A stretch of 64,000 nt of DNA. It comes from Rhodocyclales bacterium (GTDB taxonomy: Bacteria > Pseudomonadota > Gammaproteobacteria > Burkholderiales > Rhodocyclaceae). The translations under genes were made by a program, and so were the position numbers. Numbering within the stretch: position 1 is the first letter of the stretch; the number at the start of each line of letters is the position of its first letter. Where the stretch lies: NCBI GenBank assembly GCA_016235805.1, contig JACRIY010000006.1, positions 1 through 64,000 of the forward strand, read 5' to 3'. Below the pieces are notes generated by a model. That model was not told where the DNA came from, did not search any database, and saw nothing but the letters and a program-made list of their open reading frames with translations. Shown here piece by piece: positions 1 through 64,000 of this stretch.

Positions 1-17
1 GACAGGAGGAATCAACA

Positions 18-827
18 ATGATTACCGCTGGAATCGATATGGGCTCGCGCAGCATCAAGGTGATACTGCTCGAGGAACTGAAGGTTGATGGCGCGCCGCA
101 ACTGAAGTACGGCGTGAAGAAGGCCCACATCATGATGCCGGGCGACCTGGACCAGGACGTCGCGGCCGACAAGGCCTACGACGAGGCCCTGGCAGCCGCC
201 GGGCTGAAGCGCGAGGACGTCAAGGCGGTGTTCGCCACCGGCGCCGGACGCAAGCAGGTGAGCTTCGCCGCCGAGGGCATCACCGAAATGACGGCCGGTG
301 CCAAGGGTGCGAACTTCATGTATCCGCAGGGCCGTACCGTGGTCGATGTCGGCGCCGAGGAAGGCCGCGGCATGAAGACCGACGCCGAAGGCCGCGCGGT
401 TGACTTCGCCGGCAACGAGAAGTGCGCCGCCGGCGCCGGATCCTTCGCCGAAGCGATGAGCCGCGCCCTGCAGATGTCGCTCAAGGAGTTCGGCGACGCC
501 AGCCTGAAGTCCGACAAGACCATCCCGATGAACGCGCAATGCACGGTGTTCGCCGAGTCCGAAGTGGTTTCGCTGATCCATTCGGCGACGCCCAAGAACG
601 ACATCGCCAAGGCGGTGCTCGATGCCGTCGCCAGCCGCGTCTGCGCCATGGTGCGCCGCGTCGGTATCGAAGGCGAAGTGGTGCTGATCGGCGGCATGGT
701 GCACAACGCCGGTTTCGTCCAGTCGCTGAAGACCGCGATGGGCGTCGATCAGATTTCCCTGCCTGACATGCCCGAGTACATCAGCGCGCTGGGATGCGCG
801 ATGATTGCCGCCGAGCGTCAGCACTGA
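18..827 (+). CDS. bzdP: Benzoyl-CoA reductase, ATP-binding subunit (BzdP-like)
   Basis: One of the two ATPase subunits of the ATP-dependent (class I) benzoyl-CoA reductase, which drives electrons from ferredoxin into the ring of benzoyl-CoA. The 269-residue protein has the ASKHA nucleotide-binding fold of the BadF/BadG/HgdC family: N-terminal phosphate loop GIDMGSRSIKV, second loop VDVGAEEGRGMK near residue 110, and Cys136 (NEKCAAGAG) and Cys175 (NAQCTVFAESE), which in this family hold a [4Fe-4S] cluster shared between subunits. A good ribosome site (aggagg) lies 8 nt before the ATG. It is followed by a second ATPase gene, as in the bzdNOPQ order of Azoarcus; the catalytic subunits N and O would lie upstream of the window. 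The Bzd rather than Bcr name rests on the downstream gene order. Confidence 0.9.
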   Translation: MITAGIDMGSRSIKVILLEELKVDGAPQLKYGVKKAHIMMPGDLDQDVAADKAYDEALAAAGLKREDVKAVFATGAGRKQVSFAAEGITEMTAGAKGANFMYPQGRTVVDVGAEEGRGMKTDAEGRAVDFAGNEKCAAGAGSFAEAMSRALQMSLKEFGDASLKSDKTIPMNAQCTVFAESEVVSLIHSATPKNDIAKAVLDAVASRVCAMVRRVGIEGEVVLIGGMVHNAGFVQSLKTAMGVDQISLPDMPEYISALGCAMIAAERQH

Positions 828-852
828 ACCCATACGGACAAGGAGCGAAATA

Positions 853-1755
853 ATGAATGCAGAAGTGGCAGCCCCGACCGCCCCCGAGAAGAAGGAATTC
901 TGGCGCTGGCAGGAAAACACCTGGGTCGACGAGACCAAGGACTGGAAGACGGCAAAGATCATCACCTGCGGCATCGACGTCGGTTCCGTGTCGTCGCAGG
1001 CCGTGCTGGTGGTCGATGGCGAACTTTACGGATTCAACAGCATGCGCACCGGCAACAATTCGCCGGATTCGGCCACCAACGCGCTGCAGGGCGTGATGGA
1101 CAAGTGCGGCATGAAACTGGAAGACATCCATTATGTCGTCGGCACCGGCTACGGCCGCGTCAACGTGCCATTCGCCCACAAGGCGATCACGGAAATCGCC
1201 TGCCATGCCCGCGGCGCCAACTACATGGGCGGCAACGGCGTGCGCACCATCCTCGACATGGGCGGCCAGGACTGCAAGGCCATCCATTGCGACGAAAAGG
1301 GCAAGGTCACCAACTTCCTGATGAACGACAAGTGCGCGGCCGGTACCGGTCGCGGCATGGAAGTCATCTCCGACCTGATGCAGATCCCGATCGCCGAACT
1401 CGGTCCCCGTTCCTTCGACATCGACAGCGACGTCGACGCCGTGTCGTCGGTGTGCGTCGTTTTCGCCAAGTCCGAGGCGCTCGGCCTGCTCAAGGCCGGC
1501 TACACCAAGAACAAGGTGATCGCGGCCTACTGCCAGGCCATGGCCGAGCGCGTGGTTTCCCTGCTGGAACGCATCGGCGTCGAAGAAGGCTTCTTCATCA
1601 CCGGCGGCATCGCCAAGAACCCCGGCGTGGTCAAGCGCATCGAGAAGCTGCTGGGCATCAAGGCGCTGGAGACCAAGGTCGACAGCCAGATCGCCGGCGC
1701 ACTCGGTGCCGCGCTGTTCGGTTACACGCTGATGTCCAAAAAGGCGGCGGGCTGA
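853..1755 (+). CDS. bzdQ: Benzoyl-CoA reductase, ATP-binding subunit (BzdQ-like)
   Basis: Second ATPase subunit of benzoyl-CoA reductase, 300 residues, same BadF/BadG/HgdC family as the gene before it but with a longer N-terminal arm (about 35 residues) before the first phosphate loop (CGIDVGSVSSQAV). It keeps the canonical DMGGQDCK loop and the two cluster cysteines, Cys161 (NDKCAAGTG) and Cys201 (SVCVVFAKSEA). With BzdP it should form the ATP-hydrolysing heterodimer that bridges a [4Fe-4S] cluster. I chose the ATG at 853 because aaggag sits 8 nt upstream; an in-frame upstream start at 805 would run back into bzdP without a ribosome site. Part of one polycistron. Confidence 0.91.
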   Translation: MNAEVAAPTAPEKKEFWRWQENTWVDETKDWKTAKIITCGIDVGSVSSQAVLVVDGELYGFNSMRTGNNSPDSATNALQGVMDKCGMKLEDIHYVVGTGYGRVNVPFAHKAITEIACHARGANYMGGNGVRTILDMGGQDCKAIHCDEKGKVTNFLMNDKCAAGTGRGMEVISDLMQIPIAELGPRSFDIDSDVDAVSSVCVVFAKSEALGLLKAGYTKNKVIAAYCQAMAERVVSLLERIGVEEGFFITGGIAKNPGVVKRIEKLLGIKALETKVDSQIAGALGAALFGYTLMSKKAAG

Positions 1756-1818
1756 TAGCCTTTCGGGGTGGCCGGCAGGCGCCGGCCACCGACGCGACCT
1801 GACCAGAAGGGAAAACAC

Positions 1819-2103
1819 ATGATCGCCAATTACGGTTACAAGGATGGTTCGGGCGAGTATTACATCAGCATCGATACCGACAAGTGCATCGGTTGCGCTG
1901 CGGAGCGCGCCTGCCTGACGGCGTGCCCGAAGCACATGTTCGAGATCATCACCGATGACTACGACGACGAGGTGGCCTGGATCAAGAAGCCCAATTGCCG
2001 CACCCTGTCGTACGACTGCGCCGACTGCAAGCCGTCCGCCGGCTACAGCAGCCTGCCCTGCATCACGGCCTGCACGCCGGGCGCGATCAAGCACTCGTGG
2101 TAG
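1819..2103 (+). CDS. bzdM: Ferredoxin for benzoyl-CoA reductase (BzdM-like)
   Basis: A 94-residue ferredoxin with two [4Fe-4S] binding motifs: CIGCAAERACLTACP near the N terminus and a second C-x2-C...C-x3-C set (YDCADC, then LPCITACTPGAIK) with a roughly ten-residue insertion. Inserted second-cluster ferredoxins are characteristic of benzoate operons, where the protein is the immediate low-potential electron donor to the reductase. Start ATG at 1819 follows agaaggg; the longer in-frame opening at 1768 lacks a ribosome site. It lies directly after the ATPase genes. Confidence 0.9.
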   Translation: MIANYGYKDGSGEYYISIDTDKCIGCAAERACLTACPKHMFEIITDDYDDEVAWIKKPNCRTLSYDCADCKPSAGYSSLPCITACTPGAIKHSW

Positions 2104-2119
2104 GCGCAGGGTGATACCC

Positions 2120-2416
2120 ATGGCGGAAACACGGCGTGTCATCCCGATCGCGCAGGCAAAGGCGATCAGTCCCGAGGACGCACTGCTCAAGGATGGCTGG
2201 AAGCGCCAGACCACCATCGGCGAGCCGCGTCTGTCCGAGATCGTGCAGAACTACAAGGCGATGGGCTTCGAGGTCCATGTCGAGGAGTTCAAGGCCGAGG
2301 GGGAAGGCTGCAACACCTGCTTCGATGCGGGTCAGGAAATGGGTTTCAGTTATGGCACGGTCTACGTGCGCAAGCGCGGCACGGCGACCGACGAAGACGA
2401 ACTGTTTGCAGATTAG
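2120..2416 (+). CDS. bzdS: BzdS-like conserved protein of benzoate operon
   Basis: A 98-residue soluble protein of unknown biochemical function at the place of bzdS in Azoarcus bzd operons, just after the ferredoxin (16-bp gap). Visible features are a basic N-terminal stretch (METs: MAETRRVIPIAQAK), a helical middle and a short cysteine pair EGCNTCFDAG near residues 59-62, followed by a beta-rich end (GFSYGTVYVRKR). The single C-x2-C could bind metal only as part of an oligomer or partner complex. The name is given by position and length; no enzymatic family is recognised. Confidence 0.7.
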   Translation: MAETRRVIPIAQAKAISPEDALLKDGWKRQTTIGEPRLSEIVQNYKAMGFEVHVEEFKAEGEGCNTCFDAGQEMGFSYGTVYVRKRGTATDEDELFAD

Positions 2417-2457
2417 GCGCGCCGCTGGCGCTGCCGACCATATCAAGGAGGAAAGAA

Positions 2458-2910
2458 ATGCCTGATCAGAAGAGAGTAATGCGCGTGCTGCGCCAGAGCG
2501 ACCTGGATGCCATCGTCGCCATCGATGCCCTCGCCACCGGCGAGGCGCGCCAGGAGTACTACGAGCGCAAGATCGCGGGGATTCTCAACCGCGCCGCCAA
2601 CATCAACACCTCGATCGTCTGCGAGATCGACGGCAAGGTGGCCGGCTTCATCATGGGCTACGTGTTCTTCGGCGAGTTCGGCATTGCCGACAGCACGGCG
2701 ACCATCGACACGCTGGGTGTCCATCCGGATTACCGCAACTTCGGCGTCGCCGCCGAGATGCTCGACCAGTTCATGATGAACATGAAGGCGGCCGGCGTGA
2801 AGAAGGTCTACACGCTGGTCAACTGGAGCGACTTCGCGCTGGAGAAGTTCTTCTCGCGCAACAAGTTCGTGCCGTCCAAGCGCATCAACCTCGAGTACGA
2901 GCTTCCCTGA
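2458..2910 (+). CDS. GNAT-family N-acetyltransferase in bzd operon
   Basis: A 150-residue GNAT-fold protein. Motif A, the acetyl-CoA pyrophosphate-binding segment, is visible as GVHPDYRNFGVAAEML around residues 88-103, preceded by the beta4 strand TIDTLGV and followed by the beta5/alpha4 region (KKVYTLVNWSDFALEKFFSRNKF). The R-x-x-x-G/A signature is slightly relaxed (RNFGVAA). A strong ribosome site (aaggaggaaag) lies just upstream of the ATG. It is embedded in the benzoate operon between bzdS and a PHP protein, at the place of bzdT. The substrate is unknown; a protein-lysine or CoA-pool role is speculation. Confidence 0.82.
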   Translation: MPDQKRVMRVLRQSDLDAIVAIDALATGEARQEYYERKIAGILNRAANINTSIVCEIDGKVAGFIMGYVFFGEFGIADSTATIDTLGVHPDYRNFGVAAEMLDQFMMNMKAAGVKKVYTLVNWSDFALEKFFSRNKFVPSKRINLEYELP

Positions 2911-2934
2911 GCGGCAAGGGCGCGGCGACATCCC

Positions 2935-3564
2935 ATGTGGATCGATACCCACTGTCATACGAAGTACTCGTACGACAACTGGCTCGAACCGCTGGACCTG
3001 ATACGCCGCGCCAAGGCGCTGGGCCTCGATGGTGCCGTGATCACCGAGCACTATTCCTACGAGGCCTCGGCGCCGGTGGAGCAGGTGGCGCGCGACGAGG
3101 GCTTCCTGATCCTGCGCGGGGTAGAGATCGCGACGGACAGAGGGCACCTGTTGGCCTACGGGGTGGAAGACGACGGCTGGAACATCTGGGGGCGTGACAG
3201 CTATCTGCCGCTGGAAGAGGTCATCGAGCGCATCAACGACCTCGGCGGCATCTGCGCCCCGGCCCATCCCTTCCGCAACGTGGGGCTGGCCAGCCTGATG
3301 GAGGGCTTGTTGGATCTGAAGGACATCGCCGCCGTGGAGTCGCACAACGGCGTCAATGCCGAGAGCGACAACGACCTGGCGATCAGCACGGCCAGCCATC
3401 TCGGCCTGCCGACGCTGGGAGGCAGCGATTGCCACAAGACAATGGCCGTCGGGCGCTGCGCGACGGAGTTTTCGCAGCCGGTGCACGACATGGCGAGTTT
3501 CATCGCCGCGGTAAAGGCAGGTGCCTGCCGCGGCGCGTATTACCCGGGTTATCGGGCGCTGTAG
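2935..3564 (+). CDS. PHP-domain metal-dependent phosphoesterase-like protein
   Basis: A 209-residue PHP-superfamily protein. The metal-ligand pattern is visible in order: DTHCHTKYS at residues 4-12 (HxH motif), ITEHYSYE (about 36-43), LRGVEIATDRGHLLAYG (about 58-74, Glu and His), PAHPFRN (about 108) and GGSDCHK (about 162-168). The family hydrolyses phosphate esters or cyclic nucleotides with two or three metals; the substrate here cannot be told. It sits between the GNAT gene and bzdV, at the place of bzdU. A PHP enzyme has no obvious step in benzoyl-CoA catabolism, so it may be a repair or signalling accessory. Confidence 0.83.
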   Translation: MWIDTHCHTKYSYDNWLEPLDLIRRAKALGLDGAVITEHYSYEASAPVEQVARDEGFLILRGVEIATDRGHLLAYGVEDDGWNIWGRDSYLPLEEVIERINDLGGICAPAHPFRNVGLASLMEGLLDLKDIAAVESHNGVNAESDNDLAISTASHLGLPTLGGSDCHKTMAVGRCATEFSQPVHDMASFIAAVKAGACRGAYYPGYRAL

Positions 3565-3576
3565 CGGTACAAACAG

Positions 3577-3600
3577 AAAGTCGGCGCTGGTGACACGGCG
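3577..3600 (+). repeat. Dispersed AGTCGGCGCTG repeat, copy 1
   Basis: Intergenic copy between the PHP gene and bzdV. The 24-nt unit starts AAAGTCGGCGCTGG and continues TGACACGGCG. It is identical to copy 8 (52435-52458, opposite strand) over all 24 positions. See the finding on this repeat family. Confidence 0.8.
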
Positions 3601-3636
3601 ACCAAACCACGCGACAAAGCAGCAGGAGGAGCGGAC

Positions 3637-6183
3637 ATGAATGCGGTTCAGGAAATCAAGTGGTGGAAGGCCAGCCGTCCCAGGGATATGGGCGAATTCG
3701 GCGAGACCGTCTGCATCCACATCGACTGCAACAAGATCGAGGTTCCCGCCGGTGCCTCGGTGCTCAATGCCGCGATCAATGCCGGCGTGTACATCCCGGC
3801 CTTGTGCGCCCATCCCGACCTGCCGCCCGCCATGCAGCGCGGCGCCGGCGGTGCCGGTTGCAACCTGTGCATGATCGAACTCGAAGGCGAGCCCGGCATG
3901 CGCAAGGCCTGCTCGACCACCGTGGCCGAAGGCATGCGCGTCACCACCAAGTCCGAAAAGATCTTCAAGTCGCGCCAGGAAAGCCTGGCCAAGATCCTCG
4001 GTCCGCACCCGCACGTCTGCCTCACCTGTCCGCAGCGCGACGGCTGCAGCCGCACCACCTGTTCCTTCGGCAATCCGCCCGAGACACGCTGCTGCGACAT
4101 CTTCCCGACCTGCGAGCTGCGCAAGATCGCCGATTTCGTCGGCATTCCCGGCACCACGCCGGGTTACAAGCCGGCATCGCTGCCGGTGATCAAAGATGAA
4201 CCCTTCTTCGATCGCGACTACAACCTGTGCATCGACTGCCGGCGCTGCCTGACGGCCTGCAACGACATCCGCGGCGTCGGCTGCCTGGAGGTCAAGGAAG
4301 TCGACACGCCGCAGGGCAAGCGCACCTACGTCGGCACCATCGCCGAAACCCTGGTCGATTCCGGCTGCAAGTTCTGCCAGGCCTGCGTCACGGTCTGCCC
4401 GACCGGCGCGCTGACCGATCGAACGCTCGATCCCGCGAAGCGCGAGGAGTCGATGGTGCCTTGCAAGAGCGCCTGCCCGGCCGGCATCGACGTGCCGCGC
4501 TACGTGCAGCTTGCCGCCGAAGGCAAATACGGCGAAGCCATTGCCGTGGTGCGCGAGAAGCTGCCCTTCCCGGGCATCGTCGGCCGTGCCTGTTTTGCCA
4601 TGTGCGAGGCGGCCTGCCGTCGCGGCAAACTCGATGACCCACTGTCGATCCGCACACTGAAGCGCGTCTCCGATGACAACGACACCGGCATCTGGCGCCA
4701 GTTTTCCAAACAACTCCCGCCCAGCGGGCGCAAGGCGGCGGTGATCGGTGCCGGTCCGGCCGGCCTGACCGTGGCCTGGTACCTGGCCAAAAAGGGCCAT
4801 GCCGTCACCGTATTCGATGCCCAGCCGTCCTCCGGCGGCATGGCGCGCTATGGCATTCCCTCCTATCGCGTGCCTGGCGATGTCATCGACCGCGAAGTCG
4901 GCGAGGTCGAGAAACTCGGCGTCAAGTTTCAGTACGACACGCGCATCGACAACATGGACGATCTGTTCGCCCAGGGATTCGAGGCCGCGTTCATCGGCAT
5001 CGGCTGCCAGGGCGGCGACAAGCTCGGCATTCCGGGCGACGACCTTGACGGCGTGGTCGATAGTCCGACCTATCTGCGCGCGGCCACCATGGGCCTAGTG
5101 AACACCCCGGATGGCATCCAGGTCGGCAAGAAAGTGGCCGTGATCGGCGGCGGCAACGTCGCCACCGACAACGCGCGTTCCTCGGTGCGTTATGGCGCCT
5201 CGGTGGACATGGTGTATCGCCGTACCCGCGAGGAAATGCCGGCGCGCGACGAAGAGTTCGACGGCTGCGTGGAGGAGGGCGTGAATATCCGCTACCTGCT
5301 GGCGCCGAAGAAGATCGAAGCGGGGCATAACGGCCATCGCCTGAACATCACCTATTCGAAGATGCAGTTGGGCGAGGCCGATGCCTCCGGCCGCCGCCGC
5401 CCGGTGGATACCGGCGAGGAAGTCACCGAGGGGGTGGACCTGGTGGTCGCCGCGGTCGGCCAACACCCGAACCAGGTTGCAGGTTTCGGCGTCGAGACCG
5501 ACAAGAAGGGGCGCATCGTTGTGCGCGCCGACTCCATGCTGACCAGCCGGCCCAAGGTCTATGCGGGTGGCGACGCGGTACTCGGCCCATCGACGCTGAT
5601 CGAGTCCATCGCCCAGGGCCGCGTCGCGGCGGGCGCCATGGACAAGCTTTTGGGTGGCGACGGCAACATCGAGGAAAAGCTGTTGCCCGACGGCTGGGAA
5701 ACCGACCCCAAGATTGGCCGCGACGAAGGCTTCAACAAGGTCCGCAAGTTCCACCCGATCATGCTGGCGCCGGAAAAGCGCAGCAACTGGGACGAGGTGG
5801 AATTGGGCTTCGACGATGCCACGGCGCGTGCCGAGGCCGCGCGCTGCTTCAAGTGCAACCTGGCGCCGACCATCGTCGATGCGCCGCTGCCGCCCGAGTC
5901 CTGGCTGGGTCTGGATGCTGCCACCGTGGCTGGCGTGAGCACCGAGTCGGGCGTGTATCAGTTGCTCGACAAGGACAAGAAGGTACTCGCGATCAAGGGC
6001 GTCGAGAACCTGCGCGAGGGGCTGGAAGCCATGCTGGAGAAGGCCGAGATCGCGCCTTACTTCACGGTCGAGGAAGCTCCCTTCTTCAGCCAGCGCGAGA
6101 ACCAGCTGGTGCAGGCCTACATGCAGCAGCACGGCAGCATGCCGCCGGGCGTGGGCGCCGACGAAATGGACGACCTGTTCTGA
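3637..6183 (+). CDS. bzdV: BzdV: Fe-S flavoprotein, putative NAD(P)H:ferredoxin oxidoreductase
   Basis: An 848-residue multidomain electron-transfer protein. Domains in order: N-terminal [2Fe-2S] plant-type domain (ALCAHPD, then GCNLCMIELEG, about residues 20-100); NuoG-like cysteine region (HPHVCLTCPQRDGC, about 125-170); two [4Fe-4S] ferredoxin motifs (CIDCRRCLTAC and CKFCQACVTVCP, about 195-260); a GltD-like part beginning with its own cluster site (CKSACPAGID), FAD-binding GAGPAGLTVAWYL near 370 and NAD(P)-binding GGGNVATDNARS near 508. The architecture matches BzdV, proposed to reduce the operon's ferredoxin from NAD(P)H, or to act with 2-oxoglutarate:ferredoxin oxidoreductase. Ribosome site caggagga precedes the ATG. 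It is essential context for feeding benzoyl-CoA reductase. Confidence 0.88.
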   Translation: MNAVQEIKWWKASRPRDMGEFGETVCIHIDCNKIEVPAGASVLNAAINAGVYIPALCAHPDLPPAMQRGAGGAGCNLCMIELEGEPGMRKACSTTVAEGMRVTTKSEKIFKSRQESLAKILGPHPHVCLTCPQRDGCSRTTCSFGNPPETRCCDIFPTCELRKIADFVGIPGTTPGYKPASLPVIKDEPFFDRDYNLCIDCRRCLTACNDIRGVGCLEVKEVDTPQGKRTYVGTIAETLVDSGCKFCQACVTVCPTGALTDRTLDPAKREESMVPCKSACPAGIDVPRYVQLAAEGKYGEAIAVVREKLPFPGIVGRACFAMCEAACRRGKLDDPLSIRTLKRVSDDNDTGIWRQFSKQLPPSGRKAAVIGAGPAGLTVAWYLAKKGHAVTVFDAQPSSGGMARYGIPSYRVPGDVIDREVGEVEKLGVKFQYDTRIDNMDDLFAQGFEAAFIGIGCQGGDKLGIPGDDLDGVVDSPTYLRAATMGLVNTPDGIQVGKKVAVIGGGNVATDNARSSVRYGASVDMVYRRTREEMPARDEEFDGCVEEGVNIRYLLAPKKIEAGHNGHRLNITYSKMQLGEADASGRRRPVDTGEEVTEGVDLVVAAVGQHPNQVAGFGVETDKKGRIVVRADSMLTSRPKVYAGGDAVLGPSTLIESIAQGRVAAGAMDKLLGGDGNIEEKLLPDGWETDPKIGRDEGFNKVRKFHPIMLAPEKRSNWDEVELGFDDATARAEAARCFKCNLAPTIVDAPLPPESWLGLDAATVAGVSTESGVYQLLDKDKKVLAIKGVENLREGLEAMLEKAEIAPYFTVEEAPFFSQRENQLVQAYMQQHGSMPPGVGADEMDDLF

Positions 6184-6185
6184 TC

Positions 6186-6440
6186 ATGGGCCAGGTCATC
6201 GATTTCTACACCGCGCGGGAATTGCGCCCCCTGCCCGCACCCGAGGCGCGCTGTCGCTGCACGATCTGCGGCGCCGACCTCTGGCACATCAACCGGTCGG
6301 GCGAGGTCTGCTGCGCCGACTGCGAAACCGTTTGTCCCTACCGGCTGCAAAGCGCACCGACGGCTGCCGGCAGGCGCCAGGCCGAATGCGCACTGGGCGA
6401 GACGATCACCGAATTCAACGAGGACGACATCCATGCCTGA
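6186..6440 (+). CDS. Small zinc-ribbon protein between bzdV and dch
   Basis: An 84-residue protein starting 2 nt after bzdV and overlapping dch by 8 nt, so probably translationally coupled to both. It carries a rubredoxin/zinc-ribbon-like knuckle pair: C-x2-C-G (RCTICGADLWHI; cysteines near 25 and 28) and C-x2-C (CCADCETVC; near 43-46) separated by a loop containing Trp and Gly. The tail (ETITEFNEDDIHA) is encoded by the translational leader of dch. A sister protein with the same C-x2-C-G...W...G...C-x2-C layout lies at 36209-36400 in the second aromatic cluster. Function unknown; metal binding is inferred. Confidence 0.78.
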   Translation: MGQVIDFYTARELRPLPAPEARCRCTICGADLWHINRSGEVCCADCETVCPYRLQSAPTAAGRRQAECALGETITEFNEDDIHA

Positions 6441-7206
6441 TTTCAAGTTCATTTCCTACGAAGACCAGGGCGACGTGCTGCGCCTGGCCATCAACCGGCC
6501 GCCCTACAACGTGCTCGACATCGCCACCATGGAGGAGATGAACACGGCGCTGGACATGGCGATGGAGAACACCACGGCCAAGGTGTTGCTGATCGCCGGC
6601 AACGGCGACAAGACCTTCTCTTCCGGCGTCGACGTGGTCGACCATACGCCGGACAAGGTGGTGAAGATGATCGACGTGTTCCACGGAATACTGAAGCGCC
6701 TGATGATGGTGCCGATCCCTACCGTGGCGGCCGTCAATGGTCCGGCCCTGGGTGGCGGCTGCGAGCTGGCGATCGCCTGCGACATGGTGGTGGCCTCGGA
6801 GAACGCCAAGCTGGGCCAGCCCGAGATCAAGCTCGGCGTGTTTCCGCCGATCGCCGCGATCCTGCTGCCGCGCCAGATCCCGATGACCAAGGTGATGGAA
6901 CTGCTGCTGGGCGGCGGCATCATCGACGCGAAGGAAGCGCACCGCCTTGGCCTGGTCAACGCCGTGTTCCCGAAGGAGAGCTTCGCCGCCGACAGCGCGA
7001 AGTTCCTCGAACAGTTCACCACGCTGTCGCGCGTGGCGCTGATCCACACCAAGAAGGCCGTCAAGGAAGCCGCGACGCGGCCTTTCTACGAGGCGCTGTT
7101 CCATATCGAGCAGCATTACCTCAAGGACCTGATGGCCACCGAGGATGCCAAGGAAGGCCTCAACTCCTTCATCGAAAAACGCAAGCCCGTCTGGAAAAAC
7201 AAATAA
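6433..7206 (+). CDS. dch: Cyclohexa-1,5-dienecarbonyl-CoA hydratase (BzdW/Dch)
   Basis: Crotonase-family enzyme (257 residues) that adds water to cyclohexa-1,5-diene-1-carbonyl-CoA, the product of benzoyl-CoA reductase, giving 6-hydroxycyclohex-1-ene-1-carbonyl-CoA. The oxyanion-hole region is visible as FSSGVDVVDH near residue 62 and NGPALGGGCELAIACD near 101-116, followed by GQPEIKLGVFPP. Its position directly before the matching dehydrogenase and hydrolase fixes the assignment within the large crotonase family. The ATG at 6433 is preceded by a 17-nt leader (6408-6424) that recurs exactly before oah. Confidence 0.92.
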   Translation: MPDFKFISYEDQGDVLRLAINRPPYNVLDIATMEEMNTALDMAMENTTAKVLLIAGNGDKTFSSGVDVVDHTPDKVVKMIDVFHGILKRLMMVPIPTVAAVNGPALGGGCELAIACDMVVASENAKLGQPEIKLGVFPPIAAILLPRQIPMTKVMELLLGGGIIDAKEAHRLGLVNAVFPKESFAADSAKFLEQFTTLSRVALIHTKKAVKEAATRPFYEALFHIEQHYLKDLMATEDAKEGLNSFIEKRKPVWKNK

Positions 7207-7213
7207 GGGAGAC

Positions 7214-8284
7214 ATGATGATTCCAAGCACCATCAAGACCTGGCAGATGACCGTGCCGGGAACGCTGACCAAAACCGAAATCCCGGTGCCGCAACTACAA
7301 CCGGGCGAAGTCCTGGTCGAGGTCAAGGGCTGCGGCGTTTGCCACACCGACCTGTCCTACTTCTACATGGGCGTACGCACCGACCATCCGCCCCCGTTGT
7401 CGCTGGGCCACGAGATCTCGGGCGTGGTCGTCGCCGGCGAGGCCAGCTACATCGGCAAGGAAGTCATCATTCCCGCCGTGCTCCCCTGCAACAAGTGCGA
7501 GCTGTGCAAGACCGGCCGCGGCAATCGTTGCCTGGCGCAGAAGATGCCCGGCAACTCGATGGGCATCTACGGCGGTTTCTCCAGTCATATCCCGGTACCG
7601 GCGGCCGACCTGTGCGTCGTCGGCAATCGCGGCAACGTGCCGCTGGAACATCTCTCGGTGATCGCCGACGCGGTGACCACGCCCTACCAGGCGGGGCGGC
7701 GCGCACGTCTTGCGGCCGGCGATCGCGTGATCGTCATCGGCGCCGCCGGCGGCGTCGGCAGCTTCATGACCCAGGTGGCCAAGGGCATGGGCGCCGGCAC
7801 GGTGATCGGCATCGACATCAACGAGGAAAAGCTGGAGTTCATGAAGGGCTACGGCGCCGACTTCACCATCAATCCCAAGGGCAAGACGCCCAAGGAAGTG
7901 AAGGAACTGTTCAAGGCCTACTGCAAGGAAAAGGGCATCCCCTCGAACTACGGCTGGAAGATCTTCGAGGTGACCGGCACCAAGCCCGGCCAGGAACTGG
8001 CCCTGTCGCTGCTGTCATTCACCGGCATGCTGATGGTGGTGGGTTATGGCACCGACGAGACCAGTTACATGCTGTCGAAGCTGATGGCCTTCGATGCCGA
8101 GCTGATCGGCACCTGGGGCTGCCCGCCCGAGTTCTACCCGCAAGTGCTCGAGATGTGCCTCGACGGGCGCATCAATCTCGCCAATTTCGTCGAGATGCGG
8201 CCGATGAGCCAGATCGAGCAGGTGTTCGACGAGGCCCACCACGGCAAGCTCAAGCGGCGCGTGATCCTGACCCCCGATTTCTGA
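7214..8284 (+). CDS. had: 6-hydroxycyclohex-1-ene-1-carbonyl-CoA dehydrogenase (BzdX/Had)
   Basis: Zinc-containing medium-chain alcohol dehydrogenase (about 356 residues) that oxidises the hydroxyenoyl-CoA to 6-oxocyclohex-1-ene-1-carbonyl-CoA with NAD+. Visible: catalytic zinc site CGVCHTDLSYF and GHEISGVVV; structural-zinc cysteines CNKCELCKTGRGNRC; nucleotide-binding GAAGGVGSFMTQ near residue 178 with the IDIN acidic end. ATG codons at 7214 and 7217 both follow taaggga; I took 7214. Seven nucleotides separate it from dch. Confidence 0.92.
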   Translation: MMIPSTIKTWQMTVPGTLTKTEIPVPQLQPGEVLVEVKGCGVCHTDLSYFYMGVRTDHPPPLSLGHEISGVVVAGEASYIGKEVIIPAVLPCNKCELCKTGRGNRCLAQKMPGNSMGIYGGFSSHIPVPAADLCVVGNRGNVPLEHLSVIADAVTTPYQAGRRARLAAGDRVIVIGAAGGVGSFMTQVAKGMGAGTVIGIDINEEKLEFMKGYGADFTINPKGKTPKEVKELFKAYCKEKGIPSNYGWKIFEVTGTKPGQELALSLLSFTGMLMVVGYGTDETSYMLSKLMAFDAELIGTWGCPPEFYPQVLEMCLDGRINLANFVEMRPMSQIEQVFDEAHHGKLKRRVILTPDF

Positions 8285-8338
8285 AGCAGAATTTCCACAT
8301 TCAAGCAGCACCTACCGAATTCAACGAGGAGAAACGAC

Positions 8339-9469
8339 ATGGCATTGGAATGGCTACGCAGGGAAAACGAGCTTAAGGATCACCAGCTGATCGACAACAG
8401 CCACTTCGGTGGCGATGCGCCGACCGTGATCTACGAAGAGCGTCCGGTGCTGGACGACAAGGGCGCCGCCGTGGCTGGCCTGTATTCGGCCTGGATCTGG
8501 CTCAACAACCCGACCCAGTACAACTCCTATACCACCGACATGGTCAAGGGCGTCATCGCCGGCATGCAGCGCGCTTCCAGCGACCGCAAGATCGTCGCCG
8601 TGGTGTTCACCGCGGTGGGCGACAAGGCTTTCTGCACCGGCGGCAACACCGCCGAGTACGCGTCCTACTACTCCAAGCGCCCCAACGAGTACGGCGAGTA
8701 CATGGATCTGTTCAACGCCATGGTCGATGGCATCCTAAACTGCAAGAAGCCGGTAATCAGCCGCGTCAACGGCATGCGTGTCGCGGGCGGCCAGGAAATC
8801 GGCATGGCCACCGACATCACGGTGACCTCCGACCTCGCCGTGTTCGGCCAGGCTGGCCCCAAGCACGGCTCGGCGCCGGTCGGCGGTTCGACCGACTTCC
8901 TGCCCTGGTTCCTGTCGATGGAAGACGCGATGTACAACTGCATCTCCTGCGAGACCTGGAGCGCCTACAAGATGAAGTCCAAGGGCCTGGTCACCAAGGC
9001 GGTGCCGGTGCTGAAGAAGGACGGACAGTGGGTCCGCAATCCGCTGGTGCGCACCGATACCTTCGTCGACGACGGCGAGATCGTCTATGGCGAGCCCATC
9101 GCCGCCGACAAGGTCGCTGCCGCCAAGGCGCTGATGGCCGAGTGCAAGACCGATTTCGAGCTGCTCGACGCCGAGGTCAATCGCCTGGTGTGGAAGTTTG
9201 CCAACCTGTTCCCCAACTGCCTGATCAACTCGATCGACGGCATTCGTGGCAAGAAGAAGTTCTTCTGGGACCAGATGAAGCTGCCGAACCGTCATTGGCT
9301 CGCCGCCAACATGAACCACGAAGCATGGCTGGGCTTCAATGCCTTCGACGCGAAGAAGCCGACCGGCAAGGACGTCATCGACTTCATCAAGTTCCGCCAA
9401 CTGGTGGCCGAAGGCGCCCTGTTCGACGACAAGTTCGCCGAGCAGGTGCTGGCCAAGCCGAAGGGCTGA
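8339..9469 (+). CDS. oah: 6-oxocyclohex-1-ene-1-carbonyl-CoA hydrolase (BzdY/Oah)
   Basis: Crotonase-superfamily ring-opening hydrolase, 376 residues, which hydrates and cleaves the alicyclic ring to give 3-hydroxypimelyl-CoA. Recognisable family segments are FCTGGNTAEYASYYSKRPNEY, NGMRVAGGQEIGMATDIT and HGSAPVGGSTDFLPW, and the length is typical of Oah, longer than ordinary crotonases. The leader before the ATG repeats 17 nt found before dch. A 125-bp gap with an inverted repeat follows before the SDR gene. Confidence 0.92.
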   Translation: MALEWLRRENELKDHQLIDNSHFGGDAPTVIYEERPVLDDKGAAVAGLYSAWIWLNNPTQYNSYTTDMVKGVIAGMQRASSDRKIVAVVFTAVGDKAFCTGGNTAEYASYYSKRPNEYGEYMDLFNAMVDGILNCKKPVISRVNGMRVAGGQEIGMATDITVTSDLAVFGQAGPKHGSAPVGGSTDFLPWFLSMEDAMYNCISCETWSAYKMKSKGLVTKAVPVLKKDGQWVRNPLVRTDTFVDDGEIVYGEPIAADKVAAAKALMAECKTDFELLDAEVNRLVWKFANLFPNCLINSIDGIRGKKKFFWDQMKLPNRHWLAANMNHEAWLGFNAFDAKKPTGKDVIDFIKFRQLVAEGALFDDKFAEQVLAKPKG

Positions 9470-9480
9470 AAACAGAAAGC

Positions 9481-9562
9481 AGCCGCAGAGGACACGGAGT
9501 TTGCAGAGAGAACCATACCGCAGGTTTTGCATTTCTCTGTGTCCTCTGTGATCTCTGTGGCT
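9481..9562. repeat. Imperfect inverted repeat between oah and SDR gene
   Basis: The left arm (9481-9510, beginning agccgcagaggacacggag) and the right arm (9535-9562, ctctgtgtcctctgtg then atctctgtggct) are imperfect reverse complements separated by about 24 nt, able to form a long hairpin. The cagaggacacagag-type wording resembles repetitive intergenic elements seen in many proteobacteria. It may act as a processing or attenuation site in the operon; there is no T-run after it. Confidence 0.6.
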
Positions 9563-9594
9563 AAATGGGTTTTTTCTTGAATCGAGACGAAGAT

Positions 9595-10341
9595 ATGCAA
9601 CTTAAGGACAGAGTCGCGATTGTCACCGGCGCCGGGCAGGGCATCGGCGCCTGTGTCGCCGTCGCCTACGCCCGCGAGGGTGCCAAGGTCGCGGTGGTCG
9701 ACATGAACGGCGAGGCGGCCGACAAGGTTGCTGCCGCAATAGTCGGCGCTGGCGGTACGGCGATCGGCGTCGCCTGCGACGTGTCGAATCGCGAGCAGGT
9801 CGAGGCCATGGCGGCGAAGGTCAATGCCGCCTGGGGCCGCATCGACATCCTGGTGAACAACGCCGGCATCACGCGCACCGCGATGCTGCACAAGATGACG
9901 CCGGAGCAGTGGAACCAGGTGGTCGGCGTCCATCTCACCGGCGCCTTCAACTGCCTGCAGGCGGTGGTCGGCGGCATGATCGAGCGCAAGTACGGGCGGA
10001 TCATCTACGTCACCTCGGCGGCCGGCGTGCTCGGCACCATCGGCCAGATCAACTACAGCGCCGCCAAGGCCGGCATCCTCGGCATGACCAAGAGCACGGC
10101 GAAGGAACTGGCGCGCTACAACATCACCGCCAATGCCATCGCTCCGGGCGCGGCGACGCCGATGACCGAAGTAATCCGCACCGACGAGAAGTTCAAGGAC
10201 AAGTACCTCGACCGCATTCCCCTGGGTCGCTGGGCGGAACCGGAGGAGATCGCGCCGGTGTTCCTGTTCTTCGCCTCTGATGCTTCGGCTTACGTAACCG
10301 GACAGATACTCGCCGCCGACGGCGGCATGACAATTCACTGA
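9595..10341 (+). CDS. bzdZ: SDR-family 3-hydroxyacyl-CoA dehydrogenase (BzdZ-like)
   Basis: Classical short-chain dehydrogenase/reductase, 248 residues from the ATG at 9595. Cofactor motif [12 protein letters not shown] (residues 12-23), NNAG at about 87-90, catalytic Ser in VTSAAGVLG near 138 and the Y-x3-K pair in [12 protein letters not shown] near 152-156. In bzd operons this position is taken by BzdZ, thought to oxidise 3-hydroxypimelyl-CoA in the beta-oxidation that follows ring opening; a FabG-like role is the alternative. An in-frame start at 9565 would add ten residues but lies in the inverted-repeat region with no ribosome site. The gene carries copy 2 of the dispersed repeat. Confidence 0.82.
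9738..9762 (+). repeat. Dispersed AGTCGGCGCTG repeat, copy 2 (in CDS)
   Basis: Within the SDR gene; reads AATAGTCGGCGCTGG then CGGTACGGCG, encoding A-I-V-G-A-G-G-T-A. The core 11-mer is exact and the ACGGC block is conserved at the family spacing. SDR proteins have variable sequence here, so some of the match could come from coding constraint. Confidence 0.6.
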
Positions 10342-10351
10342 AGGAACTTAC

Positions 10352-11533
10352 ATGAGCAGCCAACCGAGATTCAACTGGGAAGACCCGCTGTTGCTGGACC
10401 AGCAGCTGACGGAAGACGAGCGCATGGTGCGCGATACGGCGGCTGCCTATGCCCAGGGCAAACTGGCTCCGCGCGTGCTGGAAGCCTTCCGCAACGAGAA
10501 GACCGATCCGGCCATCTTCCGCGAGATGGGCGAGATGGGCCTGCTCGGCACGACGATTCCCGAGGAATACGGCGGCGCCGGCATGAACTACGTCTGCTAC
10601 GGCCTTGCCGCGCGCGAGATCGAGCGCGTCGATTCCGGCTATCGTTCCATGATGAGCGTGCAAAGCTCGCTGGTCATGGTGCCGATCTACGAGTTCGGCA
10701 ACGAGGCGACCAAGCGCAAGTACCTGCCCAAGCTCGCCACCGGCGAACTGATCGGCTGCTTCGGCCTGACCGAACCCAACCACGGCTCCGACCCCGGCAG
10801 CATGGTCACCCGCGCCCGCGCGGTCGACGGCGGCTACAGCATTTCCGGTTCCAAGATGTGGATCACTAACAGCCCGATCGCCGACGTCTTCGTCGTCTGG
10901 GCCAAGGACGACGGCGGCCAGATTCGCGGCTTCGTGCTGGAGAAGGGCTGGAAGGGCCTCTCCGCGCCAGCGATCCACGGCAAGGTCGGCCTGCGCGCCT
11001 CGATCACCGGCGAGATCGTCATGGACGAGGTGTTCTGCCCCGAGGAAAACGCCTTCCCCGACGTGCGCGGACTCAAGGGCCCGTTCACCTGCCTCAACTC
11101 CGCCCGCTACGGCATCGCCTGGGGCGCGCTGGGCGCCGCCGAGTTCTGCTGGCACACAGCCCGCCAATACACGCTGGACCGCAAGCAGTTCGGCCGGCCG
11201 CTCGCAGCCAACCAGCTGGTGCAGTTGAAGCTGGCCAACATGCAGACCGAGATCACCATGGCGCTGCAGGGCTGCCTGCGCCTCGGCCGCATGAAGGACG
11301 AAGGCACGGCGGCGGTCGAGATCACCTCGATCATGAAGCGCAATTCCTGCGGCAAGTCGCTCGACATCGCCCGCGTGGCGCGCGACATGCTCGGCGGCAA
11401 CGGAATTTCCGACGAGTTCGGCGTGATCCGCCATGTCGTTAACCTCGAAGTGGTGAATACTTACGAAGGTACGCACGACGTCCATGCGCTGATCCTCGGT
11501 CGGGCGCAGACGGGGATACAGGCATTCAGCTGA
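10352..11533 (+). CDS. gcdH: Glutaryl-CoA dehydrogenase (decarboxylating)
   Basis: Acyl-CoA dehydrogenase family flavoprotein, 393 residues, converting glutaryl-CoA to crotonyl-CoA and CO2, the step after beta-oxidation of pimelyl-CoA intermediates. The catalytic Glu372 lies in [16 protein letters not shown], the hallmark C-terminal region of Gcd[18 protein letters not shown] (substrate/FAD region) and [15 protein letters not shown] are also typical. Located 10 bp after the SDR gene, it completes the route from benzoyl-CoA to central metabolism. Confidence 0.93.
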
Positions 11534-11613
11534 GCATCCCGCCGAGGATGCGCAGGATGCGGCAACACGTATTACGATAAGCCAGCCGCCACGGAGCGGA
11601 GGAGGAGAGAGTC

Positions 11614-13194
11614 ATGGCAGAACTGAGCACAGCCGACCACCGTTCGTCACCGCCGCGGGTCAGCATTCCGCGGCAGTACAACGCGGCCTGGGACCTGATC
11701 CAGCGCAACCTGCAGGCGGGCAGGGCGGCGAAACCCGCCTTCATCGACGACCAGGGCAGCTACACCTACGGCGACGTCGCCGAACGGGTAAACCGCTTCG
11801 GCAACGTTCTGGCAGGTCTCGGCATGCAGCAGGAAGAGCGGGTCATGCTCTGCCTGCTCGACACCATCGATTTCCCGACGGCCTTCCTAGGCAGCATCCA
11901 GGCCGGCATCGTGCCTATCGCCGCCAACACGCTGCTGACGGCGAAGGATTACGACTTCATGCTCGGCGACTCCCGCGCACGCACCCTGGTGGTGTCGGAG
12001 GCGTTGTGGCCGGCCTTCGAGGGCATCGTCGGCAAGCACCCGACGCTGAAGAACATCATCGTCTCGGGCAAGGACGGCAAGGGCCGCTTGTTGATGAGCG
12101 AACTGATGGCCAAAGCCGACAGCAAGTTCGAACCCGCCGACACGACCTGCGACGACTTCTGCTTCTGGCTGTATTCCTCCGGGTCGACGGGCGCACCCAA
12201 GGGCACGGTGCATCTGCATTCCCATCTGATTCAGACCTCCGAGTTGTATGGTGTCGGCGTGCTCGGCATCCAGGAAAGCGACCTGGTGTTTTCTGCCGCC
12301 AAGTTGTTCTTCGCCTATGGTCTGGGCAACGGCCTGACGTTCCCGATGGCGGTGGGCGCCACCGCGGTGTTGATGGGCGAGAGACCGACGCCGCAGGCGG
12401 TGTTCCAGCGCCTGCGCAACCATAACCCGACCATTTTCTACGGCGTGCCCACCCTCTACGCCGCGCTTCTGGCCAGCCCGGAGATGCCGAAGCGCGGTGA
12501 GTTGTCGAGGCTGCGCGTGTGCACCTCGGCCGGTGAGGCGCTCCCCGCCGACATCGGCAAGCGCTGGACGGAAACGCTGGGCGTGGAGATTCTCGACGGC
12601 ATCGGCTCGACCGAAATGCTGCACATCTTCCTATCCAACCGTGCCGGCGAAGTGCGCTACGGCACCACCGGCAAGCCGGTGCCCGGTTACGAAGTGCGCC
12701 TGATCGGGGAGGACGGCAACGAGGTTGGCAAGGGCGAAATCGGCGAACTGCAGATCAAGGGCCCGAGCGCCGCGGCGCTGTACTGGAACAACCGTGAAAA
12801 GTCTCGCCACACCTTCATGGGCGACTGGACCCGCAGCGGCGACAAGTACATCGAGATCGATGGTGGCTATTACCAGTATTGCGGCCGTTCCGACGACATG
12901 CTCAAGGTCTCGGGCATCTACGTCTCTCCCTTCGAGGTCGAGGCGGCGCTGATGACACATCCCGACATCCTCGAAGCCGCCGTGGTGGCTCATGCCGACA
13001 CCGATGAGCTGATCAAGCCCAAAGCCTACGTCGTGCTCAAGCAGGGCATCCATGGGTCGGACGCGATGAAGGAAGCGCTGAAGCTTCATGTCAAGGAAAA
13101 GCTGGCGCCCTACAAGTACCCGCGCTGGATCGAGTTCGTCGCCGAACTGCCGAAGACGGCCACCGGAAAGATCCAGCGCTTCAAGCTACGCTAA
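11614..13194 (+). CDS. bzdA: Benzoate-CoA ligase
   Basis: AMP-forming acyl-CoA synthetase, 526 residues, activating benzoate to benzoyl-CoA with ATP and CoA, the entry step of the pathway. Adenylation motifs: P-loop YSSGSTGAPKGTVHLHSH (about 188), GIGSTEMLHIFLSNR (about 329), GDKYIEIDGGYYQYCGRSDDMLKVSG (about 410-430) and the C-terminal catalytic Lys in TATGKIQRFKLR. It is of the BclA/BadA subgroup. An 80-bp gap with a strong ribosome site (ggaggaggagag) separates it from gcdH; the position at the end of the catabolic block matches bzdA. Confidence 0.92.
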   Translation: MAELSTADHRSSPPRVSIPRQYNAAWDLIQRNLQAGRAAKPAFIDDQGSYTYGDVAERVNRFGNVLAGLGMQQEERVMLCLLDTIDFPTAFLGSIQAGIVPIAANTLLTAKDYDFMLGDSRARTLVVSEALWPAFEGIVGKHPTLKNIIVSGKDGKGRLLMSELMAKADSKFEPADTTCDDFCFWLYSSGSTGAPKGTVHLHSHLIQTSELYGVGVLGIQESDLVFSAAKLFFAYGLGNGLTFPMAVGATAVLMGERPTPQAVFQRLRNHNPTIFYGVPTLYAALLASPEMPKRGELSRLRVCTSAGEALPADIGKRWTETLGVEILDGIGSTEMLHIFLSNRAGEVRYGTTGKPVPGYEVRLIGEDGNEVGKGEIGELQIKGPSAAALYWNNREKSRHTFMGDWTRSGDKYIEIDGGYYQYCGRSDDMLKVSGIYVSPFEVEAALMTHPDILEAAVVAHADTDELIKPKAYVVLKQGIHGSDAMKEALKLHVKEKLAPYKYPRWIEFVAELPKTATGKIQRFKLR

Positions 13195-13207
13195 GGGGCT
13201 GGAGCCC

Positions 13208-13891
13208 ATGCGCGTCCTGATCATCGAGGACGACCTCGACATTGCCGGCAACCTCTACGAGTTCCTCGAGGGCCGCGGCAATGTCGTCGATCTGGCGCGC
13301 GACGGAGTTACCGGCATGCATCTGGCCGTGGCCGGGGATTTCGATGCCATCGTGCTCGACCTCGGGCTGCCTGGCGTCGATGGGCTTTGCCTTTGCCGCA
13401 AGCTGCGGGGCGAGGCGAAGCAGGACGTGCCCATCCTGATCCTCACCGCGCGCGACCTGCTCGACGACAAGCTGGCGGCCTTCGAGAGCGGCGCCGATGA
13501 CTATCTGGTCAAGCCCTTCGCCCTGCGCGAGGTCGAGGCGCGGCTCAACGCTCTGGTGGCCCGGCGCCGCGGTCGCGTGGTGAACCGGAAGCTGCGCTAC
13601 GAAGCGATCGAATACGACGCCGACAAACTGGCGGTGACGGTGGACGGGCGTTCGGTGCATCTGTCGCGCAAGTGCCTGCTTCTCCTGGAGCTGCTGATCG
13701 CCGCCCCGCATCGCGTGTTCACCCGCGCCGAGCTGGAGCGCGAGCTGTGGGGCGACGAGCACCCGCAAAGCGACTCCCTGCGCAGCCACATGCACCTGCT
13801 GCGCCGCGCCCTGACCGATACGCGCGGCCACGCGCCGATCGAGACCGTGCACGGCGTCGGCTATCGATTCGCCGTGAACGACCAGCGCTGA
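13208..13891 (+). CDS. OmpR-family response regulator
   Basis: A 227-residue two-domain response regulator. Receiver domain (1-120) with acidic pair EDD at 8-10, phospho-acceptor Asp51 (IVLDLGLPG), Thr in LTARD near 80 and Lys in LVKPFALRE near 103; winged-helix DNA-binding domain (about 128-225) ending HMHLLRRALTD...HGVGYRF. It starts 13 bp after the ligase gene and 6 bp before its kinase, so it may be cotranscribed with the benzoate genes. Direct repeats at 15236-15276, before the importer, are spaced as expected for an OmpR/PhoB-type tandem site. Confidence 0.9.
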   Translation: MRVLIIEDDLDIAGNLYEFLEGRGNVVDLARDGVTGMHLAVAGDFDAIVLDLGLPGVDGLCLCRKLRGEAKQDVPILILTARDLLDDKLAAFESGADDYLVKPFALREVEARLNALVARRRGRVVNRKLRYEAIEYDADKLAVTVDGRSVHLSRKCLLLLELLIAAPHRVFTRAELERELWGDEHPQSDSLRSHMHLLRRALTDTRGHAPIETVHGVGYRFAVNDQR

Positions 13892-13897
13892 GCGCGC

Positions 13898-15241
13898 ATG
13901 TCCCGCAATCTCCGCCACAGCCTGCGCCTCAAGCTGGCGCTGAGCTTCGCCCTGGCGGGCCTGGTGCTGGTGCTGGTCCATGCCGTTGCCATCCACCAGC
14001 TCAACCGCCAGCAGGAGGCGCAGCTGATCGACCAGATCGTTTCCGACGAAATGGAAGGGCTGCTCGAACAATACGAGCGCCAGGGGCGCCTCGACGGGCC
14101 GCCCTACCGCGCTCTTCAGCGCTACCAGGTGAGGCCCGACACCGAGGCGCTGTCGCTGCGCAAGTGGTTCCGTGCCAGCTGGCTGGTGCAGGGCTTCGTC
14201 GCCCGTGACGACGCCGAGCGCGGGCAACTGCCGGTCGAACTGCGCGGCCTGGAGCCCGGCTTCCACGATGTCGGGCAGGGGGCCGACCGCTATCGCGTGG
14301 AAGTTCGCGAGATCGGCAGCATTGCCTTCGTCGTCGCCTATTCTGTTTCGCTGCACGAAGAGCGCGGACAGCACTTCACGCGGGCCCTGGCGCTCAGCGC
14401 GGTGATCACCATCCTGGTCACGGTGCTGGTTGGCCTTTGGCTCTCAGGGCGCCTGACGCACCAGATCGTCGACCTCGCGCATCGCGTGCGCCAGCTCGAC
14501 GGCAAGCACGCCAGCGAGCCGCTGGAAGGCCATTATCCGGAGCGCGAGGTCGCCGAACTGGCGGCGGCCTTCGACGGTTACCACGAGCGCACGGTGCGCC
14601 TGCTGGAACGCGAGCGCGCCTTCACCGCCGACGTCAGCCACGAACTGCGCACGCCGTTGACGGCGATCCAGACCACCTGCGAACTGATGCTCGACGACGC
14701 CGACCTGTCGCCGAAGGCGCGCAGCCGCGTCGACAAGATCTCCGGCGCCACGACGCGGCTCGCCGAGCTGGTGAATGCCTTTCTGCTGATGGCGCGCGAA
14801 GAAGCCGATGGCATCAGCGGCGAGGTCGACCTGCGCGAATGCATCATCGAGGCGGCCGATAGCGTGCGCGAGCGCGCCGAGGCCAAGGGCCTGACGCTGC
14901 AGGTGGAGTTCGGCGAGGCGGTGCGGCTGCGCGCGCCGCGGCGTGCGCTGCAGGTGGTGCTGTCGAACCTGCTGGCGAATGCGGTGAGCTATACCGAGCG
15001 CGGCTCGGTGACCCTCAGCAACCGCGGCGGCATCGTGGAGATCACCGATACCGGTCCGGGCGTTGCGCGCGATCGCATCCCCGAGTTGTTCCGCCGCTTC
15101 CATCGCGGCGATGCGCGCGGCGGCGATGGCTACGGCCTCGGCTTGGCGATCGTCAAGCGCATTTGCGAGCAGGCCGGCTGGAGGATTTCAGTCGAACCGG
15201 GCGAAGCGGGCGGCACTCGGATCAATCTTGTATTGATTTGA
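13898..15241 (+). CDS. Sensor histidine kinase
   Basis: Membrane-bound kinase of 447 residues: TM1 about 8-31 (LALSFALAGLVLVLVHAVAI), a periplasmic sensor segment of about 125 residues, TM2 about 165-185 (ITILVTVLVGLWLSG), HAMP-like linker, dimerisation domain with His248 in DVSHELRTPLTAIQ, and ATPase domain with N box (LSNLLANAVSYTERG), G1 (ITDTGPGV) and G2 (GDGYGLGLAIVKRI). Partner of the preceding response regulator. The sensed ligand is unknown; next to an aromatic importer, benzoate or a related acid is a reasonable guess. Confidence 0.9.
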   Translation: MSRNLRHSLRLKLALSFALAGLVLVLVHAVAIHQLNRQQEAQLIDQIVSDEMEGLLEQYERQGRLDGPPYRALQRYQVRPDTEALSLRKWFRASWLVQGFVARDDAERGQLPVELRGLEPGFHDVGQGADRYRVEVREIGSIAFVVAYSVSLHEERGQHFTRALALSAVITILVTVLVGLWLSGRLTHQIVDLAHRVRQLDGKHASEPLEGHYPEREVAELAAAFDGYHERTVRLLERERAFTADVSHELRTPLTAIQTTCELMLDDADLSPKARSRVDKISGATTRLAELVNAFLLMAREEADGISGEVDLRECIIEAADSVRERAEAKGLTLQVEFGEAVRLRAPRRALQVVLSNLLANAVSYTERGSVTLSNRGGIVEITDTGPGVARDRIPELFRRFHRGDARGGDGYGLGLAIVKRICEQAGWRISVEPGEAGGTRINLVLI

Positions 15242-15291
15242 CGAAAATTTGACGATCCCGTGACAGGGATTTGACGTTTGCTTCCTATACT
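15236..15291 (+). promoter_or_regulatory. Candidate response-regulator boxes and -10 before importer
   Basis: Three exact ATTTGACG repeats begin at 15236, 15247 and 15269, i.e. 11 and 22 bp apart, one and two helical turns. Nine nucleotides after the last box is TATACT (15286-15291), a good -10. This is the usual layout of an OmpR/PhoB-class activator replacing the -35 element. An inverted repeat ATCCC/GGGAT (15255-15270) lies between boxes two and three. The first box overlaps the kinase stop codon. Confidence 0.6.
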
Positions 15292-15344
15292 TGACCGACG
15301 TCCGGAAAAGTACCCAAGAACCCTGTGCCATCCGCGTTTCTGGC

Positions 15345-15373
15345 TTGACGCATCGCATTTGAGATGCTGTTAT
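15345..15373 (+). promoter_or_regulatory. Candidate second sigma-70 promoter before importer
   Basis: TTGACG at 15345-15350 and TGTTAT at 15368-15373 are separated by 17 nt, about 60 bp upstream of the substrate-binding protein ATG, which has a strong ribosome site (aaggaggag). It may provide basal transcription of the importer. This is a match by eye only. Confidence 0.4.
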
Positions 15374-15435
15374 AGTCAGGCGCGTTTCGCATTGGCCGGA
15401 CGACAGGCCGCACATATAACCAAGGAGGAGCAACA

Positions 15436-16644
15436 ATGAGCCAGAACGACAAGGATATCTTTGCCCGTCGCGAATTCCTGAAGGGATCGGCGGCGATCGC
15501 CGGTGCCACCGCGGTAGGTACGCTGCTGCCGTCGGCGATGGCCCTGGCGCAGCAGGGCAAGCTCAAGGTGGGCCTGATGCTGCCCTACACCGGCACCTTC
15601 GCCCAACTCGGCGTCGCCATCACCAACGGCTTCAAGCTGGCGGTCGACGAGCGCGGCGGCAAGCTCGCCGGGCGCGAGATCGAATTCATCACCGTGGATG
15701 ACGAATCCAACCCGGCCAAGGCGCCGGAAAACGTGAACAAGCTGGTACAGCGCGACAAGGTCGATGTGGTCATCGGCACCGTGCATTCCGGCGTGGTGAT
15801 GGGCATGGCCAAGGTACTCAAGGAATCCGGTACGCTGTGGATCAACCCCAACGGCGGTGCCGGCGCCATGACCGGTGCCGCCTGCGCCCCCAACTTCTTC
15901 CGCACCTCCTTCTCCAACTGGCAGACCACGCATGCCCTGGGCAAGGTGCTCAAGGCCAAGGGCCACAAGACTGCCGTCTTCATCACCTGGAAGTACGCCG
16001 CGGGCGAGGAGATGATGGAAGGCTTCAAGGAAGGCTTCGAGAAGGAAGGCGGCAAGCTGGTCAAGGAGCTGTACACGCCCTTCCCGCAGGTCGAGTTCCA
16101 GGCCCTGCTGACCGAGATCGCCAGCATCAAGCCGGACGCCGTGGTGGCCTTCTTCGCCGGCGGCGGTGCCGCCAAGTTCCTCAAGGACTACCAGGCCGCC
16201 GGCCTCAAGGGCAAGATCCCGCTGTATGGCTCGGGCTTCCTCACCGACGGCGTGCTCGATGCCGTGGGCGATGCCGCCGAGGGCGTCGAGACCACGCTGC
16301 ACTATGCCGACGGCCTCGACACCAAGAAGGACAAGGCCTTCCGCCTGGCCTACGCCAAGACCTTCAAGCTGCAGCCCGACGTCTATGCGGTGCAGGGCTA
16401 CGACGCCGGCCAGTTGCTGGCGGCCGGCCTCGAAGCCGTCAAGGGCAACGTCGCCGACAAGGTCGGCGTGATCAAGGGCATGGAAGCCGCGAAGATCGAC
16501 AGTCCGCGCGGCCAATGGACGCTCTCCAAGGCTCACAACCCGGTGCAGGACATGTACCTGCGCAAGGTGGTTGGCAAGGAGAACAAGTCGCAAGGCGTGG
16601 CCTGGAAGGCGCTGGCCGATCCGGCACGGGGCTGCAAGGCCTGA
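15436..16644 (+). CDS. ABC transporter substrate-binding protein (Liv family, aromatic acid)
   Basis: Periplasmic type-1 binding protein of the branched-chain-amino-acid family, 402 residues. N-terminal signal with twin-arginine-like wording (ARREFLKGSAAIAGATAVGTLLPSAMALAQ; written here in part) and cleavage near residue 38, then KVGLMLPYTGTFAQLG, the usual start of the mature domain. In benzoate-degrading Rhodocyclales such importers adjoin bzd genes and are thought to take up benzoate or related acids; the substrate cannot be read from sequence. Downstream is an intrinsic terminator that should raise its expression relative to the permeases. Confidence 0.86.
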   Translation: MSQNDKDIFARREFLKGSAAIAGATAVGTLLPSAMALAQQGKLKVGLMLPYTGTFAQLGVAITNGFKLAVDERGGKLAGREIEFITVDDESNPAKAPENVNKLVQRDKVDVVIGTVHSGVVMGMAKVLKESGTLWINPNGGAGAMTGAACAPNFFRTSFSNWQTTHALGKVLKAKGHKTAVFITWKYAAGEEMMEGFKEGFEKEGGKLVKELYTPFPQVEFQALLTEIASIKPDAVVAFFAGGGAAKFLKDYQAAGLKGKIPLYGSGFLTDGVLDAVGDAAEGVETTLHYADGLDTKKDKAFRLAYAKTFKLQPDVYAVQGYDAGQLLAAGLEAVKGNVADKVGVIKGMEAAKIDSPRGQWTLSKAHNPVQDMYLRKVVGKENKSQGVAWKALADPARGCKA

Positions 16645-16662
16645 CCCCGGTTTCGGGAACAG

Positions 16663-16690
16663 GGGCGGTAGGCGACTACCGCCCTTTTCT
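16663..16690 (+). terminator. Intrinsic terminator/attenuator after binding-protein gene
   Basis: A perfect 8-bp stem GGGCGGTA/TACCGCCC (16663-16670 and 16677-16684, loop ggcgac) is followed by TTTTCTT. It lies between the substrate-binding protein and the permease gene, a usual arrangement for over-expression of the binding protein. Confidence 0.82.
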
Positions 16691-16741
16691 TGTCGCCAGT
16701 TTGTCCGCGGGGGCCATCCCGCGCCTTCTTTCGAAATCCTT

Positions 16742-16765
16742 CGCCGTATCGCCAGCGCCGACTTT
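16742..16765 (-). repeat. Dispersed AGTCGGCGCTG repeat, copy 3
   Basis: Intergenic copy in the gap before the livH-like gene, 17 nt upstream of its ATG, read on the minus strand: AAAGTCGGCGCTGG then CGATACGGCG. It extends on the 5' side as TTCAA, shared with copy 9. Confidence 0.8.
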
Positions 16766-16781
16766 TTGAACCCTGCATCCC

Positions 16782-17648
16782 ATGGATTTAGCCTTCTTCC
16801 TCATCCAGTTGCTCAACGGCCTGCAATACGGCCTGTTGCTGTTCCTGGTGTCCAGCGGCCTGACGCTGGTGTTCGGCATCATGGGCATCATCAACCTGGC
16901 GCACGGCAGCTTCTACATGGTCGGCGCCTACCTCGCATGGTCGCTGGCGAGCATGACCGGCAACCTCGCCACCGCGATCCTGCTGGCGATCCCGCTGACC
17001 GTGGTCCTCGGCATGGCGCTGGAACGCCTGCTGTTCCGCCATCTCTACTCGCGCGACCACCTCTATCAGGTGCTGCTGACCTACGGCCTGATCCTGGTCT
17101 TCGAGGAGCTGCGCAGCCTGATCTGGGGTGACGACGTGCATGGCGTCGCGGTTCCCGCGCTGCTCAATGCCTCGATTCCGCTGACCGAGAACCTCTCCTA
17201 CCCGGTCTATCGGCTGGCGATCTCCGGCGTCTGCCTGCTGCTGGCGCTGGCCCTGTATTTCCTGATCCAGAAAACGCGACTGGGCATGATGATCCGCGCC
17301 GGCGCCAGCAACCGCGACATGGTGCAGTCGCTCGGCATCGACATCAAGCTGATCTACACGCTGGTGTTTGCGCTGGGGGTTGCCCTGGCAGCCTTCGCCG
17401 GGATGATCAACGCGCCGCTGTCTTCGGTGACGCCGAACATGGGCAGCCACGTGCTGATCATCTGCTTCGTGGTCGTGGTCATTGGCGGCATCGGTTCGGT
17501 CAAGGGCGCGATGGCGGCATCATTGATGATCGGCCTGGCGGAAACCTTCGGCCAGGTGCTGGTTCCCGAGGTCGCGGGCATGATCGTCTATGTGCTGATG
17601 GCCATCGTGCTGGTGTGGCGGCCGGAAGGCCTGTTCGGGCGCAAGTGA
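16782..17648 (+). CDS. ABC transporter permease, LivH type
   Basis: Integral membrane permease of 288 residues with about eight hydrophobic segments; typical LivH start (DLAFFLIQLLNGLQYGLLLFL) and the conserved INLAHGSFYMVGAYLAW motif near residue 37. It forms the inner-membrane channel with the next gene product. It follows a 137-bp gap containing a terminator hairpin and a dispersed repeat, and overlaps livM by one nucleotide. Confidence 0.88.
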   Translation: MDLAFFLIQLLNGLQYGLLLFLVSSGLTLVFGIMGIINLAHGSFYMVGAYLAWSLASMTGNLATAILLAIPLTVVLGMALERLLFRHLYSRDHLYQVLLTYGLILVFEELRSLIWGDDVHGVAVPALLNASIPLTENLSYPVYRLAISGVCLLLALALYFLIQKTRLGMMIRAGASNRDMVQSLGIDIKLIYTLVFALGVALAAFAGMINAPLSSVTPNMGSHVLIICFVVVVIGGIGSVKGAMAASLMIGLAETFGQVLVPEVAGMIVYVLMAIVLVWRPEGLFGRK

Positions 17649-18646
17649 TGAACAACGTACGCTTCTCCCGCTCGTTGCCGTACGCGGTGATCGGCCTGCT
17701 GGCCATGTTTCCGATGCTCGACAGCACCTTCTACACCCAGCTTCTGAGCAAGGTGCTGATCATGGCCATTTTCGCGATGAGCCTCGACCTGCTGGTCGGC
17801 TACACCGGCCTCGTCAGCTTCGGCCACGCCGCCTACTTCGGTCTCGCAGGCTATGTGCTGGCGCTGCTGGCGGCGAAATTCGAAGCCGTCTCGCTGTGGT
17901 GGAGCCTGCCGGCGGCGATCGGCATCTGCGTCGCTTTCGCGCTGGCTACCGGCATGCTGGTGCTGCGCACGCGCGGCATCTACTTCATCATGGTGACGCT
18001 CGCCTTCGCCCAGATGCTGTTCTTCGTCTTCCACGACACCAAACTCGGCGGCGGCTCCGACGGCATCTACATCTACACCAAGCCGACCATGAACCTCGGC
18101 GACACGGTGCTGGTCAACCTCGAAAAGCTCGACCAGTTCTACTGGCTGGTGCTGTTCTGCACGGCCGGAACCTACTTTCTGCTGCGCCGGATCCTCGGCT
18201 CGAGTTTCGGCCGCGCGCTGATGGGCATCAAGGTCAACGAGCATCGCATGCGCGCGCTGGGCTTCCCGGTGTTCCGCTACCAGCTTGCCAGCTTTGCGCT
18301 CGCCGGCGGGTTGGGCGGGCTGGCCGGCTATCTCGCCGCGGTGCAGTTCGGCTTCGTCAATCCCGAGATCCTCTCCTGGCACCAGTCGGGCGCGGTACTG
18401 ATGATGGTCATCCTCGGCGGCATGGGCACGCTGCACGGCGCGGTGATCGGCGCCTTCGCCTTCGTCCTGCTGCAGGAAGTGCTGTCCAACCAGGCCTGGT
18501 TCGGCATCGCCGCCAAGCACTGGCAATTGGCGATGGGCATCCTGATCATGCTGGTGGCGCTCTACCTGCCGCAGGGCCTCGCCGGGCTGATGAACAAGTT
18601 CCAGCGCAAGCCGCCACCCGAAGCCGAGGAGGGTGCCGATGTCTGA
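17648..18646 (+). CDS. ABC transporter permease, LivM type
   Basis: A 332-residue inner-membrane permease with LivM features: MSLDLLVGYTGLVSFGHAAYFGLAGYV near residue 43, LRTRGIYFIMVTLAFAQML near 108 and GGMGTLHGAVIGAFAF near 258. The ATG overlaps the livH stop (TGATG), so translation is probably coupled. A longer in-frame opening at 17615 lies inside livH and was not chosen. Confidence 0.88.
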   Translation: MNNVRFSRSLPYAVIGLLAMFPMLDSTFYTQLLSKVLIMAIFAMSLDLLVGYTGLVSFGHAAYFGLAGYVLALLAAKFEAVSLWWSLPAAIGICVAFALATGMLVLRTRGIYFIMVTLAFAQMLFFVFHDTKLGGGSDGIYIYTKPTMNLGDTVLVNLEKLDQFYWLVLFCTAGTYFLLRRILGSSFGRALMGIKVNEHRMRALGFPVFRYQLASFALAGGLGGLAGYLAAVQFGFVNPEILSWHQSGAVLMMVILGGMGTLHGAVIGAFAFVLLQEVLSNQAWFGIAAKHWQLAMGILIMLVALYLPQGLAGLMNKFQRKPPPEAEEGADV

Positions 18647-19400
18647 GGCGATCCTGCGCACCGAAGGCCTGACCAAGCGCTTCGGCGGCCTGGTGGCGGT
18701 CAGCGACGTGTCGCTCGACCTGCACGTGGGCGAGGTCCATGTCGTGATCGGCCCCAACGGCGCCGGCAAATCGACCCTGACCAACCTGCTCTCGGGCGAC
18801 CTGCCGGCCACCTCGGGCCGTGTCATGCTCGACGGGCGCGACATCGCCGGCTTGAGCTCGGACCAGATCTCGCGCATGGGCGTCGGCCGCAGCTACCAGA
18901 AGACCAACATCTTCCTGCCCTTCACGGTATTCGAGAATGCCCGCCTCGCGGCACAGTCGCGCACGCCCTACGCGCTGCGCGTGTTCAGCGGCGCCGAACA
19001 GTACGAGGCGATCAATGCGCTGGCCAGTTCGGCGCTCGAGTCCGCCGGCCTCGCGCATCGCGCGCAGCGCGTCGCCGCCACGCTCTCGCACGGCGAGCAG
19101 CGCCAGCTCGAAATCGCCATGTGCCTGGCCACCCAGCCGCGCGTGCTGCTGCTCGACGAACCGCTGGCGGGCATGGGGCCGCACGAATCGCAACGCATGG
19201 TGGAACTGATCGGCAAGCTGCGCAGCGACCACGCCATCATGCTGATCGAGCACGACATGGATGCCGTGTTCGCATTGGCCAACCGCCTGACCGTGATGGT
19301 GAATGGCGAGGTGCTCGAAACCGGCTCGCCGGAGCAGGTCCGCTCCAGCCCGGCAGTGCAGGCTGCGTATCTGGGTGGCGAGGAACTGCTCCATGAGTGA
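18639..19400 (+). CDS. ABC transporter ATPase, LivG type
   Basis: ATP-binding subunit, 253 residues: Walker A GPNGAGKSTLTNLL near residue 40, Q-loop region GVGRSYQKTNIF, signature LSHGEQRQLEIAM near 150, Walker B VLLLDEPLAGM and H-loop LIEHDMD. The ATG at 18639 follows gaggagg and overlaps the end of livM by 8 nt. An alternative GTG at 18633 would add two residues. Confidence 0.9.
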   Translation: MSEAILRTEGLTKRFGGLVAVSDVSLDLHVGEVHVVIGPNGAGKSTLTNLLSGDLPATSGRVMLDGRDIAGLSSDQISRMGVGRSYQKTNIFLPFTVFENARLAAQSRTPYALRVFSGAEQYEAINALASSALESAGLAHRAQRVAATLSHGEQRQLEIAMCLATQPRVLLLDEPLAGMGPHESQRMVELIGKLRSDHAIMLIEHDMDAVFALANRLTVMVNGEVLETGSPEQVRSSPAVQAAYLGGEELLHE

Positions 19401-20106
19401 ACACATCCTCGACGCCAACGGTCTGCACAGCTTCTACGGCGTCAGCCACATCCTGCACGGCGTCGACTTCTCCGTGCGCAAAGGTGAAACCATCGGCCTC
19501 ATGGGCCGCAACGGCATGGGCAAGACCACGCTGATCAAGTCCATGCTCGGCCTGGTGCGGCCGCGCCAGGGCGCGGTGCGCGTGCGCGGCGTCGACATGA
19601 CGCATGCCGCGCCGCATGCCATCGCGCGCAAGGGCATCGCTTACGTGCCCGAAGGCCGCGGCATCTTCCCCAACCTCTCGGTGCGCGAGAACCTGATCAT
19701 GGCCGCCCGCGCCGGCGTCGATGGGCGGCGCGAGTGGGATTTCGATCGCGTGATCCACACCTTCCCGCGCATCGGCGAACGCCTCAACAACGGCGGCGCG
19801 CAACTTTCCGGCGGCGAACAGCAGATGCTGACCATCGGTCGCGCGCTGATGACCAACCCCGACCTGCTGATCCTCGACGAGGCCACCGAAGGCCTCGCGC
19901 CGCTGATCGCGAAAGAGATCTGGAGCATCATCAAGACCATCCGCGCCTCGGGCATCGCCACGGTGATCGTGGACAAGAACTACGCTGCGGTCATGGCACT
20001 GTCCAATCGCAGCGTGGTGCTGGTGAAGGGCAGGGTGGTGTTTGCCGGCGAGTCATCCGAACTCAGCGGAAACCAAGAACTGATGCACCGTTTCCTCGGC
20101 GTCTGA
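19393..20106 (+). CDS. ABC transporter ATPase, LivF type
   Basis: Second ATP-binding subunit, 237 residues, with Walker A GRNGMGKTTLIKSM near residue 37, LivF-typical AYVPEGRGIFPNLSVRENL near 84, signature LSGGEQQMLTIGRAL near 137 and Walker B LLILDEATEGLAP. It overlaps livG by 8 nt and is followed after 3 nt by a hydrolase gene. Confidence 0.9.
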   Translation: MSEHILDANGLHSFYGVSHILHGVDFSVRKGETIGLMGRNGMGKTTLIKSMLGLVRPRQGAVRVRGVDMTHAAPHAIARKGIAYVPEGRGIFPNLSVRENLIMAARAGVDGRREWDFDRVIHTFPRIGERLNNGGAQLSGGEQQMLTIGRALMTNPDLLILDEATEGLAPLIAKEIWSIIKTIRASGIATVIVDKNYAAVMALSNRSVVLVKGRVVFAGESSELSGNQELMHRFLGV

Positions 20107-20109
20107 CCC

Positions 20110-20910
20110 ATGCATTCCGGTTTCATCACCGCCGGCGGCCACCGCCTCGAATACCAGCTGATCCCGGTGCACCAGATCAATCGCCCGACGCTGGTGCTGC
20201 TGCACGAAGGCCTGGGTTCGGTCGCCATGTGGCGCGATTTCCCGGCGCGCCTGGCATCGGCCACCGGCTGTCGCACCCTGGTCTATTCGCGCTACGGCTA
20301 CGGCCAGTCCGACTTGCTGGAAGCGCCGTTCGGCACCGACTACATGCACCGCGAAGGGCGTGACACCCTGCCTGAATTGCTCGCCGCGCTGGAGATCGAC
20401 AACCCCGTGCTGGTCGGCCATTCCGACGGCGCCTCGATCGCCCTGCTGCATGCCGGCGCCGGACACCGGGTCGCGGGCGTGGTGGTGATGGCGCCGCACT
20501 GCTTCGTCGAGGATATTTCCATACGCAGCATCGCGGCGGCCAAGGTCGCCTTCGAAACCACCGACCTGCCGGCCAAGCTCGGCAAATACCACCGCGATGT
20601 CCATCGCACCTTTTGGGGCTGGAACGACATCTGGCTGCACCCGGATTTCCGCGCCTGGAACATCGAGGATTGCCTGCCGAATATCACCTGCCCGATCCTG
20701 GCGATCCAGGGCGAGGACGACGAATACGGCACCATGGCGCAGATCGAGGCGATCGCCGCGGGCGCGCGAAACTCGGCTGGCGTCGAACTGCTCAAGCTTG
20801 CCGACTGCCGGCATTCCGCGCACAAGGACCAACCGCTGGCGGTGATCGAGGCGATCAACCGCTTCGCGGAAAACCTGGATTTTGCCGTACCGTCAGCGCC
20901 GACTTTCTAA
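20110..20910 (+). CDS. Alpha/beta-hydrolase at end of importer operon
   Basis: A 266-residue alpha/beta-hydrolase. Nucleophile elbow GHSDGAS (Ser near 103), acid GEDDEYGT (Asp near 201-202) and His in DCRHSAHKDQP (near 239) give a plausible triad; the oxyanion region is LLHEGLGSVAMWRDF. It could be a thioesterase (for instance salvaging stalled aromatic acyl-CoA) or an ester hydrolase releasing the imported acid; the sequence does not decide. The last residues (AVPSAPTF) and stop region are encoded by copy 4 of the dispersed repeat, so the C terminus may have been altered by it. Confidence 0.84.
   Translation: MHSGFITAGGHRLEYQLIPVHQINRPTLVLLHEGLGSVAMWRDFPARLASATGCRTLVYSRYGYGQSDLLEAPFGTDYMHREGRDTLPELLAALEIDNPVLVGHSDGASIALLHAGAGHRVAGVVVMAPHCFVEDISIRSIAAAKVAFETTDLPAKLGKYHRDVHRTFWGWNDIWLHPDFRAWNIEDCLPNITCPILAIQGEDDEYGTMAQIEAIAAGARNSAGVELLKLADCRHSAHKDQPLAVIEAINRFAENLDFAVPSAPTF
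20883..20906 (-). repeat. Dispersed AGTCGGCGCTG repeat, copy 4 (3' end of CDS)
   Basis: Covers the last codons of the hydrolase gene; on the minus strand AAAGTCGGCGCTGA then CGGTACGGCA. A terminator hairpin begins right after the stop codon. Confidence 0.8.
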
Positions 20911-20936
20911 GGCGTTGCCGGAATGCCGTCTTTTTT
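20911..20936 (+). terminator. Intrinsic terminator after hydrolase gene
   Basis: Stem GGCGTT/AATGCC (one G-T pair), five-base loop gccgg, then gtc and six T residues (20931-20936). It sits immediately after the hydrolase stop and marks the end of the benzoate/importer transcription unit. Confidence 0.7.
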
Positions 20937-20993
20937 GGAACTTGGTCGGCGTGGTTAGCTATCGATTTGCCTTTGGGCTTGGGCCGCCTCAGG

Positions 20994-22892
20994 TCAGCCG
21001 CGTTTGAGCCATCGGTACAGTGTCGCGCGGCTGATACCAAGTATCTTTGCGGCGCGACCCACATGTCCGTCGGCACTCCTAAGAGCATTGCGCACAGCCT
21101 CCTTCTCGAGGTCGCCAAGAATGCCCGATCTGTTGTCGGGCATTTCCCCGATGCTTTCAGGAGGAGCCTGAATTTCGAGTCGAAAGTCGCCAGGCTGCAG
21201 TGGTTCGTCCTGCGGCGCCATGGCATGAGCAAAGGTCAGCGCATGTCGTAGCTCCCTGACGTTACCAGGCCACATCTGGCGACAAAGCAAATCCTCGGCA
21301 GATTTCGACATTGATCTGGTACCGTCGGATATCTCGGTCAGCAGGGTTCGCATAAGTTCCCTGACCCCGGGCCTTTTGCGAACAGGGGCCAGTTCGATGA
21401 CAGCGCCGTTGATCCGATAATAAAGATCCCGCCTGAATCGGCCCTCCTTGACCGCAAGGTCAATATTCTGGTGCGTTGCACAGACGAGAACAAAGCTGAC
21501 ATGCCGCATCGTTCCGCTACCCAGGCGGCAGACCGACTTGGTTTCGAGCACGCGCAGCAGTCTGGCTTGCAGGCACAGCGGCATATCGCCGATTTCATCA
21601 AGGAACAGGGTGCCGCCGTCCGCCAACTCGATCTTCCCCGGGGAACCGCCGCGCCTTGCCCCGGTGAACGCTCCCTCGACATGACCAAACAATTCAGCCT
21701 CGATGAGATTTTCGGGAATTGCGGCACAATTGACGGCGATCATCTTGCCGCGGCCACCGACCAGAGCGCCATGGATCGCATTTGCAACGACTTCCTTGCC
21801 GGTGCCAGTCTCGCCGAGGATCAGCGCCGGCAAACCGGCCTTCACAGTTTTGATTGCCGTGGCGATTTGCGTATTGATGCTCCGGTCGCCGAACTCAAGC
21901 TGCGAATCGATGCCATGGATGCCCGGCATGTCTGTGCCGGAACCAATTCGCGGCTCTCGCATTGCAGAGGGCCTTTCACCGACCGAAATGGCCGTCGCAT
22001 GCATGACAGTACCTTCGTGAAAGCGCAATACGACCGGGCCGTCGGCATTACGGATGCTTCGTACGAATTCACCGAAACCGAGGTCGAATAGGTCTTCGAA
22101 CCGAATCAGCCCAACCGGCGCGGAACAACGCAGGAAGACTCTTGCCATCTCATTTACGGCAATGATCTCGCCATCTGAACCGAAAGCCAGGACAAGAGAC
22201 TCGCCGGAATAATTCTTCGACGGTTGCCACGTCAAGCGGATCGACAAGAAGGATGGCCTTCGACGCAGCAATTCCTCTTCGATCTCCCGCGCACACTGCT
22301 TGACGAAGGTCAGCATCCCGGGGTTGGGCAAGCTTCTTGTTCGGGCTACGTTCACCGAACCGACGACGCTGCCGAACGAGTCGATGATCGGTGCCGCCGA
22401 GCACTGGAAGACATTGTTGATCTCGAAGAAGTGCTCATCGCAGAAGACGTTCATCGCCTTCCGTTCCGCCATTGCACAGGCCATCGCCGACGTACCGATG
22501 ACCGGTTCCGAAAGATTGACGCCCTCGCGATGGGCATGCCACATCATTCCATCCCGTCGATCCAATGCGCCGACGACTTTCAAGGCGTGTCCATGGGTAT
22601 CGGTCAGCAGCACGACATAACCGGCGCCGCCGACCGCATTTCCGAGTCGTTCCAATTGCGGCGTTGACGCATCAAGCAGTTGCGAATTGCTGTCGCGCAA
22701 TTGCATCAGGTTCGATCTGGCCACCGCCAGGAACTCTATTGGATCGTCCTGGCGGAGCTCGGAGGAAATGCAACGCTCCCACGATCGATACACGCCAGCG
22801 GGTACCACCCGTTCATCGACAATCCGTTGGGTCAGGAACGCGCTCTTGGCGCGAACAACCGCAGTCGGGTTCAACATCGCCGTCATAGTCAT
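20994..22892 (-). CDS. Sigma-54-dependent activator, AcoR type
   Basis: A 632-residue enhancer-binding protein. N-terminal GAF-type sensor (about 60-190, with the AcoR-like segments SWERC and [20 protein letters not shown]), PAS-like middle, AAA+ domain with Walker A GETGTGKE near 360, sigma-54 contact loop GAFTGA near 407 and Walker [13 protein letters not shown], and a C-terminal Fis-type helix-turn-helix ending [24 protein letters not shown] (cited in part). I moved the start to the ATG at 22892 because ggaggagcg lies right before it; the ATG at 22913 would place that site inside the gene. It is divergent from an alcohol/aldehyde oxidation operon with a -24/-12 promoter, its likely target. 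Confidence 0.88.
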
Positions 22893-23515
22893 GCGTCGCT
22901 CCTCCTCCAACATGCGGGTATGCTGATCTGCTGATGCCTATCCCAGCTAAACCTTTGCTCCGCTGAACCTCCGCGTGTTCATCGTGTCACCGCTTGATGA
23001 CCTGGCCGCGCATTGCCTGTCGGTAACAGGGCGGCAAGCGGCATCCCTATGCCCTTACCTCGCAAGCACCGAAGCCTAGACAAGAAGCAAGTCAGCCTCG
23101 AAATGCGGTGCATCGAACATCATCCGTTGAAGTGTAAGTAAAACCGGTAGCGCCAGTCAATGAAATGAATCGCGTGTCGCACGTACATTGGGAAACTTGC
23201 CTGCAAAGGATTCTCATTTTGAGACGTCGTCGCATCTTGCGAGGAGACATCGGCAATCATATTTTCGTGGTGCCTTGCAACAATCACAGGCTTTCAAGCC
23301 CTTGCCAGACAGCACGTTCCGGTAGTAGCACTGGCACAGTCATTGCCTATGCATTTCCCGAAGTGATTCGGAACAGGTATCGGTAGTGGCTGAGACTGGT
23401 CGAATCATCGTGCTGCTTGCCCTCGATCCCGTCATTACGGAACGTCGTAGCGGACATATCCGCGTTGGGAATGGAGCATCGCATTTGACATAGGCATACC
23501 ACAGGAGGATCGTGC
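22893..23515. other. Regulatory intergenic region with possible activator sites
   Basis: About 620 bp without a convincing gene between the activator and aldehyde dehydrogenase. It contains the sigma-54 promoter at 23332 and upstream inverted repeats that could be activator sites: CCTGT-cggta-ACAGG (23016-23030) and CGTG-tcg-CACG (23173-23183). A 73-codon open frame at 23165-23386 has no family resemblance or ribosome site and crosses the promoter. Confidence 0.55.
23332..23346 (+). promoter_or_regulatory. Sigma-54 (-24/-12) promoter for aldehyde/alcohol dehydrogenase genes
   Basis: TGGCAC (23332-23337), five nucleotides, TTGC (23343-23346). The GG and GC pairs are separated by exactly 10 bp, the strict sigma-54 spacing. 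The ATG of the aldehyde dehydrogenase is about 170 bp downstream and a sigma-54 activator is encoded divergently upstream. Confidence 0.8.
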
Positions 23516-24967
23516 ATGAGGACGCAACTGTTTATCGACAACAACGATGTCGCAGCGTCGAACGGCAATACGTTTGAGCGGCGAAACTCGATTTCCAATG
23601 AAGTTGTCACTACTGCAGCAGCAGCTACCGTGGAGGATGCCAGACGAGCAGTCGAATCCGCCGCGGCGGCCTTTCAATCCTGGTCGAAAACCGGCCCGAC
23701 GGAACGGCGCAGCATTCTGCTCAAGGCGGCTGACATCCTCGACGCGAAGACCCCGCAATTTATCGAGGTCATGGCCGAAGAAGTCGGAGCATCTGCGCTG
23801 TGGGCCGGCTTCAATGTGTTTCTTGCGGCCGGACTGTTTCGTGAAGCGGCCGGCATGACCACCCAGATCCAGGGTGAGACGATCCCCACGGACAAACCCA
23901 ATACCCTGTCGATGACCGTCAGGCAGCCGGTTGGAGTGATCCTCAGCATCGTGCCCTGGAACGGTCCCGTCATCCTCGCTGCCCGCGCGATTGCCTATCC
24001 CATCGCCTGCGGCAATACCGTGCTGTTTCGGGCTTCCGAGTTGAGTCCAAAGACCCATATCCTGATCGCTGAAGCACTGCGGGAAGCAGGTCTGCCATCC
24101 GGAGTCCTGAACGTCATCACCAACGCGCCCGATGATGCATCGACCATCGTCGATGCCCTGATCGAGCATCCGGCGGTGAGGCGCATCAACTTCACAGGGT
24201 CGACGCGGGTCGGCCGAATCATTGCCGAGAAGGCCGCCCGCCAACTCAAACGCTGCCTGCTTGAGTTGGGCGGCAAGTCTCCACTGGTGGTTCTTGACGA
24301 CGCTGATATTGATGCCGCCGTCAATGCTGCGGTTTTCGGCTCTTTCCTGTACCAGGGCCAGATCTGCATGTCGACCGAAAGAATCGTCGTCGACGAAAGG
24401 GTCGCCGATGAGTTCGTACGCAAGTTTGCGGCCAGGGCGAAGGAACTGTCCGCCGGCGACCCACGCAGCAACAGTGCCTGCATCGTGGGCCCCATGATCA
24501 ACAAGTCTTCGGGCGCGCGCCTCAATGGACTTTTGGACGACGCCATCGCAAAGGGTGCAAAGGTCGTCGCCGGGGGCAGCGCGAACGGATCGGTGATGCC
24601 GGCAACCATTGTCGATTGCGTCAAACCCGATATGCAAATCTATGATGAAGAGACATTCGGTCCGATTACGACCGTTGTTCGCGCAAAGGATGCGGACGAT
24701 GCCGTGAGAATTGCCAACGACACCGCTTACGGGCTTTCATCTGGAGTCTTCGGGCGCGACGTGACTCGGGCGCTCGGCATTGCCATGCGCATGCAGGCTG
24801 GCAGCGTTCATGTCAATGGATCGACTGTTCAGAATGAAGCGCAAGCCCCCTATGGTGGAACGAAAGCCAGTGGCTACGGACGTTTCGACGGACGTGCCGT
24901 CATAGACGAATTTACAGAGCTCAAATGGATTACGATCGAGCCTGCTGACCAGCCGTATCCCTTTTAG
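23516..24967 (+). CDS. Aldehyde dehydrogenase (aromatic-aldehyde type)
   Basis: NAD(P)-dependent aldehyde dehydrogenase, 483 residues. Conserved segments: SIVPWNGPVILAARAIAYPIACGN near 143-166, INFTGSTRVGRII near 223, catalytic Glu in LLELGGKSPLVVLDDAD near 255 and catalytic Cys in LYQGQICMSTERIVVDE near 285. The QICMST wording resembles salicylaldehyde/vanillin/benzaldehyde dehydrogenases more than aliphatic enzymes. It is the first gene after the sigma-54 promoter, followed by a PQQ alcohol dehydrogenase, so it probably oxidises the aldehyde made by that enzyme to the acid. Confidence 0.87.
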   Translation: MRTQLFIDNNDVAASNGNTFERRNSISNEVVTTAAAATVEDARRAVESAAAAFQSWSKTGPTERRSILLKAADILDAKTPQFIEVMAEEVGASALWAGFNVFLAAGLFREAAGMTTQIQGETIPTDKPNTLSMTVRQPVGVILSIVPWNGPVILAARAIAYPIACGNTVLFRASELSPKTHILIAEALREAGLPSGVLNVITNAPDDASTIVDALIEHPAVRRINFTGSTRVGRIIAEKAARQLKRCLLELGGKSPLVVLDDADIDAAVNAAVFGSFLYQGQICMSTERIVVDERVADEFVRKFAARAKELSAGDPRSNSACIVGPMINKSSGARLNGLLDDAIAKGAKVVAGGSANGSVMPATIVDCVKPDMQIYDEETFGPITTVVRAKDADDAVRIANDTAYGLSSGVFGRDVTRALGIAMRMQAGSVHVNGSTVQNEAQAPYGGTKASGYGRFDGRAVIDEFTELKWITIEPADQPYPF

Positions 24968-25061
24968 CGGAATCACGTAGCACCAAATGCAAGTCGCGCC
25001 GAGTGATCAGGCGTGGATTTGCGAGTTCAATAAAATCACACTACAAAACCACGGAGGAAGT

Positions 25062-26774
25062 ATGAATAACGGACGATTCAGTGCCCGAAAGGCGCTATTT
25101 GCTGTGCCGCTCTGCCTCGCGCTTGCAGGTGCGTCGGTGCCTTTGTTCGCGCAGTCGCTCACTGACCTGCGCAACGATGCAGCCACGCCCGGCGATGTCA
25201 CCACCTACGGCATGGGCTGGGGCCAGCAGCGCCACAGCACGCTCAAGCAAGTGACGCCGGCCAACGTCAAGAGCCTGGTTCCGGTCTGGAACCTGAGCCT
25301 CGACCATTCCGCAAACGCGTCGATGCAACCGCTCGTCATCGATGGCACGATGTATGTCACGACCCATTCGCACACGCTTGCAGTGGACCTCGTTACGGGT
25401 CGGCAGAAATGGAAAACTCCGATTGCCCTGCCTCAGGATGTGAATGGCTTCCTGTGCTGCGGAATCCACAGTCGGGGCGCGGCAGCCCTGAATGGCGTTC
25501 TCTACCGCACTACCCTGGATGCGCACGTCGTCGCCCTGTCCATGAAGGACGGCAAGCAGATATGGAAGGTCAAGGCGGCTGACTACAAGGAAGGCTACAG
25601 CATGACCCACGCGCCGCTGATCGCCGGTGACATCCTCATCACCGGCATATCCGGTGGCGAATATGGAACTCGCGGCTTCCTCAATGGCTGGGACCTGAAG
25701 ACGGGTGAAAAGAAGTGGCACCGCTGGACCACCGCCGCACCGGGTGAAAAAGGGGGCGATACGTGGAAGCCGGACATGTACAAGACCGGTGGCGGCCCGA
25801 CGTGGCTGACGGGCACCTACGACCCGGATCTTGACCTGGTTTTCTGGGGTGTCGGCAATGGCGGTCCGTGGAATCCTGCGACCCGTGGTGGCGACGCGCT
25901 GTATATCGGCTCGGTACTGGCGATTCGCCCCAACACCGGTGAAATCGTATGGCATTACCAGTTCTCGCCCGGCGACCCCTACGACTACGACGGCACGAAC
26001 GAACTGGTACTCGCCGAACTTCCGCTGGGCGGCAAGTCCACAAAAGTGGTGATGCAAGCCAATCGGAACGGGTTCTTCTACGTGCTCGACCGCACGACCG
26101 GCAAACTGCTGAAAGCCAACCAGTTCGCGAAGAAAGTTAACTGGGCCAGCGGCATCGACCTCGTTACGGGCCGCCCGATCGATACCCCGATGACCGTCGC
26201 GGTGCGCAAGACCGAAGAGCAGGCCGACTTCATCGACGTCTGGCCGAGTGCCTTCGGCGGCAAGAATTGGATGCCGATGAGCTACGACCCGGGACGACGC
26301 CTGGCATTCTTCAATACCGTCAACCTGGGCATGAAGATCAAGTACGTCAAGCAAGCTCGTCCCGGCGGCCCCAACTGGTGGCTCGGTCTTGAACTCGGTG
26401 GCTTCCCCGCGCCGGAGGATGGCATGCGCGGGTCGCTGGTGGCCTGGGATCCTGTCACAGGCAAGAAGGTATGGGAGGTGGACAGCAAGGCGCCGAACTG
26501 GTCTGGTGTGCTCTCCACGGCCAGCGGATTGGTGTTTGTCGGCAAGCAGACCGGGGAGTTCAAGGCCTATGACGCCGGTAGCGGCAAGGAACTGTGGAGT
26601 TTCCAGACGGGGTCGGGCATAAGCGGCCTGCCCATCGCCTGGGAACACAACGGCCGGCAATACATCACGGTAACCAGCGGTGCCGCGACCGTCTACGGCG
26701 CACTGGCAGGCGACCCGGAACTGGCGAACATACCGGCCGGCAGTTCACTGTGGACTTTCGCGCTCATGAAGTGA
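25062..26774 (+). CDS. PQQ-dependent alcohol dehydrogenase, lanthanide-type signature
   Basis: Periplasmic quinoprotein of about 570 residues with an N-terminal signal peptide (ALFAVPLCLALAGASVPLFAQ). Beta-propeller W motifs recur (TGRQKWKTPI, DGKQIWKVKA, TGEKKWHRW, TGEIVWHYQF, TGKKVWEVD, SGKELWSFQTGSG). The vicinal disulfide is Cys132-Cys133 (CCGIHSRG) and the metal/PQQ region GVGNGGPWNP is present. Catalytic Asp308 is followed two residues later by Asp310 (DPYDYDGTNE), the extra aspartate seen in lanthanide-dependent XoxF/PedH-type enzymes; calcium enzymes such as MxaF and ExaA have Ala there. The ATG at 25062 has a strong ribosome site (acggaggaag). The alcohol substrate is unknown; the neighbouring aldehyde dehydrogenase suggests an aromatic alcohol. 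Confidence 0.88.
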   Translation: MNNGRFSARKALFAVPLCLALAGASVPLFAQSLTDLRNDAATPGDVTTYGMGWGQQRHSTLKQVTPANVKSLVPVWNLSLDHSANASMQPLVIDGTMYVTTHSHTLAVDLVTGRQKWKTPIALPQDVNGFLCCGIHSRGAAALNGVLYRTTLDAHVVALSMKDGKQIWKVKAADYKEGYSMTHAPLIAGDILITGISGGEYGTRGFLNGWDLKTGEKKWHRWTTAAPGEKGGDTWKPDMYKTGGGPTWLTGTYDPDLDLVFWGVGNGGPWNPATRGGDALYIGSVLAIRPNTGEIVWHYQFSPGDPYDYDGTNELVLAELPLGGKSTKVVMQANRNGFFYVLDRTTGKLLKANQFAKKVNWASGIDLVTGRPIDTPMTVAVRKTEEQADFIDVWPSAFGGKNWMPMSYDPGRRLAFFNTVNLGMKIKYVKQARPGGPNWWLGLELGGFPAPEDGMRGSLVAWDPVTGKKVWEVDSKAPNWSGVLSTASGLVFVGKQTGEFKAYDAGSGKELWSFQTGSGISGLPIAWEHNGRQYITVTSGAATVYGALAGDPELANIPAGSSLWTFALMK

Positions 26775-27148
26775 AAGTGGCGGCAATACGGTACTGCGTT
26801 GTGGCGCTGGTTCTGGCCGCGTCTGGAACTGCCACGGCGCAGGCGCCTGCGCCGCCCCCCGAAACTTCATCATCCGTGACGACCGTGGTCCCCAGTGCGG
26901 ACCTCGGTCGTCGCGCCTACACCACTTACTGCACACGCTGTCATGGCATCAATCTGGTCGTCGGCAGCAGCGCCTTCTTCGACCTCAGGACCTTTCCGCC
27001 CGAAGACAAGGATCGCTTCCTGAGTTCCGTGAGCAAAGGTTTGCGCGCGATGCCCGCATGGGGGGGAATCGTCAAGCAACATGAAATGGAGTCGATCTGG
27101 CTTTACATCGGCAGCGTAAATGGATGGGAGGGTTCCGCGGGCAGGTAG
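26771..27148 (+). CDS. Periplasmic cytochrome c, electron acceptor of quinoprotein
   Basis: A 125-residue exported monohaem cytochrome c: signal peptide (RYCVVALVLAASGTATAQA), haem site CTRCH near residue 55 and axial Met in LRAMPAWGG near 95. The GTG start at 26771 overlaps the dehydrogenase stop codon; a second GTG at 26777 is possible. Such small cytochromes accept electrons from PQQ alcohol dehydrogenases and pass them to the terminal oxidase or to nitrate respiration. The 266 bp that follow, up to the convergent LysR gene, show no gene or clear terminator. Confidence 0.85.
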   Translation: MKVAAIRYCVVALVLAASGTATAQAPAPPPETSSSVTTVVPSADLGRRAYTTYCTRCHGINLVVGSSAFFDLRTFPPEDKDRFLSSVSKGLRAMPAWGGIVKQHEMESIWLYIGSVNGWEGSAGR

Positions 27149-27414
27149 GTCCGTTGTCGCGCCAAGAGCGAAACAACGAATACATTGCCTCCGGTCATGC
27201 CTCCTACGCATGATTGGGGTCTTCACGCATCTGGGCGCGGTTAGTGGAAGGAGGCCCGTAGTCAGGTCGCAACTGAGCCGGTCAGTCCGGCGATAACCCA
27301 TTCGTCGCGAGGAATTGCAGCGCGGCAAAACGCAGCGGGAACGTGCTTCGATCGCCCTTCGGGCTGTGCCGAGCCTTGATCAGCGCCAGCGCGCAGCGTC
27401 CCTGCCGGAACTTT

Positions 27415-28317
27415 CTAGGTCGAGAACAGTTCCATGAACTGCTGCCGCAGCCAGCGGTTGCCGCGGTCGTCGTGAAAGCGTTCCTGCCAGCATTGCTTGA
27501 TGTCGAAGGGCGGAATCGTGATCGGCAGGGGAAGCAGCTTGACGTCGTTGTGTTGCGATAGCTGGCTGCCGACGCTGTGCGGCACGATGGCGACCATGTC
27601 GGTGGTGGCGACGATGCTGGCCAGTACCAGGAAGTTCTGCATGCGTAGTGTGATCCGTGCTTCCAGCCCATGTTCGATCAGCTTGCGTTCGATGACGCCA
27701 TGGCCCCAGCCGCCCGGCGTGACAATGGCATGAGAGGCGGCGGCGAACTGCTTTGCCGTGATGCGCTCGCCTATCGCCGGATGGTTGCGGCGTACCACGC
27801 AGACGTAACGGTCGCGGAACAGCCTTTGCACGTAGAAGCCGGCACCGAGGTCGGGCAGGTTGCCGATCGCGAGATCGACTTCGCCCTTGCGCAGGGCATC
27901 CTCGGCCGATTCGGTCGGCATCGGCAGGGTGCGCAGGTGCACGCCGGGTGCGACCCGGTTCAGGCGTTCCAGCAAGCGTGGCAGGAAGTAGGCTTCGCCG
28001 AGGTCGGTGAGGAAGATCGAGAAGGCGCGCTGCGAGGTGGCAGGATCGAATTCCTGGCTGACCCCCAGCGAGACGCGGATGCCGGCCAACGCCTGGCGGA
28101 TCGGATCGGCGATGCCCTGGGCGTAGGGGGTAGGCACCATGGCGTTGCCCAGGCGCACGAAGAGGCGGTCGCCGGTGGCCTTGCGCATGCGGGCCAGCGC
28201 GTTGCTGACCGCCGGTTGCGACAGGTCCAGCCGGTCGGCGGCGCGGCTGATCGACGCTTCCGCGAGCACCGCATCGAAGACCACCAGCAGGTTGAGGTCG
28301 AATTCGGCAATATTCAT
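27415..28317 (-). CDS. LysR-type transcriptional regulator
   Basis: A 300-residue LTTR: N-terminal winged helix (LNLLVVFDAVLAEASISRAADRLDLSQPAVSNALARMRKATG, cited in part) and a PBP2-type effector domain from about residue 92. It is of the NodD/PcpR-like group that responds to aromatic ligands. Divergent from the EntE-like ligase gene with 124 bp between starts; a TGTA-N14-TACA site in that gap overlaps the -35 of the ligase promoter. Confidence 0.88.
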   Translation of the reverse strand: MNIAEFDLNLLVVFDAVLAEASISRAADRLDLSQPAVSNALARMRKATGDRLFVRLGNAMVPTPYAQGIADPIRQALAGIRVSLGVSQEFDPATSQRAFSIFLTDLGEAYFLPRLLERLNRVAPGVHLRTLPMPTESAEDALRKGEVDLAIGNLPDLGAGFYVQRLFRDRYVCVVRRNHPAIGERITAKQFAAASHAIVTPGGWGHGVIERKLIEHGLEARITLRMQNFLVLASIVATTDMVAIVPHSVGSQLSQHNDVKLLPLPITIPPFDIKQCWQERFHDDRGNRWLRQQFMELFST

Positions 28318-28330
28318 GGCGTGAATGGAA

Positions 28331-28364
28331 TGTATTGATGGTATTCGCTACAAGTAGATAAGAT
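28331..28364 (+). promoter_or_regulatory. Candidate promoter and LysR box before EntE-like ligase
   Basis: TTGATG (28335-28340), 18 nt, TAAGAT (28359-28364) form a plausible sigma-70 promoter. The inverted pair TGTA (28331-28334) and TACA (28349-28352) overlaps the -35 and could be the regulator's recognition site. Confidence 0.45.
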
Positions 28365-28441
28365 TTTGCTCTAGAGTGCAAGTCGTGGCCACTCCCGGAC
28401 CACGACAGACCGGATCAACCGGCGACAATAGGAGGAGAAGC

Positions 28442-30100
28442 ATGCTCGAAGGCTGCGTGCCCTGGCCCGCCGACGTGGCGGCGCGTTACCGCCAGCGTGG
28501 CTGGTGGGAAGGCATCACGATTCCGCAACTCCTGGAGCGCACAGCCGCGCGCCATCCGGGCAAGGCAGCGCTGGTCAGCGGCGACCTGCGCTTGACTTAC
28601 GCCGACCTGGTTGCCGGTTCGCGGCGGCTGGCCTGCGGTTTCCTCGAGGCCGGCATCAAGGCGCAGGATCGCGTGGTGCTGCAATTGGCCAACGGCCCTG
28701 AATTCGTCTTCGCCTATTTCGCCCTGACGCGCATCGGCGCGATTCCGGTGATGGCGCTGCGCGCCCATCGCCACAGCGAAGTGCGCCACTTCCTCAACGC
28801 CTCGGGCGCCACGGCCTACGTGATCCCCGATCGCATCGGCAACTTCGATTACCGCGAGATGGCCCGCGAAGTCGGCCCCGACGCTCCTGCTTTGCGCCAT
28901 GTCTTCGTCGCCGGCGAACCCGGGCCGGGGCAGATCGATTTGCGTGCCTTGCTTGCCGTGCCCTTGTCGGATGATGCGATCGCGGCGCGGCTTGCCGGCC
29001 ACGATCCCGATCCGGCGGAAGTCACCACCATGCTGCTTTCTGGCGGCACCACCTCGTTGTCGAAGCTGATCCCGCGCACCCACGAGGATTACGTGCTCAA
29101 CGCGCGACTTTGCGGCCGCGCCGGCGGCTTCAACGAGGCCACTGTGTTCATGGCCGTCCTGCCGCTTGGGCACAATTACAACCTGGCCTCGCCCGGCATG
29201 CTCGGCTGCTTTTACTATGGTGGTACGGTGGTGCTGGCGCCCTCGGGCGATGCGGCGGATGTGTTCTCGCTGGTGCAGCGCGAAAAGGTCAGCGTGATCG
29301 CCGCCGTGGTGCCCCTGATCTCCAACTGGCTGAACTCGCCGGTGCCGGATGAATACGATCTGGCCTCGCTGAAGGTGATCCAGAACGGCGGCGCGCGTCT
29401 CGCGCCGGAACTGCGCGGGCGGATGCGCGAGCGCTTCGGCTGCATCGCCCAGGAAATCTACGGCACGGCGGAGGGCCTGATCAACATGGTGCCGCTGGAT
29501 GCCCCGGACGAGATGCTGCTCAACAGTTCCGGCGTGCCGGTGTGCGAAGACGACGAGATCAAGGTGCTCGACGACGACGGCAACGAGGTGGCGGACGGCG
29601 AGCCCGGCGAGCTGGTGACGCGCGGCCCCTACACGATCCACGGTTACTACAACGCGCCGGAAAAGCAGGCCGAGGCCTTCACGCCCGACGGTTTCTACCG
29701 CATGGGCGACATCGTCAGGAAGCAGGGCCGCCATGTGTTTACCGAAGGACGGCGCAAGGACCTGATCAATCGCGGTGGCGAGAAGATCAGTTGCGAGGAA
29801 GTCGAGAACCTGATCTTCGGCCATCCCAAGGTCAAGGCCGTCACGCTGGTGGCGATGCCCGATCCGGTATTCGGCGAAAAGGCCTGCGCCTTCGTGATTG
29901 CCAAGGACGGCCAGACCCTGGCATTCGAAGAACTGATCGCCTTCCTGCGTGCGCAGAAGATCGCCAGTTTCAAGCTGCCCGAGCGGCTGGAGGTGGTCAG
30001 CCAGTTTCCGCTCAGCCCGGTAGGGAAGGTCCTCAAGCGGCAATTGCGTGAAATGATCGCGGCCAAGATGGAAGACGAAAAACCGGGTACCCCAGCATGA
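28442..30100 (+). CDS. EntE/DhbE-like aryl-acid AMP/CoA ligase
   Basis: Adenylate-forming enzyme, 552 residues, close to the 2,3-dihydroxybenzoate/salicylate-AMP ligase group: start WPADVAARYRQRGWWEG, P-loop LSGGTTSLSKLIPRTHEDYVLN, GTAEGLINMVP, hinge GRRKDLINRGGEKISCEEVE and catalytic Lys in LSPVGKVLKRQL. In siderophore systems such enzymes load carrier proteins, but no carrier or NRPS is present here; the next gene is a salicylyl-CoA-hydroxylase-like enzyme, so activation of a hydroxy- or aminobenzoate to an AMP or CoA form is more likely. The ATG at 28442 follows ggaggagaag. Its last codon overlaps the next ATG. Confidence 0.84.
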   Translation: MLEGCVPWPADVAARYRQRGWWEGITIPQLLERTAARHPGKAALVSGDLRLTYADLVAGSRRLACGFLEAGIKAQDRVVLQLANGPEFVFAYFALTRIGAIPVMALRAHRHSEVRHFLNASGATAYVIPDRIGNFDYREMAREVGPDAPALRHVFVAGEPGPGQIDLRALLAVPLSDDAIAARLAGHDPDPAEVTTMLLSGGTTSLSKLIPRTHEDYVLNARLCGRAGGFNEATVFMAVLPLGHNYNLASPGMLGCFYYGGTVVLAPSGDAADVFSLVQREKVSVIAAVVPLISNWLNSPVPDEYDLASLKVIQNGGARLAPELRGRMRERFGCIAQEIYGTAEGLINMVPLDAPDEMLLNSSGVPVCEDDEIKVLDDDGNEVADGEPGELVTRGPYTIHGYYNAPEKQAEAFTPDGFYRMGDIVRKQGRHVFTEGRRKDLINRGGEKISCEEVENLIFGHPKVKAVTLVAMPDPVFGEKACAFVIAKDGQTLAFEELIAFLRAQKIASFKLPERLEVVSQFPLSPVGKVLKRQLREMIAAKMEDEKPGTPA

Positions 30101-31248
30101 AGATACGCATCATCGGCGGCGGTCCCGCCGGGCTTTACTTCGCGGCGCTGATGAAGCGCGAGAACCCCGCACACGACGTCGTGGTCTTCGAGCGCGGCCC
30201 GCGCGATGCGACCTGGGGCTTCGGCGTGGTGTTTTCGGATCGCGCCCTGGAATTCCTGCGCGCCGACGACGAAGCCATGTACCAGCTGCTCACGCCGCTG
30301 ATGGAAACCTGGCCCAACCTCACCATCGTCCATAACGACACGCCCGTGCCGATCACCGGCAACGGTTTTGCCTCGATCGGAAGGCTGGAACTGCTGAGCC
30401 GCCTGTACGCCCATGCCGAGTCGCTGGGCGTGAAGATCGAATTCGACAGCGAGGTGACGACTCTGGATCATCCCGCGCTGGCCGGCGCCGACCTGATCGT
30501 CGGGGCCAACGGCGCCTTCTCCTGGGTGCGCAACGAGAACGAGGACAGGTTCGGTACCGAAACCGACATGCGGCCCAACCGCTTCATCTGGTACGGCACC
30601 AGCAAGGTGTTCGACAGCCTGTCGCTGACCTTCCGCGAGACCGAGCACGGCGTGTTCTGCGCCCACCATTACCGCTACAGCCCGACCATGAGCACCTTCC
30701 TGGTCGAGGTCACAGACGCCACCTGGCAGCGTGCCGGCTTCGCCGGCATGAATGAGGATGAAACAATCCGCCATTGCGAACAGGTTTTCGCCAACGACCT
30801 CGGTGGTGCCCCGATACTCTCCAACAAGTCCTACTGGCGCCAGTTTCCTGCGGTCACCAACCGGCAATGGAGTTTCGGCAATGTGGTGCTGATGGGCGAT
30901 GCCCTCCGGACGGCGCATTTTTCGATCGGGTCCGGCACGCGACTGGCCATGGAAGACGCCATCGCCCTGTGGAAAGCCCTGCGCGATTCCGGCAGCCTGG
31001 CGGAAGGAATGGCGCTTTACCAGGAGCGCCGCCTGCCGCCGATGAAGAAGATCCTCGATGCCGCCACCGCCAGCATCCGCTGGTACGAGCGCATGGACCA
31101 ATTGATATGCCTGTCGCCGGTGGATTTCGCCTACAGCTACATGACGCGTACCGGTCGGGTGGATCATTCCGAGGTGACGCGCCGCGATCCGAAACTGGCG
31201 GCGGCATGGGAGCACAGCCACCCCGAAATCTTCGGCGATTCGTATTGA
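30097..31248 (+). CDS. FAD monooxygenase, salicylyl-CoA / 2-aminobenzoyl-CoA hydroxylase type
   Basis: A 383-residue flavoprotein hydroxylase. N-terminal FAD motif GGGPAGLYFAALMKRENP and FERGPRDATWGFGVVFSD are the signature opening of salicylyl-CoA 5-hydroxylase and of the N-terminal half of 2-aminobenzoyl-CoA monooxygenase/reductase; the second FAD motif is NVVLMGDALRTAHFSIGSGTRLAMEDA near 265. Known relatives often carry a fused Old-Yellow-Enzyme domain; here it is a stand-alone protein, with two separate OYE-type genes nearby. ATGA overlap with the ligase gene implies coupled expression. It likely hydroxylates an aryl-CoA. Confidence 0.84.
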   Translation: MKIRIIGGGPAGLYFAALMKRENPAHDVVVFERGPRDATWGFGVVFSDRALEFLRADDEAMYQLLTPLMETWPNLTIVHNDTPVPITGNGFASIGRLELLSRLYAHAESLGVKIEFDSEVTTLDHPALAGADLIVGANGAFSWVRNENEDRFGTETDMRPNRFIWYGTSKVFDSLSLTFRETEHGVFCAHHYRYSPTMSTFLVEVTDATWQRAGFAGMNEDETIRHCEQVFANDLGGAPILSNKSYWRQFPAVTNRQWSFGNVVLMGDALRTAHFSIGSGTRLAMEDAIALWKALRDSGSLAEGMALYQERRLPPMKKILDAATASIRWYERMDQLICLSPVDFAYSYMTRTGRVDHSEVTRRDPKLAAAWEHSHPEIFGDSY

Positions 31249-31284
31249 CGCTCCAATGGTTTGCACGTAATGTATACAGTATCC
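31245..31284 (+). promoter_or_regulatory. Possible internal promoter with TGTATACA palindrome
   Basis: TTGACG (31245-31250), 17 nt, TAATGT (31268-31273), overlapped by the perfect palindrome TGTATACA (31271-31278). A GntR-type operator is one possible reading. It lies before the GTG-start Fe-S flavoprotein gene. Confidence 0.35.
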
Positions 31285-31334
31285 AATAAGAAGTTCAACG
31301 CCTGCCAAAGGCCGGGCCACAAGGAGGAATTGCC

Positions 31335-33320
31335 GTGACTCAAATCGTCGTGAAGCGACCGGGGGAAGCCAAGCTCAAGGATTTGTTCAAGCCGGGTAAA
31401 GTCGGCAAGTTCGAGGTCAAGAACCGCATCAAGTACGGCGCCTGCTGCGTCTCCAATTACAACGGCCGCGACGGCACCATCACCCCGCGCGAACTGGCGC
31501 GGGTGCGCGTCATCGCCGGCACCGGTTGCGGCCTGATCACCAACCAGGGCGCCTATCCGGACCCGTGGGGCGAGGGCAAGGCCTACTTCCGCCAGGTCGC
31601 GATCCACGACGACAAGTTCCTGCCGCAATTCGAGATGATCGCGCGCTACATCCACGATGCCGGCGCCATGGCCATGCAGCAGATCCTGCACGCCGGCCGC
31701 TATGGCGGCATCGACCTCGGCTACTGCATCCAGCCCTCCGTGGTGCCGCAGACCCTGCCGCATTTCCGCCCGCCGCGGGAGATGACCAAGGAGCAGATCG
31801 CGGTCACGGTCAAGCAGCATGCCGATGCCGCGCAGCGCGCCATCCGCGCCGGCTTTGACGCCACCGAGATCACCAGCTTCATGGGGTATCTCTTGGCCAA
31901 CTTCAATTCGCGCTTCACCAACCAGCGTACCGACGAATACGGTGGTTCGGTGCAGAACCGCGGCCGCTTCATGCGCGAACTGATCGACGCCATCAAGCAG
32001 GCCACGCCGGACAATCCGCTCTCCGTGCGCCTCAACGGCGCCGAACTGATGGACAAGTGGGGCGGCAACACCCAGGACGAATCCTTCGAACTCATGCAGC
32101 AGGCCGTCGATTGCGGCGTGGACATGATCTCGGTTACCGTCGGCTGGCAGGAAGCACCCGAGTCCTCCTTCGGCCGCGACGTCGAGCCCGGCTACTGGAA
32201 CTTCCTCTCCGAAAAGGCCAAGAAGATGTTCCCCAACGTGCTGGTCGCCTTCGGCAACCGACTGCCAGACCCGGCGATGGCCGACCAGTGCGTGCGCGAC
32301 AACATATTCGACTACTGGGAAGTCTGCCGTCCGCTGTTGGCCGACCCGGAGATGATCCACAAGGCCGCTGAGGATCGCATGGAGGAAGTGCGTCCCTGCA
32401 TCGGTTCGCTCAACTGCCTGTCGCGCCTGTTCCGCGACCTGCCCTACACCTGCACCATGAACCCGATGCTGGGCCACGAAGTCGAGCCCGAGTACCACGT
32501 CACCGAGGCCACCGAGAAGAAGCGCGTGATGGTCATCGGTGCCGGCCCCGCCGGCATGGAAGCCGCGATCACCGCGCGCCGCCGCGGCCACAGCGTGACC
32601 GTGTTCGACAAGAACGACAAGATCGGCGGCAACCTCGCCGCCTATGCCGCCAACGACCTGGCACGCCCGGCGGACCTGCAAAGCGTGATCGACTACTACG
32701 GCGTGATGGCGAAGAAGCTCGGCGTCGAAGTGCGACTCAATACCGAAGCCAATGCCAAGTTCATGCGCAGCGTGCTGCACGAGTACGACGCCTGCATCGT
32801 CGCCGCAGGCGCCCGCACAGATCTGGAATCCTTCAAGTACATGCCGGGAGCCGAACTGCTGATCGATGCGCTGGAAGTCGCCCACGGCAGGAAGAAGGTG
32901 GGCAAGCGAGTGGTCATGCTCGGCGGTGGCGCGATCGGCCTGACGATTTCCGAATTCCTGCAAAAGGCCGGCCACGAAGTCACGGTGGTCGAGAAGGAGA
33001 AGCGCATCGGTGGCGACATCATGCCGACCTTCAAGTGGCGCCATACCGCCTGGGTCGACGAGCTCGGCATCAACACGATTTGCTCGGCGCAACTGGTCAA
33101 GGTCACGGCCGAAGGGGCGACGGTGAAGACCGCCAAGGGCGAGGAGGTTTTCGTTCCCTGCGACAACGTCATCGTCTCCAGCCCGCGCAAGGCCAACCAC
33201 GATCTGTTCTACGAATTCCAGTGGATGATCGACGAATTGCACGGCGGCGGCGACGCCACGGTGCCGCGCGGCCTCGACGCCGCGATACAGGAGGGCTACA
33301 AGCTCGGCGTTCGCATTTGA
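31335..33320 (+). CDS. Old-Yellow-Enzyme/2,4-dienoyl-CoA reductase-like Fe-S flavoprotein
   Basis: A 661-residue protein of the trimethylamine-dehydrogenase/FadH family: FMN TIM barrel (1-345), Fe-S site near 355-373, then FAD domain (VIGAGPAGMEAAITARRRGH near 400) with an inserted NAD(P)H domain (MLGGGAIGLTISEFLQKAG near 533). The barrel active-site stretch is TSFMGYLLANFNSRFTNQRTDEYGGSVQNRGRF. The Fe-S motif is Cys355-x2-Ser358-x2-Cys361-x11-Cys373, where the family has Cys at the second position. GTG start with strong aaggaggaa site. It may reduce a dearomatised or dienoyl CoA-thioester produced by the hydroxylase; substrate unknown. Confidence 0.85.
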   Translation: MTQIVVKRPGEAKLKDLFKPGKVGKFEVKNRIKYGACCVSNYNGRDGTITPRELARVRVIAGTGCGLITNQGAYPDPWGEGKAYFRQVAIHDDKFLPQFEMIARYIHDAGAMAMQQILHAGRYGGIDLGYCIQPSVVPQTLPHFRPPREMTKEQIAVTVKQHADAAQRAIRAGFDATEITSFMGYLLANFNSRFTNQRTDEYGGSVQNRGRFMRELIDAIKQATPDNPLSVRLNGAELMDKWGGNTQDESFELMQQAVDCGVDMISVTVGWQEAPESSFGRDVEPGYWNFLSEKAKKMFPNVLVAFGNRLPDPAMADQCVRDNIFDYWEVCRPLLADPEMIHKAAEDRMEEVRPCIGSLNCLSRLFRDLPYTCTMNPMLGHEVEPEYHVTEATEKKRVMVIGAGPAGMEAAITARRRGHSVTVFDKNDKIGGNLAAYAANDLARPADLQSVIDYYGVMAKKLGVEVRLNTEANAKFMRSVLHEYDACIVAAGARTDLESFKYMPGAELLIDALEVAHGRKKVGKRVVMLGGGAIGLTISEFLQKAGHEVTVVEKEKRIGGDIMPTFKWRHTAWVDELGINTICSAQLVKVTAEGATVKTAKGEEVFVPCDNVIVSSPRKANHDLFYEFQWMIDELHGGGDATVPRGLDAAIQEGYKLGVRI

Positions 33321-33332
33321 CGGGAGGCGGCC

Positions 33333-34946
33333 ATGGCTTACTCGGCGCATGTCGATACTTTCACCCGCGACAACCTGCCGCCACTCGAGGCGCAGCCGGA
33401 GTTCCTGTTCGACCTGCCGGAACTGAAGTTCCCCGAGCGCATGAACTGCGCGACGGAACTGCTCGACCGGCACGTGGCCGAAGGCCGGGGAGGGCGGGTC
33501 TGCATCCAGGCGCCCAACCTGCGCTGGACCTATGCCGACCTGCAGGAGAAGGCCAACCGCATCGCCAACGTGCTGGTGAAGGACCTCGGCGTGGTGCCCG
33601 GCAACCGCGTGCTGCTGCGCGCGCCGAACAACCCGATGATGGCCGCCTGCTGGTTCGCGGTGATGAAAGTCGGCGCTGTCGCCACGGCGACCATGCCGCT
33701 CTTGCGCGCAAAGGAACTCAAGCATGTGATCACCAAGGCCAAGGTCACGCATGCCTTGTGCGACCTGCGCCTGGCGGAGGAACTCAAGCTGGCGGCCGCC
33801 GAATCGCCGGAGCTGAAACACATCCGCTGGTTCAACGATGCTTCCGCCGATGGCCTCGAAGCCGCGATGGCGAAGCAGTCCGCCGAGTTCAGCAACGTCG
33901 ATACCGCGCGTGACGACACCTGCATCCTCGCCTTCACTTCCGGTACCACCGGCCAGCCCAAGGCCACCATGCACTTCCACCGCGACGTCATGGCTTCCTG
34001 CGTCTGCTGGCCACCCTACGTGCTGCGGCCGACGCCCGACGACATCTTCATGGGCACGCCGCCGCTGGCCTTCACCTTCGGCCTCGGCGGCCTGCTGCTG
34101 TTCCCGCTCGCGATCGGCGCCTCGACGGTGCTGCTGGAGCAGGGCGCTCCGCAGGACCTGGTCGACGCGGTGCTGAAATACAAGGCGACGATCCTGTTCA
34201 CGGCACCGACTTCCTACCGCGCGATTGCCGCCATTGCCGGCCCTTTGCGCGGCAGCACGCTGAGGAAATGCGTGTCCGCCGGCGAGGCACTGCCGGCGGC
34301 GACGCGTGCCCTGTGGAAGGAAGCCACCGGCATCGAGATGATCGACGGCATCGGTGCCACCGAGCTGATGCACATCTTCATCTCGGCTGACGAGAAGGAA
34401 GCACTGCCCGGCGCCACCGGCAAGGTGGTGCCCGGTTACGTCGCCTGCATCATGGACGACGAGGGCAAACCGGCGAAGACGGGCGAGATCGGCAAACTGG
34501 CGGTCAAGGGCCCGACCGGCTGCCGCTACCTCGCCGACGAACGCCAGGCCAGCTATGTCAGGAACGGCTGGAACTACACGGGCGACGCCTACGCACTGGA
34601 TGCCGAGGGGTATTTCCACTACCACTCGCGCACCGACGACATGATCATCTCGGCCGGCTACAACATCGCCGGACCCGAAGTCGAAGACGCGCTGCTGCGC
34701 CATCCCAAGGTCGCCGAATGCGGCGTCATCGGCGTGCCGGACGACGAGCGCGGCCAGGTGGTGAAGGCCTTCGTCGTGCTGCGCCCCGGCACCGATGCCA
34801 CGGCGGAGACGGCAAAGGAACTGCAGGACTACGTCAAGCAGAGCATCGCCCCCTACAAGTATCCGCGTCAGGTCGAGTTCGTCGCCGGCCTGCCGCGCAC
34901 CGAAACCGGCAAACTGCAGCGCTTCCGCCTGCGGGCGCCAAGATAA
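33333..34946 (+). CDS. Benzoate-CoA-ligase-family enzyme (2-aminobenzoate-CoA ligase-like)
   Basis: AMP-forming CoA ligase, 537 residues. P-loop FTSGTTGQPKATMHFHRDV near 206, GIGATELMHIFISADE near 345, YHSRTDDMIISAGYNIAGPEVE near 430, C-terminal Lys in RTETGKLQRFRLR. The MPLLRAKEL segment and the overall wording resemble 2-aminobenzoate-CoA ligases. It is the second acid-activating enzyme in this cluster, distinct from the EntE-like one, so either two substrates or two steps (acid entry and re-activation) are involved. It contains copy 5 of the dispersed repeat. Confidence 0.85.
   Translation: MAYSAHVDTFTRDNLPPLEAQPEFLFDLPELKFPERMNCATELLDRHVAEGRGGRVCIQAPNLRWTYADLQEKANRIANVLVKDLGVVPGNRVLLRAPNNPMMAACWFAVMKVGAVATATMPLLRAKELKHVITKAKVTHALCDLRLAEELKLAAAESPELKHIRWFNDASADGLEAAMAKQSAEFSNVDTARDDTCILAFTSGTTGQPKATMHFHRDVMASCVCWPPYVLRPTPDDIFMGTPPLAFTFGLGGLLLFPLAIGASTVLLEQGAPQDLVDAVLKYKATILFTAPTSYRAIAAIAGPLRGSTLRKCVSAGEALPAATRALWKEATGIEMIDGIGATELMHIFISADEKEALPGATGKVVPGYVACIMDDEGKPAKTGEIGKLAVKGPTGCRYLADERQASYVRNGWNYTGDAYALDAEGYFHYHSRTDDMIISAGYNIAGPEVEDALLRHPKVAECGVIGVPDDERGQVVKAFVVLRPGTDATAETAKELQDYVKQSIAPYKYPRQVEFVAGLPRTETGKLQRFRLRAPR
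33666..33689 (+). repeat. Dispersed AGTCGGCGCTG repeat, copy 5 (in CDS)
   Basis: In the CoA-ligase gene, encoding K-V-G-A-V-A-T-A. Reads AAAGTCGGCGCTGT then CGCCACGGCG. The encoded segment is itself fairly conserved in this enzyme family, so this copy is less certain than the intergenic ones. Confidence 0.5.
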
Positions 34947-34956
34947 GGAGAAGCAA

Positions 34957-35349
34957 ATGAAGACATTGCTACCGCCAGGCTGGCCGCTGGCCAAGGGTTA
35001 CAGCCACGGCGTCATGGCGCGCGGGCAGATGGTGTTCGTCGCCGGCCAGGTCGGTTGGGACGAGAAGTGCGAGTTCCCCGGGCCGGATTTGGTGAGCCAG
35101 GCCGAGCAGGCGCTGAAGAACATCGTCGCCATCCTGGCCGAGGCCGGCGCCAAGCCCGAGCACATCGTGCGCATGACCTGGTACCTCGGCAGCAAGGAGG
35201 AATACTGGGCCAAGCAGAAGGAACTCGGCGCGGTGTTCCGTCGCCTGATCGGCCACTACGGCGCCGCGATGACGGCAATCCAGGTCGCCGGTTTCGTCGA
35301 AGAGGGGGCCAAGGTCGAGATCGAGGCTACCGCCGTCATCCCCGACTGA
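34957..35349 (+). CDS. RidA/YjgF-family protein
   Basis: A 130-residue RidA-fold protein (enamine/imine deaminase family). Typical segments: FVAGQVGWDEKCEF, SQAEQALKNIVAILAEAGAKPEHIVRMTWYL and the terminal IQVAGFVEEGAKVEIEATAVIPD (cited in part). The arginine normal for RidA catalytic function near residue 105 is replaced by a glycine/valine-rich stretch (AGF), so classical deaminase activity is doubtful. Relatives include 2-aminomuconate deaminase, which would fit an aminobenzoate pathway. It starts 10 bp after the ligase gene. Confidence 0.82.
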   Translation: MKTLLPPGWPLAKGYSHGVMARGQMVFVAGQVGWDEKCEFPGPDLVSQAEQALKNIVAILAEAGAKPEHIVRMTWYLGSKEEYWAKQKELGAVFRRLIGHYGAAMTAIQVAGFVEEGAKVEIEATAVIPD

Positions 35350-35355
35350 TAGCGA

Positions 35356-35739
35356 ATGGATGATGAGCGCTGGCTACGCATCCTGCAACGCATGCCCGAG
35401 GTCGAGGAGGCAGATGGACCGCCGCTCGCCGTGGCCTTCATCGGGGCTGAGGACTATGCCGCGAAGCGCGGGCAGGCCTGGCTCTGGTGGCCGGGCAGTC
35501 GCGCGCGCACGACGGGGCCGGTCGGCTTCGACGGCGGGTTTCCGGCCGACTGGGGCCTGCTGCTGGTGATGAACGACATCGCCATCGCAAGAGTCGGCGC
35601 TGACGGCACGGCGTGCATGGCCCACCTGGCGCGCCTGCTCGACATCAAGGCCTTCGTCCTGCGCCTGCGCGACGAACTGGACGAGTCCGGCGTATTGGAA
35701 TTCATTGAAACCCTGGAACTGGCAACGCCCAAGCATTGA
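35356..35739 (+). CDS. Uncharacterised 127-residue protein
   Basis: No family recognised. A soluble, acidic protein with an N-terminal helix (DDERWLRILQRMPEVEEA), a tryptophan-rich middle (AWLWWPGSRARTTGP, ADWGLLLVMND) and a helical C terminus (LRLRDELDESGVLEFIETLEL). It begins 6 bp after the RidA gene and its stop overlaps the next ATG, so it belongs to the operon. Copy 6 of the dispersed repeat encodes R-V-G-A-D-G-T-A in its middle. Confidence 0.65.
   Translation: MDDERWLRILQRMPEVEEADGPPLAVAFIGAEDYAAKRGQAWLWWPGSRARTTGPVGFDGGFPADWGLLLVMNDIAIARVGADGTACMAHLARLLDIKAFVLRLRDELDESGVLEFIETLELATPKH
35589..35613 (+). repeat. Dispersed AGTCGGCGCTG repeat, copy 6 (in CDS)
   Basis: Inside the 127-residue orphan gene. 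Reads AAGAGTCGGCGCTGA then CGGCACGGCG, in the same reading frame as copies 2 and 5 (V-G-A-x-x-T-A). Confidence 0.65.
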
Positions 35740-36212
35740 TGACGACAGCACTTGAAGAGACCGAACAAATGTTCGGCGACATGAGCCGGTGGCAGTCCAT
35801 GCTCGACCGTCAGCGTGAGCTGTTTGTCGAGATGGACTCCGGTTCGCGGCTCGGCTTCGTTTCGCGCGAGGCCTCAGGCATCCTGCCCGGCAAACATCGC
35901 GAAGGCGTGCAGGTGGTGACCGAGGTGCCGATGATGGCATGGGAGATCGAGAATGGCGGCATGTCGGCGCGCATCGAGCGCTTTGCCGGGCTTGCCACTA
36001 GCCGCGTCGACGTCCTGCTGGTGGCGGATCGCGAGGCCATGGAGACCATGCTTGCCGCGTTGGGCGGCGACATGCTGAAAACCATCAAGCAACTGATCCG
36101 GCGCGGCAACATCATGTTCTTCCTGTTCAAGAACAAGACCCAGTTGCAGGACGCCGGCTACGAGGATTTTCTCGAATCGCTCGGCCTGGCGTTCATCGGA
36201 GCCTGCCGGTGA
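35739..36212 (+). CDS. Uncharacterised 157-residue protein
   Basis: No family recognised. Start chosen at the ATG at 35739 (overlapping the previous stop as TGATG). The N terminus is amphipathic helical (LEETEQMFGDMSRWQSMLDRQ, cited in part), the middle mixed alpha/beta (VQVVTEVPMMAWEIENGG) and the C-terminal half is helical with a hydrophobic patch (IKQLIRRGNIMFFLFKNK). No signal peptide or clear membrane span. Tight overlaps on both sides indicate cotranslation with the orphan before it and the zinc-ribbon protein after it. Confidence 0.65.
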   Translation: MTTALEETEQMFGDMSRWQSMLDRQRELFVEMDSGSRLGFVSREASGILPGKHREGVQVVTEVPMMAWEIENGGMSARIERFAGLATSRVDVLLVADREAMETMLAALGGDMLKTIKQLIRRGNIMFFLFKNKTQLQDAGYEDFLESLGLAFIGACR

Positions 36213-36400
36213 TCTTCATCAACCCCCACGGCGCGCCGGAACTGGCCTGCGACCACTGCGGTTGCCGCTGGGTCGATCGCCTCAAGGGCAAGGCCTATTG
36301 CTACGAGTGCGGCGAAGAAGTCACGGACGAAGCCATCGCCGAATTCCAGAAGGCGGCAGCCGAGTTTGCGGCCACGCATTCGCCGCCCGGCGCCGGCTGA
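36209..36400 (+). CDS. Small zinc-ribbon protein of aromatic cluster
   Basis: A 63-residue protein from a GTG that overlaps the previous stop (GTGA). It has C-x2-C-G (CDHCGCRW, cysteines 14 and 17) and C-x2-C (YCYECGEEV, 31 and 34) with Trp and Gly in the loop, then a C-terminal helix (DEAIAEFQKAAAEFAA). The layout parallels the 84-residue protein at 6186-6440 in the benzoate operon. Predicted zinc or iron binding; function unknown. A degenerate repeat copy and a strong hairpin follow it. Confidence 0.72.
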   Translation: MIFINPHGAPELACDHCGCRWVDRLKGKAYCYECGEEVTDEAIAEFQKAAAEFAATHSPPGAG

Positions 36401-36407
36401 CTCGAAT

Positions 36408-36431
36408 CGCCGTGTGGCCAGCGCCGTCCGC
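36408..36431 (-). repeat. Degenerate dispersed repeat, copy 11
   Basis: Reads cgccgtgtggccagcgccg on the plus strand, matching the family over most of its 5' two thirds but losing the terminal GACTTT (gtccg instead). Intergenic, between the zinc-ribbon gene and the OYE gene. Probably a decayed copy. Confidence 0.4.
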
Positions 36432-36441
36432 AAGGGATACC

Positions 36442-36462
36442 GTCTTCGGCTTTGCCGAAGAC
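36442..36462. other. Perfect hairpin between zinc-ribbon and OYE genes
   Basis: GTCTTCGGC (36442-36450), loop ttt, GCCGAAGAC (36454-36462): a 9-bp perfect stem, 25 bp before the ATG of the next gene. There is no T-run, so processing, attenuation or protein binding is more likely than termination. Confidence 0.6.
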
Positions 36463-36486
36463 ATAACTTTCATCGTTCGCTGAACC

Positions 36487-37935
36487 ATGTGGCAGCCGCC
36501 GCAGCGAATTGCCTTCAAGGCCGCGCCGGGCCGCATTCCGACGCGTGAAGAGGCCGCCGGTTCGCGCCTGTTCAGCCCGCTGAACCACGGGCCGGTGCAG
36601 TTGACTTCAAGGACCTGGGTGCCGGCCATGGTGCCCTGGCGCGCCGACCCGGATGGCAACGTGACGCAGGCCGTGGTCGATTGGTATGCGCGCCTGGCCG
36701 AAGGGCAGCCCGGGTGCATCGTGATCGAGGCCACGGGCATTCGCGACGTGCCGAGCGGCCCGCTGCTGCGCGTCGGCCACGACCGCTACGTCGACGGCCT
36801 GCGGCGGGTGGTTGATGCCATCCACCGCCATAGCGAGGGCAAGACGCGCGCCTACATCCAGCTGATCGACTTCCTCGGCGTCAAGCGCCGGCCGGAACGG
36901 GAAAAGTACCTGGAGCGCTTCCTGATCATCAGCGAGGCGCATCGCGCTGCACTGGGCATGGAGGGCGCCAGCGACGAGGCGGTGCGCCTGCACCTGCTGA
37001 CGCTGGATGACGCGAGCCTGGAGCAGTTGCTGAGTCCGCGCCAGTGGGAGGCCCTGCAGAAGGGCGCGCGCGAACGCGTGACGGATACCGAACTGCCGCA
37101 CATTCGCAAGCTGCCCGGGGTGCTGCCGGAACTCTTCGCGAATGCGGCGCGGCGTTCGCGCGACGCCGGCTTTGATGGCGTAGAACTGCACTATGCGCAT
37201 GCCTACACCATGGCCTCCTTCCTCTCCCCCACCAACACGCGCGACGACGGCTATGGCGGCGGCCGGTTCGAACGCTTGCGGCTGCCGCTGGAAGTGTTCC
37301 GCGCCGTCAGGGACGCCGTCGGCGCCGATTATCCGGTGGGCTGCCGCATGCTGGCCGAGGAATGCATCGAGGGCGGCAGCGGGCTCGACGATGCCGTCTT
37401 CTTCGCGCTGGGATTCGCCCGCGCCGGGATGGATTTCCTCTCCTTCTCGCGCGGCGGCAAGTTCGACGACGCGAAGCAACCCAAGGTCGGCGAGGCGGTC
37501 TATCCCTATACCGGCGTTTCCGGCTACGAATGCATGCCCAGCTACCTCTCCGACGACAAGGGTCCATTCGGCCGCAACCTTGCCGCCACGGCTGCCTTGC
37601 GCCGCGCGCTGCGGGAGGAAGGCTTGGCGACGCCGGTGGTCGCCGCCGGCGGCATCCACAACTTCGATCAAGCGGAAGCGGCCCTGGCCGAAGGCGTGGC
37701 CGACATCATCGGCAGCGCACGGCAAAGTCTCGCCGATCCCGGCTGGTGGAAAAAGCTGCGCGAGGGCCGTGGCGCCGAAGTACGACAGTGCGAATACAAG
37801 AACTACTGCGAAGGCCTCGACCAAAAGCACAAGGACGTGACCTGCCAGCTATGGGATCGCGTCGCCCTCGACGAACCCGGCCTCGCGCGCAGCCGCGACG
37901 GCAAGCGAAGGTTGGTGGCGCCGGCGGACTGGTAG
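36487..37935 (+). CDS. Old-Yellow-Enzyme family flavoprotein (NADH:flavin oxidoreductase)
   Basis: A 482-residue OYE-like TIM-barrel protein without the C-terminal FAD/NADH domains of the other OYE gene in the cluster. Visible: FSPLNHGPVQLTSRTWVPAMVPW (start of barrel), catalytic-loop region GVELHYAHAYTMASFLSPTNTRDDGYGGGRFERLRLP near 236-272 (cited in part), VVAAGGIHNFDQAEAAL near 380 and IIGSARQSLADPGWWKK near 400. It has an unusual helical insertion at about 145-215 and a cysteine-bearing tail (RQCEYKNYCEGLDQKHKDVTC). It could supply the reductase activity that is fused to the hydroxylase in 2-aminobenzoyl-CoA monooxygenase/reductase. Confidence 0.82.
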   Translation: MWQPPQRIAFKAAPGRIPTREEAAGSRLFSPLNHGPVQLTSRTWVPAMVPWRADPDGNVTQAVVDWYARLAEGQPGCIVIEATGIRDVPSGPLLRVGHDRYVDGLRRVVDAIHRHSEGKTRAYIQLIDFLGVKRRPEREKYLERFLIISEAHRAALGMEGASDEAVRLHLLTLDDASLEQLLSPRQWEALQKGARERVTDTELPHIRKLPGVLPELFANAARRSRDAGFDGVELHYAHAYTMASFLSPTNTRDDGYGGGRFERLRLPLEVFRAVRDAVGADYPVGCRMLAEECIEGGSGLDDAVFFALGFARAGMDFLSFSRGGKFDDAKQPKVGEAVYPYTGVSGYECMPSYLSDDKGPFGRNLAATAALRRALREEGLATPVVAAGGIHNFDQAEAALAEGVADIIGSARQSLADPGWWKKLREGRGAEVRQCEYKNYCEGLDQKHKDVTCQLWDRVALDEPGLARSRDGKRRLVAPADW

Positions 37936-38260
37936 GGAACTTGGTGCTTCGGTAGAGCCAGGGATCGGCCAACAGCGGTCCGTTGGTCATCGGGGACTGG
38001 GGCGGCTTCAGACTGATTGCTGCCGGTCGACATTCTCAGATCACTGGCTCTTCCGTGCCATCAACGGTCTCATGACATATAGTAGTCATCCGGCCGCTTC
38101 GTGTTCCATTGCCGCCGTCCGGCTCAAAGACTATAAGCAATCAATTGATCAAGAGACTCCAGCGCTGTTCCGTCTGCCCGAGGTCACCAAGACCCAGCTA
38201 CCGATCTGAACAAACCAATTCGACCCTGGCGCCCGCCCTGCGCCCCTGCGACAGCTTTGG
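37936..38260. other. Intergenic region, no gene seen
   Basis: About 325 bp of lower-GC DNA between the convergent OYE gene and tpsA. No open frame with a family match, no clear intrinsic terminator, and no member of the dispersed repeat family were seen. Confidence 0.5.
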
Positions 38261-40783
38261 CTAGGGAATCAGCCCGCGAAAGCTGTTGACTACGGTATCC
38301 ACGAATATGTTGATCTGGTCGCGCGTCGTTAGGTTCTGGGCAACACTCAGGACCGAAATTTCGCCCGGATTGCCGTTGCCTTGCCGCTGGCTGCTTTCGA
38401 GTTGGTCCATCCAGTTCAGGAACACCCGGTACTTGCCTTCAGGACTCATGGCGCCCAGGTTGCCCACGCCCTCCACCAGTTGCCGTAGCTCGTTGTTGTC
38501 CTGCATGAAGAGCGCGGCGGCGTTCGCGGCACGGCCGCCCATCTGTCGGCCAGCGGCCTGCTGCAGTTCCAAAAACCGCATCTCATCTGACGACAGACCG
38601 ACCCGTGCCAATGCCCGCACAGCCGTTGCCGCGTCCTGGTCGTTGATGCGGCTGCCCGGCGTGGCCGGGTTCGCCAGCCTCATTGCGGCGAGTTGCGCAT
38701 CGACCACTGCGCTCCCGAGTTGCTCGCGCGAAGCCTCGATGTCCTCGCGCATGGTTCGCTCGGCTTCCGCAAGCTGCTCCTGCGCCGCCGCGAGGTCTTC
38801 ACGTGCCCTTAACGCAGCTTGGATCTCGGTTTCCGCTGCACGCGCCTGCATCGCGGCGTTGGCTTGCGCGATGCGCAATGCGTCCACGGCCGCGGACGCC
38901 TCTCTGGCCCGCTCCCCGCAGCTGAAATCGCAGCCTGCAATCCCGTCGAAGATCGATCCGCCGCCGGGCCTGCCGCGGACGACAGTGGGCGTGGGGCTGG
39001 CGACTGCGCCGGGGCCCGTCGCCACGCCCGGGGCGGTGGCAAACGCCGCCGCACTGCCCACAACACCAATGGATTGGTTGGTGGGGGTATAGGCGGCAAC
39101 GGTTTTAGTGAGGTCGTATTCGATGTGCGATGAGAAAGCGAGCTGAATCACGCTTAAGCCGCCGAGTTGGTTGGGGACCACGACAAAGGTGTCACCAGGA
39201 ACGCCAAATGCAACCGGTTCGATCACCGATCGGAGCGTTGCGCCGGCAAGCGATAAAACATCATAGCCAAGGCCGTTGTTCGAGCGCGTTATCAACGTAC
39301 CGTCACTCATAGGTACGATATAGTATTGACTGCCTACATCCTGAACGAGCGTTCCCGCGCTGGAAAGTAAGTTAAGTCCAGGTGTCGAACCGTTGTGAGC
39401 CAGTGACCCACCATCGCCAGTCGGGATCGAGGTACTAGGCATGACCCCGACCCCGGTATTTGGATTACCGATGACAAACCGGTCAGAGTTGAAGACAGGC
39501 GGGCTAGCTGCCAGATACACGCTCCTGAATGCCACAGCACCCGCGCCATTAGTCACTAGCGCGGCTGCGCCACTCAACGCAGCCATACTGGTAGGCCCGG
39601 AGATCACAGCACCCGTTCGGCCGTCGAGCACCACTTCAAACGGCTCGACAAAAGGAGATGCAGTCAAGGAACCCACACGAGTGAAGCGCACCACGTTGTT
39701 GCCGTCACTGCGCCTATAGACCAGCGTATCCCTGTCTATATACCCCGCAGGAGTAGCCCAAAGTTGCTGCGCGGCGCCAGGGGTGTACTGCGTAGGCTGG
39801 TACTGGTTGAAAATCACCTGCCCACCCACCGCATGGGTGTTGCCGCTGGGCGAGACCAGCAGATTGTTCGACTCGAAAGAAATCCTTCCGTTGGCGCCAT
39901 CGGCGTTGATTATCGAGTCGTACTCCACCTCCAGCACGCTGCCGCCGCGCACGGTGACGCTGCCGTCCGGCGCATTGATCTGGCTGGCCCCCTGTATCCG
40001 CAACTCCTTGGTGGCGTCCATCGCGACGCCGCCCTGGCTTCCCGCATTCACCGTGCCGCGATGATTGATGAAGTCGGCGAACACTCCCACCGCCCCGCGG
40101 TCAGCGGCAATCGTGCCCAGCGAATCGACCGTGTTGGTGCCGTCGGTCACGACCGCGAAACTCATCTGCCCCAGGCCGTTGGTGGCCACCTGCAGTTCGG
40201 TTCCGGCCGCCAGCACCGTCTGGCCCTGCGGCGTAGTGATGGTCGAGCCTGCCTCCTGCGTCACGTTCTTGGCGAACAGCCACACCTGCCCGCCTGGCCC
40301 GTACGTGGAAGTCAGGATCTGGGCCCCGTTTTGCACGGTGATCCCAGCGTTGGCAAACCCATTGAACAGGTAGTTGCCGGCGAGGAAATTGGCGTCCGTG
40401 ATGTCGCGCGTCGAGGCAATCAGGCCGGCCACATCGACCACCGAACCGCCGCCGAAGACGATGCCGTTGGGGTTGACCAGAAACACCCGGCCGTTGGACT
40501 CCAGGCGGCCGAGGATAGCCGAGGGGTTTCCACTCACCACCCGATTGAGCACCGCGCTGGCCGCATTCAACTGCACGAAGCGTGTGGTCTCGCCGTTGGC
40601 GATCGAGAAACCCTGCCAGTTGATGATGGTGCCGGGCGTATTGACGATCTGCATCACGCTCGGGGAGGGGGTGCTGACCAGCGCGGACCCGCTCACTACT
40701 GCTGGCCCGGTGGGATTTGCCCAGGCGCCGGCGAATGCACTGCTGATTGCTGCGCCTATCAACGTCCGTGTCATTGCATTCAT
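38261..40783 (-). CDS. Two-partner secretion exoprotein (TpsA, filamentous haemagglutinin-type)
   Basis: Secreted beta-helix protein, 840 residues. Signal peptide (RTLIGAAISSAFAGAWA) then a TPS domain: IVNTPGTIINWQGFSIANGETTRFVQ, the VFLVNPNGIVFG motif near residue 100 and GLIASTRDITDANFLAG, which are the N-terminal secretion signals recognised by TpsB partners. It is short for an adhesin. Residues about 620-720 form an alanine/glutamate-rich coiled coil (AREASAAVDALRIAQANAAM and following), an unusual C-terminal addition. Start ATG at 40783 chosen for the gaggagctcc site. It lies 14 bp after tpsB. Confidence 0.86.
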   Translation of the reverse strand: MNAMTRTLIGAAISSAFAGAWANPTGPAVVSGSALVSTPSPSVMQIVNTPGTIINWQGFSIANGETTRFVQLNAASAVLNRVVSGNPSAILGRLESNGRVFLVNPNGIVFGGGSVVDVAGLIASTRDITDANFLAGNYLFNGFANAGITVQNGAQILTSTYGPGGQVWLFAKNVTQEAGSTITTPQGQTVLAAGTELQVATNGLGQMSFAVVTDGTNTVDSLGTIAADRGAVGVFADFINHRGTVNAGSQGGVAMDATKELRIQGASQINAPDGSVTVRGGSVLEVEYDSIINADGANGRISFESNNLLVSPSGNTHAVGGQVIFNQYQPTQYTPGAAQQLWATPAGYIDRDTLVYRRSDGNNVVRFTRVGSLTASPFVEPFEVVLDGRTGAVISGPTSMAALSGAAALVTNGAGAVAFRSVYLAASPPVFNSDRFVIGNPNTGVGVMPSTSIPTGDGGSLAHNGSTPGLNLLSSAGTLVQDVGSQYYIVPMSDGTLITRSNNGLGYDVLSLAGATLRSVIEPVAFGVPGDTFVVVPNQLGGLSVIQLAFSSHIEYDLTKTVAAYTPTNQSIGVVGSAAAFATAPGVATGPGAVASPTPTVVRGRPGGGSIFDGIAGCDFSCGERAREASAAVDALRIAQANAAMQARAAETEIQAALRAREDLAAAQEQLAEAERTMREDIEASREQLGSAVVDAQLAAMRLANPATPGSRINDQDAATAVRALARVGLSSDEMRFLELQQAAGRQMGGRAANAAALFMQDNNELRQLVEGVGNLGAMSPEGKYRVFLNWMDQLESSQRQGNGNPGEISVLSVAQNLTTRDQINIFVDTVVNSFRGLIP

Positions 40784-40797
40784 TTTGGAGCTCCTCG

Positions 40798-42369
40798 TCA
40801 AAACCACCAGATCGCCGTAAGGTGCAGCATTTGATCGCCCTTCGGGTCGCGCGCCGTGCCGTTCAGCACGTAGGCGTAGTCCGCCGACACCTGCGGCCCA
40901 TGCCTGAACTGCCCGCGCCAGCCCACGCCGATGCTCGATACACCTTCACCCGCGCGCTCGCCGGGTTGCGCGTTGAGCCGCTGCGAGCGGCCGAAATCGA
41001 AGAACCCGAGCAGTCGCTGGCTGTCGCCGAAGCGTGGTCCATGCACCTCCAGATTCGCGCGCGCGCCGCGGTCGCCCGCGCCATCCCGCTCGCCGAAGCC
41101 GCGGACGGCCTGCGCGCCACCCAGGCCGAACTGCTCGGCCGCGATCAGCGGCTCGTTCGCATACTGTCCGGCCAACCGCACCTCGGTCATCCAGCCCGCG
41201 CCGAACTCGCGCTGCCAGGTCGCGTCGAACTGCCACGATTGCCAGCGCGCGTCCGCGCCGGCGCGCGCAGCGGCGTAGGTCGCGTCGTCATTGTGTTTGC
41301 CGCCCGGAATGTTCTGCTGGACGGTTGCCCCGAACGCCACCGCGCCGCCTTTGAACGCGTTGTTGTACCTGTAGCCCAGGCTCACGAGCTTGTCGGTGAC
41401 GCTCACGCCGAGGTTGGTGCCGAAAAAATCCACGACGTCGCGAAAACGCCGTTCGTCGTAGCCGATGTCGAGCATATGGCGCGAGGTGAGGGTGCGCGCG
41501 AGGCTTCTCTGGTAGTGCAAGCCCACAGTCGCGCCCTTGCCCGAGATGTTAAACAGGTCCGCCACGCGCCCCGAGTCGACGTCGGAGTAGCTGGCGCTGA
41601 ACACGATGCTGTCACCCAACTCTGCGATTGGAACCACGTAACCGAAACCGGCCTGCATCACGCGATCAGGACGGTCCGAGGTGGTCAGGGTCCCCGTCAC
41701 CTGATGACTGCGCCCGAGAAAGTTGGCATGCGCGGCATACAGGCCGAGGCGCGAAACCCCGGTGGCCAAAGATCCGGTGTTGTTGTAGGTGGCCGCGGTG
41801 CGCAGCTGCGGCTGCTCGGTAACCTTGATCTCAACGTCGGTAATCCCGGGGCCGCCGGCGGAGTATTCGAGGTTTGCGTTGCGCCCAGGATTGTCGTTGA
41901 ACAGGAACAACTCGCGCGCGACCTGGTACAGGCGAGGCGTGTCGCCCTCCCTGAGGCCAGGGAACTGGCGCCGCACCTCGGCCTCGGCGATCGCCCGGTT
42001 GCCGGTGACGCGAACCTTGCCGAGGCGCACCTCGTGCACGACGAAGTAGTGGATGCCTGCCTTGCTGCGGGGCCCGTCGTAATCGACGCTGAGCAGTTCG
42101 TAACCCTGGTCCTGGTAGGCCTGCACGATCGCGCGCCGGGCACCGTTCAGGTCATCGAGTCGGCTGCTGGATCCGAGGAAGGGCTTGACCGATTCCAGCA
42201 AGCTCTCGACTGGCATCAGGGTATTGCCCTCGATGCGGATCTCGGCGATCGTGAAGCGGATCGCCTCGAGCAGTGCGGGCGGCAGCGGCTTCGATGCCGG
42301 CGCTTGCGCTTGGACGGCAAACGCAAGAATTGCACTGAGTAACCCCGTTAACAGTCGCGTCTTCTGCAT
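40798..42369 (-). CDS. Two-partner secretion outer-membrane transporter (TpsB, ShlB/FhaC type)
   Basis: Outer-membrane Omp85-superfamily transporter of 523 residues that exports the adjacent TpsA. Signal peptide (LLTGLLSAILAFAVQAQA), two POTRA domains (about 40-200, with IRIEGNTLMPVESLL and KVRVTGNRAIAEAEVRRQFP) and a C-terminal 16-strand barrel with the conserved VRGF motif (GGAQAVRGFGERDG) in the lid/L6 loop and a terminal aromatic residue (LTAIWWF). Start ATG at 42369 puts the signal peptide at the N terminus; an upstream in-frame start at 42435 would not. Confidence 0.9.
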   Translation of the reverse strand: MQKTRLLTGLLSAILAFAVQAQAPASKPLPPALLEAIRFTIAEIRIEGNTLMPVESLLESVKPFLGSSSRLDDLNGARRAIVQAYQDQGYELLSVDYDGPRSKAGIHYFVVHEVRLGKVRVTGNRAIAEAEVRRQFPGLREGDTPRLYQVARELFLFNDNPGRNANLEYSAGGPGITDVEIKVTEQPQLRTAATYNNTGSLATGVSRLGLYAAHANFLGRSHQVTGTLTTSDRPDRVMQAGFGYVVPIAELGDSIVFSASYSDVDSGRVADLFNISGKGATVGLHYQRSLARTLTSRHMLDIGYDERRFRDVVDFFGTNLGVSVTDKLVSLGYRYNNAFKGGAVAFGATVQQNIPGGKHNDDATYAAARAGADARWQSWQFDATWQREFGAGWMTEVRLAGQYANEPLIAAEQFGLGGAQAVRGFGERDGAGDRGARANLEVHGPRFGDSQRLLGFFDFGRSQRLNAQPGERAGEGVSSIGVGWRGQFRHGPQVSADYAYVLNGTARDPKGDQMLHLTAIWWF

Positions 42370-43213
42370 CAGTTGACCACTCCAACAAATAACGGATGGG
42401 AAATTCAACGGGCCTTCGGAGGGTACCACTGACACCGAGTGCCAAGGATAGAAATTTCAATGCCATTTTTCGAGAGTATCCGGGGCTCCAAGACTATCCG
42501 GGGCCATTGAATAATGGTCAATCTTCGAATTGCCGAGCGAATGCCTGAAATCTCTGCCCGGGAGCGTGCTGCATCGTGCCACAGGCTCGCGTTCCAGGAG
42601 GCGGGCGATGTGTTGTGATGGAACGGCGGCCATGAGTAAAAGAGCGGCCTTTCAGAATATCGATTTCATCGGGTCTCGCTGCACGAACGATATCTGTCAG
42701 CCATTTGTTATGACTTTCCGCTTCCGCTGCATTGCTGCCGATTGACTGAATACCTTGACCGGCCATTTCCGGGCACATTGCAGCACCTCGCAAGCGTGAC
42801 TCCATCATGGAAAGCAGAAATTCGGTGTACGGCCGCCGCCTCGATCATTCTCTTTCGATAGCGCCGCAATGGCCGCGGACCCCAATAGTCGTTGCGCTGG
42901 CCGACTGAAGTGTAGGGCGGTATCGCGACGATCTTGTTGCGCCGCGAGAGGGCCCGCTTTCCCATGTTGGCGCCGAGTTCGGGTTAGGTAACGTTCCGCT
43001 TTGCTGCACTGCGCGTTTCTATGCACGTGGCTGCATATTGGTGGGCTTATGGGCCAATGAAAAGATGCGATTCCCTTTTGCGCTGCCTGCGAGGACTCCA
43101 ACTGCGAAACGGCGGTTCGTGTCCGATTCCGGTAGCGATGAAATGGCAATCCGTATCTCAATAAGAATCCAGCCGCCAGTTCCGTTGGTGGCAGCAAAGG
43201 CCAGGAGAAAACA
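42370..43213. other. Gene-poor region with tandem TATCCGGGGC repeats
   Basis: About 840 bp between tpsB (-) and the Mo-hydroxylase small subunit (+). Open frames of up to 96 codons on both strands show no recognisable family or ribosome site. TATCCGGGGC occurs twice, 18 bp apart (42477-42486 and 42495-42504), about 110 bp upstream of tpsB, and could be a regulator site. Composition is visibly less GC-rich than the flanking genes. Confidence 0.5.
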
Positions 43214-43681
<468 letters not shown>

Positions 43682-43683
43682 CC

Positions 43684-46056
43684 ATGGGCGCAAACATCCC
43701 GAATGGCATCGGCGCGTCGCCACGGCGCAAGGAAGACGAGCGCTTCCTCACCGGCGCCGGCAACTATACCGACGACATCAACTTCCAGGGCCAGACCTAC
43801 GCCTATTTCCTGCGGTCGCCGCATGCGCATGCGGCGATCAAGGGCATCGACACCGCAGCGGCGGCAGCGGCGCCCGGCGTGGTCGCCATCTTTACCGGCG
43901 CCGATCTCGCAGCGGCCAAGGTCGGCGGCTTGCCCTGCGGCTGGCTGATCACCGACATGAGCGGGCAGCCGATGAAGGAGCCGCCGCATCCGCCGCTGGC
44001 CCAGGGCAAGGTGCATCACGTCGGCGACCAGGTCGCCGTGGTGATCGCCGAGAGCTTTTTGCAGGCGAGGGACGCCGCGGAGTTGATCGAGGTCGATTAC
44101 GACGTGCTCGATGCCGTGGTCGACGTGGCGACCGCCACCGAGCCGGGCAAGCCTCAGGTGCATGAGATGGCACCGAACAATACCTGCTACGTCTGGGGCC
44201 ATGGCGACAAGGCGGCGACGGACAAGGCCTTCGCCGGCGCGGCGCATGTGACGACGCTGGAATTCCGCAACAACCGGCTGATCCCCAATGCGATCGAGCC
44301 GCGCGCGGCGGTGGCGCAGTATTCGCGCAGCGAGGATGCCTACACGCTGCATGTATCGAACCAGAACCCGCACGTCGAGCGGCTGCTGATGACGGCCTTT
44401 GTCCTCGGTCTGCCCGAGCACAAGGTGCGCGTGATTGCGCCGGACGTCGGTGGTGGCTTCGGTTCCAAGATCTTCCTTTACGCCGAAGAGACCGTGATCA
44501 CCTGGGCGGCCAAGCGCGTCAATCGGCCGATCAAGTGGACCTGCGAGCGTTCCGAGTCCTTCATGTCGGATGCCCACGGCCGCGACCACGCGACCAAGGC
44601 CGAGCTGGCGATGGACAAGGACGGAAAGTTCCTCGCCATGCGTGTGCATACCAAGGCCAATCTGGGCGCCTATCTTTCCACCTTTGCTTCCTCGGTGCCG
44701 ACCATCCTGTATGCCACGCTGCTGGCCGGGCAATACACCACGCCGGCGATCTATGCCGAAGTGACGGGAGTATTCACCAACACCGTACCGGTCGATGCCT
44801 ACCGCGGCGCCGGACGGCCGGAGGCGACCTACGTAGTCGAGCGCCTGGTATCGAAGGCGGCCGTGGAAATGGGCCTCGACCAGGCCGAGATCCGCCGTCG
44901 CAATTTCATCACCAGCTTCCCCTACGCCACGCCGGTCGGCCTCACCTATGACACAGGCAACTACGAGGCGACGCTGGCCGCTGCCATCCGGATTGCCGAC
45001 GTTGCCGGCTTTCCGGCACGGCGTGACGAGGCGAAGAAACGCGGCAAGCTGCGCGGCATTGGCTACTCGTGCTACATCGAGGCCTGCGGCCTGGCGCCGT
45101 CGAACATCGCCGGCGCGCTCGGTGCGCGCGCCGGCCTGTTCGAGGCGGGCGAGGTTCGCGTCCATCCGACGGGATCGGTGACGATCTTTACCGGTTCGCA
45201 CAGCCATGGGCAGGGACATGAAACGACCTTCGCCCAGGTGGTATCGGAGCGTCTCGGCATTCCCTTCGAGAACGTGGACGTCGTGCATGGCGACACCGGC
45301 CGGATTCCCTTCGGCATGGGTACCTACGGTTCGCGTTCGTTGTCGGTCGGTGGCACGGCGATCATGAAGGCTATCGACAAGGTGGTGGCCAAGGGCAAGA
45401 AGATCGCCGCCCACCTGCTGGAGGCTTCGGACAGCGACATCGTGTTCGAGAACGGCAACTTCAAGGTGGCCGGCACCGACAAGCAGGTGGCGTTCGGCCA
45501 GGTTGCCTTCGCCGCCTACGTGCCGCACAACTACCCGCTCGACAAGCTGGAGCCGGGCCTCAACGAGACCGCGTTCTACGATCCGACCAACTTCACCTAT
45601 CCGGCCGGCAGCCACATTTGCGAGGTCGAGGTCGATCCGGAAACCGGTGTCACCAAGGTGGTGAACTACGTCGCCTCGGATGACTTCGGCAACATCGTCA
45701 ATCCGATGATCGTCGAAGGCCAGGTGCATGGCGGGCTCGCCCAGGGCATCGGCCAGGCGCTGCTGGAAGCGGCGGTGTACGACACCGAAAGCGGCCAGTT
45801 GCTGTCGGGCAGTTATGCCGACTACGCGATGCCGCGTGCCGACGACGTGCCGAGCTTCAAGGTCGATACCCAGGTCACGCCATGTACGCACAATCCGCTC
45901 GGCGTGAAAGGCTGTGGCGAAGCCGGCGCGATCGGTTCGCCACCGGCCGTGATCAGCGCCATCGTGGATGCCCTGAAGGAATTTGGCGTACGCGACGTGC
46001 AGATGCCTGCGACACCCTACCGCGTCTGGCAGACCATCCAGAACGCCCGCGCCTGA
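43684..46056 (+). CDS. coxL: Molybdenum hydroxylase large subunit (form II CoxL type)
   Basis: A 790-residue molybdopterin-cytosine-dinucleotide subunit of the xanthine oxidase family. The active-site loop is AYRGAGR at residues 372-378, the form II signature; true CO dehydrogenase (form I) has AYxCSFR with the Cu-binding Cys, absent here. Catalytic Glu746 is in [11 protein letters not shown], and GGGFGSK and [13 protein letters not shown] are cofactor loops. The reaction is therefore likely hydroxylation of an unknown heterocycle, aldehyde or acyl-CoA-type substrate rather than CO oxidation. The start lies 2 nt after the small subunit. Confidence 0.9.
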
Positions 46057-46069
46057 GAGGAGAAGAGAC

Positions 46070-46870
46070 ATGTACGGATTTGAATATCATCGCCCAGGCA
46101 CGTTGGCCGACGCCGCCGCACTGCTGGGCAAACTGGGGGAGAGCAAGCCGCTGGCCGGCGGACAGACCCTGATCGCCACCATGAAGCAGCGCCTGGCGCA
46201 GCCGTCCGATCTCGTCGATCTGGGTGGCATCGCCGAAATGCGCGGCATCAAGGTTGAGGGCGACACAATCAGCATCGGCGCCCTGACGCGCCACGCCGAG
46301 GTCGCCGCCTCGGCAGAGGTCAAGCAGCGCATTCCCGCGCTGGCCCGCCTCGCCAGCACCATCGGCGATCGTCAGGTGCGCGCCATGGGTACCATCGGTG
46401 GCTCGGTGGCCAACAACGATCCGGCTGCCGACTATCCGGCCGGCGTGCTCGGATTGGACGGCACCGTGGTGACCAACAAGCGCCGTATCACCAGCGCCGA
46501 CTTTTTCACCGGCATGTACGAGACGGCCTTGCAGCCGGGCGAACTGATCACCTCGATCAGTTTTCCGATACCGAAGCGGGCGGGCTATGCCAAGTTTCCC
46601 AACCCGGCCTCACGCTTTGCCCTGGTTGGCGTCTTCGTCAGCCAAGCGGCGAACGGCAGTGTGCGCGTCGCCGTTACAGGCGCCGGCCCCGGTGTGTTCC
46701 GCGTGGCGGAGCTGGAGAAGGCGCTCGCCGCCAACTTCTCGGTCGATGCGATTGCCGGGGTCAAGGTGGCGGCGTCGGGTCTCAACACCGATCTTCACGC
46801 CGATGCAGAGTATCGTGCCCATCTGATCGGCGTAATGGCCAAACGCGCCGTGGCGGCCGCGCTGACCTGA
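46070..46870 (+). CDS. coxM: Molybdenum hydroxylase FAD subunit (CoxM type)
   Basis: A 266-residue FAD-binding subunit: AGGQTLIATMKQRLAQP near residue 27 and TIGGSVANNDPAADYPAG near 107 are the two FAD pyrophosphate motifs (AGGxS/T and TIGGxxAxxDPxxD). It passes electrons to NAD or a quinone. Gene order S-L-M differs from the M-S-L order of carboxydotrophs. The ATG at 46070 follows gaggagaag. Copy 7 of the dispersed repeat encodes R-R-I-T-S-A-D-F where relatives usually read R-x-I-x-A-D-D-F. Confidence 0.9.
   Translation: MYGFEYHRPGTLADAAALLGKLGESKPLAGGQTLIATMKQRLAQPSDLVDLGGIAEMRGIKVEGDTISIGALTRHAEVAASAEVKQRIPALARLASTIGDRQVRAMGTIGGSVANNDPAADYPAGVLGLDGTVVTNKRRITSADFFTGMYETALQPGELITSISFPIPKRAGYAKFPNPASRFALVGVFVSQAANGSVRVAVTGAGPGVFRVAELEKALAANFSVDAIAGVKVAASGLNTDLHADAEYRAHLIGVMAKRAVAAALT
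46481..46504 (-). repeat. Dispersed AGTCGGCGCTG repeat, copy 7 (in CDS)
   Basis: In the FAD-subunit gene; minus strand AAAGTCGGCGCTGG then TGATACGGCG, preceded by GAA. The encoded R-R-I-T-S-A-D-F matches the R-R-V-T-S-A-D-F of copy 8 in an unrelated gene. Confidence 0.7.
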
Positions 46871-46882
46871 GTTGCAACCCCG

Positions 46883-46931
46883 GCGGGAGCGACGTCCAGC
46901 CGAACGCTGGCCGTCCTCCCGCTCTTTTTTT
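46883..46931 (+). terminator. Strong intrinsic terminator between coxM and coxD
   Basis: A long stem: GCGGGAG (46883-46889) with CTCCCGC (46916-46922), GACG with CGTC, and CCAGC with GCTGG around a cgaac loop, followed by a run of seven T (46925-46931). It separates the structural subunits from the accessory genes and also argues against the TTG at 46930 as the coxD start. Confidence 0.85.
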
Positions 46932-46941
46932 GGAAACCTCC

Positions 46942-47847
46942 GTGCCGCAATCCATAGACGAACTGCAACAGCGCCTGGCCGGTGCCGACTACATTGCGTC
47001 CCGCGGGCTTGCCACCGCCGCCTTTCTCGCCCTGCGCATGGGGCGCCCGCTGTTGCTGGAAGGCGAGGCAGGTACCGGCAAGACCGAAATCGCCAAGGTT
47101 CTGGCCGCGACACTGGGGCGGCCGCTGATACGCCTGCAATGTTATGAAGGGCTGGACATCGCTTCGGCGGTGTACGAGTGGAACTACCCGCGCCAGATGA
47201 TCGAGATCCGGCTCGCCGAAGCCGCAGGCGACGCCACGCGCGAGCAGTTGGCGAGCGACATCTTCGCCGACCGCTTTCTGATCCGCCGTCCGCTGCTGCA
47301 GGCGCTGGAAGGCGATCCTGCCGCGCCGCCGGTGCTGCTGATCGACGAGCTGGACCGCACCGACGAACCCTTCGAGGCCTTCCTGCTCGAGGTGCTGTCG
47401 GACTTCCAAATCTCGATTCCAGAGCTTGGCACCATCAAGGCCACCGTGCCGCCGATCGTAATCCTGACCTCCAACCGCACCCGCGAGATCCACGATGCGG
47501 TCAAGCGCCGCTGCCTTTATCACTGGGTCGATTACCCGGACGCCGCGCGCGAACTCGACATCGTGCGGCGCAAGTCACCCGGCGCCGCCGAGCGCCTGAC
47601 CGGCGAGATCGTCGGCTTCGTACAGAACCTGCGCGGGCAGGACCTGTTCAAGCTGCCCGGCGTGGCCGAGACCATCGACTGGACGCGGGCGCTGATGGAA
47701 CTCGACCGCATCTGCCTCGATCCCGAGACGATCAACGACACGCTTGGAGTGCTGCTCAAGTACCAGGACGACATCGCCCGCATCAAGGGCAGCGAAGCGG
47801 CATCGATCCTGGCGCAGGTGCAGGCCGACATGGCGGCGGGACGTTGA
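46942..47847 (+). CDS. coxD: MoxR-type AAA+ ATPase (CoxD-like)
   Basis: A 301-residue AAA+ protein: Walker A EGEAGTGKTEIAKVL near 37-50, Walker B PPVLLIDELDRTDEPFEAFLLEVL near 133, sensor region ILTSNRTREIHDAVKRR near 172. CoxD acts in maturation of the Mo active site (sulfuration in CO dehydrogenase) as a chaperone ATPase, normally with the VWA protein CoxE. I prefer the GTG at 46942 (ggaa 5 nt upstream) over the TTG at 46930, which falls in the terminator T-run. Confidence 0.87.
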   Translation: MPQSIDELQQRLAGADYIASRGLATAAFLALRMGRPLLLEGEAGTGKTEIAKVLAATLGRPLIRLQCYEGLDIASAVYEWNYPRQMIEIRLAEAAGDATREQLASDIFADRFLIRRPLLQALEGDPAAPPVLLIDELDRTDEPFEAFLLEVLSDFQISIPELGTIKATVPPIVILTSNRTREIHDAVKRRCLYHWVDYPDAARELDIVRRKSPGAAERLTGEIVGFVQNLRGQDLFKLPGVAETIDWTRALMELDRICLDPETINDTLGVLLKYQDDIARIKGSEAASILAQVQADMAAGR

Positions 47848-47848
47848 G

Positions 47849-49078
47849 ATGAGCCTGTTGCGGATGCCGGAGGCATCCGAAGGCCGCCTCCCGGAAAACG
47901 TGATGCATTTCGCGCGCGTGCTGCGCACCGCCGGCATGCCGGTCGGCACGCACCAGGTACTGGCGGCGCTCGATGCACTGGCGGTGGCCGGCATCGGCCG
48001 CCGCGAAGACTTCTACTGGACCCTGGCCTCGGTGTTCGTCGATCGCCGCGAGCAGCGCGAATTGTTCGACCAGGCCTTTCACATGTTCTGGCGCGATCCG
48101 GACCTGCTCGGCCGCATCATGCACATGATGCTGCCCAAGGTCGAAGGCCTGCCGGCCGAGCGCGACAAGAACCACCACCGCCTGCAGGAAGCCTTCGGCC
48201 GCGGTGCGCCCGAGGCGCCGAAGCTGGAGCAGGAAGCGCAGCAGGAAATCGAGATCGACGCCTTCCTCAGCTTTTCCTCGCGCGAACTGCTGCAGCAGAT
48301 GGATTTCGAATCCATGACCGGCGCCGAACTGGCGGCGGCGCGACAACTGATCGCGCGCCTGCGGCTGCCATTGCGCGAGGTGCGCACCCGGCGCCTCACA
48401 CGCGACCCACGTGGCGCGCGCATCGACGGCCGGGCGACGCTGCGCGCGGCCATAGCGGGGCAGGGCGACATCATCCCGCTACGCCGCGCCGCGCCGCGCA
48501 GCGTGCCGCCGCCGCTGGTGGTGCTGGTCGACATCTCCGGGTCGATGAGCCGCTATGCGCGGATGTTCCTGCACTTCGTTCACGCCCTGAGCAACAACCC
48601 AAACGCCGCCCGCCAGCGCGTCTCGGTGCTGCTGTTCGGCACGCGCCTGACCTCGATCACCCGCGAATTGCGCCAGCGCGACGTGGATGTGGCACTGGAC
48701 CGCGTTTCGGCGCGGGTCAAGGATTGGGCCGGCGGCACGCGTATCGGCACCTGTCTGCATGACTTCAACCGGCTCTGGTCGCGGCGCCTGCTGGGACAGA
48801 ATGCCAGCGTGCTGCTGCTCACCGACGGCCTCGATCGCGACGGCGGAGCCGGCCTCTCGGCCGAGATGGACCGCCTGCACAAGTCCTGCCGGCAACTGAT
48901 CTGGCTCAATCCGCTGCTGCGCTTCGACGGCTTCGAAGCGCGCGCCGCCGGCATCGTGGCGATGCGCCCGCATGTCGACCTGTTCCTGCCGGCACACAAC
49001 CTGGATAGTCTTGCCGACCTGGGCAGGATACTTGCGGTGCCGCCGCGCTCGCGGCGGCCCGAGGCCCGCGCCGCCTGA
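47849..49078 (+). CDS. coxE: VWA-domain protein (CoxE-like)
   Basis: A 409-residue protein with a C-terminal von Willebrand A domain: MIDAS motif VLVDISGSMSRYARMF near residue 226, Thr in GGTRIGTCLHDF near 295 and the terminal Asp in LLLTDGLDRDGGAG near 325. The N-terminal half is helical and charged. CoxE works with the MoxR ATPase CoxD in activating the Mo enzyme. The ATG overlaps the coxD stop region (TGAGATG, spacing 1 nt). Confidence 0.87.
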   Translation: MSLLRMPEASEGRLPENVMHFARVLRTAGMPVGTHQVLAALDALAVAGIGRREDFYWTLASVFVDRREQRELFDQAFHMFWRDPDLLGRIMHMMLPKVEGLPAERDKNHHRLQEAFGRGAPEAPKLEQEAQQEIEIDAFLSFSSRELLQQMDFESMTGAELAAARQLIARLRLPLREVRTRRLTRDPRGARIDGRATLRAAIAGQGDIIPLRRAAPRSVPPPLVVLVDISGSMSRYARMFLHFVHALSNNPNAARQRVSVLLFGTRLTSITRELRQRDVDVALDRVSARVKDWAGGTRIGTCLHDFNRLWSRRLLGQNASVLLLTDGLDRDGGAGLSAEMDRLHKSCRQLIWLNPLLRFDGFEARAAGIVAMRPHVDLFLPAHNLDSLADLGRILAVPPRSRRPEARAA

Positions 49079-49103
49079 CATCAAGAACCAAGGAGTACAA
49101 CAC

Positions 49104-49661
49104 ATGGAAATGCACGGAGAACAGCGGATCCCCACCCATCAGAAGGCGGTGTGGGATGGACTGAACGACCTCGAGGTACTGAAGGCATGCATCGGCGGTT
49201 GCGAATCGATCGAACGCGTCACGGAGTCCGAGCATCACGTCACGCTGACGGCGGCGGTCGGGCCGGTCAAGGCCAAGTTCAAGGGCAAGATGCATCTTGA
49301 AGACCTGAATCCGCCCAATTCCTATCGCATACGCTTCGAAGGACAGGGTGGCGTGGCGGGTTTCGCCAAGGGTGATGCCGCAGTATCGCTGAAGGCCGAC
49401 GGCGCCGCTACGCTGATGAGCTATACCGTGCACGCCCAGGTTGGTGGCAAGCTGGCTCAGGTGGGTTCGCGCCTGATTGATGCCGCCGCAAAGAAGATCG
49501 CCGACGATTTCTTCGCCGCCTTCAACGCGCGCGTCGCGCCGGCGCCAGACGAAGCGGGTGCGGAGTCGATGCCGACCCCAACTGCGCCGGGCATACCTGC
49601 ATGGGTCTGGGTGGCTGGCGGCGCGATCGCCTTGCTGTTGCTCTATTTCGCGACGCGTTGA
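49104..49661 (+). CDS. coxG: CoxG-like SRPBCC protein with C-terminal membrane anchor
   Basis: A 185-residue SRPBCC-fold protein (CO dehydrogenase subunit G family): N-terminal GEQRIPTHQKAVWDGLNDLEVLKACIGGCESIE (cited in part), central beta sheet and long helix QVGSRLIDAAAKKIADDFFAAF near 120-141. A proline-rich linker leads to a single transmembrane helix at the C terminus (WVWVAGGAIALLLLYF). CoxG is implicated in anchoring the Mo enzyme to the inner membrane. ATG at 49104 follows aaggag. Confidence 0.87.
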   Translation: MEMHGEQRIPTHQKAVWDGLNDLEVLKACIGGCESIERVTESEHHVTLTAAVGPVKAKFKGKMHLEDLNPPNSYRIRFEGQGGVAGFAKGDAAVSLKADGAATLMSYTVHAQVGGKLAQVGSRLIDAAAKKIADDFFAAFNARVAPAPDEAGAESMPTPTAPGIPAWVWVAGGAIALLLLYFATR

Positions 49662-49695
49662 TCGCTCCCCGGTCGGTTTGCTAGTGCGCCAAAGG

Positions 49696-49719
49696 AAAAG
49701 GGGGCTTGCGCCCCCTTTT
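49696..49719. terminator. Bidirectional intrinsic terminator between coxG and trpB2
   Basis: A perfect 10-bp stem AAAAGGGGGC/GCCCCCTTTT with loop ttgc. A-run on one side and T-run on the other allow termination from both convergent genes. Confidence 0.88.
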
Positions 49720-49737
49720 GTTCAGCTTGAGTCAGCG

Positions 49738-51120
49738 TCAGGCAGCCTTCGGCGGCCAGTCGAAGTTCGGCAGCGTCTTCAGCGAAGCCTGGAGATCGGC
49801 GTCGGAGTAGGCGAAGTCCTGCATCTTGCCGGAGAAGTAGTTCTCGTAAGCGGCCATGTCGAAATGGCCGTGGCCGGAGAGGTTGAAGAACAGCGTCTTC
49901 GGCTCGCCGGTCGCCTTGCAGCGCAGCGCCTCGTCGATGCAGGCGCGGATGCCGTGGGCCGATTCGGGTGCCGGGATGATGCCTTCGGCGCGGGCGAACA
50001 TGACACCGGCCTCGAAGGTGGCGGTTTGCGGCACGGCGACGGCCTCGATCAGCTTTTCGTGGTAGAGCTGCGAGATCAGCGGGCTGTCGCCGTGGTAGCG
50101 CAGGCCGCCGGCATGGATGCCAGGGGGCATGAAATCGTGGCCCAGGGTGTACATCTTCATCATCGGCGTGAAGCCCGAGGCATCGCCGAAGTCGTAGGCA
50201 TACACGCCCTTGGTCAGCGTCGGGCAGGATTCCGGCTCGACCGCGACCATGCGGATCTTCTGCGCGCGCTTGTCGCCCGCCGCGGCATCGCCGAGGAAGG
50301 GGAAGGTGGCGCCGGCGAAGTTGCAGCCGCCGCCGCAGGGCGCGAACATCATGTCCGGGTACTCGCCGATCTTCTCGAACTGCTTCTTGGCTTCGAGGCC
50401 GATGATGGTCTGGTGAAGCAGTACGTGGTTGAGCACCGAGCCCAGCGCGTACTTGCTGCCGGGGTTGGACACCACCGCCTCGATCGCCTCGGAGATCGCG
50501 ATGCCCAGGCTGCCCTGATTGTCGGGATCGGCGGCGAGGATGTCGCGGCCGGTCTTGGTGCGCTCGGACGGGCTGGCGACGACGTCGCCGCCCCAGGTCT
50601 GCATCATCAGGCGGCGGTAGGGCTTCTGGTTGTAGCTGACCTTGACCATGTAGATCTCGACCGGCAGACCGAAGCACTGGCCGGCGAAGGAGAGCGACGA
50701 GCCCCACTGCCCGGCACCGGTTTCGGTGATCAGGCGCTTGGTGCCGGCGATCTTGTTCAGGTAGGCCTGCGGTACCGCCGAGTTGGGTTTGTGCGAACCG
50801 GCGGGCGAGACACCTTCGTACTTGTAGAAAATCTTGGCCGGGGTTCCCAGCATCTTTTCCAGGCGCTCGGCGCGGCACAGGGGGCTGGGGCGCCACAGCG
50901 CGTAAATCTTGCGGACCTCCTCCGGGATCGCGATCCAGCGCTCGGCGGACATTTCTTGCTCCAGCACCGGGCCGGGGAAGATCGCCAGCATCTGATCGGG
51001 CGAGACCGGGTTGCCGTCTCCACCCAGCGGCGGCAGCGGCGGTGTCTTCAGATCGGCGACGATGTTGTACCAGTGGGTCGGGATTTCGCTTTCGTCAAGA
51101 ACGACGCGGGTTCTGCTCAT
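49738..51120 (-). CDS. Tryptophan synthase beta-like protein, TrpB2 type
   Basis: PLP-dependent enzyme of 460 residues in the TrpB2 subgroup: GRPSPL-equivalent [19 protein letters not shown] lysine in [17 protein letters not shown] near 112, [12 protein letters not shown] near 141, phosphate loop CGGGCNFAG near 273 and SGHGHFD near 425. TrpB2 enzymes occur without trpA and can make tryptophan from serine and indole. Here it stands alone on the minus strand between two halves of a Mo-hydroxylase region; an indole-salvage link is conjecture. Ribosome site gaggag precedes the ATG. Confidence 0.88.
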
Positions 51121-51332
51121 GTCTTCAGTCTCCTCTATATTGTCTTGGTCGTTTCAGGCTGCGCTAGGATCATGGATCAGAGATGGCCGGAAGTCGAGAG
51201 CAAACGGATTGCGCCACCGGCTGGCAGGTCCAATTCAGGATACGGTACACTGTATGCAAAGAATCGGCGGAATGTCAATCCGTCGCAAAGGGTTTTTTTG
51301 AAATTGGCACTGACAGGTCTTTCCATACCGAT
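51121..51332. promoter_or_regulatory. Divergent control region between trpB2 and xdhC
   Basis: 212 bp between divergent genes. TACA-c-TGTA (51246-51254) forms a short inverted repeat near the centre, of similar wording to the TGTATACA palindrome at 31271. No promoter hexamers stand out strongly. No gene is seen. Confidence 0.35.
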
Positions 51333-51656
51333 ATGAACGCAGACGACGACTCGCTTTTCGACACCCTGCGCCGCTGGCGCGCCGAGTCCAGGCCGGCCGC
51401 CCTGGCCACCGTGGTCAGCACCTGGGGTTCCTCGCCACGGCCGGAGGGCAGCCATCTTGCCGTCGATGGCGAGGGGCATTTCATCGGTTCGGTTTCCGGG
51501 GGTTGCATCGAGGGTGCGGTAATCGAAGCCGCGCTCGAGGTCATGCGCAGCCGCCAGCCGCGCCTGCTCGAATTCGGCGTCAGCGACGAACAGGCTTGGC
51601 AGGTCGGGCTCGCCTGCGGCGGCAGGGTGCAGGTCTTCGTCGAGGCGGTGGAATGA
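51333..51656 (+). CDS. XdhC/CoxI family protein, N-terminal domain only
   Basis: A 107-residue protein equal to the N-terminal domain of XdhC, with the family motif VVSTWGSSPRPEGSHLAV near 27 and GSVSGGCIEGAV near 52, and RLLEFGVSDEQAWQVGLACGGRVQVF near 80 (cited in part). XdhC binds Mo cofactor and promotes its sulfuration before insertion into xanthine-oxidase-family enzymes. The NAD-like C-terminal domain is encoded separately by the next gene, which overlaps by 4 nt. Confidence 0.86.
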   Translation: MNADDDSLFDTLRRWRAESRPAALATVVSTWGSSPRPEGSHLAVDGEGHFIGSVSGGCIEGAVIEAALEVMRSRQPRLLEFGVSDEQAWQVGLACGGRVQVFVEAVE

Positions 51657-52348
51657 AGGCGGGTACGCTGGCTCGCATCGCCGAGGCGCAGGGAAAGCGC
51701 CAGGGGCTGGTGGTGGTGACGCGTCTGGCCGACGGCGCGCAGTGCCTGGTCGACTCCTCCGGCGTGAGCGGAGAACTGCAGTTGGCGGCGGCCGCGCGCG
51801 AGGAGGTCGCGGCCCTTCTGCTGTCGGGGCGCAGCGCTGCCCTGTCCGGCGAACCGGGATGCTTCGCGCGCGCCTACGTCCCATCGCCGCGCCTGCTGAT
51901 CGTCGGTGCGGTGCATATCGCCCAGGCGCTGGCGCCGATGGCCGCCACGGCCGGTTACGAAGTCACGGTGATCGATCCGCGAGGCGCCTTCGCCTCGCCC
52001 GAACGCTTTCCCGGCGTGCAGCTCAGCGACGAATGGCCCGACGAAGCCCTGGCGCGCCTCGGCCTCGACGCGGCCACCGCGCTGGTCGCGCTGTCGCACG
52101 ATCCCAAGCTCGACGACCCGGCGCTGGAGCTGGCGCTGCCGAGCGAACTCTTCTACATCGGTGCGCTGGGCAGTCGGCGCACCCACGAAAAGCGCCTGGA
52201 GCGGCTGCGCGCGGCCGGCCTGGGCGAACTCACCGTGCGCATCCATTCGCCGATCGGGCTGGACCTTGGTGGCCGGGCGCCGGCCGAAATCGCCGTGTCC
52301 ATCCTCGCCGAGATCATCCAGGTTCGCCATCGGGGCGCCACCGCGTGA
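51653..52348 (+). CDS. XdhC family protein, C-terminal Rossmann domain
   Basis: A 231-residue protein matching the C-terminal part of XdhC: Rossmann strand RLLIVGAVHIAQALAPMA near 82, TVIDPRGAFASPERFP near 107 and the ending LFYIGALGSRRTHEKRLERL...HSPIGLDLGGRAPAEIAVSILAEI (cited in part). The ATGA overlap with the preceding half-gene suggests a natural split of one XdhC into two coupled genes. Role as in the previous entry: Mo-cofactor delivery/sulfuration. Confidence 0.87.
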   Translation: MKAGTLARIAEAQGKRQGLVVVTRLADGAQCLVDSSGVSGELQLAAAAREEVAALLLSGRSAALSGEPGCFARAYVPSPRLLIVGAVHIAQALAPMAATAGYEVTVIDPRGAFASPERFPGVQLSDEWPDEALARLGLDAATALVALSHDPKLDDPALELALPSELFYIGALGSRRTHEKRLERLRAAGLGELTVRIHSPIGLDLGGRAPAEIAVSILAEIIQVRHRGATA

Positions 52349-53964
52349 TCTTCGGCGAATTCCCGGTCGAGGAATGCGAAGGCCTGCTGCTGGCCCACAG
52401 CCTGCGGCTCGCCGGGCGCACTTTGAAGAAAGGACGCCGTGTCACCAGCGCCGACTTTCCGGACCTGATCGCCGCCGGACACCGGCGCATATACGGCGCG
52501 CGCCTCGCGGCGGGCGACCTGACCGAGGATGCCGCCGCCGCTGCGGTGGCAGCCCTGCTGCAGGCCGATGGCATCGTCGCGCGCAAGGCCTACACCGGAC
52601 GATGCAACCTCCACGCCACACAGCGCGGGCTGGTCACGGTCGATGCCGGCATCATCGACCGGATCAATGCCATCGACGAGGCCGTCACCGTCGCCACGCT
52701 GGCGCCGCTCTCTGCGGTGCGCGCCGGCGCCGTGGTTGCCACGGTCAAGGTCATTCCGCTGGCGGTGGGGCAAACGGTCATCGATCGCTGCGCGAGCGAG
52801 GCCGGGCGCGGTGTGGCGTTGGGCCTGCACCCTTTTGCGCAGAAACGCGCCGCGCTGATCGTCAGCGAACAGGCCGGCGACCCGGAAAAGAACTACGCCT
52901 CCGCTGTCACCAGTAGCCGGCGTCGCATCGAGGACCTCGGCAGCCATCTCGGCCTGGTGCAGCGCTGCGCCCACCGGCGCGATGCGGTGGCGCTGGCCCT
53001 GCGCGAAAGCCTGGCGGCCGGTTGCGACCTGCTCATGATCGCCGGCGCCACGGTACCCAAGGACAGGGCCGACACCATTCCCTCGGCCATCGTCGCCGCC
53101 GGCGGCGAGATCGTCCATTTCGGCATGCCGGTCGAGCCCGGCAACATGCTGTTGCTGGCCCGCATCGGCGCGGTGCCGGTGATCATCCTGCCCGGTTGTG
53201 CGCGCTCGCGCAAAACCAACGGCCTCGACTGGGTGCTGCAGCGCATGTTGGCCGGCCTGCCCATGGGCGCCGCCGAAATCAAGGCGATGGGTGTCGGCGG
53301 CCTGATCCGCAGCGCGCCCGAGGCCGAGGAAGATCCCGACGCGGTGGAGCCCGCTCCGCAGCGAGTCGCTGCCGGGCGTCGCATCGCGGCTCTGGTGCTC
53401 GCCGCCGGCAGCAGCCGGCGCATGGCCGGCAGCAACAAGCTGCTGCAGCCGGTGGCCGGCGTGCCCATGGTGCGCCGCGCGGCGAATGCGGCGCTGGCCT
53501 CGCGCAGCGTGGCGATGGTGGTCGTTACAGGGCACGCGGCCGATGCGGTACGCGCCAGCCTCGTTGGGCTGGACCTGGAATTTGCCCACAACGCCGACCA
53601 TGAATCCGGCATGGCCTCGACGCTGCGCGCAGGATTGCGGGCACTGCCAGCCGACACCGATGCCGTGGTGGTGGTGCTGGGCGACATGCCCTTCGTTTCC
53701 GCCGCGCACATCGACCGCCTGATTGCTGCCTTCGATCCCGCGCGCGGCAATATCGTGGTGCCGATGAAGGATGGCCGCCGCGGCAATCCAATCGTCTGGC
53801 CGCGTGCGTTCTTCGATGAAATGCAGCAGGTGCAGGGTGACGTCGGCGCCCGCGAACTGTTGCAGCGCCACGCCGATCGCGTGGACGTCGTGGCCTTCGA
53901 CGACGACGCCATTTTCGCCGACGTCGATACGCCGGAGGCGCTGCGTGCGCTGGAGCCGCGATGA
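52345..53964 (+). CDS. MoeA-like / MobA-like (MocA) fusion for Mo cofactor
   Basis: A 539-residue fusion. Residues 1-335 are a molybdopterin-binding (MoeA/MogA-fold) domain with MIAGATVPKDRADTIPSAI near 233 and GMPVEPGNMLLLARIG near 259; residues about 345-539 are a nucleotidyltransferase of the MobA/MocA type with LVLAAGSSRRMAGSNKLLQP near 353 and VVVLGDMPFVS near 445. MocA-type domains make the cytosine dinucleotide cofactor used by the xanthine oxidase family, so this protein probably finishes the cofactor for the CoxL-type enzyme. GTG start overlaps the previous stop (GTGA). Copy 8 of the dispersed repeat lies near the N terminus. Confidence 0.85.
   Translation: MIFGEFPVEECEGLLLAHSLRLAGRTLKKGRRVTSADFPDLIAAGHRRIYGARLAAGDLTEDAAAAAVAALLQADGIVARKAYTGRCNLHATQRGLVTVDAGIIDRINAIDEAVTVATLAPLSAVRAGAVVATVKVIPLAVGQTVIDRCASEAGRGVALGLHPFAQKRAALIVSEQAGDPEKNYASAVTSSRRRIEDLGSHLGLVQRCAHRRDAVALALRESLAAGCDLLMIAGATVPKDRADTIPSAIVAAGGEIVHFGMPVEPGNMLLLARIGAVPVIILPGCARSRKTNGLDWVLQRMLAGLPMGAAEIKAMGVGGLIRSAPEAEEDPDAVEPAPQRVAAGRRIAALVLAAGSSRRMAGSNKLLQPVAGVPMVRRAANAALASRSVAMVVVTGHAADAVRASLVGLDLEFAHNADHESGMASTLRAGLRALPADTDAVVVVLGDMPFVSAAHIDRLIAAFDPARGNIVVPMKDGRRGNPIVWPRAFFDEMQQVQGDVGARELLQRHADRVDVVAFDDDAIFADVDTPEALRALEPR
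52435..52458 (-). repeat. Dispersed AGTCGGCGCTG repeat, copy 8 (in CDS)
   Basis: Near the 5' end of the MoeA/MocA fusion, encoding R-R-V-T-S-A-D-F. Identical over 24 nt to copy 1, which is intergenic and 49 kb away. Confidence 0.8.
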
Positions 53965-55169
53965 GTGCGGCTGCCGCGCTGCGGGCCAAATTTCCATTGC
54001 TGGTGGCGAATCCGGGCCTGCATTATTTCGACAGCGCGGCAACGGCTCAGATGCATCGCAGCGCGCTCGACGCCGTCGTGGCGCATGAAACCGGCGCGCG
54101 GGCCAACGTGCTGCGCGGCAGCTACCGGCTGGCCGAGGCGGCCGACCGAGCCTACGAGGCGGCGCGGCAAAGCGCGGCGCGTTTCCTCAATGCCGCCGCC
54201 GACGAAATCGTATTTACCGGCGGCACCACGGCCGCCCTCAACCTGGTCGCGCAATCCTTCGGCTGCCTGCTCGAACCCGGCGACCGGGTGGTGATTTCGC
54301 AGGCCGAGCACCACAGCAATTTCGTTCCCTGGCAGATGCTGCGCGAACGTCGCGGCGTCGAACTGGCGCTGATCCCGGTGTTGCCCGACGGGACGCTCGA
54401 CCTCGCCAGCCTGGCCCGGGTGATCGACGACCGCACCCGGCTGGTCGCCGTGACGCAGTGCTCCAACGTCACCGGGGCGCGCACCGATGTTGCCGCCATC
54501 GTCGCCGCGGCGCGCAGGGTGGGGGCGCGGGTCCTGCTCGACGGCGCACAGGCGGTGCAGCACGGTCCGCAGGACGTGCAGGCGCTGGACGTCGACTTCT
54601 ATGCCTTTTCCGGCCACAAGTGTTTCGGCCCCGGCGGCGTCGGCGTGCTCTGGGGGCGTGCGGAACTGCTGGCGGCGATGCCACCCTTCCTCGGCGGTGG
54701 CGGCATGATCGGCGCGGTGACGGAGGAGGGCTACACCTGGGCCGAGCCGCCGCGTCGCTTCGAAGCCGGTACGCCGCCGATCGCGCAGGCGGTGGGCCTC
54801 GGCGCCGCGCTCGACTGGATGATGGGGCTCGACTGGGCACCGATCCACGCCCGCGAAAGCGCGCTGTGCGCGGCCCTGATCGACGGCCTGCGGCGCATTC
54901 CGCACGTGCGCCTGCTTGGTCCGGAGCCCTCGTCGGCGCGCGCGCCCATCGTGTCCTTCGACATCGCCGGCCTGCATCCGCACGACATCTGCCAGGTGTT
55001 GGATGCGCAAGGGCTCGCCCTGCGCGGCGGCCACCACTGCGCCCAGCCGCTGCTGGCGGCGCTGGGCGTCGAGGCCTGCACGCGTGCCAGCCTGGCGCTC
55101 TATAACGACGAGGCCGATGTCGCCGCGCTGCCGGCCGGCATCGTTCGCGCGATCGGGGTGCTCAAATGA
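53961..55169 (+). CDS. SufS-like cysteine desulfurase
   Basis: Class V aminotransferase-fold PLP enzyme, 402 residues: YFDSAATAQMH near 22, TGGTTAALNLVAQSF near 86, AEHHSNFVPWQ near 115, PLP Lys220 in SGHKCFGPGGVG, and persulfide Cys360 in RGGHHCAQP. It mobilises sulfur from cysteine. In this setting, after Mo-cofactor genes and before a SufU-like protein, it may supply the terminal sulfido ligand of the Mo centre, or Fe-S sulfur for the small subunit. ATGA overlap with the fusion gene. Confidence 0.88.
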   Translation: MSAAAALRAKFPLLVANPGLHYFDSAATAQMHRSALDAVVAHETGARANVLRGSYRLAEAADRAYEAARQSAARFLNAAADEIVFTGGTTAALNLVAQSFGCLLEPGDRVVISQAEHHSNFVPWQMLRERRGVELALIPVLPDGTLDLASLARVIDDRTRLVAVTQCSNVTGARTDVAAIVAAARRVGARVLLDGAQAVQHGPQDVQALDVDFYAFSGHKCFGPGGVGVLWGRAELLAAMPPFLGGGGMIGAVTEEGYTWAEPPRRFEAGTPPIAQAVGLGAALDWMMGLDWAPIHARESALCAALIDGLRRIPHVRLLGPEPSSARAPIVSFDIAGLHPHDICQVLDAQGLALRGGHHCAQPLLAALGVEACTRASLALYNDEADVAALPAGIVRAIGVLK

Positions 55170-55654
55170 GCGGCGCAACGAATGCTGCAATGGGCGGCGT
55201 CGAAGCGCTCTACCAGGAGGCCATCAAGGACTATTCGCGCGCCGACCACGGCCACGGCCGGCTAGATGGCGCCGTCGCGTCGGTTCGCCTCGACAATCCC
55301 CTGTGCGGTGACCGCATCAGCCTTCAGGTCCGGCTCGACGCCGGCCGCATCGTCGCCCTCGGACACGAAACGAAAGGTTGCCTGCTGTGTCGCGCCGCCG
55401 CCTCGCTGCTCGGCAAGCGTGCGCCGGGCCTTGACGGGCAGGGCGTTGCGGTGGCGACCGCGGCGCTAGAAGCCATTCTCGAACAGGGCCGCCCGCCGCC
55501 CGGTGACTGGCCGGAATTGGGCATGTTCGCGCCGGCAGGGGCGCATGCCAGCCGTCACAAGTGCGTGCTGCTGCCATTTCGCGCGCTGGCGCAGGCCATC
55601 GGGCAAGCCGAAGCGGGGTCCGCCGCCATCCATGGAGCCAATCATCGTGAGTAA
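55166..55654 (+). CDS. SufU/IscU-like sulfur-acceptor protein
   Basis: A 162-residue IscU-fold protein of the SufU kind: Cys47 and Asp49 in NPLCGD, Cys72 in KGCLLCRAAASLL and Cys133 in HKCVLLPF. Spacing (25 and 61 residues) is that of zinc-binding SufU proteins, which take persulfide from SufS by zinc exchange; IscU is shorter between the last two. It overlaps the desulfurase by 4 nt. Possibly a dedicated sulfur relay for the Mo enzyme. Confidence 0.85.
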   Translation: MSGATNAAMGGVEALYQEAIKDYSRADHGHGRLDGAVASVRLDNPLCGDRISLQVRLDAGRIVALGHETKGCLLCRAAASLLGKRAPGLDGQGVAVATAALEAILEQGRPPPGDWPELGMFAPAGAHASRHKCVLLPFRALAQAIGQAEAGSAAIHGANHRE

Positions 55655-56213
55655 TGACAACGCGCGCCAACTGGTGCATACGAGGCAGATCACCTGCCGG
55701 GCCTACCGGCTGGGCAACGGCCTGCTGGAAATCGAGGCCACCCTGGGCGACGAGAAGGGTCAGCAGGTGGATTTCCGCTCGCGGCCGTCGGTTCCGCCCG
55801 GCGAATTCATGCACCGCATGGCCCTGACGCTGACCATCGACGACGACTACACCATCCGCGACGTGCGTGCCAGCACGCTGGTGGCGCCCTGGCCGATGTG
55901 CGGCGGCACCGACGACGGCTACCGCAAGCTGATCGGCCTGCGCATCGGCCCCGGATTTTCACAACAGGTGAAGCAGTTGCTGGGCGGGGTGCAGGGCTGC
56001 ACCCACGTCACCGAGCTGGTGGCGCAGGCGGCCAACACCTACATGCAGGCATCCTGGCCCGACCGCATCGCGCGCCAGATCGCGGTCAGCGCCGACGCGC
56101 GCGGCTGGCCGGACAAGAGCACGCTGGGTTTCGTCAATCACTGCCATGCCTGGCGGCAGGACGGCGAGACGCTGGCGCAGGAGTATCCGGAGCTGGTGCC
56201 GCCGAAGGAATAG
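55647..56213 (+). CDS. DUF2889-like conserved protein
   Basis: A 188-residue protein resembling the DUF2889 family: N-terminal TRQITCRAYRLGNGLLEIEATLGDEKGQ, HRMALTLTIDDDYTIRDVRASTL in the middle, and the conserved CTHVTELV near residue 120 and HCHAW near the end. Function unknown; such proteins often adjoin aromatic-degradation genes. Start is uncertain: GTG at 55647 has ggag 9 nt upstream; ATG at 55632 is an alternative. It overlaps the SufU-like gene by 8 nt and ends the maturation operon. Confidence 0.75.
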   Translation: MSNDNARQLVHTRQITCRAYRLGNGLLEIEATLGDEKGQQVDFRSRPSVPPGEFMHRMALTLTIDDDYTIRDVRASTLVAPWPMCGGTDDGYRKLIGLRIGPGFSQQVKQLLGGVQGCTHVTELVAQAANTYMQASWPDRIARQIAVSADARGWPDKSTLGFVNHCHAWRQDGETLAQEYPELVPPKE

Positions 56214-56364
56214 CCGCTCCGGTAGCAGCATCCTTCCCCGGGCCGCCGCATGCCACAGCGGTGTCGGCCTCCCGTGCCGGGGTACCGGCGACCTAGGAAG
56301 AAAGGGGCTTCCGCCCGCCTTTTCGAGACTCGCTCGCCGCCGCGCATGAGCTAGTCTGCATCCC

Positions 56365-57300
56365 ATGAATCCGGAGCAGGGAGGCGTGGTGATGGACAGT
56401 GCGGAAGCCGCAAGCGACACCTATGCCGTGCGCGACGCGGAAGCGGCGGCGCTGGCGCGCGCCGCGACGGACGAACGCCAACATCGCGCCAGCGATGCCC
56501 GCCGCCACGCCGATGCCGGTTTCCTCGACGCCCTGCGCCGCAAACAGGCGGCCGAGGAACTTGCGATCCGCCAGGCGCATCAGCGATCCGAAGCCGATAC
56601 CGCAGCGGAGGCCGCCGCAGCCGAGCGCGCCCATGCCCAACGCATGCTCGAACTGGCGGCCCGCAGCCGGGTCGATGCCGAGGCCCGCGCCCTGGCCGAC
56701 GCCAGGCGGCACGAATTCGCCGCGGCCGAACTGGCCAAGGCCACACGCGCGCGACTGGCGCGGGAACAGGAAGCCGAGGAACTGGCGCGTCAGCGCGCGG
56801 AATCCGAGCGCAACGCGGCGGAACTCTTGACGGAAAGGATCCGGGGCGAACAGGCGCTCGAAGCGCGCGCGCTGGCCCGCGTCGCTGCCGAGCGCGATGC
56901 CGCCCTGCAATCCGCGCGGCGCCAGGAGAAGGACAGTGAGGCCGCCGAGGCAGCCCGGGCGAGGGCGCGCGCCGAGCAGGAACTGCTGCGCGAGGAAGCC
57001 GGCAGCCGTTCGGCTGAGGCTTTGGCCGCGCTTGCGCAACGCCAGCGCCAGGACGACGAGGCTGCTTTGGTCCCGGCTGTCGCGCAGGCGGTGACGAGTT
57101 CGCCCTCCGGACAGCAGCGGACACTGGTTTCGCGGCTGGGCTGGCGTGGCGGCCTGCTGCTTTGCCTCGGCATCGCGATCGGCGGCGCGCTGGGTTACCT
57201 GGTCGCGACGCGCGGCGAGAGGGCGGTTTCCGCTTCCACACAAGAGGCATGGCAACTCAAGCTCGACCGCGACCTGCCTGCGCGCCGGGGAGTCAGGTAG
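56365..57300 (+). CDS. Coiled-coil protein with C-terminal membrane helix
   Basis: A 311-residue protein of no recognised family. Residues about 20-240 are an almost uninterrupted Ala/Glu/Arg/Gln-rich helix predicted to form a coiled coil (for example AREQEAEELARQRAESERNA). A single hydrophobic span follows near 262-282 (GGLLLCLGIAIGGALGYLVA) and a short tail. It could be a tail-anchored scaffold or a membrane tether for the neighbouring kinase. A weak GGGC/GCCC hairpin with TTTT lies upstream at about 56303-56323. Confidence 0.65.
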   Translation: MNPEQGGVVMDSAEAASDTYAVRDAEAAALARAATDERQHRASDARRHADAGFLDALRRKQAAEELAIRQAHQRSEADTAAEAAAAERAHAQRMLELAARSRVDAEARALADARRHEFAAAELAKATRARLAREQEAEELARQRAESERNAAELLTERIRGEQALEARALARVAAERDAALQSARRQEKDSEAAEAARARARAEQELLREEAGSRSAEALAALAQRQRQDDEAALVPAVAQAVTSSPSGQQRTLVSRLGWRGGLLLCLGIAIGGALGYLVATRGERAVSASTQEAWQLKLDRDLPARRGVR

Positions 57301-57380
57301 CGTCGCCAGGGCTGTAGTGCTAGGATTTGAGTGCGGGCTTCCATGGCGCCAACCCTGGTGCGGAAAGGAGGCTGCGGTCA

Positions 57381-59591
57381 ATGAGATTCCCTTCGCGAAC
57401 TCCCCCCTCTCGCCAGAAGATCGATAACTCGATCCGCAGCGACTTTTCCGTCCGCTTTTTCCAGCAGGCCGTCGCCGCGATTCTGATCGGCCTGATCGCT
57501 TTTCTGGTGGTGATTCGCATCGCCGTCCCCGACCAGACGGTACGCATGGTGCCACCCGCGATCGGCATCGTGCTGATGGGCGTGATCTGGTGGCTGATCG
57601 GGCGTGGGCGGCTACAGGCCGCGGCCATGCTCTTCGCCAGCGGCGCCTGGCTGGTGTCCACGATAATCTGCCTGTTTTACGGCGGGGTGCATGCGGCCAT
57701 CGTGGTCGTCTTCCCGCTGCTGGTTGTGTATGTCGGTTGGGCGATCAGCATGCGCGCGGCAGCGGGTTTCACCGGGTTGATCGTGGCCACGATCATCGCA
57801 CTGGTGCTAGCGGAGTCCATGGGAAGCCTGCCGACTCCGCCGCCGACGCCACTGGCGGTATTCCTCGTGGTGCAGATCACCTACGTTGTCGTCGCGCTGA
57901 TCCTGGTGGGGTCGCTGGTGCTGGTGTACCAGCGACGGGTGGGCGAACTGGAGCGCGAACGGCAGTTCTCGGCGGAGATCATCAATTCGCTGCCGGGCAT
58001 GTTCTACATGTTCGATGCCAGCGGTCGCTTCATCCGCTGGAACCGCCGATTCAATGACGCCACCGTGTACAGCGACAGCGAACTGGCGCAAATGAAAGCC
58101 ACCGACTTCTTTCGGGACGAGGACAGGGAACAGATCGCGGCGGTCGTGAGCAGGGTGTTCGCGGAAGGGCACGCGGATATCGAGGCGGACCTTGTGCCCG
58201 GTCAGGGGCCGGCAGTGCCGTGCCGGTTCACGGGTGTTCGCGCCACCATCGGTGACGAATCTTTCCTGCTCGGGGTCGGCATCGACATCAGCGAGGACAG
58301 GCGGAACCAGGCCAAACTGGAGGAGTACCGGCAGCACCTGGAACAAATGATCGAGGCGCGCACGGCCGACCTGTCGATCGCCAAGGAGGCTGCGGAAGCC
58401 GCCAACCGCGCAAAGAGCACCTTCCTCGCCAACATGAGCCACGAACTGCGCACGCCTATGAACGCGATCATGGGCATGACCAACCTGGCGATGCGGCGCA
58501 CCATGGATGCCCGGCTGCTGGATCACCTGGAAAAGATCAACCAGGCCTCCCACCATCTGCTGGCGGTGATCAACAGCATCCTCGATATTTCCCGGATCGA
58601 GGCCGACCGGCTGGTGCTGGAACAGATCGACTTCACGCCGTTCGCGGTGCTGGACAACCTGCCGGCGCTGGTCGGCTACAAGGCGGCGGAAAAGGGGTTG
58701 GCGCTGGAACTCGACGTCGCGCCGGAAGCGGGCACCGTGGCGGTGTGCGGCGATCCGATGCGCATCGGCCAGATCCTGCTCAACCTTGCCGACAATGCAC
58801 TCAAATTTACCGAGCGGGGCAAGGTCGTGGTGCGCCTGCGACTGGCTGAAGACACGGCGGACAAGGTACTCCTGCGATTCGAGGTCGAAGACACGGGCAT
58901 CGGCATTTCGGCGAACGACCAGAAGCGGATTTTCGCCGCCTTTGAACAGGCTGACGGTTCGATGACGCGCAAGTACGGCGGCAGTGGCCTGGGTTTGGCG
59001 ATCAGCCGCCGTCTCGCGCGCCTGATGGGCGGCGACATCACGGTGACCGGCCAGCCGGGCGAGGGCAGTTGTTTCGTGTTTACCGTGCGCCTGCGCAAGT
59101 CGGCGGGCGCCGTCGCGCCAGCGCCGACTTTTGAACCCGGCAAGGCCGGCGATCGGTTGCGGCAGGACTTTGCCGGCAGCCGGATCATGCTGGCCGAGGA
59201 TGAGCCGGTGAACTGCGAGGTGGCGCGCACGCTACTCGAGGCACAGGGACTGGTGGTGGATGTGGCAGCCGACGGTGTCGAGGCCGTCGCCCTGGCGCGG
59301 CATACGCCCTATGCGCTGATCCTGATGGACATGCAGATGCCGAACCTCAACGGAGCCGACGCGACGCGTGCGATCCGGACGCTTCCGGCCCACGCGCGTA
59401 CTCCGATCCTGGCCATGACGGCCAATGCCTTCGCCGAAGACCGCTTGGTCTGCCTCGCCGCCGGCATGGACGATCACCTGCCCAAGCCGGTCGAACCGGA
59501 TCGGCTGCATGAGGCGGTGTTGCGGTGGCTGTTGCGTTCGCGCGAGAAGATCGGTGCCGGCGCGGCCGGCAGCGCGGTGATCAGTTCGTAA
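57381..59591 (+). CDS. Hybrid sensor histidine kinase with PAS and receiver domains
   Basis: A 736-residue membrane kinase: six hydrophobic segments within about 25-195 (7TMR/MASE-like input), a PAS domain (about 215-325, INSLPGMFYMFDASGRFIRWNRRF), coiled linker, dimerisation domain with His354 in MSHELRTPMNAIMG, ATPase domain with LNLADNALKFTERG, VEDTGIGIS and GGSGLGLAISRRL, then a receiver domain with Asp650 in LILMDMQMPNLNG and TANAF/LPKPVEP. The ATG at 57381 follows aaaggagg. The linker before the receiver (VAPAPTFEPG) is encoded by copy 9 of the dispersed repeat. The output partner is not in the window. Confidence 0.89.
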   Translation: MRFPSRTPPSRQKIDNSIRSDFSVRFFQQAVAAILIGLIAFLVVIRIAVPDQTVRMVPPAIGIVLMGVIWWLIGRGRLQAAAMLFASGAWLVSTIICLFYGGVHAAIVVVFPLLVVYVGWAISMRAAAGFTGLIVATIIALVLAESMGSLPTPPPTPLAVFLVVQITYVVVALILVGSLVLVYQRRVGELERERQFSAEIINSLPGMFYMFDASGRFIRWNRRFNDATVYSDSELAQMKATDFFRDEDREQIAAVVSRVFAEGHADIEADLVPGQGPAVPCRFTGVRATIGDESFLLGVGIDISEDRRNQAKLEEYRQHLEQMIEARTADLSIAKEAAEAANRAKSTFLANMSHELRTPMNAIMGMTNLAMRRTMDARLLDHLEKINQASHHLLAVINSILDISRIEADRLVLEQIDFTPFAVLDNLPALVGYKAAEKGLALELDVAPEAGTVAVCGDPMRIGQILLNLADNALKFTERGKVVVRLRLAEDTADKVLLRFEVEDTGIGISANDQKRIFAAFEQADGSMTRKYGGSGLGLAISRRLARLMGGDITVTGQPGEGSCFVFTVRLRKSAGAVAPAPTFEPGKAGDRLRQDFAGSRIMLAEDEPVNCEVARTLLEAQGLVVDVAADGVEAVALARHTPYALILMDMQMPNLNGADATRAIRTLPAHARTPILAMTANAFAEDRLVCLAAGMDDHLPKPVEPDRLHEAVLRWLLRSREKIGAGAAGSAVISS
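59108..59131 (-). repeat. Dispersed AGTCGGCGCTG repeat, copy 9 (in CDS linker)
   Basis: Between the ATPase and receiver domains of the hybrid kinase; minus strand AAAGTCGGCGCTGG then CGCGACGGCG. Preceded by TTCAA as in copy 3. Confidence 0.75.
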
Positions 59592-60042
59592 CGGCGATCC
59601 AGCCGGCGGCAGCTTCCAGCGCCGCGGCGAGGTTGGCCTGAGCGGCGTCGCTCAGGGGTTCGCCGAGTTCGAAAGCTTGGGCGCGGATCGCCAGCAGCCA
59701 GCAGGGTGGCGGTTCGCCGTCGTCGATGTCTGCAAATACCTTGAGCACGGCCTGCGGACTCATGGCGTGGGTGGTGAAACTGGCATCGCGTGCGGCCTCG
59801 ATGCGCGCCAGAGTGCACGGCGGAGCGGCGTCGAGGCTGGCGTCCACGAACAGCACGCGGCGACGGCCTTGCAGGTCGAGCGCGTGTTCCACCTGCAACT
59901 GGAAATCGGTCAGAAAGTCGACCTCGCCCCATTCCGGATGGCGGGCGGCGAGCGCGGTGAAATGCTCGACGAAGAGCGGCCCCAATGCGTCGTCGCCACG
60001 GCTGGGATTGCCCCAGCCGAAGACCAGCGTCGGCGCCGTCAA
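59581..60042 (-). CDS. hoxW: Hydrogenase maturation protease (HoxW/HycI-like)
   Basis: A 153-residue M52-family endopeptidase that trims the C-terminal peptide of the [NiFe] large subunit after nickel insertion. Visible: GWGNPSRGDDALGP at 9-22 with the nickel-binding Asp/Glu positions, TDFQLQVEHALDL near 45-57, LFVDASLD near 64 and THAMSPQAVLKVF near 91. It follows hoxH with a 4-nt overlap and runs convergently into the hybrid kinase, sharing its last 11 bp. Confidence 0.86.
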   Translation of the reverse strand: MTAPTLVFGWGNPSRGDDALGPLFVEHFTALAARHPEWGEVDFLTDFQLQVEHALDLQGRRRVLFVDASLDAAPPCTLARIEAARDASFTTHAMSPQAVLKVFADIDDGEPPPCWLLAIRAQAFELGEPLSDAAQANLAAALEAAAGWIAVTN

Positions 60043-61538
60043 GGAAGTTCGCGAATTTCGCGCGTAAGGCCGCGATGGTCGCGCGTGGCCTCGTCGAGTA
60101 CCGTACCGTCAGCGCCGACTATTGCGATTTCCAGCGGCATTTGCCCCAGCGCATGCGTGGCGCAGGACAGGCAGGGGTCGAAGGCGCGGATGGCGATCTC
60201 GATGTGATTGAGCAGGCCCTCGGTGATCTCGACTCCGTCGAGGTACTGCTTGGCCACCTCGCGCACTGCCGTGTTCATGGCCTGGTTGTTGTGCGTGGTG
60301 GAAACGATCAGGTTGGCGCGGGTCACCTGGTCGTTCTCGTCGACCCGGTAGTGGTGGATCAGTGTGCCGCGCGGCGCCTCGATGACGCCGACTCCGCGTT
60401 CCTGGCGCTGGCCGGTAGCCATGAGGTCGTGGCCGACGATGTCGTCGTCGTGCAGCAGGTCCTTGATGGTTTCGGCGGCGTGCAGCATCTCGATCATGCG
60501 CGCCCAGTGGTAGCCCAGCGTGGCGCCGGCGGCGCTGCCGCCGTCGAAGGCGAGGAAGGTCTCGCGCTCCCTGTCCGCCAGCGGCGTGGGGATGTGGTCG
60601 CACATCGTCACGCGCGACAGCGGGCCGACGCGATAGGAGCCGTCTTCGGTACCGAGCGACTTGAAGAAGGGAAACTTCATGTAGGACCAGGGCTTGACGT
60701 CCTCGCCGATCACGTCCCAGTAGCGGCTGTAGTCGAAATGGTCGAACAGCGTCTTGCCGTCGATGTCGCGCGCGCGCAGGCCACCGTGGTAAAGGTCCAT
60801 CGCGCCGTCGGCGCGCACCAGGCACATGCCGGCCGAGCGGAAGCGGCCGAAGGCGTTGTACTGCGTCAGGTTTTGTTCGAACAGGCCGCGGATGATGCCC
60901 ACCGCGTCGCGGCTCCAGGCCACCATCTGGTAGGCGTCCTTGAGCAACTCGGCGCGTTCTTCGGCCGAGAGCGACTTGTTCACCCCGCCCGGAATCGAAC
61001 CCGTGCCGTGCACCCGCTTGCCGGCGGTCATGCGTATCACTTCCTGGCCGTACTTGCGCAGCAGCACGCCCTTCTTGGCCACCTCGGGGTGTGCGGCGAC
61101 GACGCCGACGATGTTGCGTTTGGCCATGTCCGAGCCAAAGCCGAACAGCAGGTCGGGCGAGGACAGGTGGAAGAAGTGCAGGGCATGCGATTGCAGCATC
61201 TGGCCGGCGTGCATCAGGCGGCGGATCTTGTCTGCGGTCGGCGTCAGTTGCTTGATGCCGAGCATCATGTCCAGCGCCTTGGAGGCCGCGAGGTGGTGCG
61301 AGACCGGGCAGATGCCGCAAAGGCGCTGCACCATCACCGGCACTTCCCAGTAGGGGCGGCCCTGGATGAATTTTTCGAAGCCACGGAACTCGACGATGTG
61401 CAGGCGCACCTGGTGCACCTTGTTGTCGTCGTCGAGCAGGATGGTGACCTTGCCGTGGCCTTCCACCCGCGACACGGGATCGATGGCGACGCGGCGCAGC
61501 TTTTCGGGAGATTTGGCGGTTTCGAGTTCGAATGTCAT
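60039..61538 (-). CDS. hoxH: NAD-reducing [NiFe] hydrogenase large subunit HoxH
   Basis: Catalytic subunit, 499 residues, of the cytoplasmic bidirectional hydrogenase HoxFUYH (group 3d), oxidising H2 with NAD+. Nickel ligands are in the N-terminal LCGICPVSHHLAASKAL and the C-terminal DPCLSCATH motifs. N-terminal RVAIDPVSRVEGHGKVTI is typical. The precursor tail after the DPCxxCxxH His is about 37 residues; part of it is encoded by copy 10 of the dispersed repeat. The first gene upstream (hoxY) is 234 bp away, an unusual gap for this operon. Confidence 0.93.
   Translation of the reverse strand: MTFELETAKSPEKLRRVAIDPVSRVEGHGKVTILLDDDNKVHQVRLHIVEFRGFEKFIQGRPYWEVPVMVQRLCGICPVSHHLAASKALDMMLGIKQLTPTADKIRRLMHAGQMLQSHALHFFHLSSPDLLFGFGSDMAKRNIVGVVAAHPEVAKKGVLLRKYGQEVIRMTAGKRVHGTGSIPGGVNKSLSAEERAELLKDAYQMVAWSRDAVGIIRGLFEQNLTQYNAFGRFRSAGMCLVRADGAMDLYHGGLRARDIDGKTLFDHFDYSRYWDVIGEDVKPWSYMKFPFFKSLGTEDGSYRVGPLSRVTMCDHIPTPLADRERETFLAFDGGSAAGATLGYHWARMIEMLHAAETIKDLLHDDDIVGHDLMATGQRQERGVGVIEAPRGTLIHHYRVDENDQVTRANLIVSTTHNNQAMNTAVREVAKQYLDGVEITEGLLNHIEIAIRAFDPCLSCATHALGQMPLEIAIVGADGTVLDEATRDHRGLTREIRELP
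60099..60123 (-). repeat. Dispersed AGTCGGCGCTG repeat, copy 10 (hoxH 3' end)
   Basis: On the coding strand of hoxH: AATAGTCGGCGCTGA then CGGTACGGTA, encoding I-V-G-A-D-G-T-V in the C-terminal peptide that the protease removes. The core is exact, the last block has one change (ACGGT). Confidence 0.75.
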
Positions 61539-61772
61539 GGTGTTCTCGGTGGCACTTGATGTGAAACAAATCGTTCGGAGCAGCGCGTGAAAGTCGAGCG
61601 CAGCGAGCCGACCAGAAGCCTCCCCGGGAGGGGAGGATGGGAGGGGCGGGCCTTCAATTCGCTTTTAGTTACGGCCGCTGCGCTTAACGCCGATGATGCC
61701 GGCGTTAGCCTCCACTGAAACGTCGTTTTCGCGTGTTCCATCTTCGGCGGACGGGTCTCGGTGCAATAAGCG
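61539..61772. other. hoxY-hoxH spacer with inverted repeats
   Basis: A 234-bp gap inside the hydrogenase operon. It holds a near-palindrome CCTCCC-c-GGGAGG (about 61619-61632) and a perfect inverted repeat TAACGCCG (61685-61692)/CGGCGTTA (61700-61707). No open frame of note. It may be an inserted repeat element or an RNA processing site. Confidence 0.55.
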
Positions 61773-62330
61773 TTAGTCGTAGTGCATCAGGCCGTGGCCC
61801 AGGGTGGGCGTTCGCCCGGCCAGAAGATCGGTGAGCAGTTTCCAGATGGCGTCTGCCGGCGGAGGGCAGCCGGGCAGGAAGTAGTCGATCTTCACCACCT
61901 CGTGGATCGGGTGCACCTCGTTGAGCGGCAGCGGCAATTCCGGGTCGTTGGGGATGCCGCCGTGCGAGAGGCCGACGTCGGTCTGGTAGACCTCTTCCAG
62001 CACGTCGCGCAGGTCGAGGTGGTTGCGCTGCGCCGGCAGGCCGCCGTTGATGGCGCAGGCCCCCATCGCCACCAGGAACTTGCAGTTCTTGCGGAACTCG
62101 CGCAGCACATGGACGTTCTCGGCATTGCACAGGCCGCCCTCGATGATGCCGAGGTCGCAGGGCCCGCAATGCTTGATGTCGGTCAGCGGCGAGCGGTCGA
62201 ACTCGATCAGGTCGAGCAGCGGGATGATGCGTTCGTCGATGTCGAGGAAGGACATGTGGCAACCGAAACAGCCGGCGAGGCTGGTGGTGGCGACGCGCAG
62301 CTTTTTGACTGCAGGGGCAGGGGCGTTCAT
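61773..62330 (-). CDS. hoxY: NAD-reducing hydrogenase small subunit HoxY
   Basis: A 185-residue [NiFe]-hydrogenase small subunit carrying the proximal [4Fe-4S] cluster: LAGCFGCHMSFLD near 20, GGLCNAEN near 74, VAMGACAINGGLPA near 93 and LPGCPPPADAIW near 157 supply the four cysteines. It lacks the C-terminal cluster domain of uptake hydrogenases, as expected for HoxY. The ATG at 62330 overlaps hoxU by 4 nt. Confidence 0.92.
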   Translation of the reverse strand: MNAPAPAVKKLRVATTSLAGCFGCHMSFLDIDERIIPLLDLIEFDRSPLTDIKHCGPCDLGIIEGGLCNAENVHVLREFRKNCKFLVAMGACAINGGLPAQRNHLDLRDVLEEVYQTDVGLSHGGIPNDPELPLPLNEVHPIHEVVKIDYFLPGCPPPADAIWKLLTDLLAGRTPTLGHGLMHYD

Positions 62331-63040
62331 TGGGTTTCCTCCGTGACCTGCAGGTTGATCGGCAGCTTGTCGTATTTGCGCTCGCCGATGGGAACGGCGA
62401 AGCCCTTGCGCTTGGGCAGGATGACGCCGACCGGGCAGATGCTGGCGGCGCGGTCGGTGAGGGCGAAGTCGGTGTCGGCGAGCTTGCCCGATTCGCTGCT
62501 GATGTGGATGCGGCGGCCGAGCAGTCCGCGCCCGCCCATGGAGAAGACATTCTTGCCGTCGACTTCGCGCGAAGCGGTGACGCACAGGCTGCACATGATG
62601 CAGCGGTTGAAGTCGAGCAGGATGTCAGGGTGCGAGGCGTCCACCGGGCGGTCGGGATAGAACATGTCGAAGTGCGGCGACACCATCTTCAGCTCGTAGG
62701 CGGTGGCCTGCAGGCTGCAGTTGCCGCTCTTCTCACACGATGGGCAGAAATGGTTGCCTTCGACGAAATACATCTGCAGCAGCGTGCGGCGCTTGTCATC
62801 CAGTTCGGTGCTGCGGTTTTCGACGTTCATGCCGGCCTGGGCCGCCATGGTGCAACTGGAGCCGAAGCGGCCATTGACCTTGACCGTGCAGATCTTGCAC
62901 GAGCCGTGCGCCTTGAACTCCGGATGCCAGCACAGGTGCGGGATGTACACGCCGTGCGCGGTGGCCGCCTGGATGATGGTCTGCCCCGGCGTGAAGGGAA
63001 TCTCTTCGCCGTCCAGGAGGAAGGTATTGGTCTCGTTCAT
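62327..63040 (-). CDS. hoxU: NAD-reducing hydrogenase diaphorase subunit HoxU
   Basis: A 237-residue NuoG-N-terminal-like Fe-S protein: [2Fe-2S] site HLCWHPEFKAHGSCKICTVKV, His-ligated [4Fe-4S] region GNHFCPSCEKSGNCSLQ near 95, and C-x2-C-x2-C site FNRCIMCSLCVTASREVDG near 144 with a later Cys in ICPVGVI. Links the hydrogenase module to HoxF. The ATG overlaps the hoxF stop by 4 nt. Confidence 0.92.
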   Translation of the reverse strand: MNETNTFLLDGEEIPFTPGQTIIQAATAHGVYIPHLCWHPEFKAHGSCKICTVKVNGRFGSSCTMAAQAGMNVENRSTELDDKRRTLLQMYFVEGNHFCPSCEKSGNCSLQATAYELKMVSPHFDMFYPDRPVDASHPDILLDFNRCIMCSLCVTASREVDGKNVFSMGGRGLLGRRIHISSESGKLADTDFALTDRAASICPVGVILPKRKGFAVPIGERKYDKLPINLQVTEETQ

Positions 63041-64000
63041 GCGTTTGCCTCATCTGGCGAATGCGCTGCAAAGTGCGCGCCGGCGTCGTCGCGGCCGGTC
63101 ATCTGGCGCGCTTCGGAAAGGGCGGCGTCGAGGTCGAATGCCGGTTCGTAATCGAGCGACATCAGCCGGGTTTCATAGGCCGGGCGGAACTTGTTGAGGG
63201 TGTCGAACACCGGGTTGCAGGCGGTATTGCCCAGGCCACAGTGGCTGGCGCCCTGCATCAGGCGGTGCAGCTTGAACAGTTCGTTGATGTCGTAGGGCGA
63301 GCCGTGGCGGTTGGCGATCTTGTCCATGATGTTGCGCACCAGCGTCGTGCCGACCCGGCAGGGGGTGCAGAAGCCGCAGGACTCGTGGGCAAAGAAGTGC
63401 GAGAAATTACGCGCTACCTCGAACATGTCACGGCTGGTGTTGAACACCATGAAGGCGCCGGCGGTGGGCACGTCCTCGAAGGCGATCCTGCGGTCGAACT
63501 CGTCTTCCGCCAGGCACATGCCGGAGGGACCGGAAATTTGCACCGCGAGCGTATCGGTGGCACCGCAGTCGGCGAGCACCTGGCGCACGGTGACGCCGTA
63601 GGGGTACTCGTAGATGCCGGGCCGGGCGACGTCGCCCGAGACCGAGAGGATCTTGGTGCCCGTCGATTGCTTGGTGCCGATCGCGGCAAACCAGTCGCCG
63701 CCGTGCAGCGCGACCAGTGCGGCCGAGGCGAAGGTTTCGACATTGTTCACGATGGTCGGCTGGTCGAGGTAGCCGTTGGTGACCGGGAAGGGCGGGCGCA
63801 CGCGCGGCCGGCCCGGCTTGCCTTCGAGCGATTCGATCAGCGCAGATTCTTCGCCGCAGACATAGGCACCGGCGCCCAGATGAATCTCGATGTCGAAGCG
63901 GGCGCCGGGGATGTCGAGGATGCTCTTGCCCAGCAGGCCGGCGGCACGACGGCGGGCGAGCACGGCTTCCAGCGGCTCCAGCAGGTAGCGGTATTCGCCG
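63037..64000 (-). CDS. hoxF: NAD-reducing hydrogenase FMN/NAD subunit HoxF (5'-truncated by window)
   Basis: C-terminal 321 codons of the NuoF-like diaphorase subunit; the N-terminal part lies beyond the window. Visible: FDIEIHLGAGAYVCGEESALIESLEGKPGRPRVRPPFP (cited in part), the NADH/FMN-region motif, TIVNNVETF, and the [4Fe-4S] site ESCGFCTPCRVGTTLVRN with a later Cys in ASHCGLGNTACNPV. It oxidises or reduces NAD(H) for the H2-oxidising module. Confidence 0.9.
   Translation of the reverse strand, partial: GEYRYLLEPLEAVLARRRAAGLLGKSILDIPGARFDIEIHLGAGAYVCGEESALIESLEGKPGRPRVRPPFPVTNGYLDQPTIVNNVETFASAALVALHGGDWFAAIGTKQSTGTKILSVSGDVARPGIYEYPYGVTVRQVLADCGATDTLAVQISGPSGMCLAEDEFDRRIAFEDVPTAGAFMVFNTSRDMFEVARNFSHFFAHESCGFCTPCRVGTTLVRNIMDKIANRHGSPYDINELFKLHRLMQGASHCGLGNTACNPVFDTLNKFRPAYETRLMSLDYEPAFDLDAALSEARQMTGRDDAGAHFAAHSPDEANA

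What the first reader, a model, noticed from the sequence alone, without database searches (positions are those of the whole stretch)
3577..60123. A dispersed ~24-bp repeat with an invariant AGTCGGCGCTG core in and between genes
Ten copies contain the exact 11-mer AGTCGGCGCTG, and each continues after 5 variable nucleotides with ACGG: 3577, 9738, 16742(-), 20883(-), 33666, 35589, 46481(-), 52435(-), 59108(-), 60099(-); an eleventh at 36408(-) is degenerate. One exact 11-mer would be expected well under once by chance in 64 kb on both strands. Copies 1 and 8, 49 kb apart in unrelated places, agree over 24 nt. Copies occur in both orientations, in intergenic gaps, at a gene end, in interdomain linkers and in frame within coding sequence. 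This resembles DNA-uptake signal sequences or another genome-wide recognition word more than a transposable element, because no terminal repeats or target duplications are visible. I do not know a description of this exact element.
Basis: partly seen in the sequence, partly recalled or inferred. Interest (0 to 1): 0.82.

Follow-up and report, generated by a model that had tools for sequence, protein, structure and literature searches.

The report
Clade-wide 24-bp DNA word in bacteria
Hundreds of copies of one 24-base DNA word are scattered through the genomes of one group of environmental bacteria, and through phages and integron-like cassettes; it is kept nearly unchanged while the DNA around it mutates, much like the tags that two other bacterial families use to recognise their own DNA during uptake.

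Summary
All ten 11-mers are present (0.15 expected). The host genome has 430 (reversed control 8) and 393 copies of AGTCGGCGCTG-N5-ACGG (control 1). The consensus, RARAGTCGGCGCYGGCGRYACGGCGA, carries about 35 bits. It is in 31 of 31 genomes of the genus and abundant in six Rhodocyclaceae genera (36 of 297 genomes have 40 or more; the 258 genomes of other genera have at most 13). Sampled carriers form one clade with low-copy lineages inside. Aligned coding sites change by substitution; there is no replication polarity. In close orthologues the fixed bases diverge 1.7%, flanks 14.6%, spacer 23.5%. Real copies also lie in phages and integron-like arrays.

Best reading: a third family-level DNA-uptake-type word, kept by biased lateral transfer. 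Against it: ComEA was found in 2 of 31 motif-rich genomes, no tested competence gene tracks the word, and no reader was found. Another reader or transfer route stays open. Transposon, Chi/KOPS, REP, terminator and protein-motif readings fail.

The parts
3577..3600 (+). copy 1, intergenic (14 nt after one gene, 38 nt before the next)
   Evidence: 15 fixed bases intact in 4 of 4 aligned close relatives (L298-L301: G017, G008, G030, G018; 87-90% identity over 600 bp) while spacer and flanks differ; a fifth close relative, G009, was not in that alignment; absent in the more distant congeners aligned
9739..9762 (+). copy 2, in frame inside a coding sequence (..[10 protein letters not shown]..)
   Evidence: fixed bases intact in G008, G018, G022, G028; one change in low-copy G027; no indel
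16742..16765 (-). copy 3, intergenic
   Evidence: intact in G022, one change in G018 and in G027
20883..20906 (-). copy 4, antisense at the 3' end of a coding sequence (20-base core ends 6 nt before the gene end)
   Evidence: no aligned orthologue recovered
33666..33689 (+). copy 5, inside a coding sequence (..KVGAVATATM..)
   Evidence: intact in G008 and G018; seven changes, no indel, in low-copy G027
35590..35613 (+). copy 6, inside a coding sequence (..RVGADGTACM..)
   Evidence: intact in G008, one change in G018 and in G027, no indel
36408..36431 (-). degenerate copy (GGACGGCGCTGGCCACACGGCG), probably a real variant
   Evidence: 2 mismatches; the GGACGGCGCTGG variant occurs 3 times in 400 kb of G002
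46481..46504 (-). copy 7, antisense inside a coding sequence
   Evidence: no aligned orthologue
52435..52458 (-). copy 8, antisense inside a coding sequence
   Evidence: intact in G008 (alignment 76% identical); one change in G018
59108..59131 (-). copy 9, antisense inside a coding sequence
   Evidence: the only aligned stretch (G008, 65% identity, perhaps not an orthologue) lacks it
60099..60122 (-). copy 10, in frame inside a minus-strand coding sequence (..IVGADGTVLD..)
   Evidence: no aligned orthologue

Best explanation
The element is the recognition word of a sequence-biased DNA-transfer system, most likely DNA uptake (natural transformation), that arose once in the ancestor of a Rhodocyclaceae clade with Sulfuritalea-like organisms. 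A surface or periplasmic protein binds about 24 bp of double-stranded DNA: a left block ending in GGCG, two free bases, then ACGGCG. DNA carrying the word is taken up, or otherwise transferred, preferentially, so alleles with the word replace alleles without it. SHOWN: the word, its over-representation, its clade distribution with low-copy lineages, substitution-only change at aligned coding sites, maintenance in orthologues, lack of polarity in G002, presence in phages and integron-like arrays. INFERRED: that a trans-acting reader exists.
For: Copies far above the reversed controls and a Markov model. About 35 bits (sites chosen at 4 or fewer mismatches of 22, which inflates this somewhat). 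215 single-mismatch copies beside 393 perfect ones. One RpoB clade, support 100/98, holds the sampled carriers, with the low-copy G016, G293 and G076 inside (22 of 30 genomes gave a sequence, genera g32 and g62 not in the tree, midpoint root). A 287-kb sample of G016 shows decayed relics and no replacement word of comparable enrichment. In ordered comparisons at 85% identity or more between motif-bearing genomes 40 of 48 sites are intact; fixed bases diverge 1.7%, spacer 23.5%, flanks 14.6%; against low-copy G027, 0 of 8 are intact (comparisons not independent). 80 of 120 classified sites in genes and 40 of 120 in the 13% noncoding DNA (p 7e-9); convergent gaps 12 of 40 (p 0.009) (some sites are orthologues of each other). 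For comparison, 65% of H. influenzae uptake sequences lie in ORFs, with an excess in noncoding DNA (PMC1939737, passage). 23 of 45 sampled sites on the leading strand of closed chromosome G002, origin and terminus placed by GC skew. 0 sites in 8 low-GC 4-kb windows against 68 in 108 others (the 0.58 threshold was mine). Nine copies in a 6.1-kb integron-like array (Poisson p 5e-8 at one per 9 kb), as expected if the word aids lateral transfer of cassettes. ComEC in 32 of 32, DprA over cut-off in 29 of 32, type IV pilins in 57 of 57 tested genomes.
Against: A full ComEA was found in only 2 of 31 motif-rich genomes tested (TIGR00426 over cut-off in 5 of 38 genomes); the search's first look is lossy, so absence is not proven. 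ComEC, DprA and pilins are also present in the low-copy genomes G016, G293 and G305, and the copy-rich G005 lacks a DprA hit over cut-off, so none of them tracks the word. The ComP_DUS pilin hits (31 of 32) are not specific: with a G177 pilin as query, most of the strongest matches are in motif-free genera. Density (about 100-120 per Mb in the own genome) is below the 200-800 per Mb quoted for Pasteurellaceae (PMC12616744, passage); the word is longer than the 9-12 nt known; close inverted pairs are rare (1 among 482 sites held) against about 10% reported for known uptake sequences (PMC1939737, passage). I found no report of natural transformation in this genus (one search listed none with Sulfuritalea).
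Confidence: 0.5

Rival explanations
1. A chromosome-organising or other cytoplasmic DNA-binding protein of a new kind binds the word all over the nucleoid; selection on its binding keeps the sites.
For: 0-5 sites in each of 20 sampled 20-kb stretches of G002, no strand bias and no obvious origin or terminus clustering, though not formally tested; strong conservation of the fixed bases; ComEA not found in most carriers.
Against: Known organisers that I recall (MatP, Noc, SlmA, ParB) use far fewer, shorter, mostly palindromic and regionally placed sites. Dense copies in integron-like arrays and copies in many phages are not expected. Repeated loss argues against an essential role.
Confidence: 0.2
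2. Sequence-biased lateral transfer by another vehicle, for example a gene-transfer agent or transducing phage that packages from the word, or a relaxase that nicks it.
For: Same drive logic as uptake without needing ComEA; mean spacing 7-9 kb; phages carry it.
Against: In phages the word lies in terminase, portal, anti-repressor, methyltransferase and unknown genes, or nearest to head, repressor, integrase, endolysin and tail genes (20 proteins), not at one packaging place. No gene-transfer-agent or relaxase search was made.
Confidence: 0.13
3. Protection or identity mark in the cell (Chi-like): DNA with the word is spared by, or recombined after, a host nuclease.
For: The word contains GCTGGYG, close to E. 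coli Chi (recalled); phages carry it.
Against: No leading-strand bias, 23 of 45; far longer than the Chi sites I recall.
Confidence: 0.07
4. Dispersed mobile repeat (REP, MITE or similar).
For: Intergenic excess; trace copies in other genera can be clustered, for example 5 within 41 kb of G135, two of them in a repeated segment.
Against: About two thirds lie in coding sequence in tolerated frames; aligned coding orthologues show substitutions without indels; no conservation beyond about 26 bp; not palindromic.
Confidence: 0.04
5. Codon or protein-motif artefact (VGAGDTA and the like).
For: 42 of 80 coding sites are in one frame.
Against: The other 38 use four further frames on both strands, and 40 of 120 sites are noncoding; fixed bases are kept at silent positions in close relatives.
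Confidence: 0.01

Closest known systems
Uptake signal sequences (USS) of Pasteurellaceae
   Same: Hundreds of copies of an asymmetric word, about 65% in genes with noncoding excess (PMC1939737, passage), family-specific; USS also has an extended motif beyond its core (PMC7811141, passage).
   Different: Different sequence and family; 24-26 bp with two fixed blocks and two free bases; lower density; few inverted pairs; no uptake test; ComEA mostly not found.
DNA uptake sequences (DUS) of Neisseriaceae
   Same: Betaproteobacteria; clade-wide word, with family members that lack it (PMC3630211, passages).
   Different: DUS is 10-12 nt with about 900-3,300 copies in the genomes quoted there; dialects with a shared CTG core; ComP receptor known. 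Here one word, no dialect found, reader unknown.
Chi and KOPS
   Same: Over-represented words across the chromosome.
   Different: Those are short and strand-polarised (recalled); this one is long and unpolarised.
HIP1 of cyanobacteria
   Same: Iterated word at high frequency, low in some relatives.
   Different: HIP1 is an 8-bp palindrome linked to methyltransferases (PMC4390886, start of abstract in listing); this word is long and asymmetric.

Membership tests
DUS/USS-type DNA uptake sequence | word strongly over-represented genome-wide on both strands | tested here: met
DUS/USS-type DNA uptake sequence | most copies inside genes, with an excess in noncoding DNA | tested here: met
   80 of 120 in coding, 40 of 120 in 13% noncoding (home-made gene finder)
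DUS/USS-type DNA uptake sequence | shared by a family or genus, missing in some lineages | tested here: met
DUS/USS-type DNA uptake sequence | promotes uptake or transformation of DNA carrying it | not testable with these tools
   needs an uptake assay
DUS/USS-type DNA uptake sequence | competence machinery present in carriers (type IV pili, ComEA, ComEC, DprA) | tested here: inconclusive
   ComEC 32/32, DprA over cut-off 29/32, pilins 57/57, ComEA in 2 of 31 motif-rich genomes
DUS/USS-type DNA uptake sequence | dedicated receptor such as ComP tracking the word | tested here: inconclusive
   ComP_DUS profile hits 31 of 32 including low-copy genomes; related pilins in motif-free genera too
Chi / KOPS | orientation bias with replication | tested here: not met
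   23 of 45 leading strand in G002
REP/MITE/transposable repeat | insertion boundaries or target duplications against empty sites | tested here: not met
   substitutions only at aligned coding sites of the window; intergenic alignments have gaps and are not informative
REP element | palindromic and extragenic | tested here: not met
   asymmetric consensus; 80 of 120 in genes
Intrinsic terminator | inverted pairs forming a stem downstream of genes | tested here: not met
   one inverted pair closer than 120 bp among 482 sites

The most novel reading that the evidence does not exclude
A previously undescribed DNA-recognition system of one Rhodocyclaceae clade, not the known ComEA-dependent uptake route: an unknown reader of a 24-bp bipartite word that acts on chromosome, phages and integron cassettes alike and drives or keeps hundreds of copies, i.e. 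a third and mechanistically new self-DNA tag.
Probability: 0.35. Interest if true: 0.92.

Novelty: new variant of a known kind. Interest (0 to 1): 0.8.

Why it matters
[quoted passage not shown] A third, independent, environmental case with a longer bipartite word would make an old question testable outside those two families: are such words kept by selection for self-DNA or by drive of a biased receptor? Nature has supplied controls: congeners and sister species in which the word has decayed. The word in phages and integron-like arrays suggests that mobile DNA exploits the same tag. It may also mark DNA that has moved from this clade into other genera.

Tried and rejected
Replication polarity: the listing showed only plus-strand sites for G002; one search showed this was the listing order. 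A new dialect in low-copy G016: no word of comparable enrichment in 287 kb; the two top words looked at were mostly local (GTTGTGGCAG, 6 of 9 in one contig; TCTGCGCCTCT, 5 of 7 in one contig), the others were not looked at. A competence gene that tracks the word: ComP_DUS, ComEC, DprA, ComEA and a pilin query gave no discriminator. Inverted-pair terminators: rare. Regular spacing: CV 0.84 for 68 gaps on seven of the contigs listed, not clearly different from random. By eye I thought phage copies lie beside attC sites, crude scans, found attC-like folds near copies in L236 (5 of 5, then 4 of 5) and L113 (2 of 9, then 4 of 9) and near 1 of 251 other viral sites, no more than the random control. 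Trace copies in other genera as cassettes: no attC-like fold near any of 41 sites. Phage packaging site: copies lie in or near unrelated phage genes. Trees used wrong reading frames and were discarded; one search replaces them. An earlier count said the copy at 3579 is conserved in 5 of 5 relatives; one of the five was the own genome, so it is 4 of 4. A search for uptake sequences in phage HP1 found no paper.

Full report
OBSERVATION. All ten exact AGTCGGCGCTG copies are in the window, each followed by five bases and ACGG. Dinucleotide shuffles give 0.15 and an order-5 Markov model 0.3. In the window's own genome (3.83 Mb, 130 contigs, 80% complete) there are 430 copies of the 11-mer (8 for the reversed control), 393 of the bipartite 15-base form (1 control) and 608 with at most one mismatch (3 control).

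THE WORD. From 83 sites with at most 4 mismatches to 22 specified bases, in the window and 400 kb of the closed genome G002, the consensus is R-A-R-A-G-T-C-G-G-C-G-C-Y-G-G-C-G-R-Y-A-C-G-G-C-G-A, about 35 bits, with no clear conservation outside. In G002 it dominates the enriched 11-mers: 51 against 2.1 expected. The commonest near-miss in G002 is C for T in GCTG.

DISTRIBUTION. It is in 31 of 31 genomes of the genus (7 to 522 copies; controls 0 or 1). In 297 genomes of the family, drawn from a larger group, 36 have 40 or more copies of a slightly different form; they fall in six genera (g1, g32, g43, g62, g70, g88; 39 genomes). Within those genera G016 (11), G293 (1) and G305 (4) are low. The 258 genomes of other genera have at most 13. 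An RpoB tree of 22 genomes puts the six sampled carriers, the low-copy G016 and G293, and G076 (13 copies) in one clade with support 100/98 (22 of 30 genomes gave a sequence, g32 and g62 not among them). One origin and several losses is the simplest account. In a 287-kb sample G016 keeps decayed relics and has no replacement word of comparable enrichment.

PLACEMENT. I classified 124 different sites in the window, G002, own-genome loci and parts of G008, G018 and G022: 80 in coding sequence, 40 intergenic, 4 at ends of loci; coding fraction 0.87 by a home-made gene finder. Some of these sites are orthologues of one another. Noncoding excess p = 7e-9; convergent gaps 12 of 40 against 14% of intergenic length, p = 0.009. 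Coding sites use five of six frames (42, 10 and 0 sense; 13, 13 and 2 antisense). On the closed chromosome G002, 23 of 45 sampled sites are on the leading strand, with origin and terminus placed by GC skew of 20 samples. No site lies in 8 low-GC 4-kb windows against 68 in 108 others. Only one inverted pair closer than 120 bp was seen among 482 sites in all loci then held.

EVOLUTION. At aligned coding sites of the window, relatives differ by substitutions without indels; at intergenic sites the alignments show gaps in more distant pairs. In 48 ordered comparisons at 85% identity or more between motif-bearing genomes, 40 sites are intact and 5 have a gap; the 15 fixed bases diverge 1.7%, the spacer 23.5%, the flanks 14.6%. 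Both directions and repeated sites are counted, so the comparisons are not independent. At 80-85% identity 10 of 27 are intact (16 with a gap); below 80%, 2 of 9 (5 with a gap). Against the low-copy genome G027, 0 of 8 at 85% or more, 0 of 8 at 80-85% and 0 of 1 below are intact; the fixed bases there diverge 7.5%, 30% and 20%. So the word is kept where it is abundant, turns over with distance, and is lost in G027.

MOBILE DNA. Genes containing the word, or the nearest called genes up to about 5 kb away, include terminase, portal, major head, tail, endolysin, integrase, repressor, anti-repressor and methyltransferase genes (30 proteins scanned, 5 without a family), so several of these contigs are temperate phages and the word has no fixed place in them. 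L113, the end of a Sulfuritalea MAG contig, has nine copies in 6.1 kb, all on one strand, among attC-like palindromes; L236, labelled viral, has five copies in tandem units of about 316 bp with attC-like sites. Against one per 9 kb, the own-genome rate, nine in 6.1 kb has p = 5e-8. The arrays are described from sequence only; no integrase was sought and ORF content was not tested. Trace copies in other genera are mostly real words (40 of 41 in the 20 stretches I chose) and can be clustered, for example five within 41 kb of G135, two of them in a repeated segment, which suggests transferred DNA.

MACHINERY. ComEC is in 32 of 32 genomes; DprA over cut-off in 29 of 32, missing in G000, G001 and the copy-rich G005; ComP_DUS profile hits in 31 of 32, low-copy genomes included (0 of 14 control genomes), but a G177 pilin hits 57 of 57 genomes, and most of its best matches are in motif-free genera, so this is not specific. 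A short ComEA was found in 5 of 44 genomes and in 2 of 31 motif-rich ones (TIGR00426 over cut-off in 5 of 38). The remaining hits, apart from two shorter frames outside the clade and one, lie in long open frames (about 780-1,720 aa) that I take to be Tex-like (recalled, not tested). Such hits are missed in some genomes, so the search is lossy and absence is only likely. No reader was found.

INTERPRETATION. The pattern - long asymmetric word, hundreds of copies, both strands, genes and gaps, near misses, clade-specific, repeatedly lost, maintained without polarity - matches DNA uptake sequences better than any other known kind that I could think of. PMC12616744 (passages read) calls Neisseriaceae and Pasteurellaceae the only families known to have them. 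The word differs in sequence, in its length and bipartite form, in lower density and in rare inverted pairs. Missing ComEA and the absence of any tracking competence gene hold my confidence at 0.5. Literature: the 11-mer occurs in five papers of the library, unrelated by their titles (listing only); 'DNA uptake sequence' with Rhodocyclaceae gives none; searches listed no description. PMC5217627, PMC3630211, PMC12616744, PMC7811141 and PMC1939737 were seen as passages only. Subscription papers are mostly not held.

Noticed in passing
L113:1-6122 (JALHPU010000019.1): Integron-like cassette array at the end of a Sulfuritalea MAG contig with nine copies of the word in about 6 kb; whether the word-bearing cassettes lack ORFs was not tested.
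   Followed up: partly
L236:600-2400 (IMGVR_UViG_3300009945_000063): Five tandem units (316 bp, one enlarged to 385), with attC-like palindromes and one copy of the word each, on a contig labelled viral; the label may be wrong.
   Followed up: partly
G135:C1:1461266-1502264 (L427, L428): Five copies of the word within about 41 kb of a closed chromosome of a motif-free genus, two in a repeated segment; a sequence like the surroundings of one copy also occurs in G071 (L439). Probably a transferred element.
   Followed up: no
L054:19144-19202: One perfect inverted pair of the word between convergent genes; it could act as a terminator.
   Followed up: partly
G016 L338:17900-19900: Clustered GTTGTGGCAG words, perhaps CXXCH haem motifs of a multihaem cytochrome.
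   Followed up: no
L190, L201, L212 (IMG/VR): The word stands just before what looks like the same gene (start ATGAGTTGGCT...) in three phage contigs.
   Followed up: no
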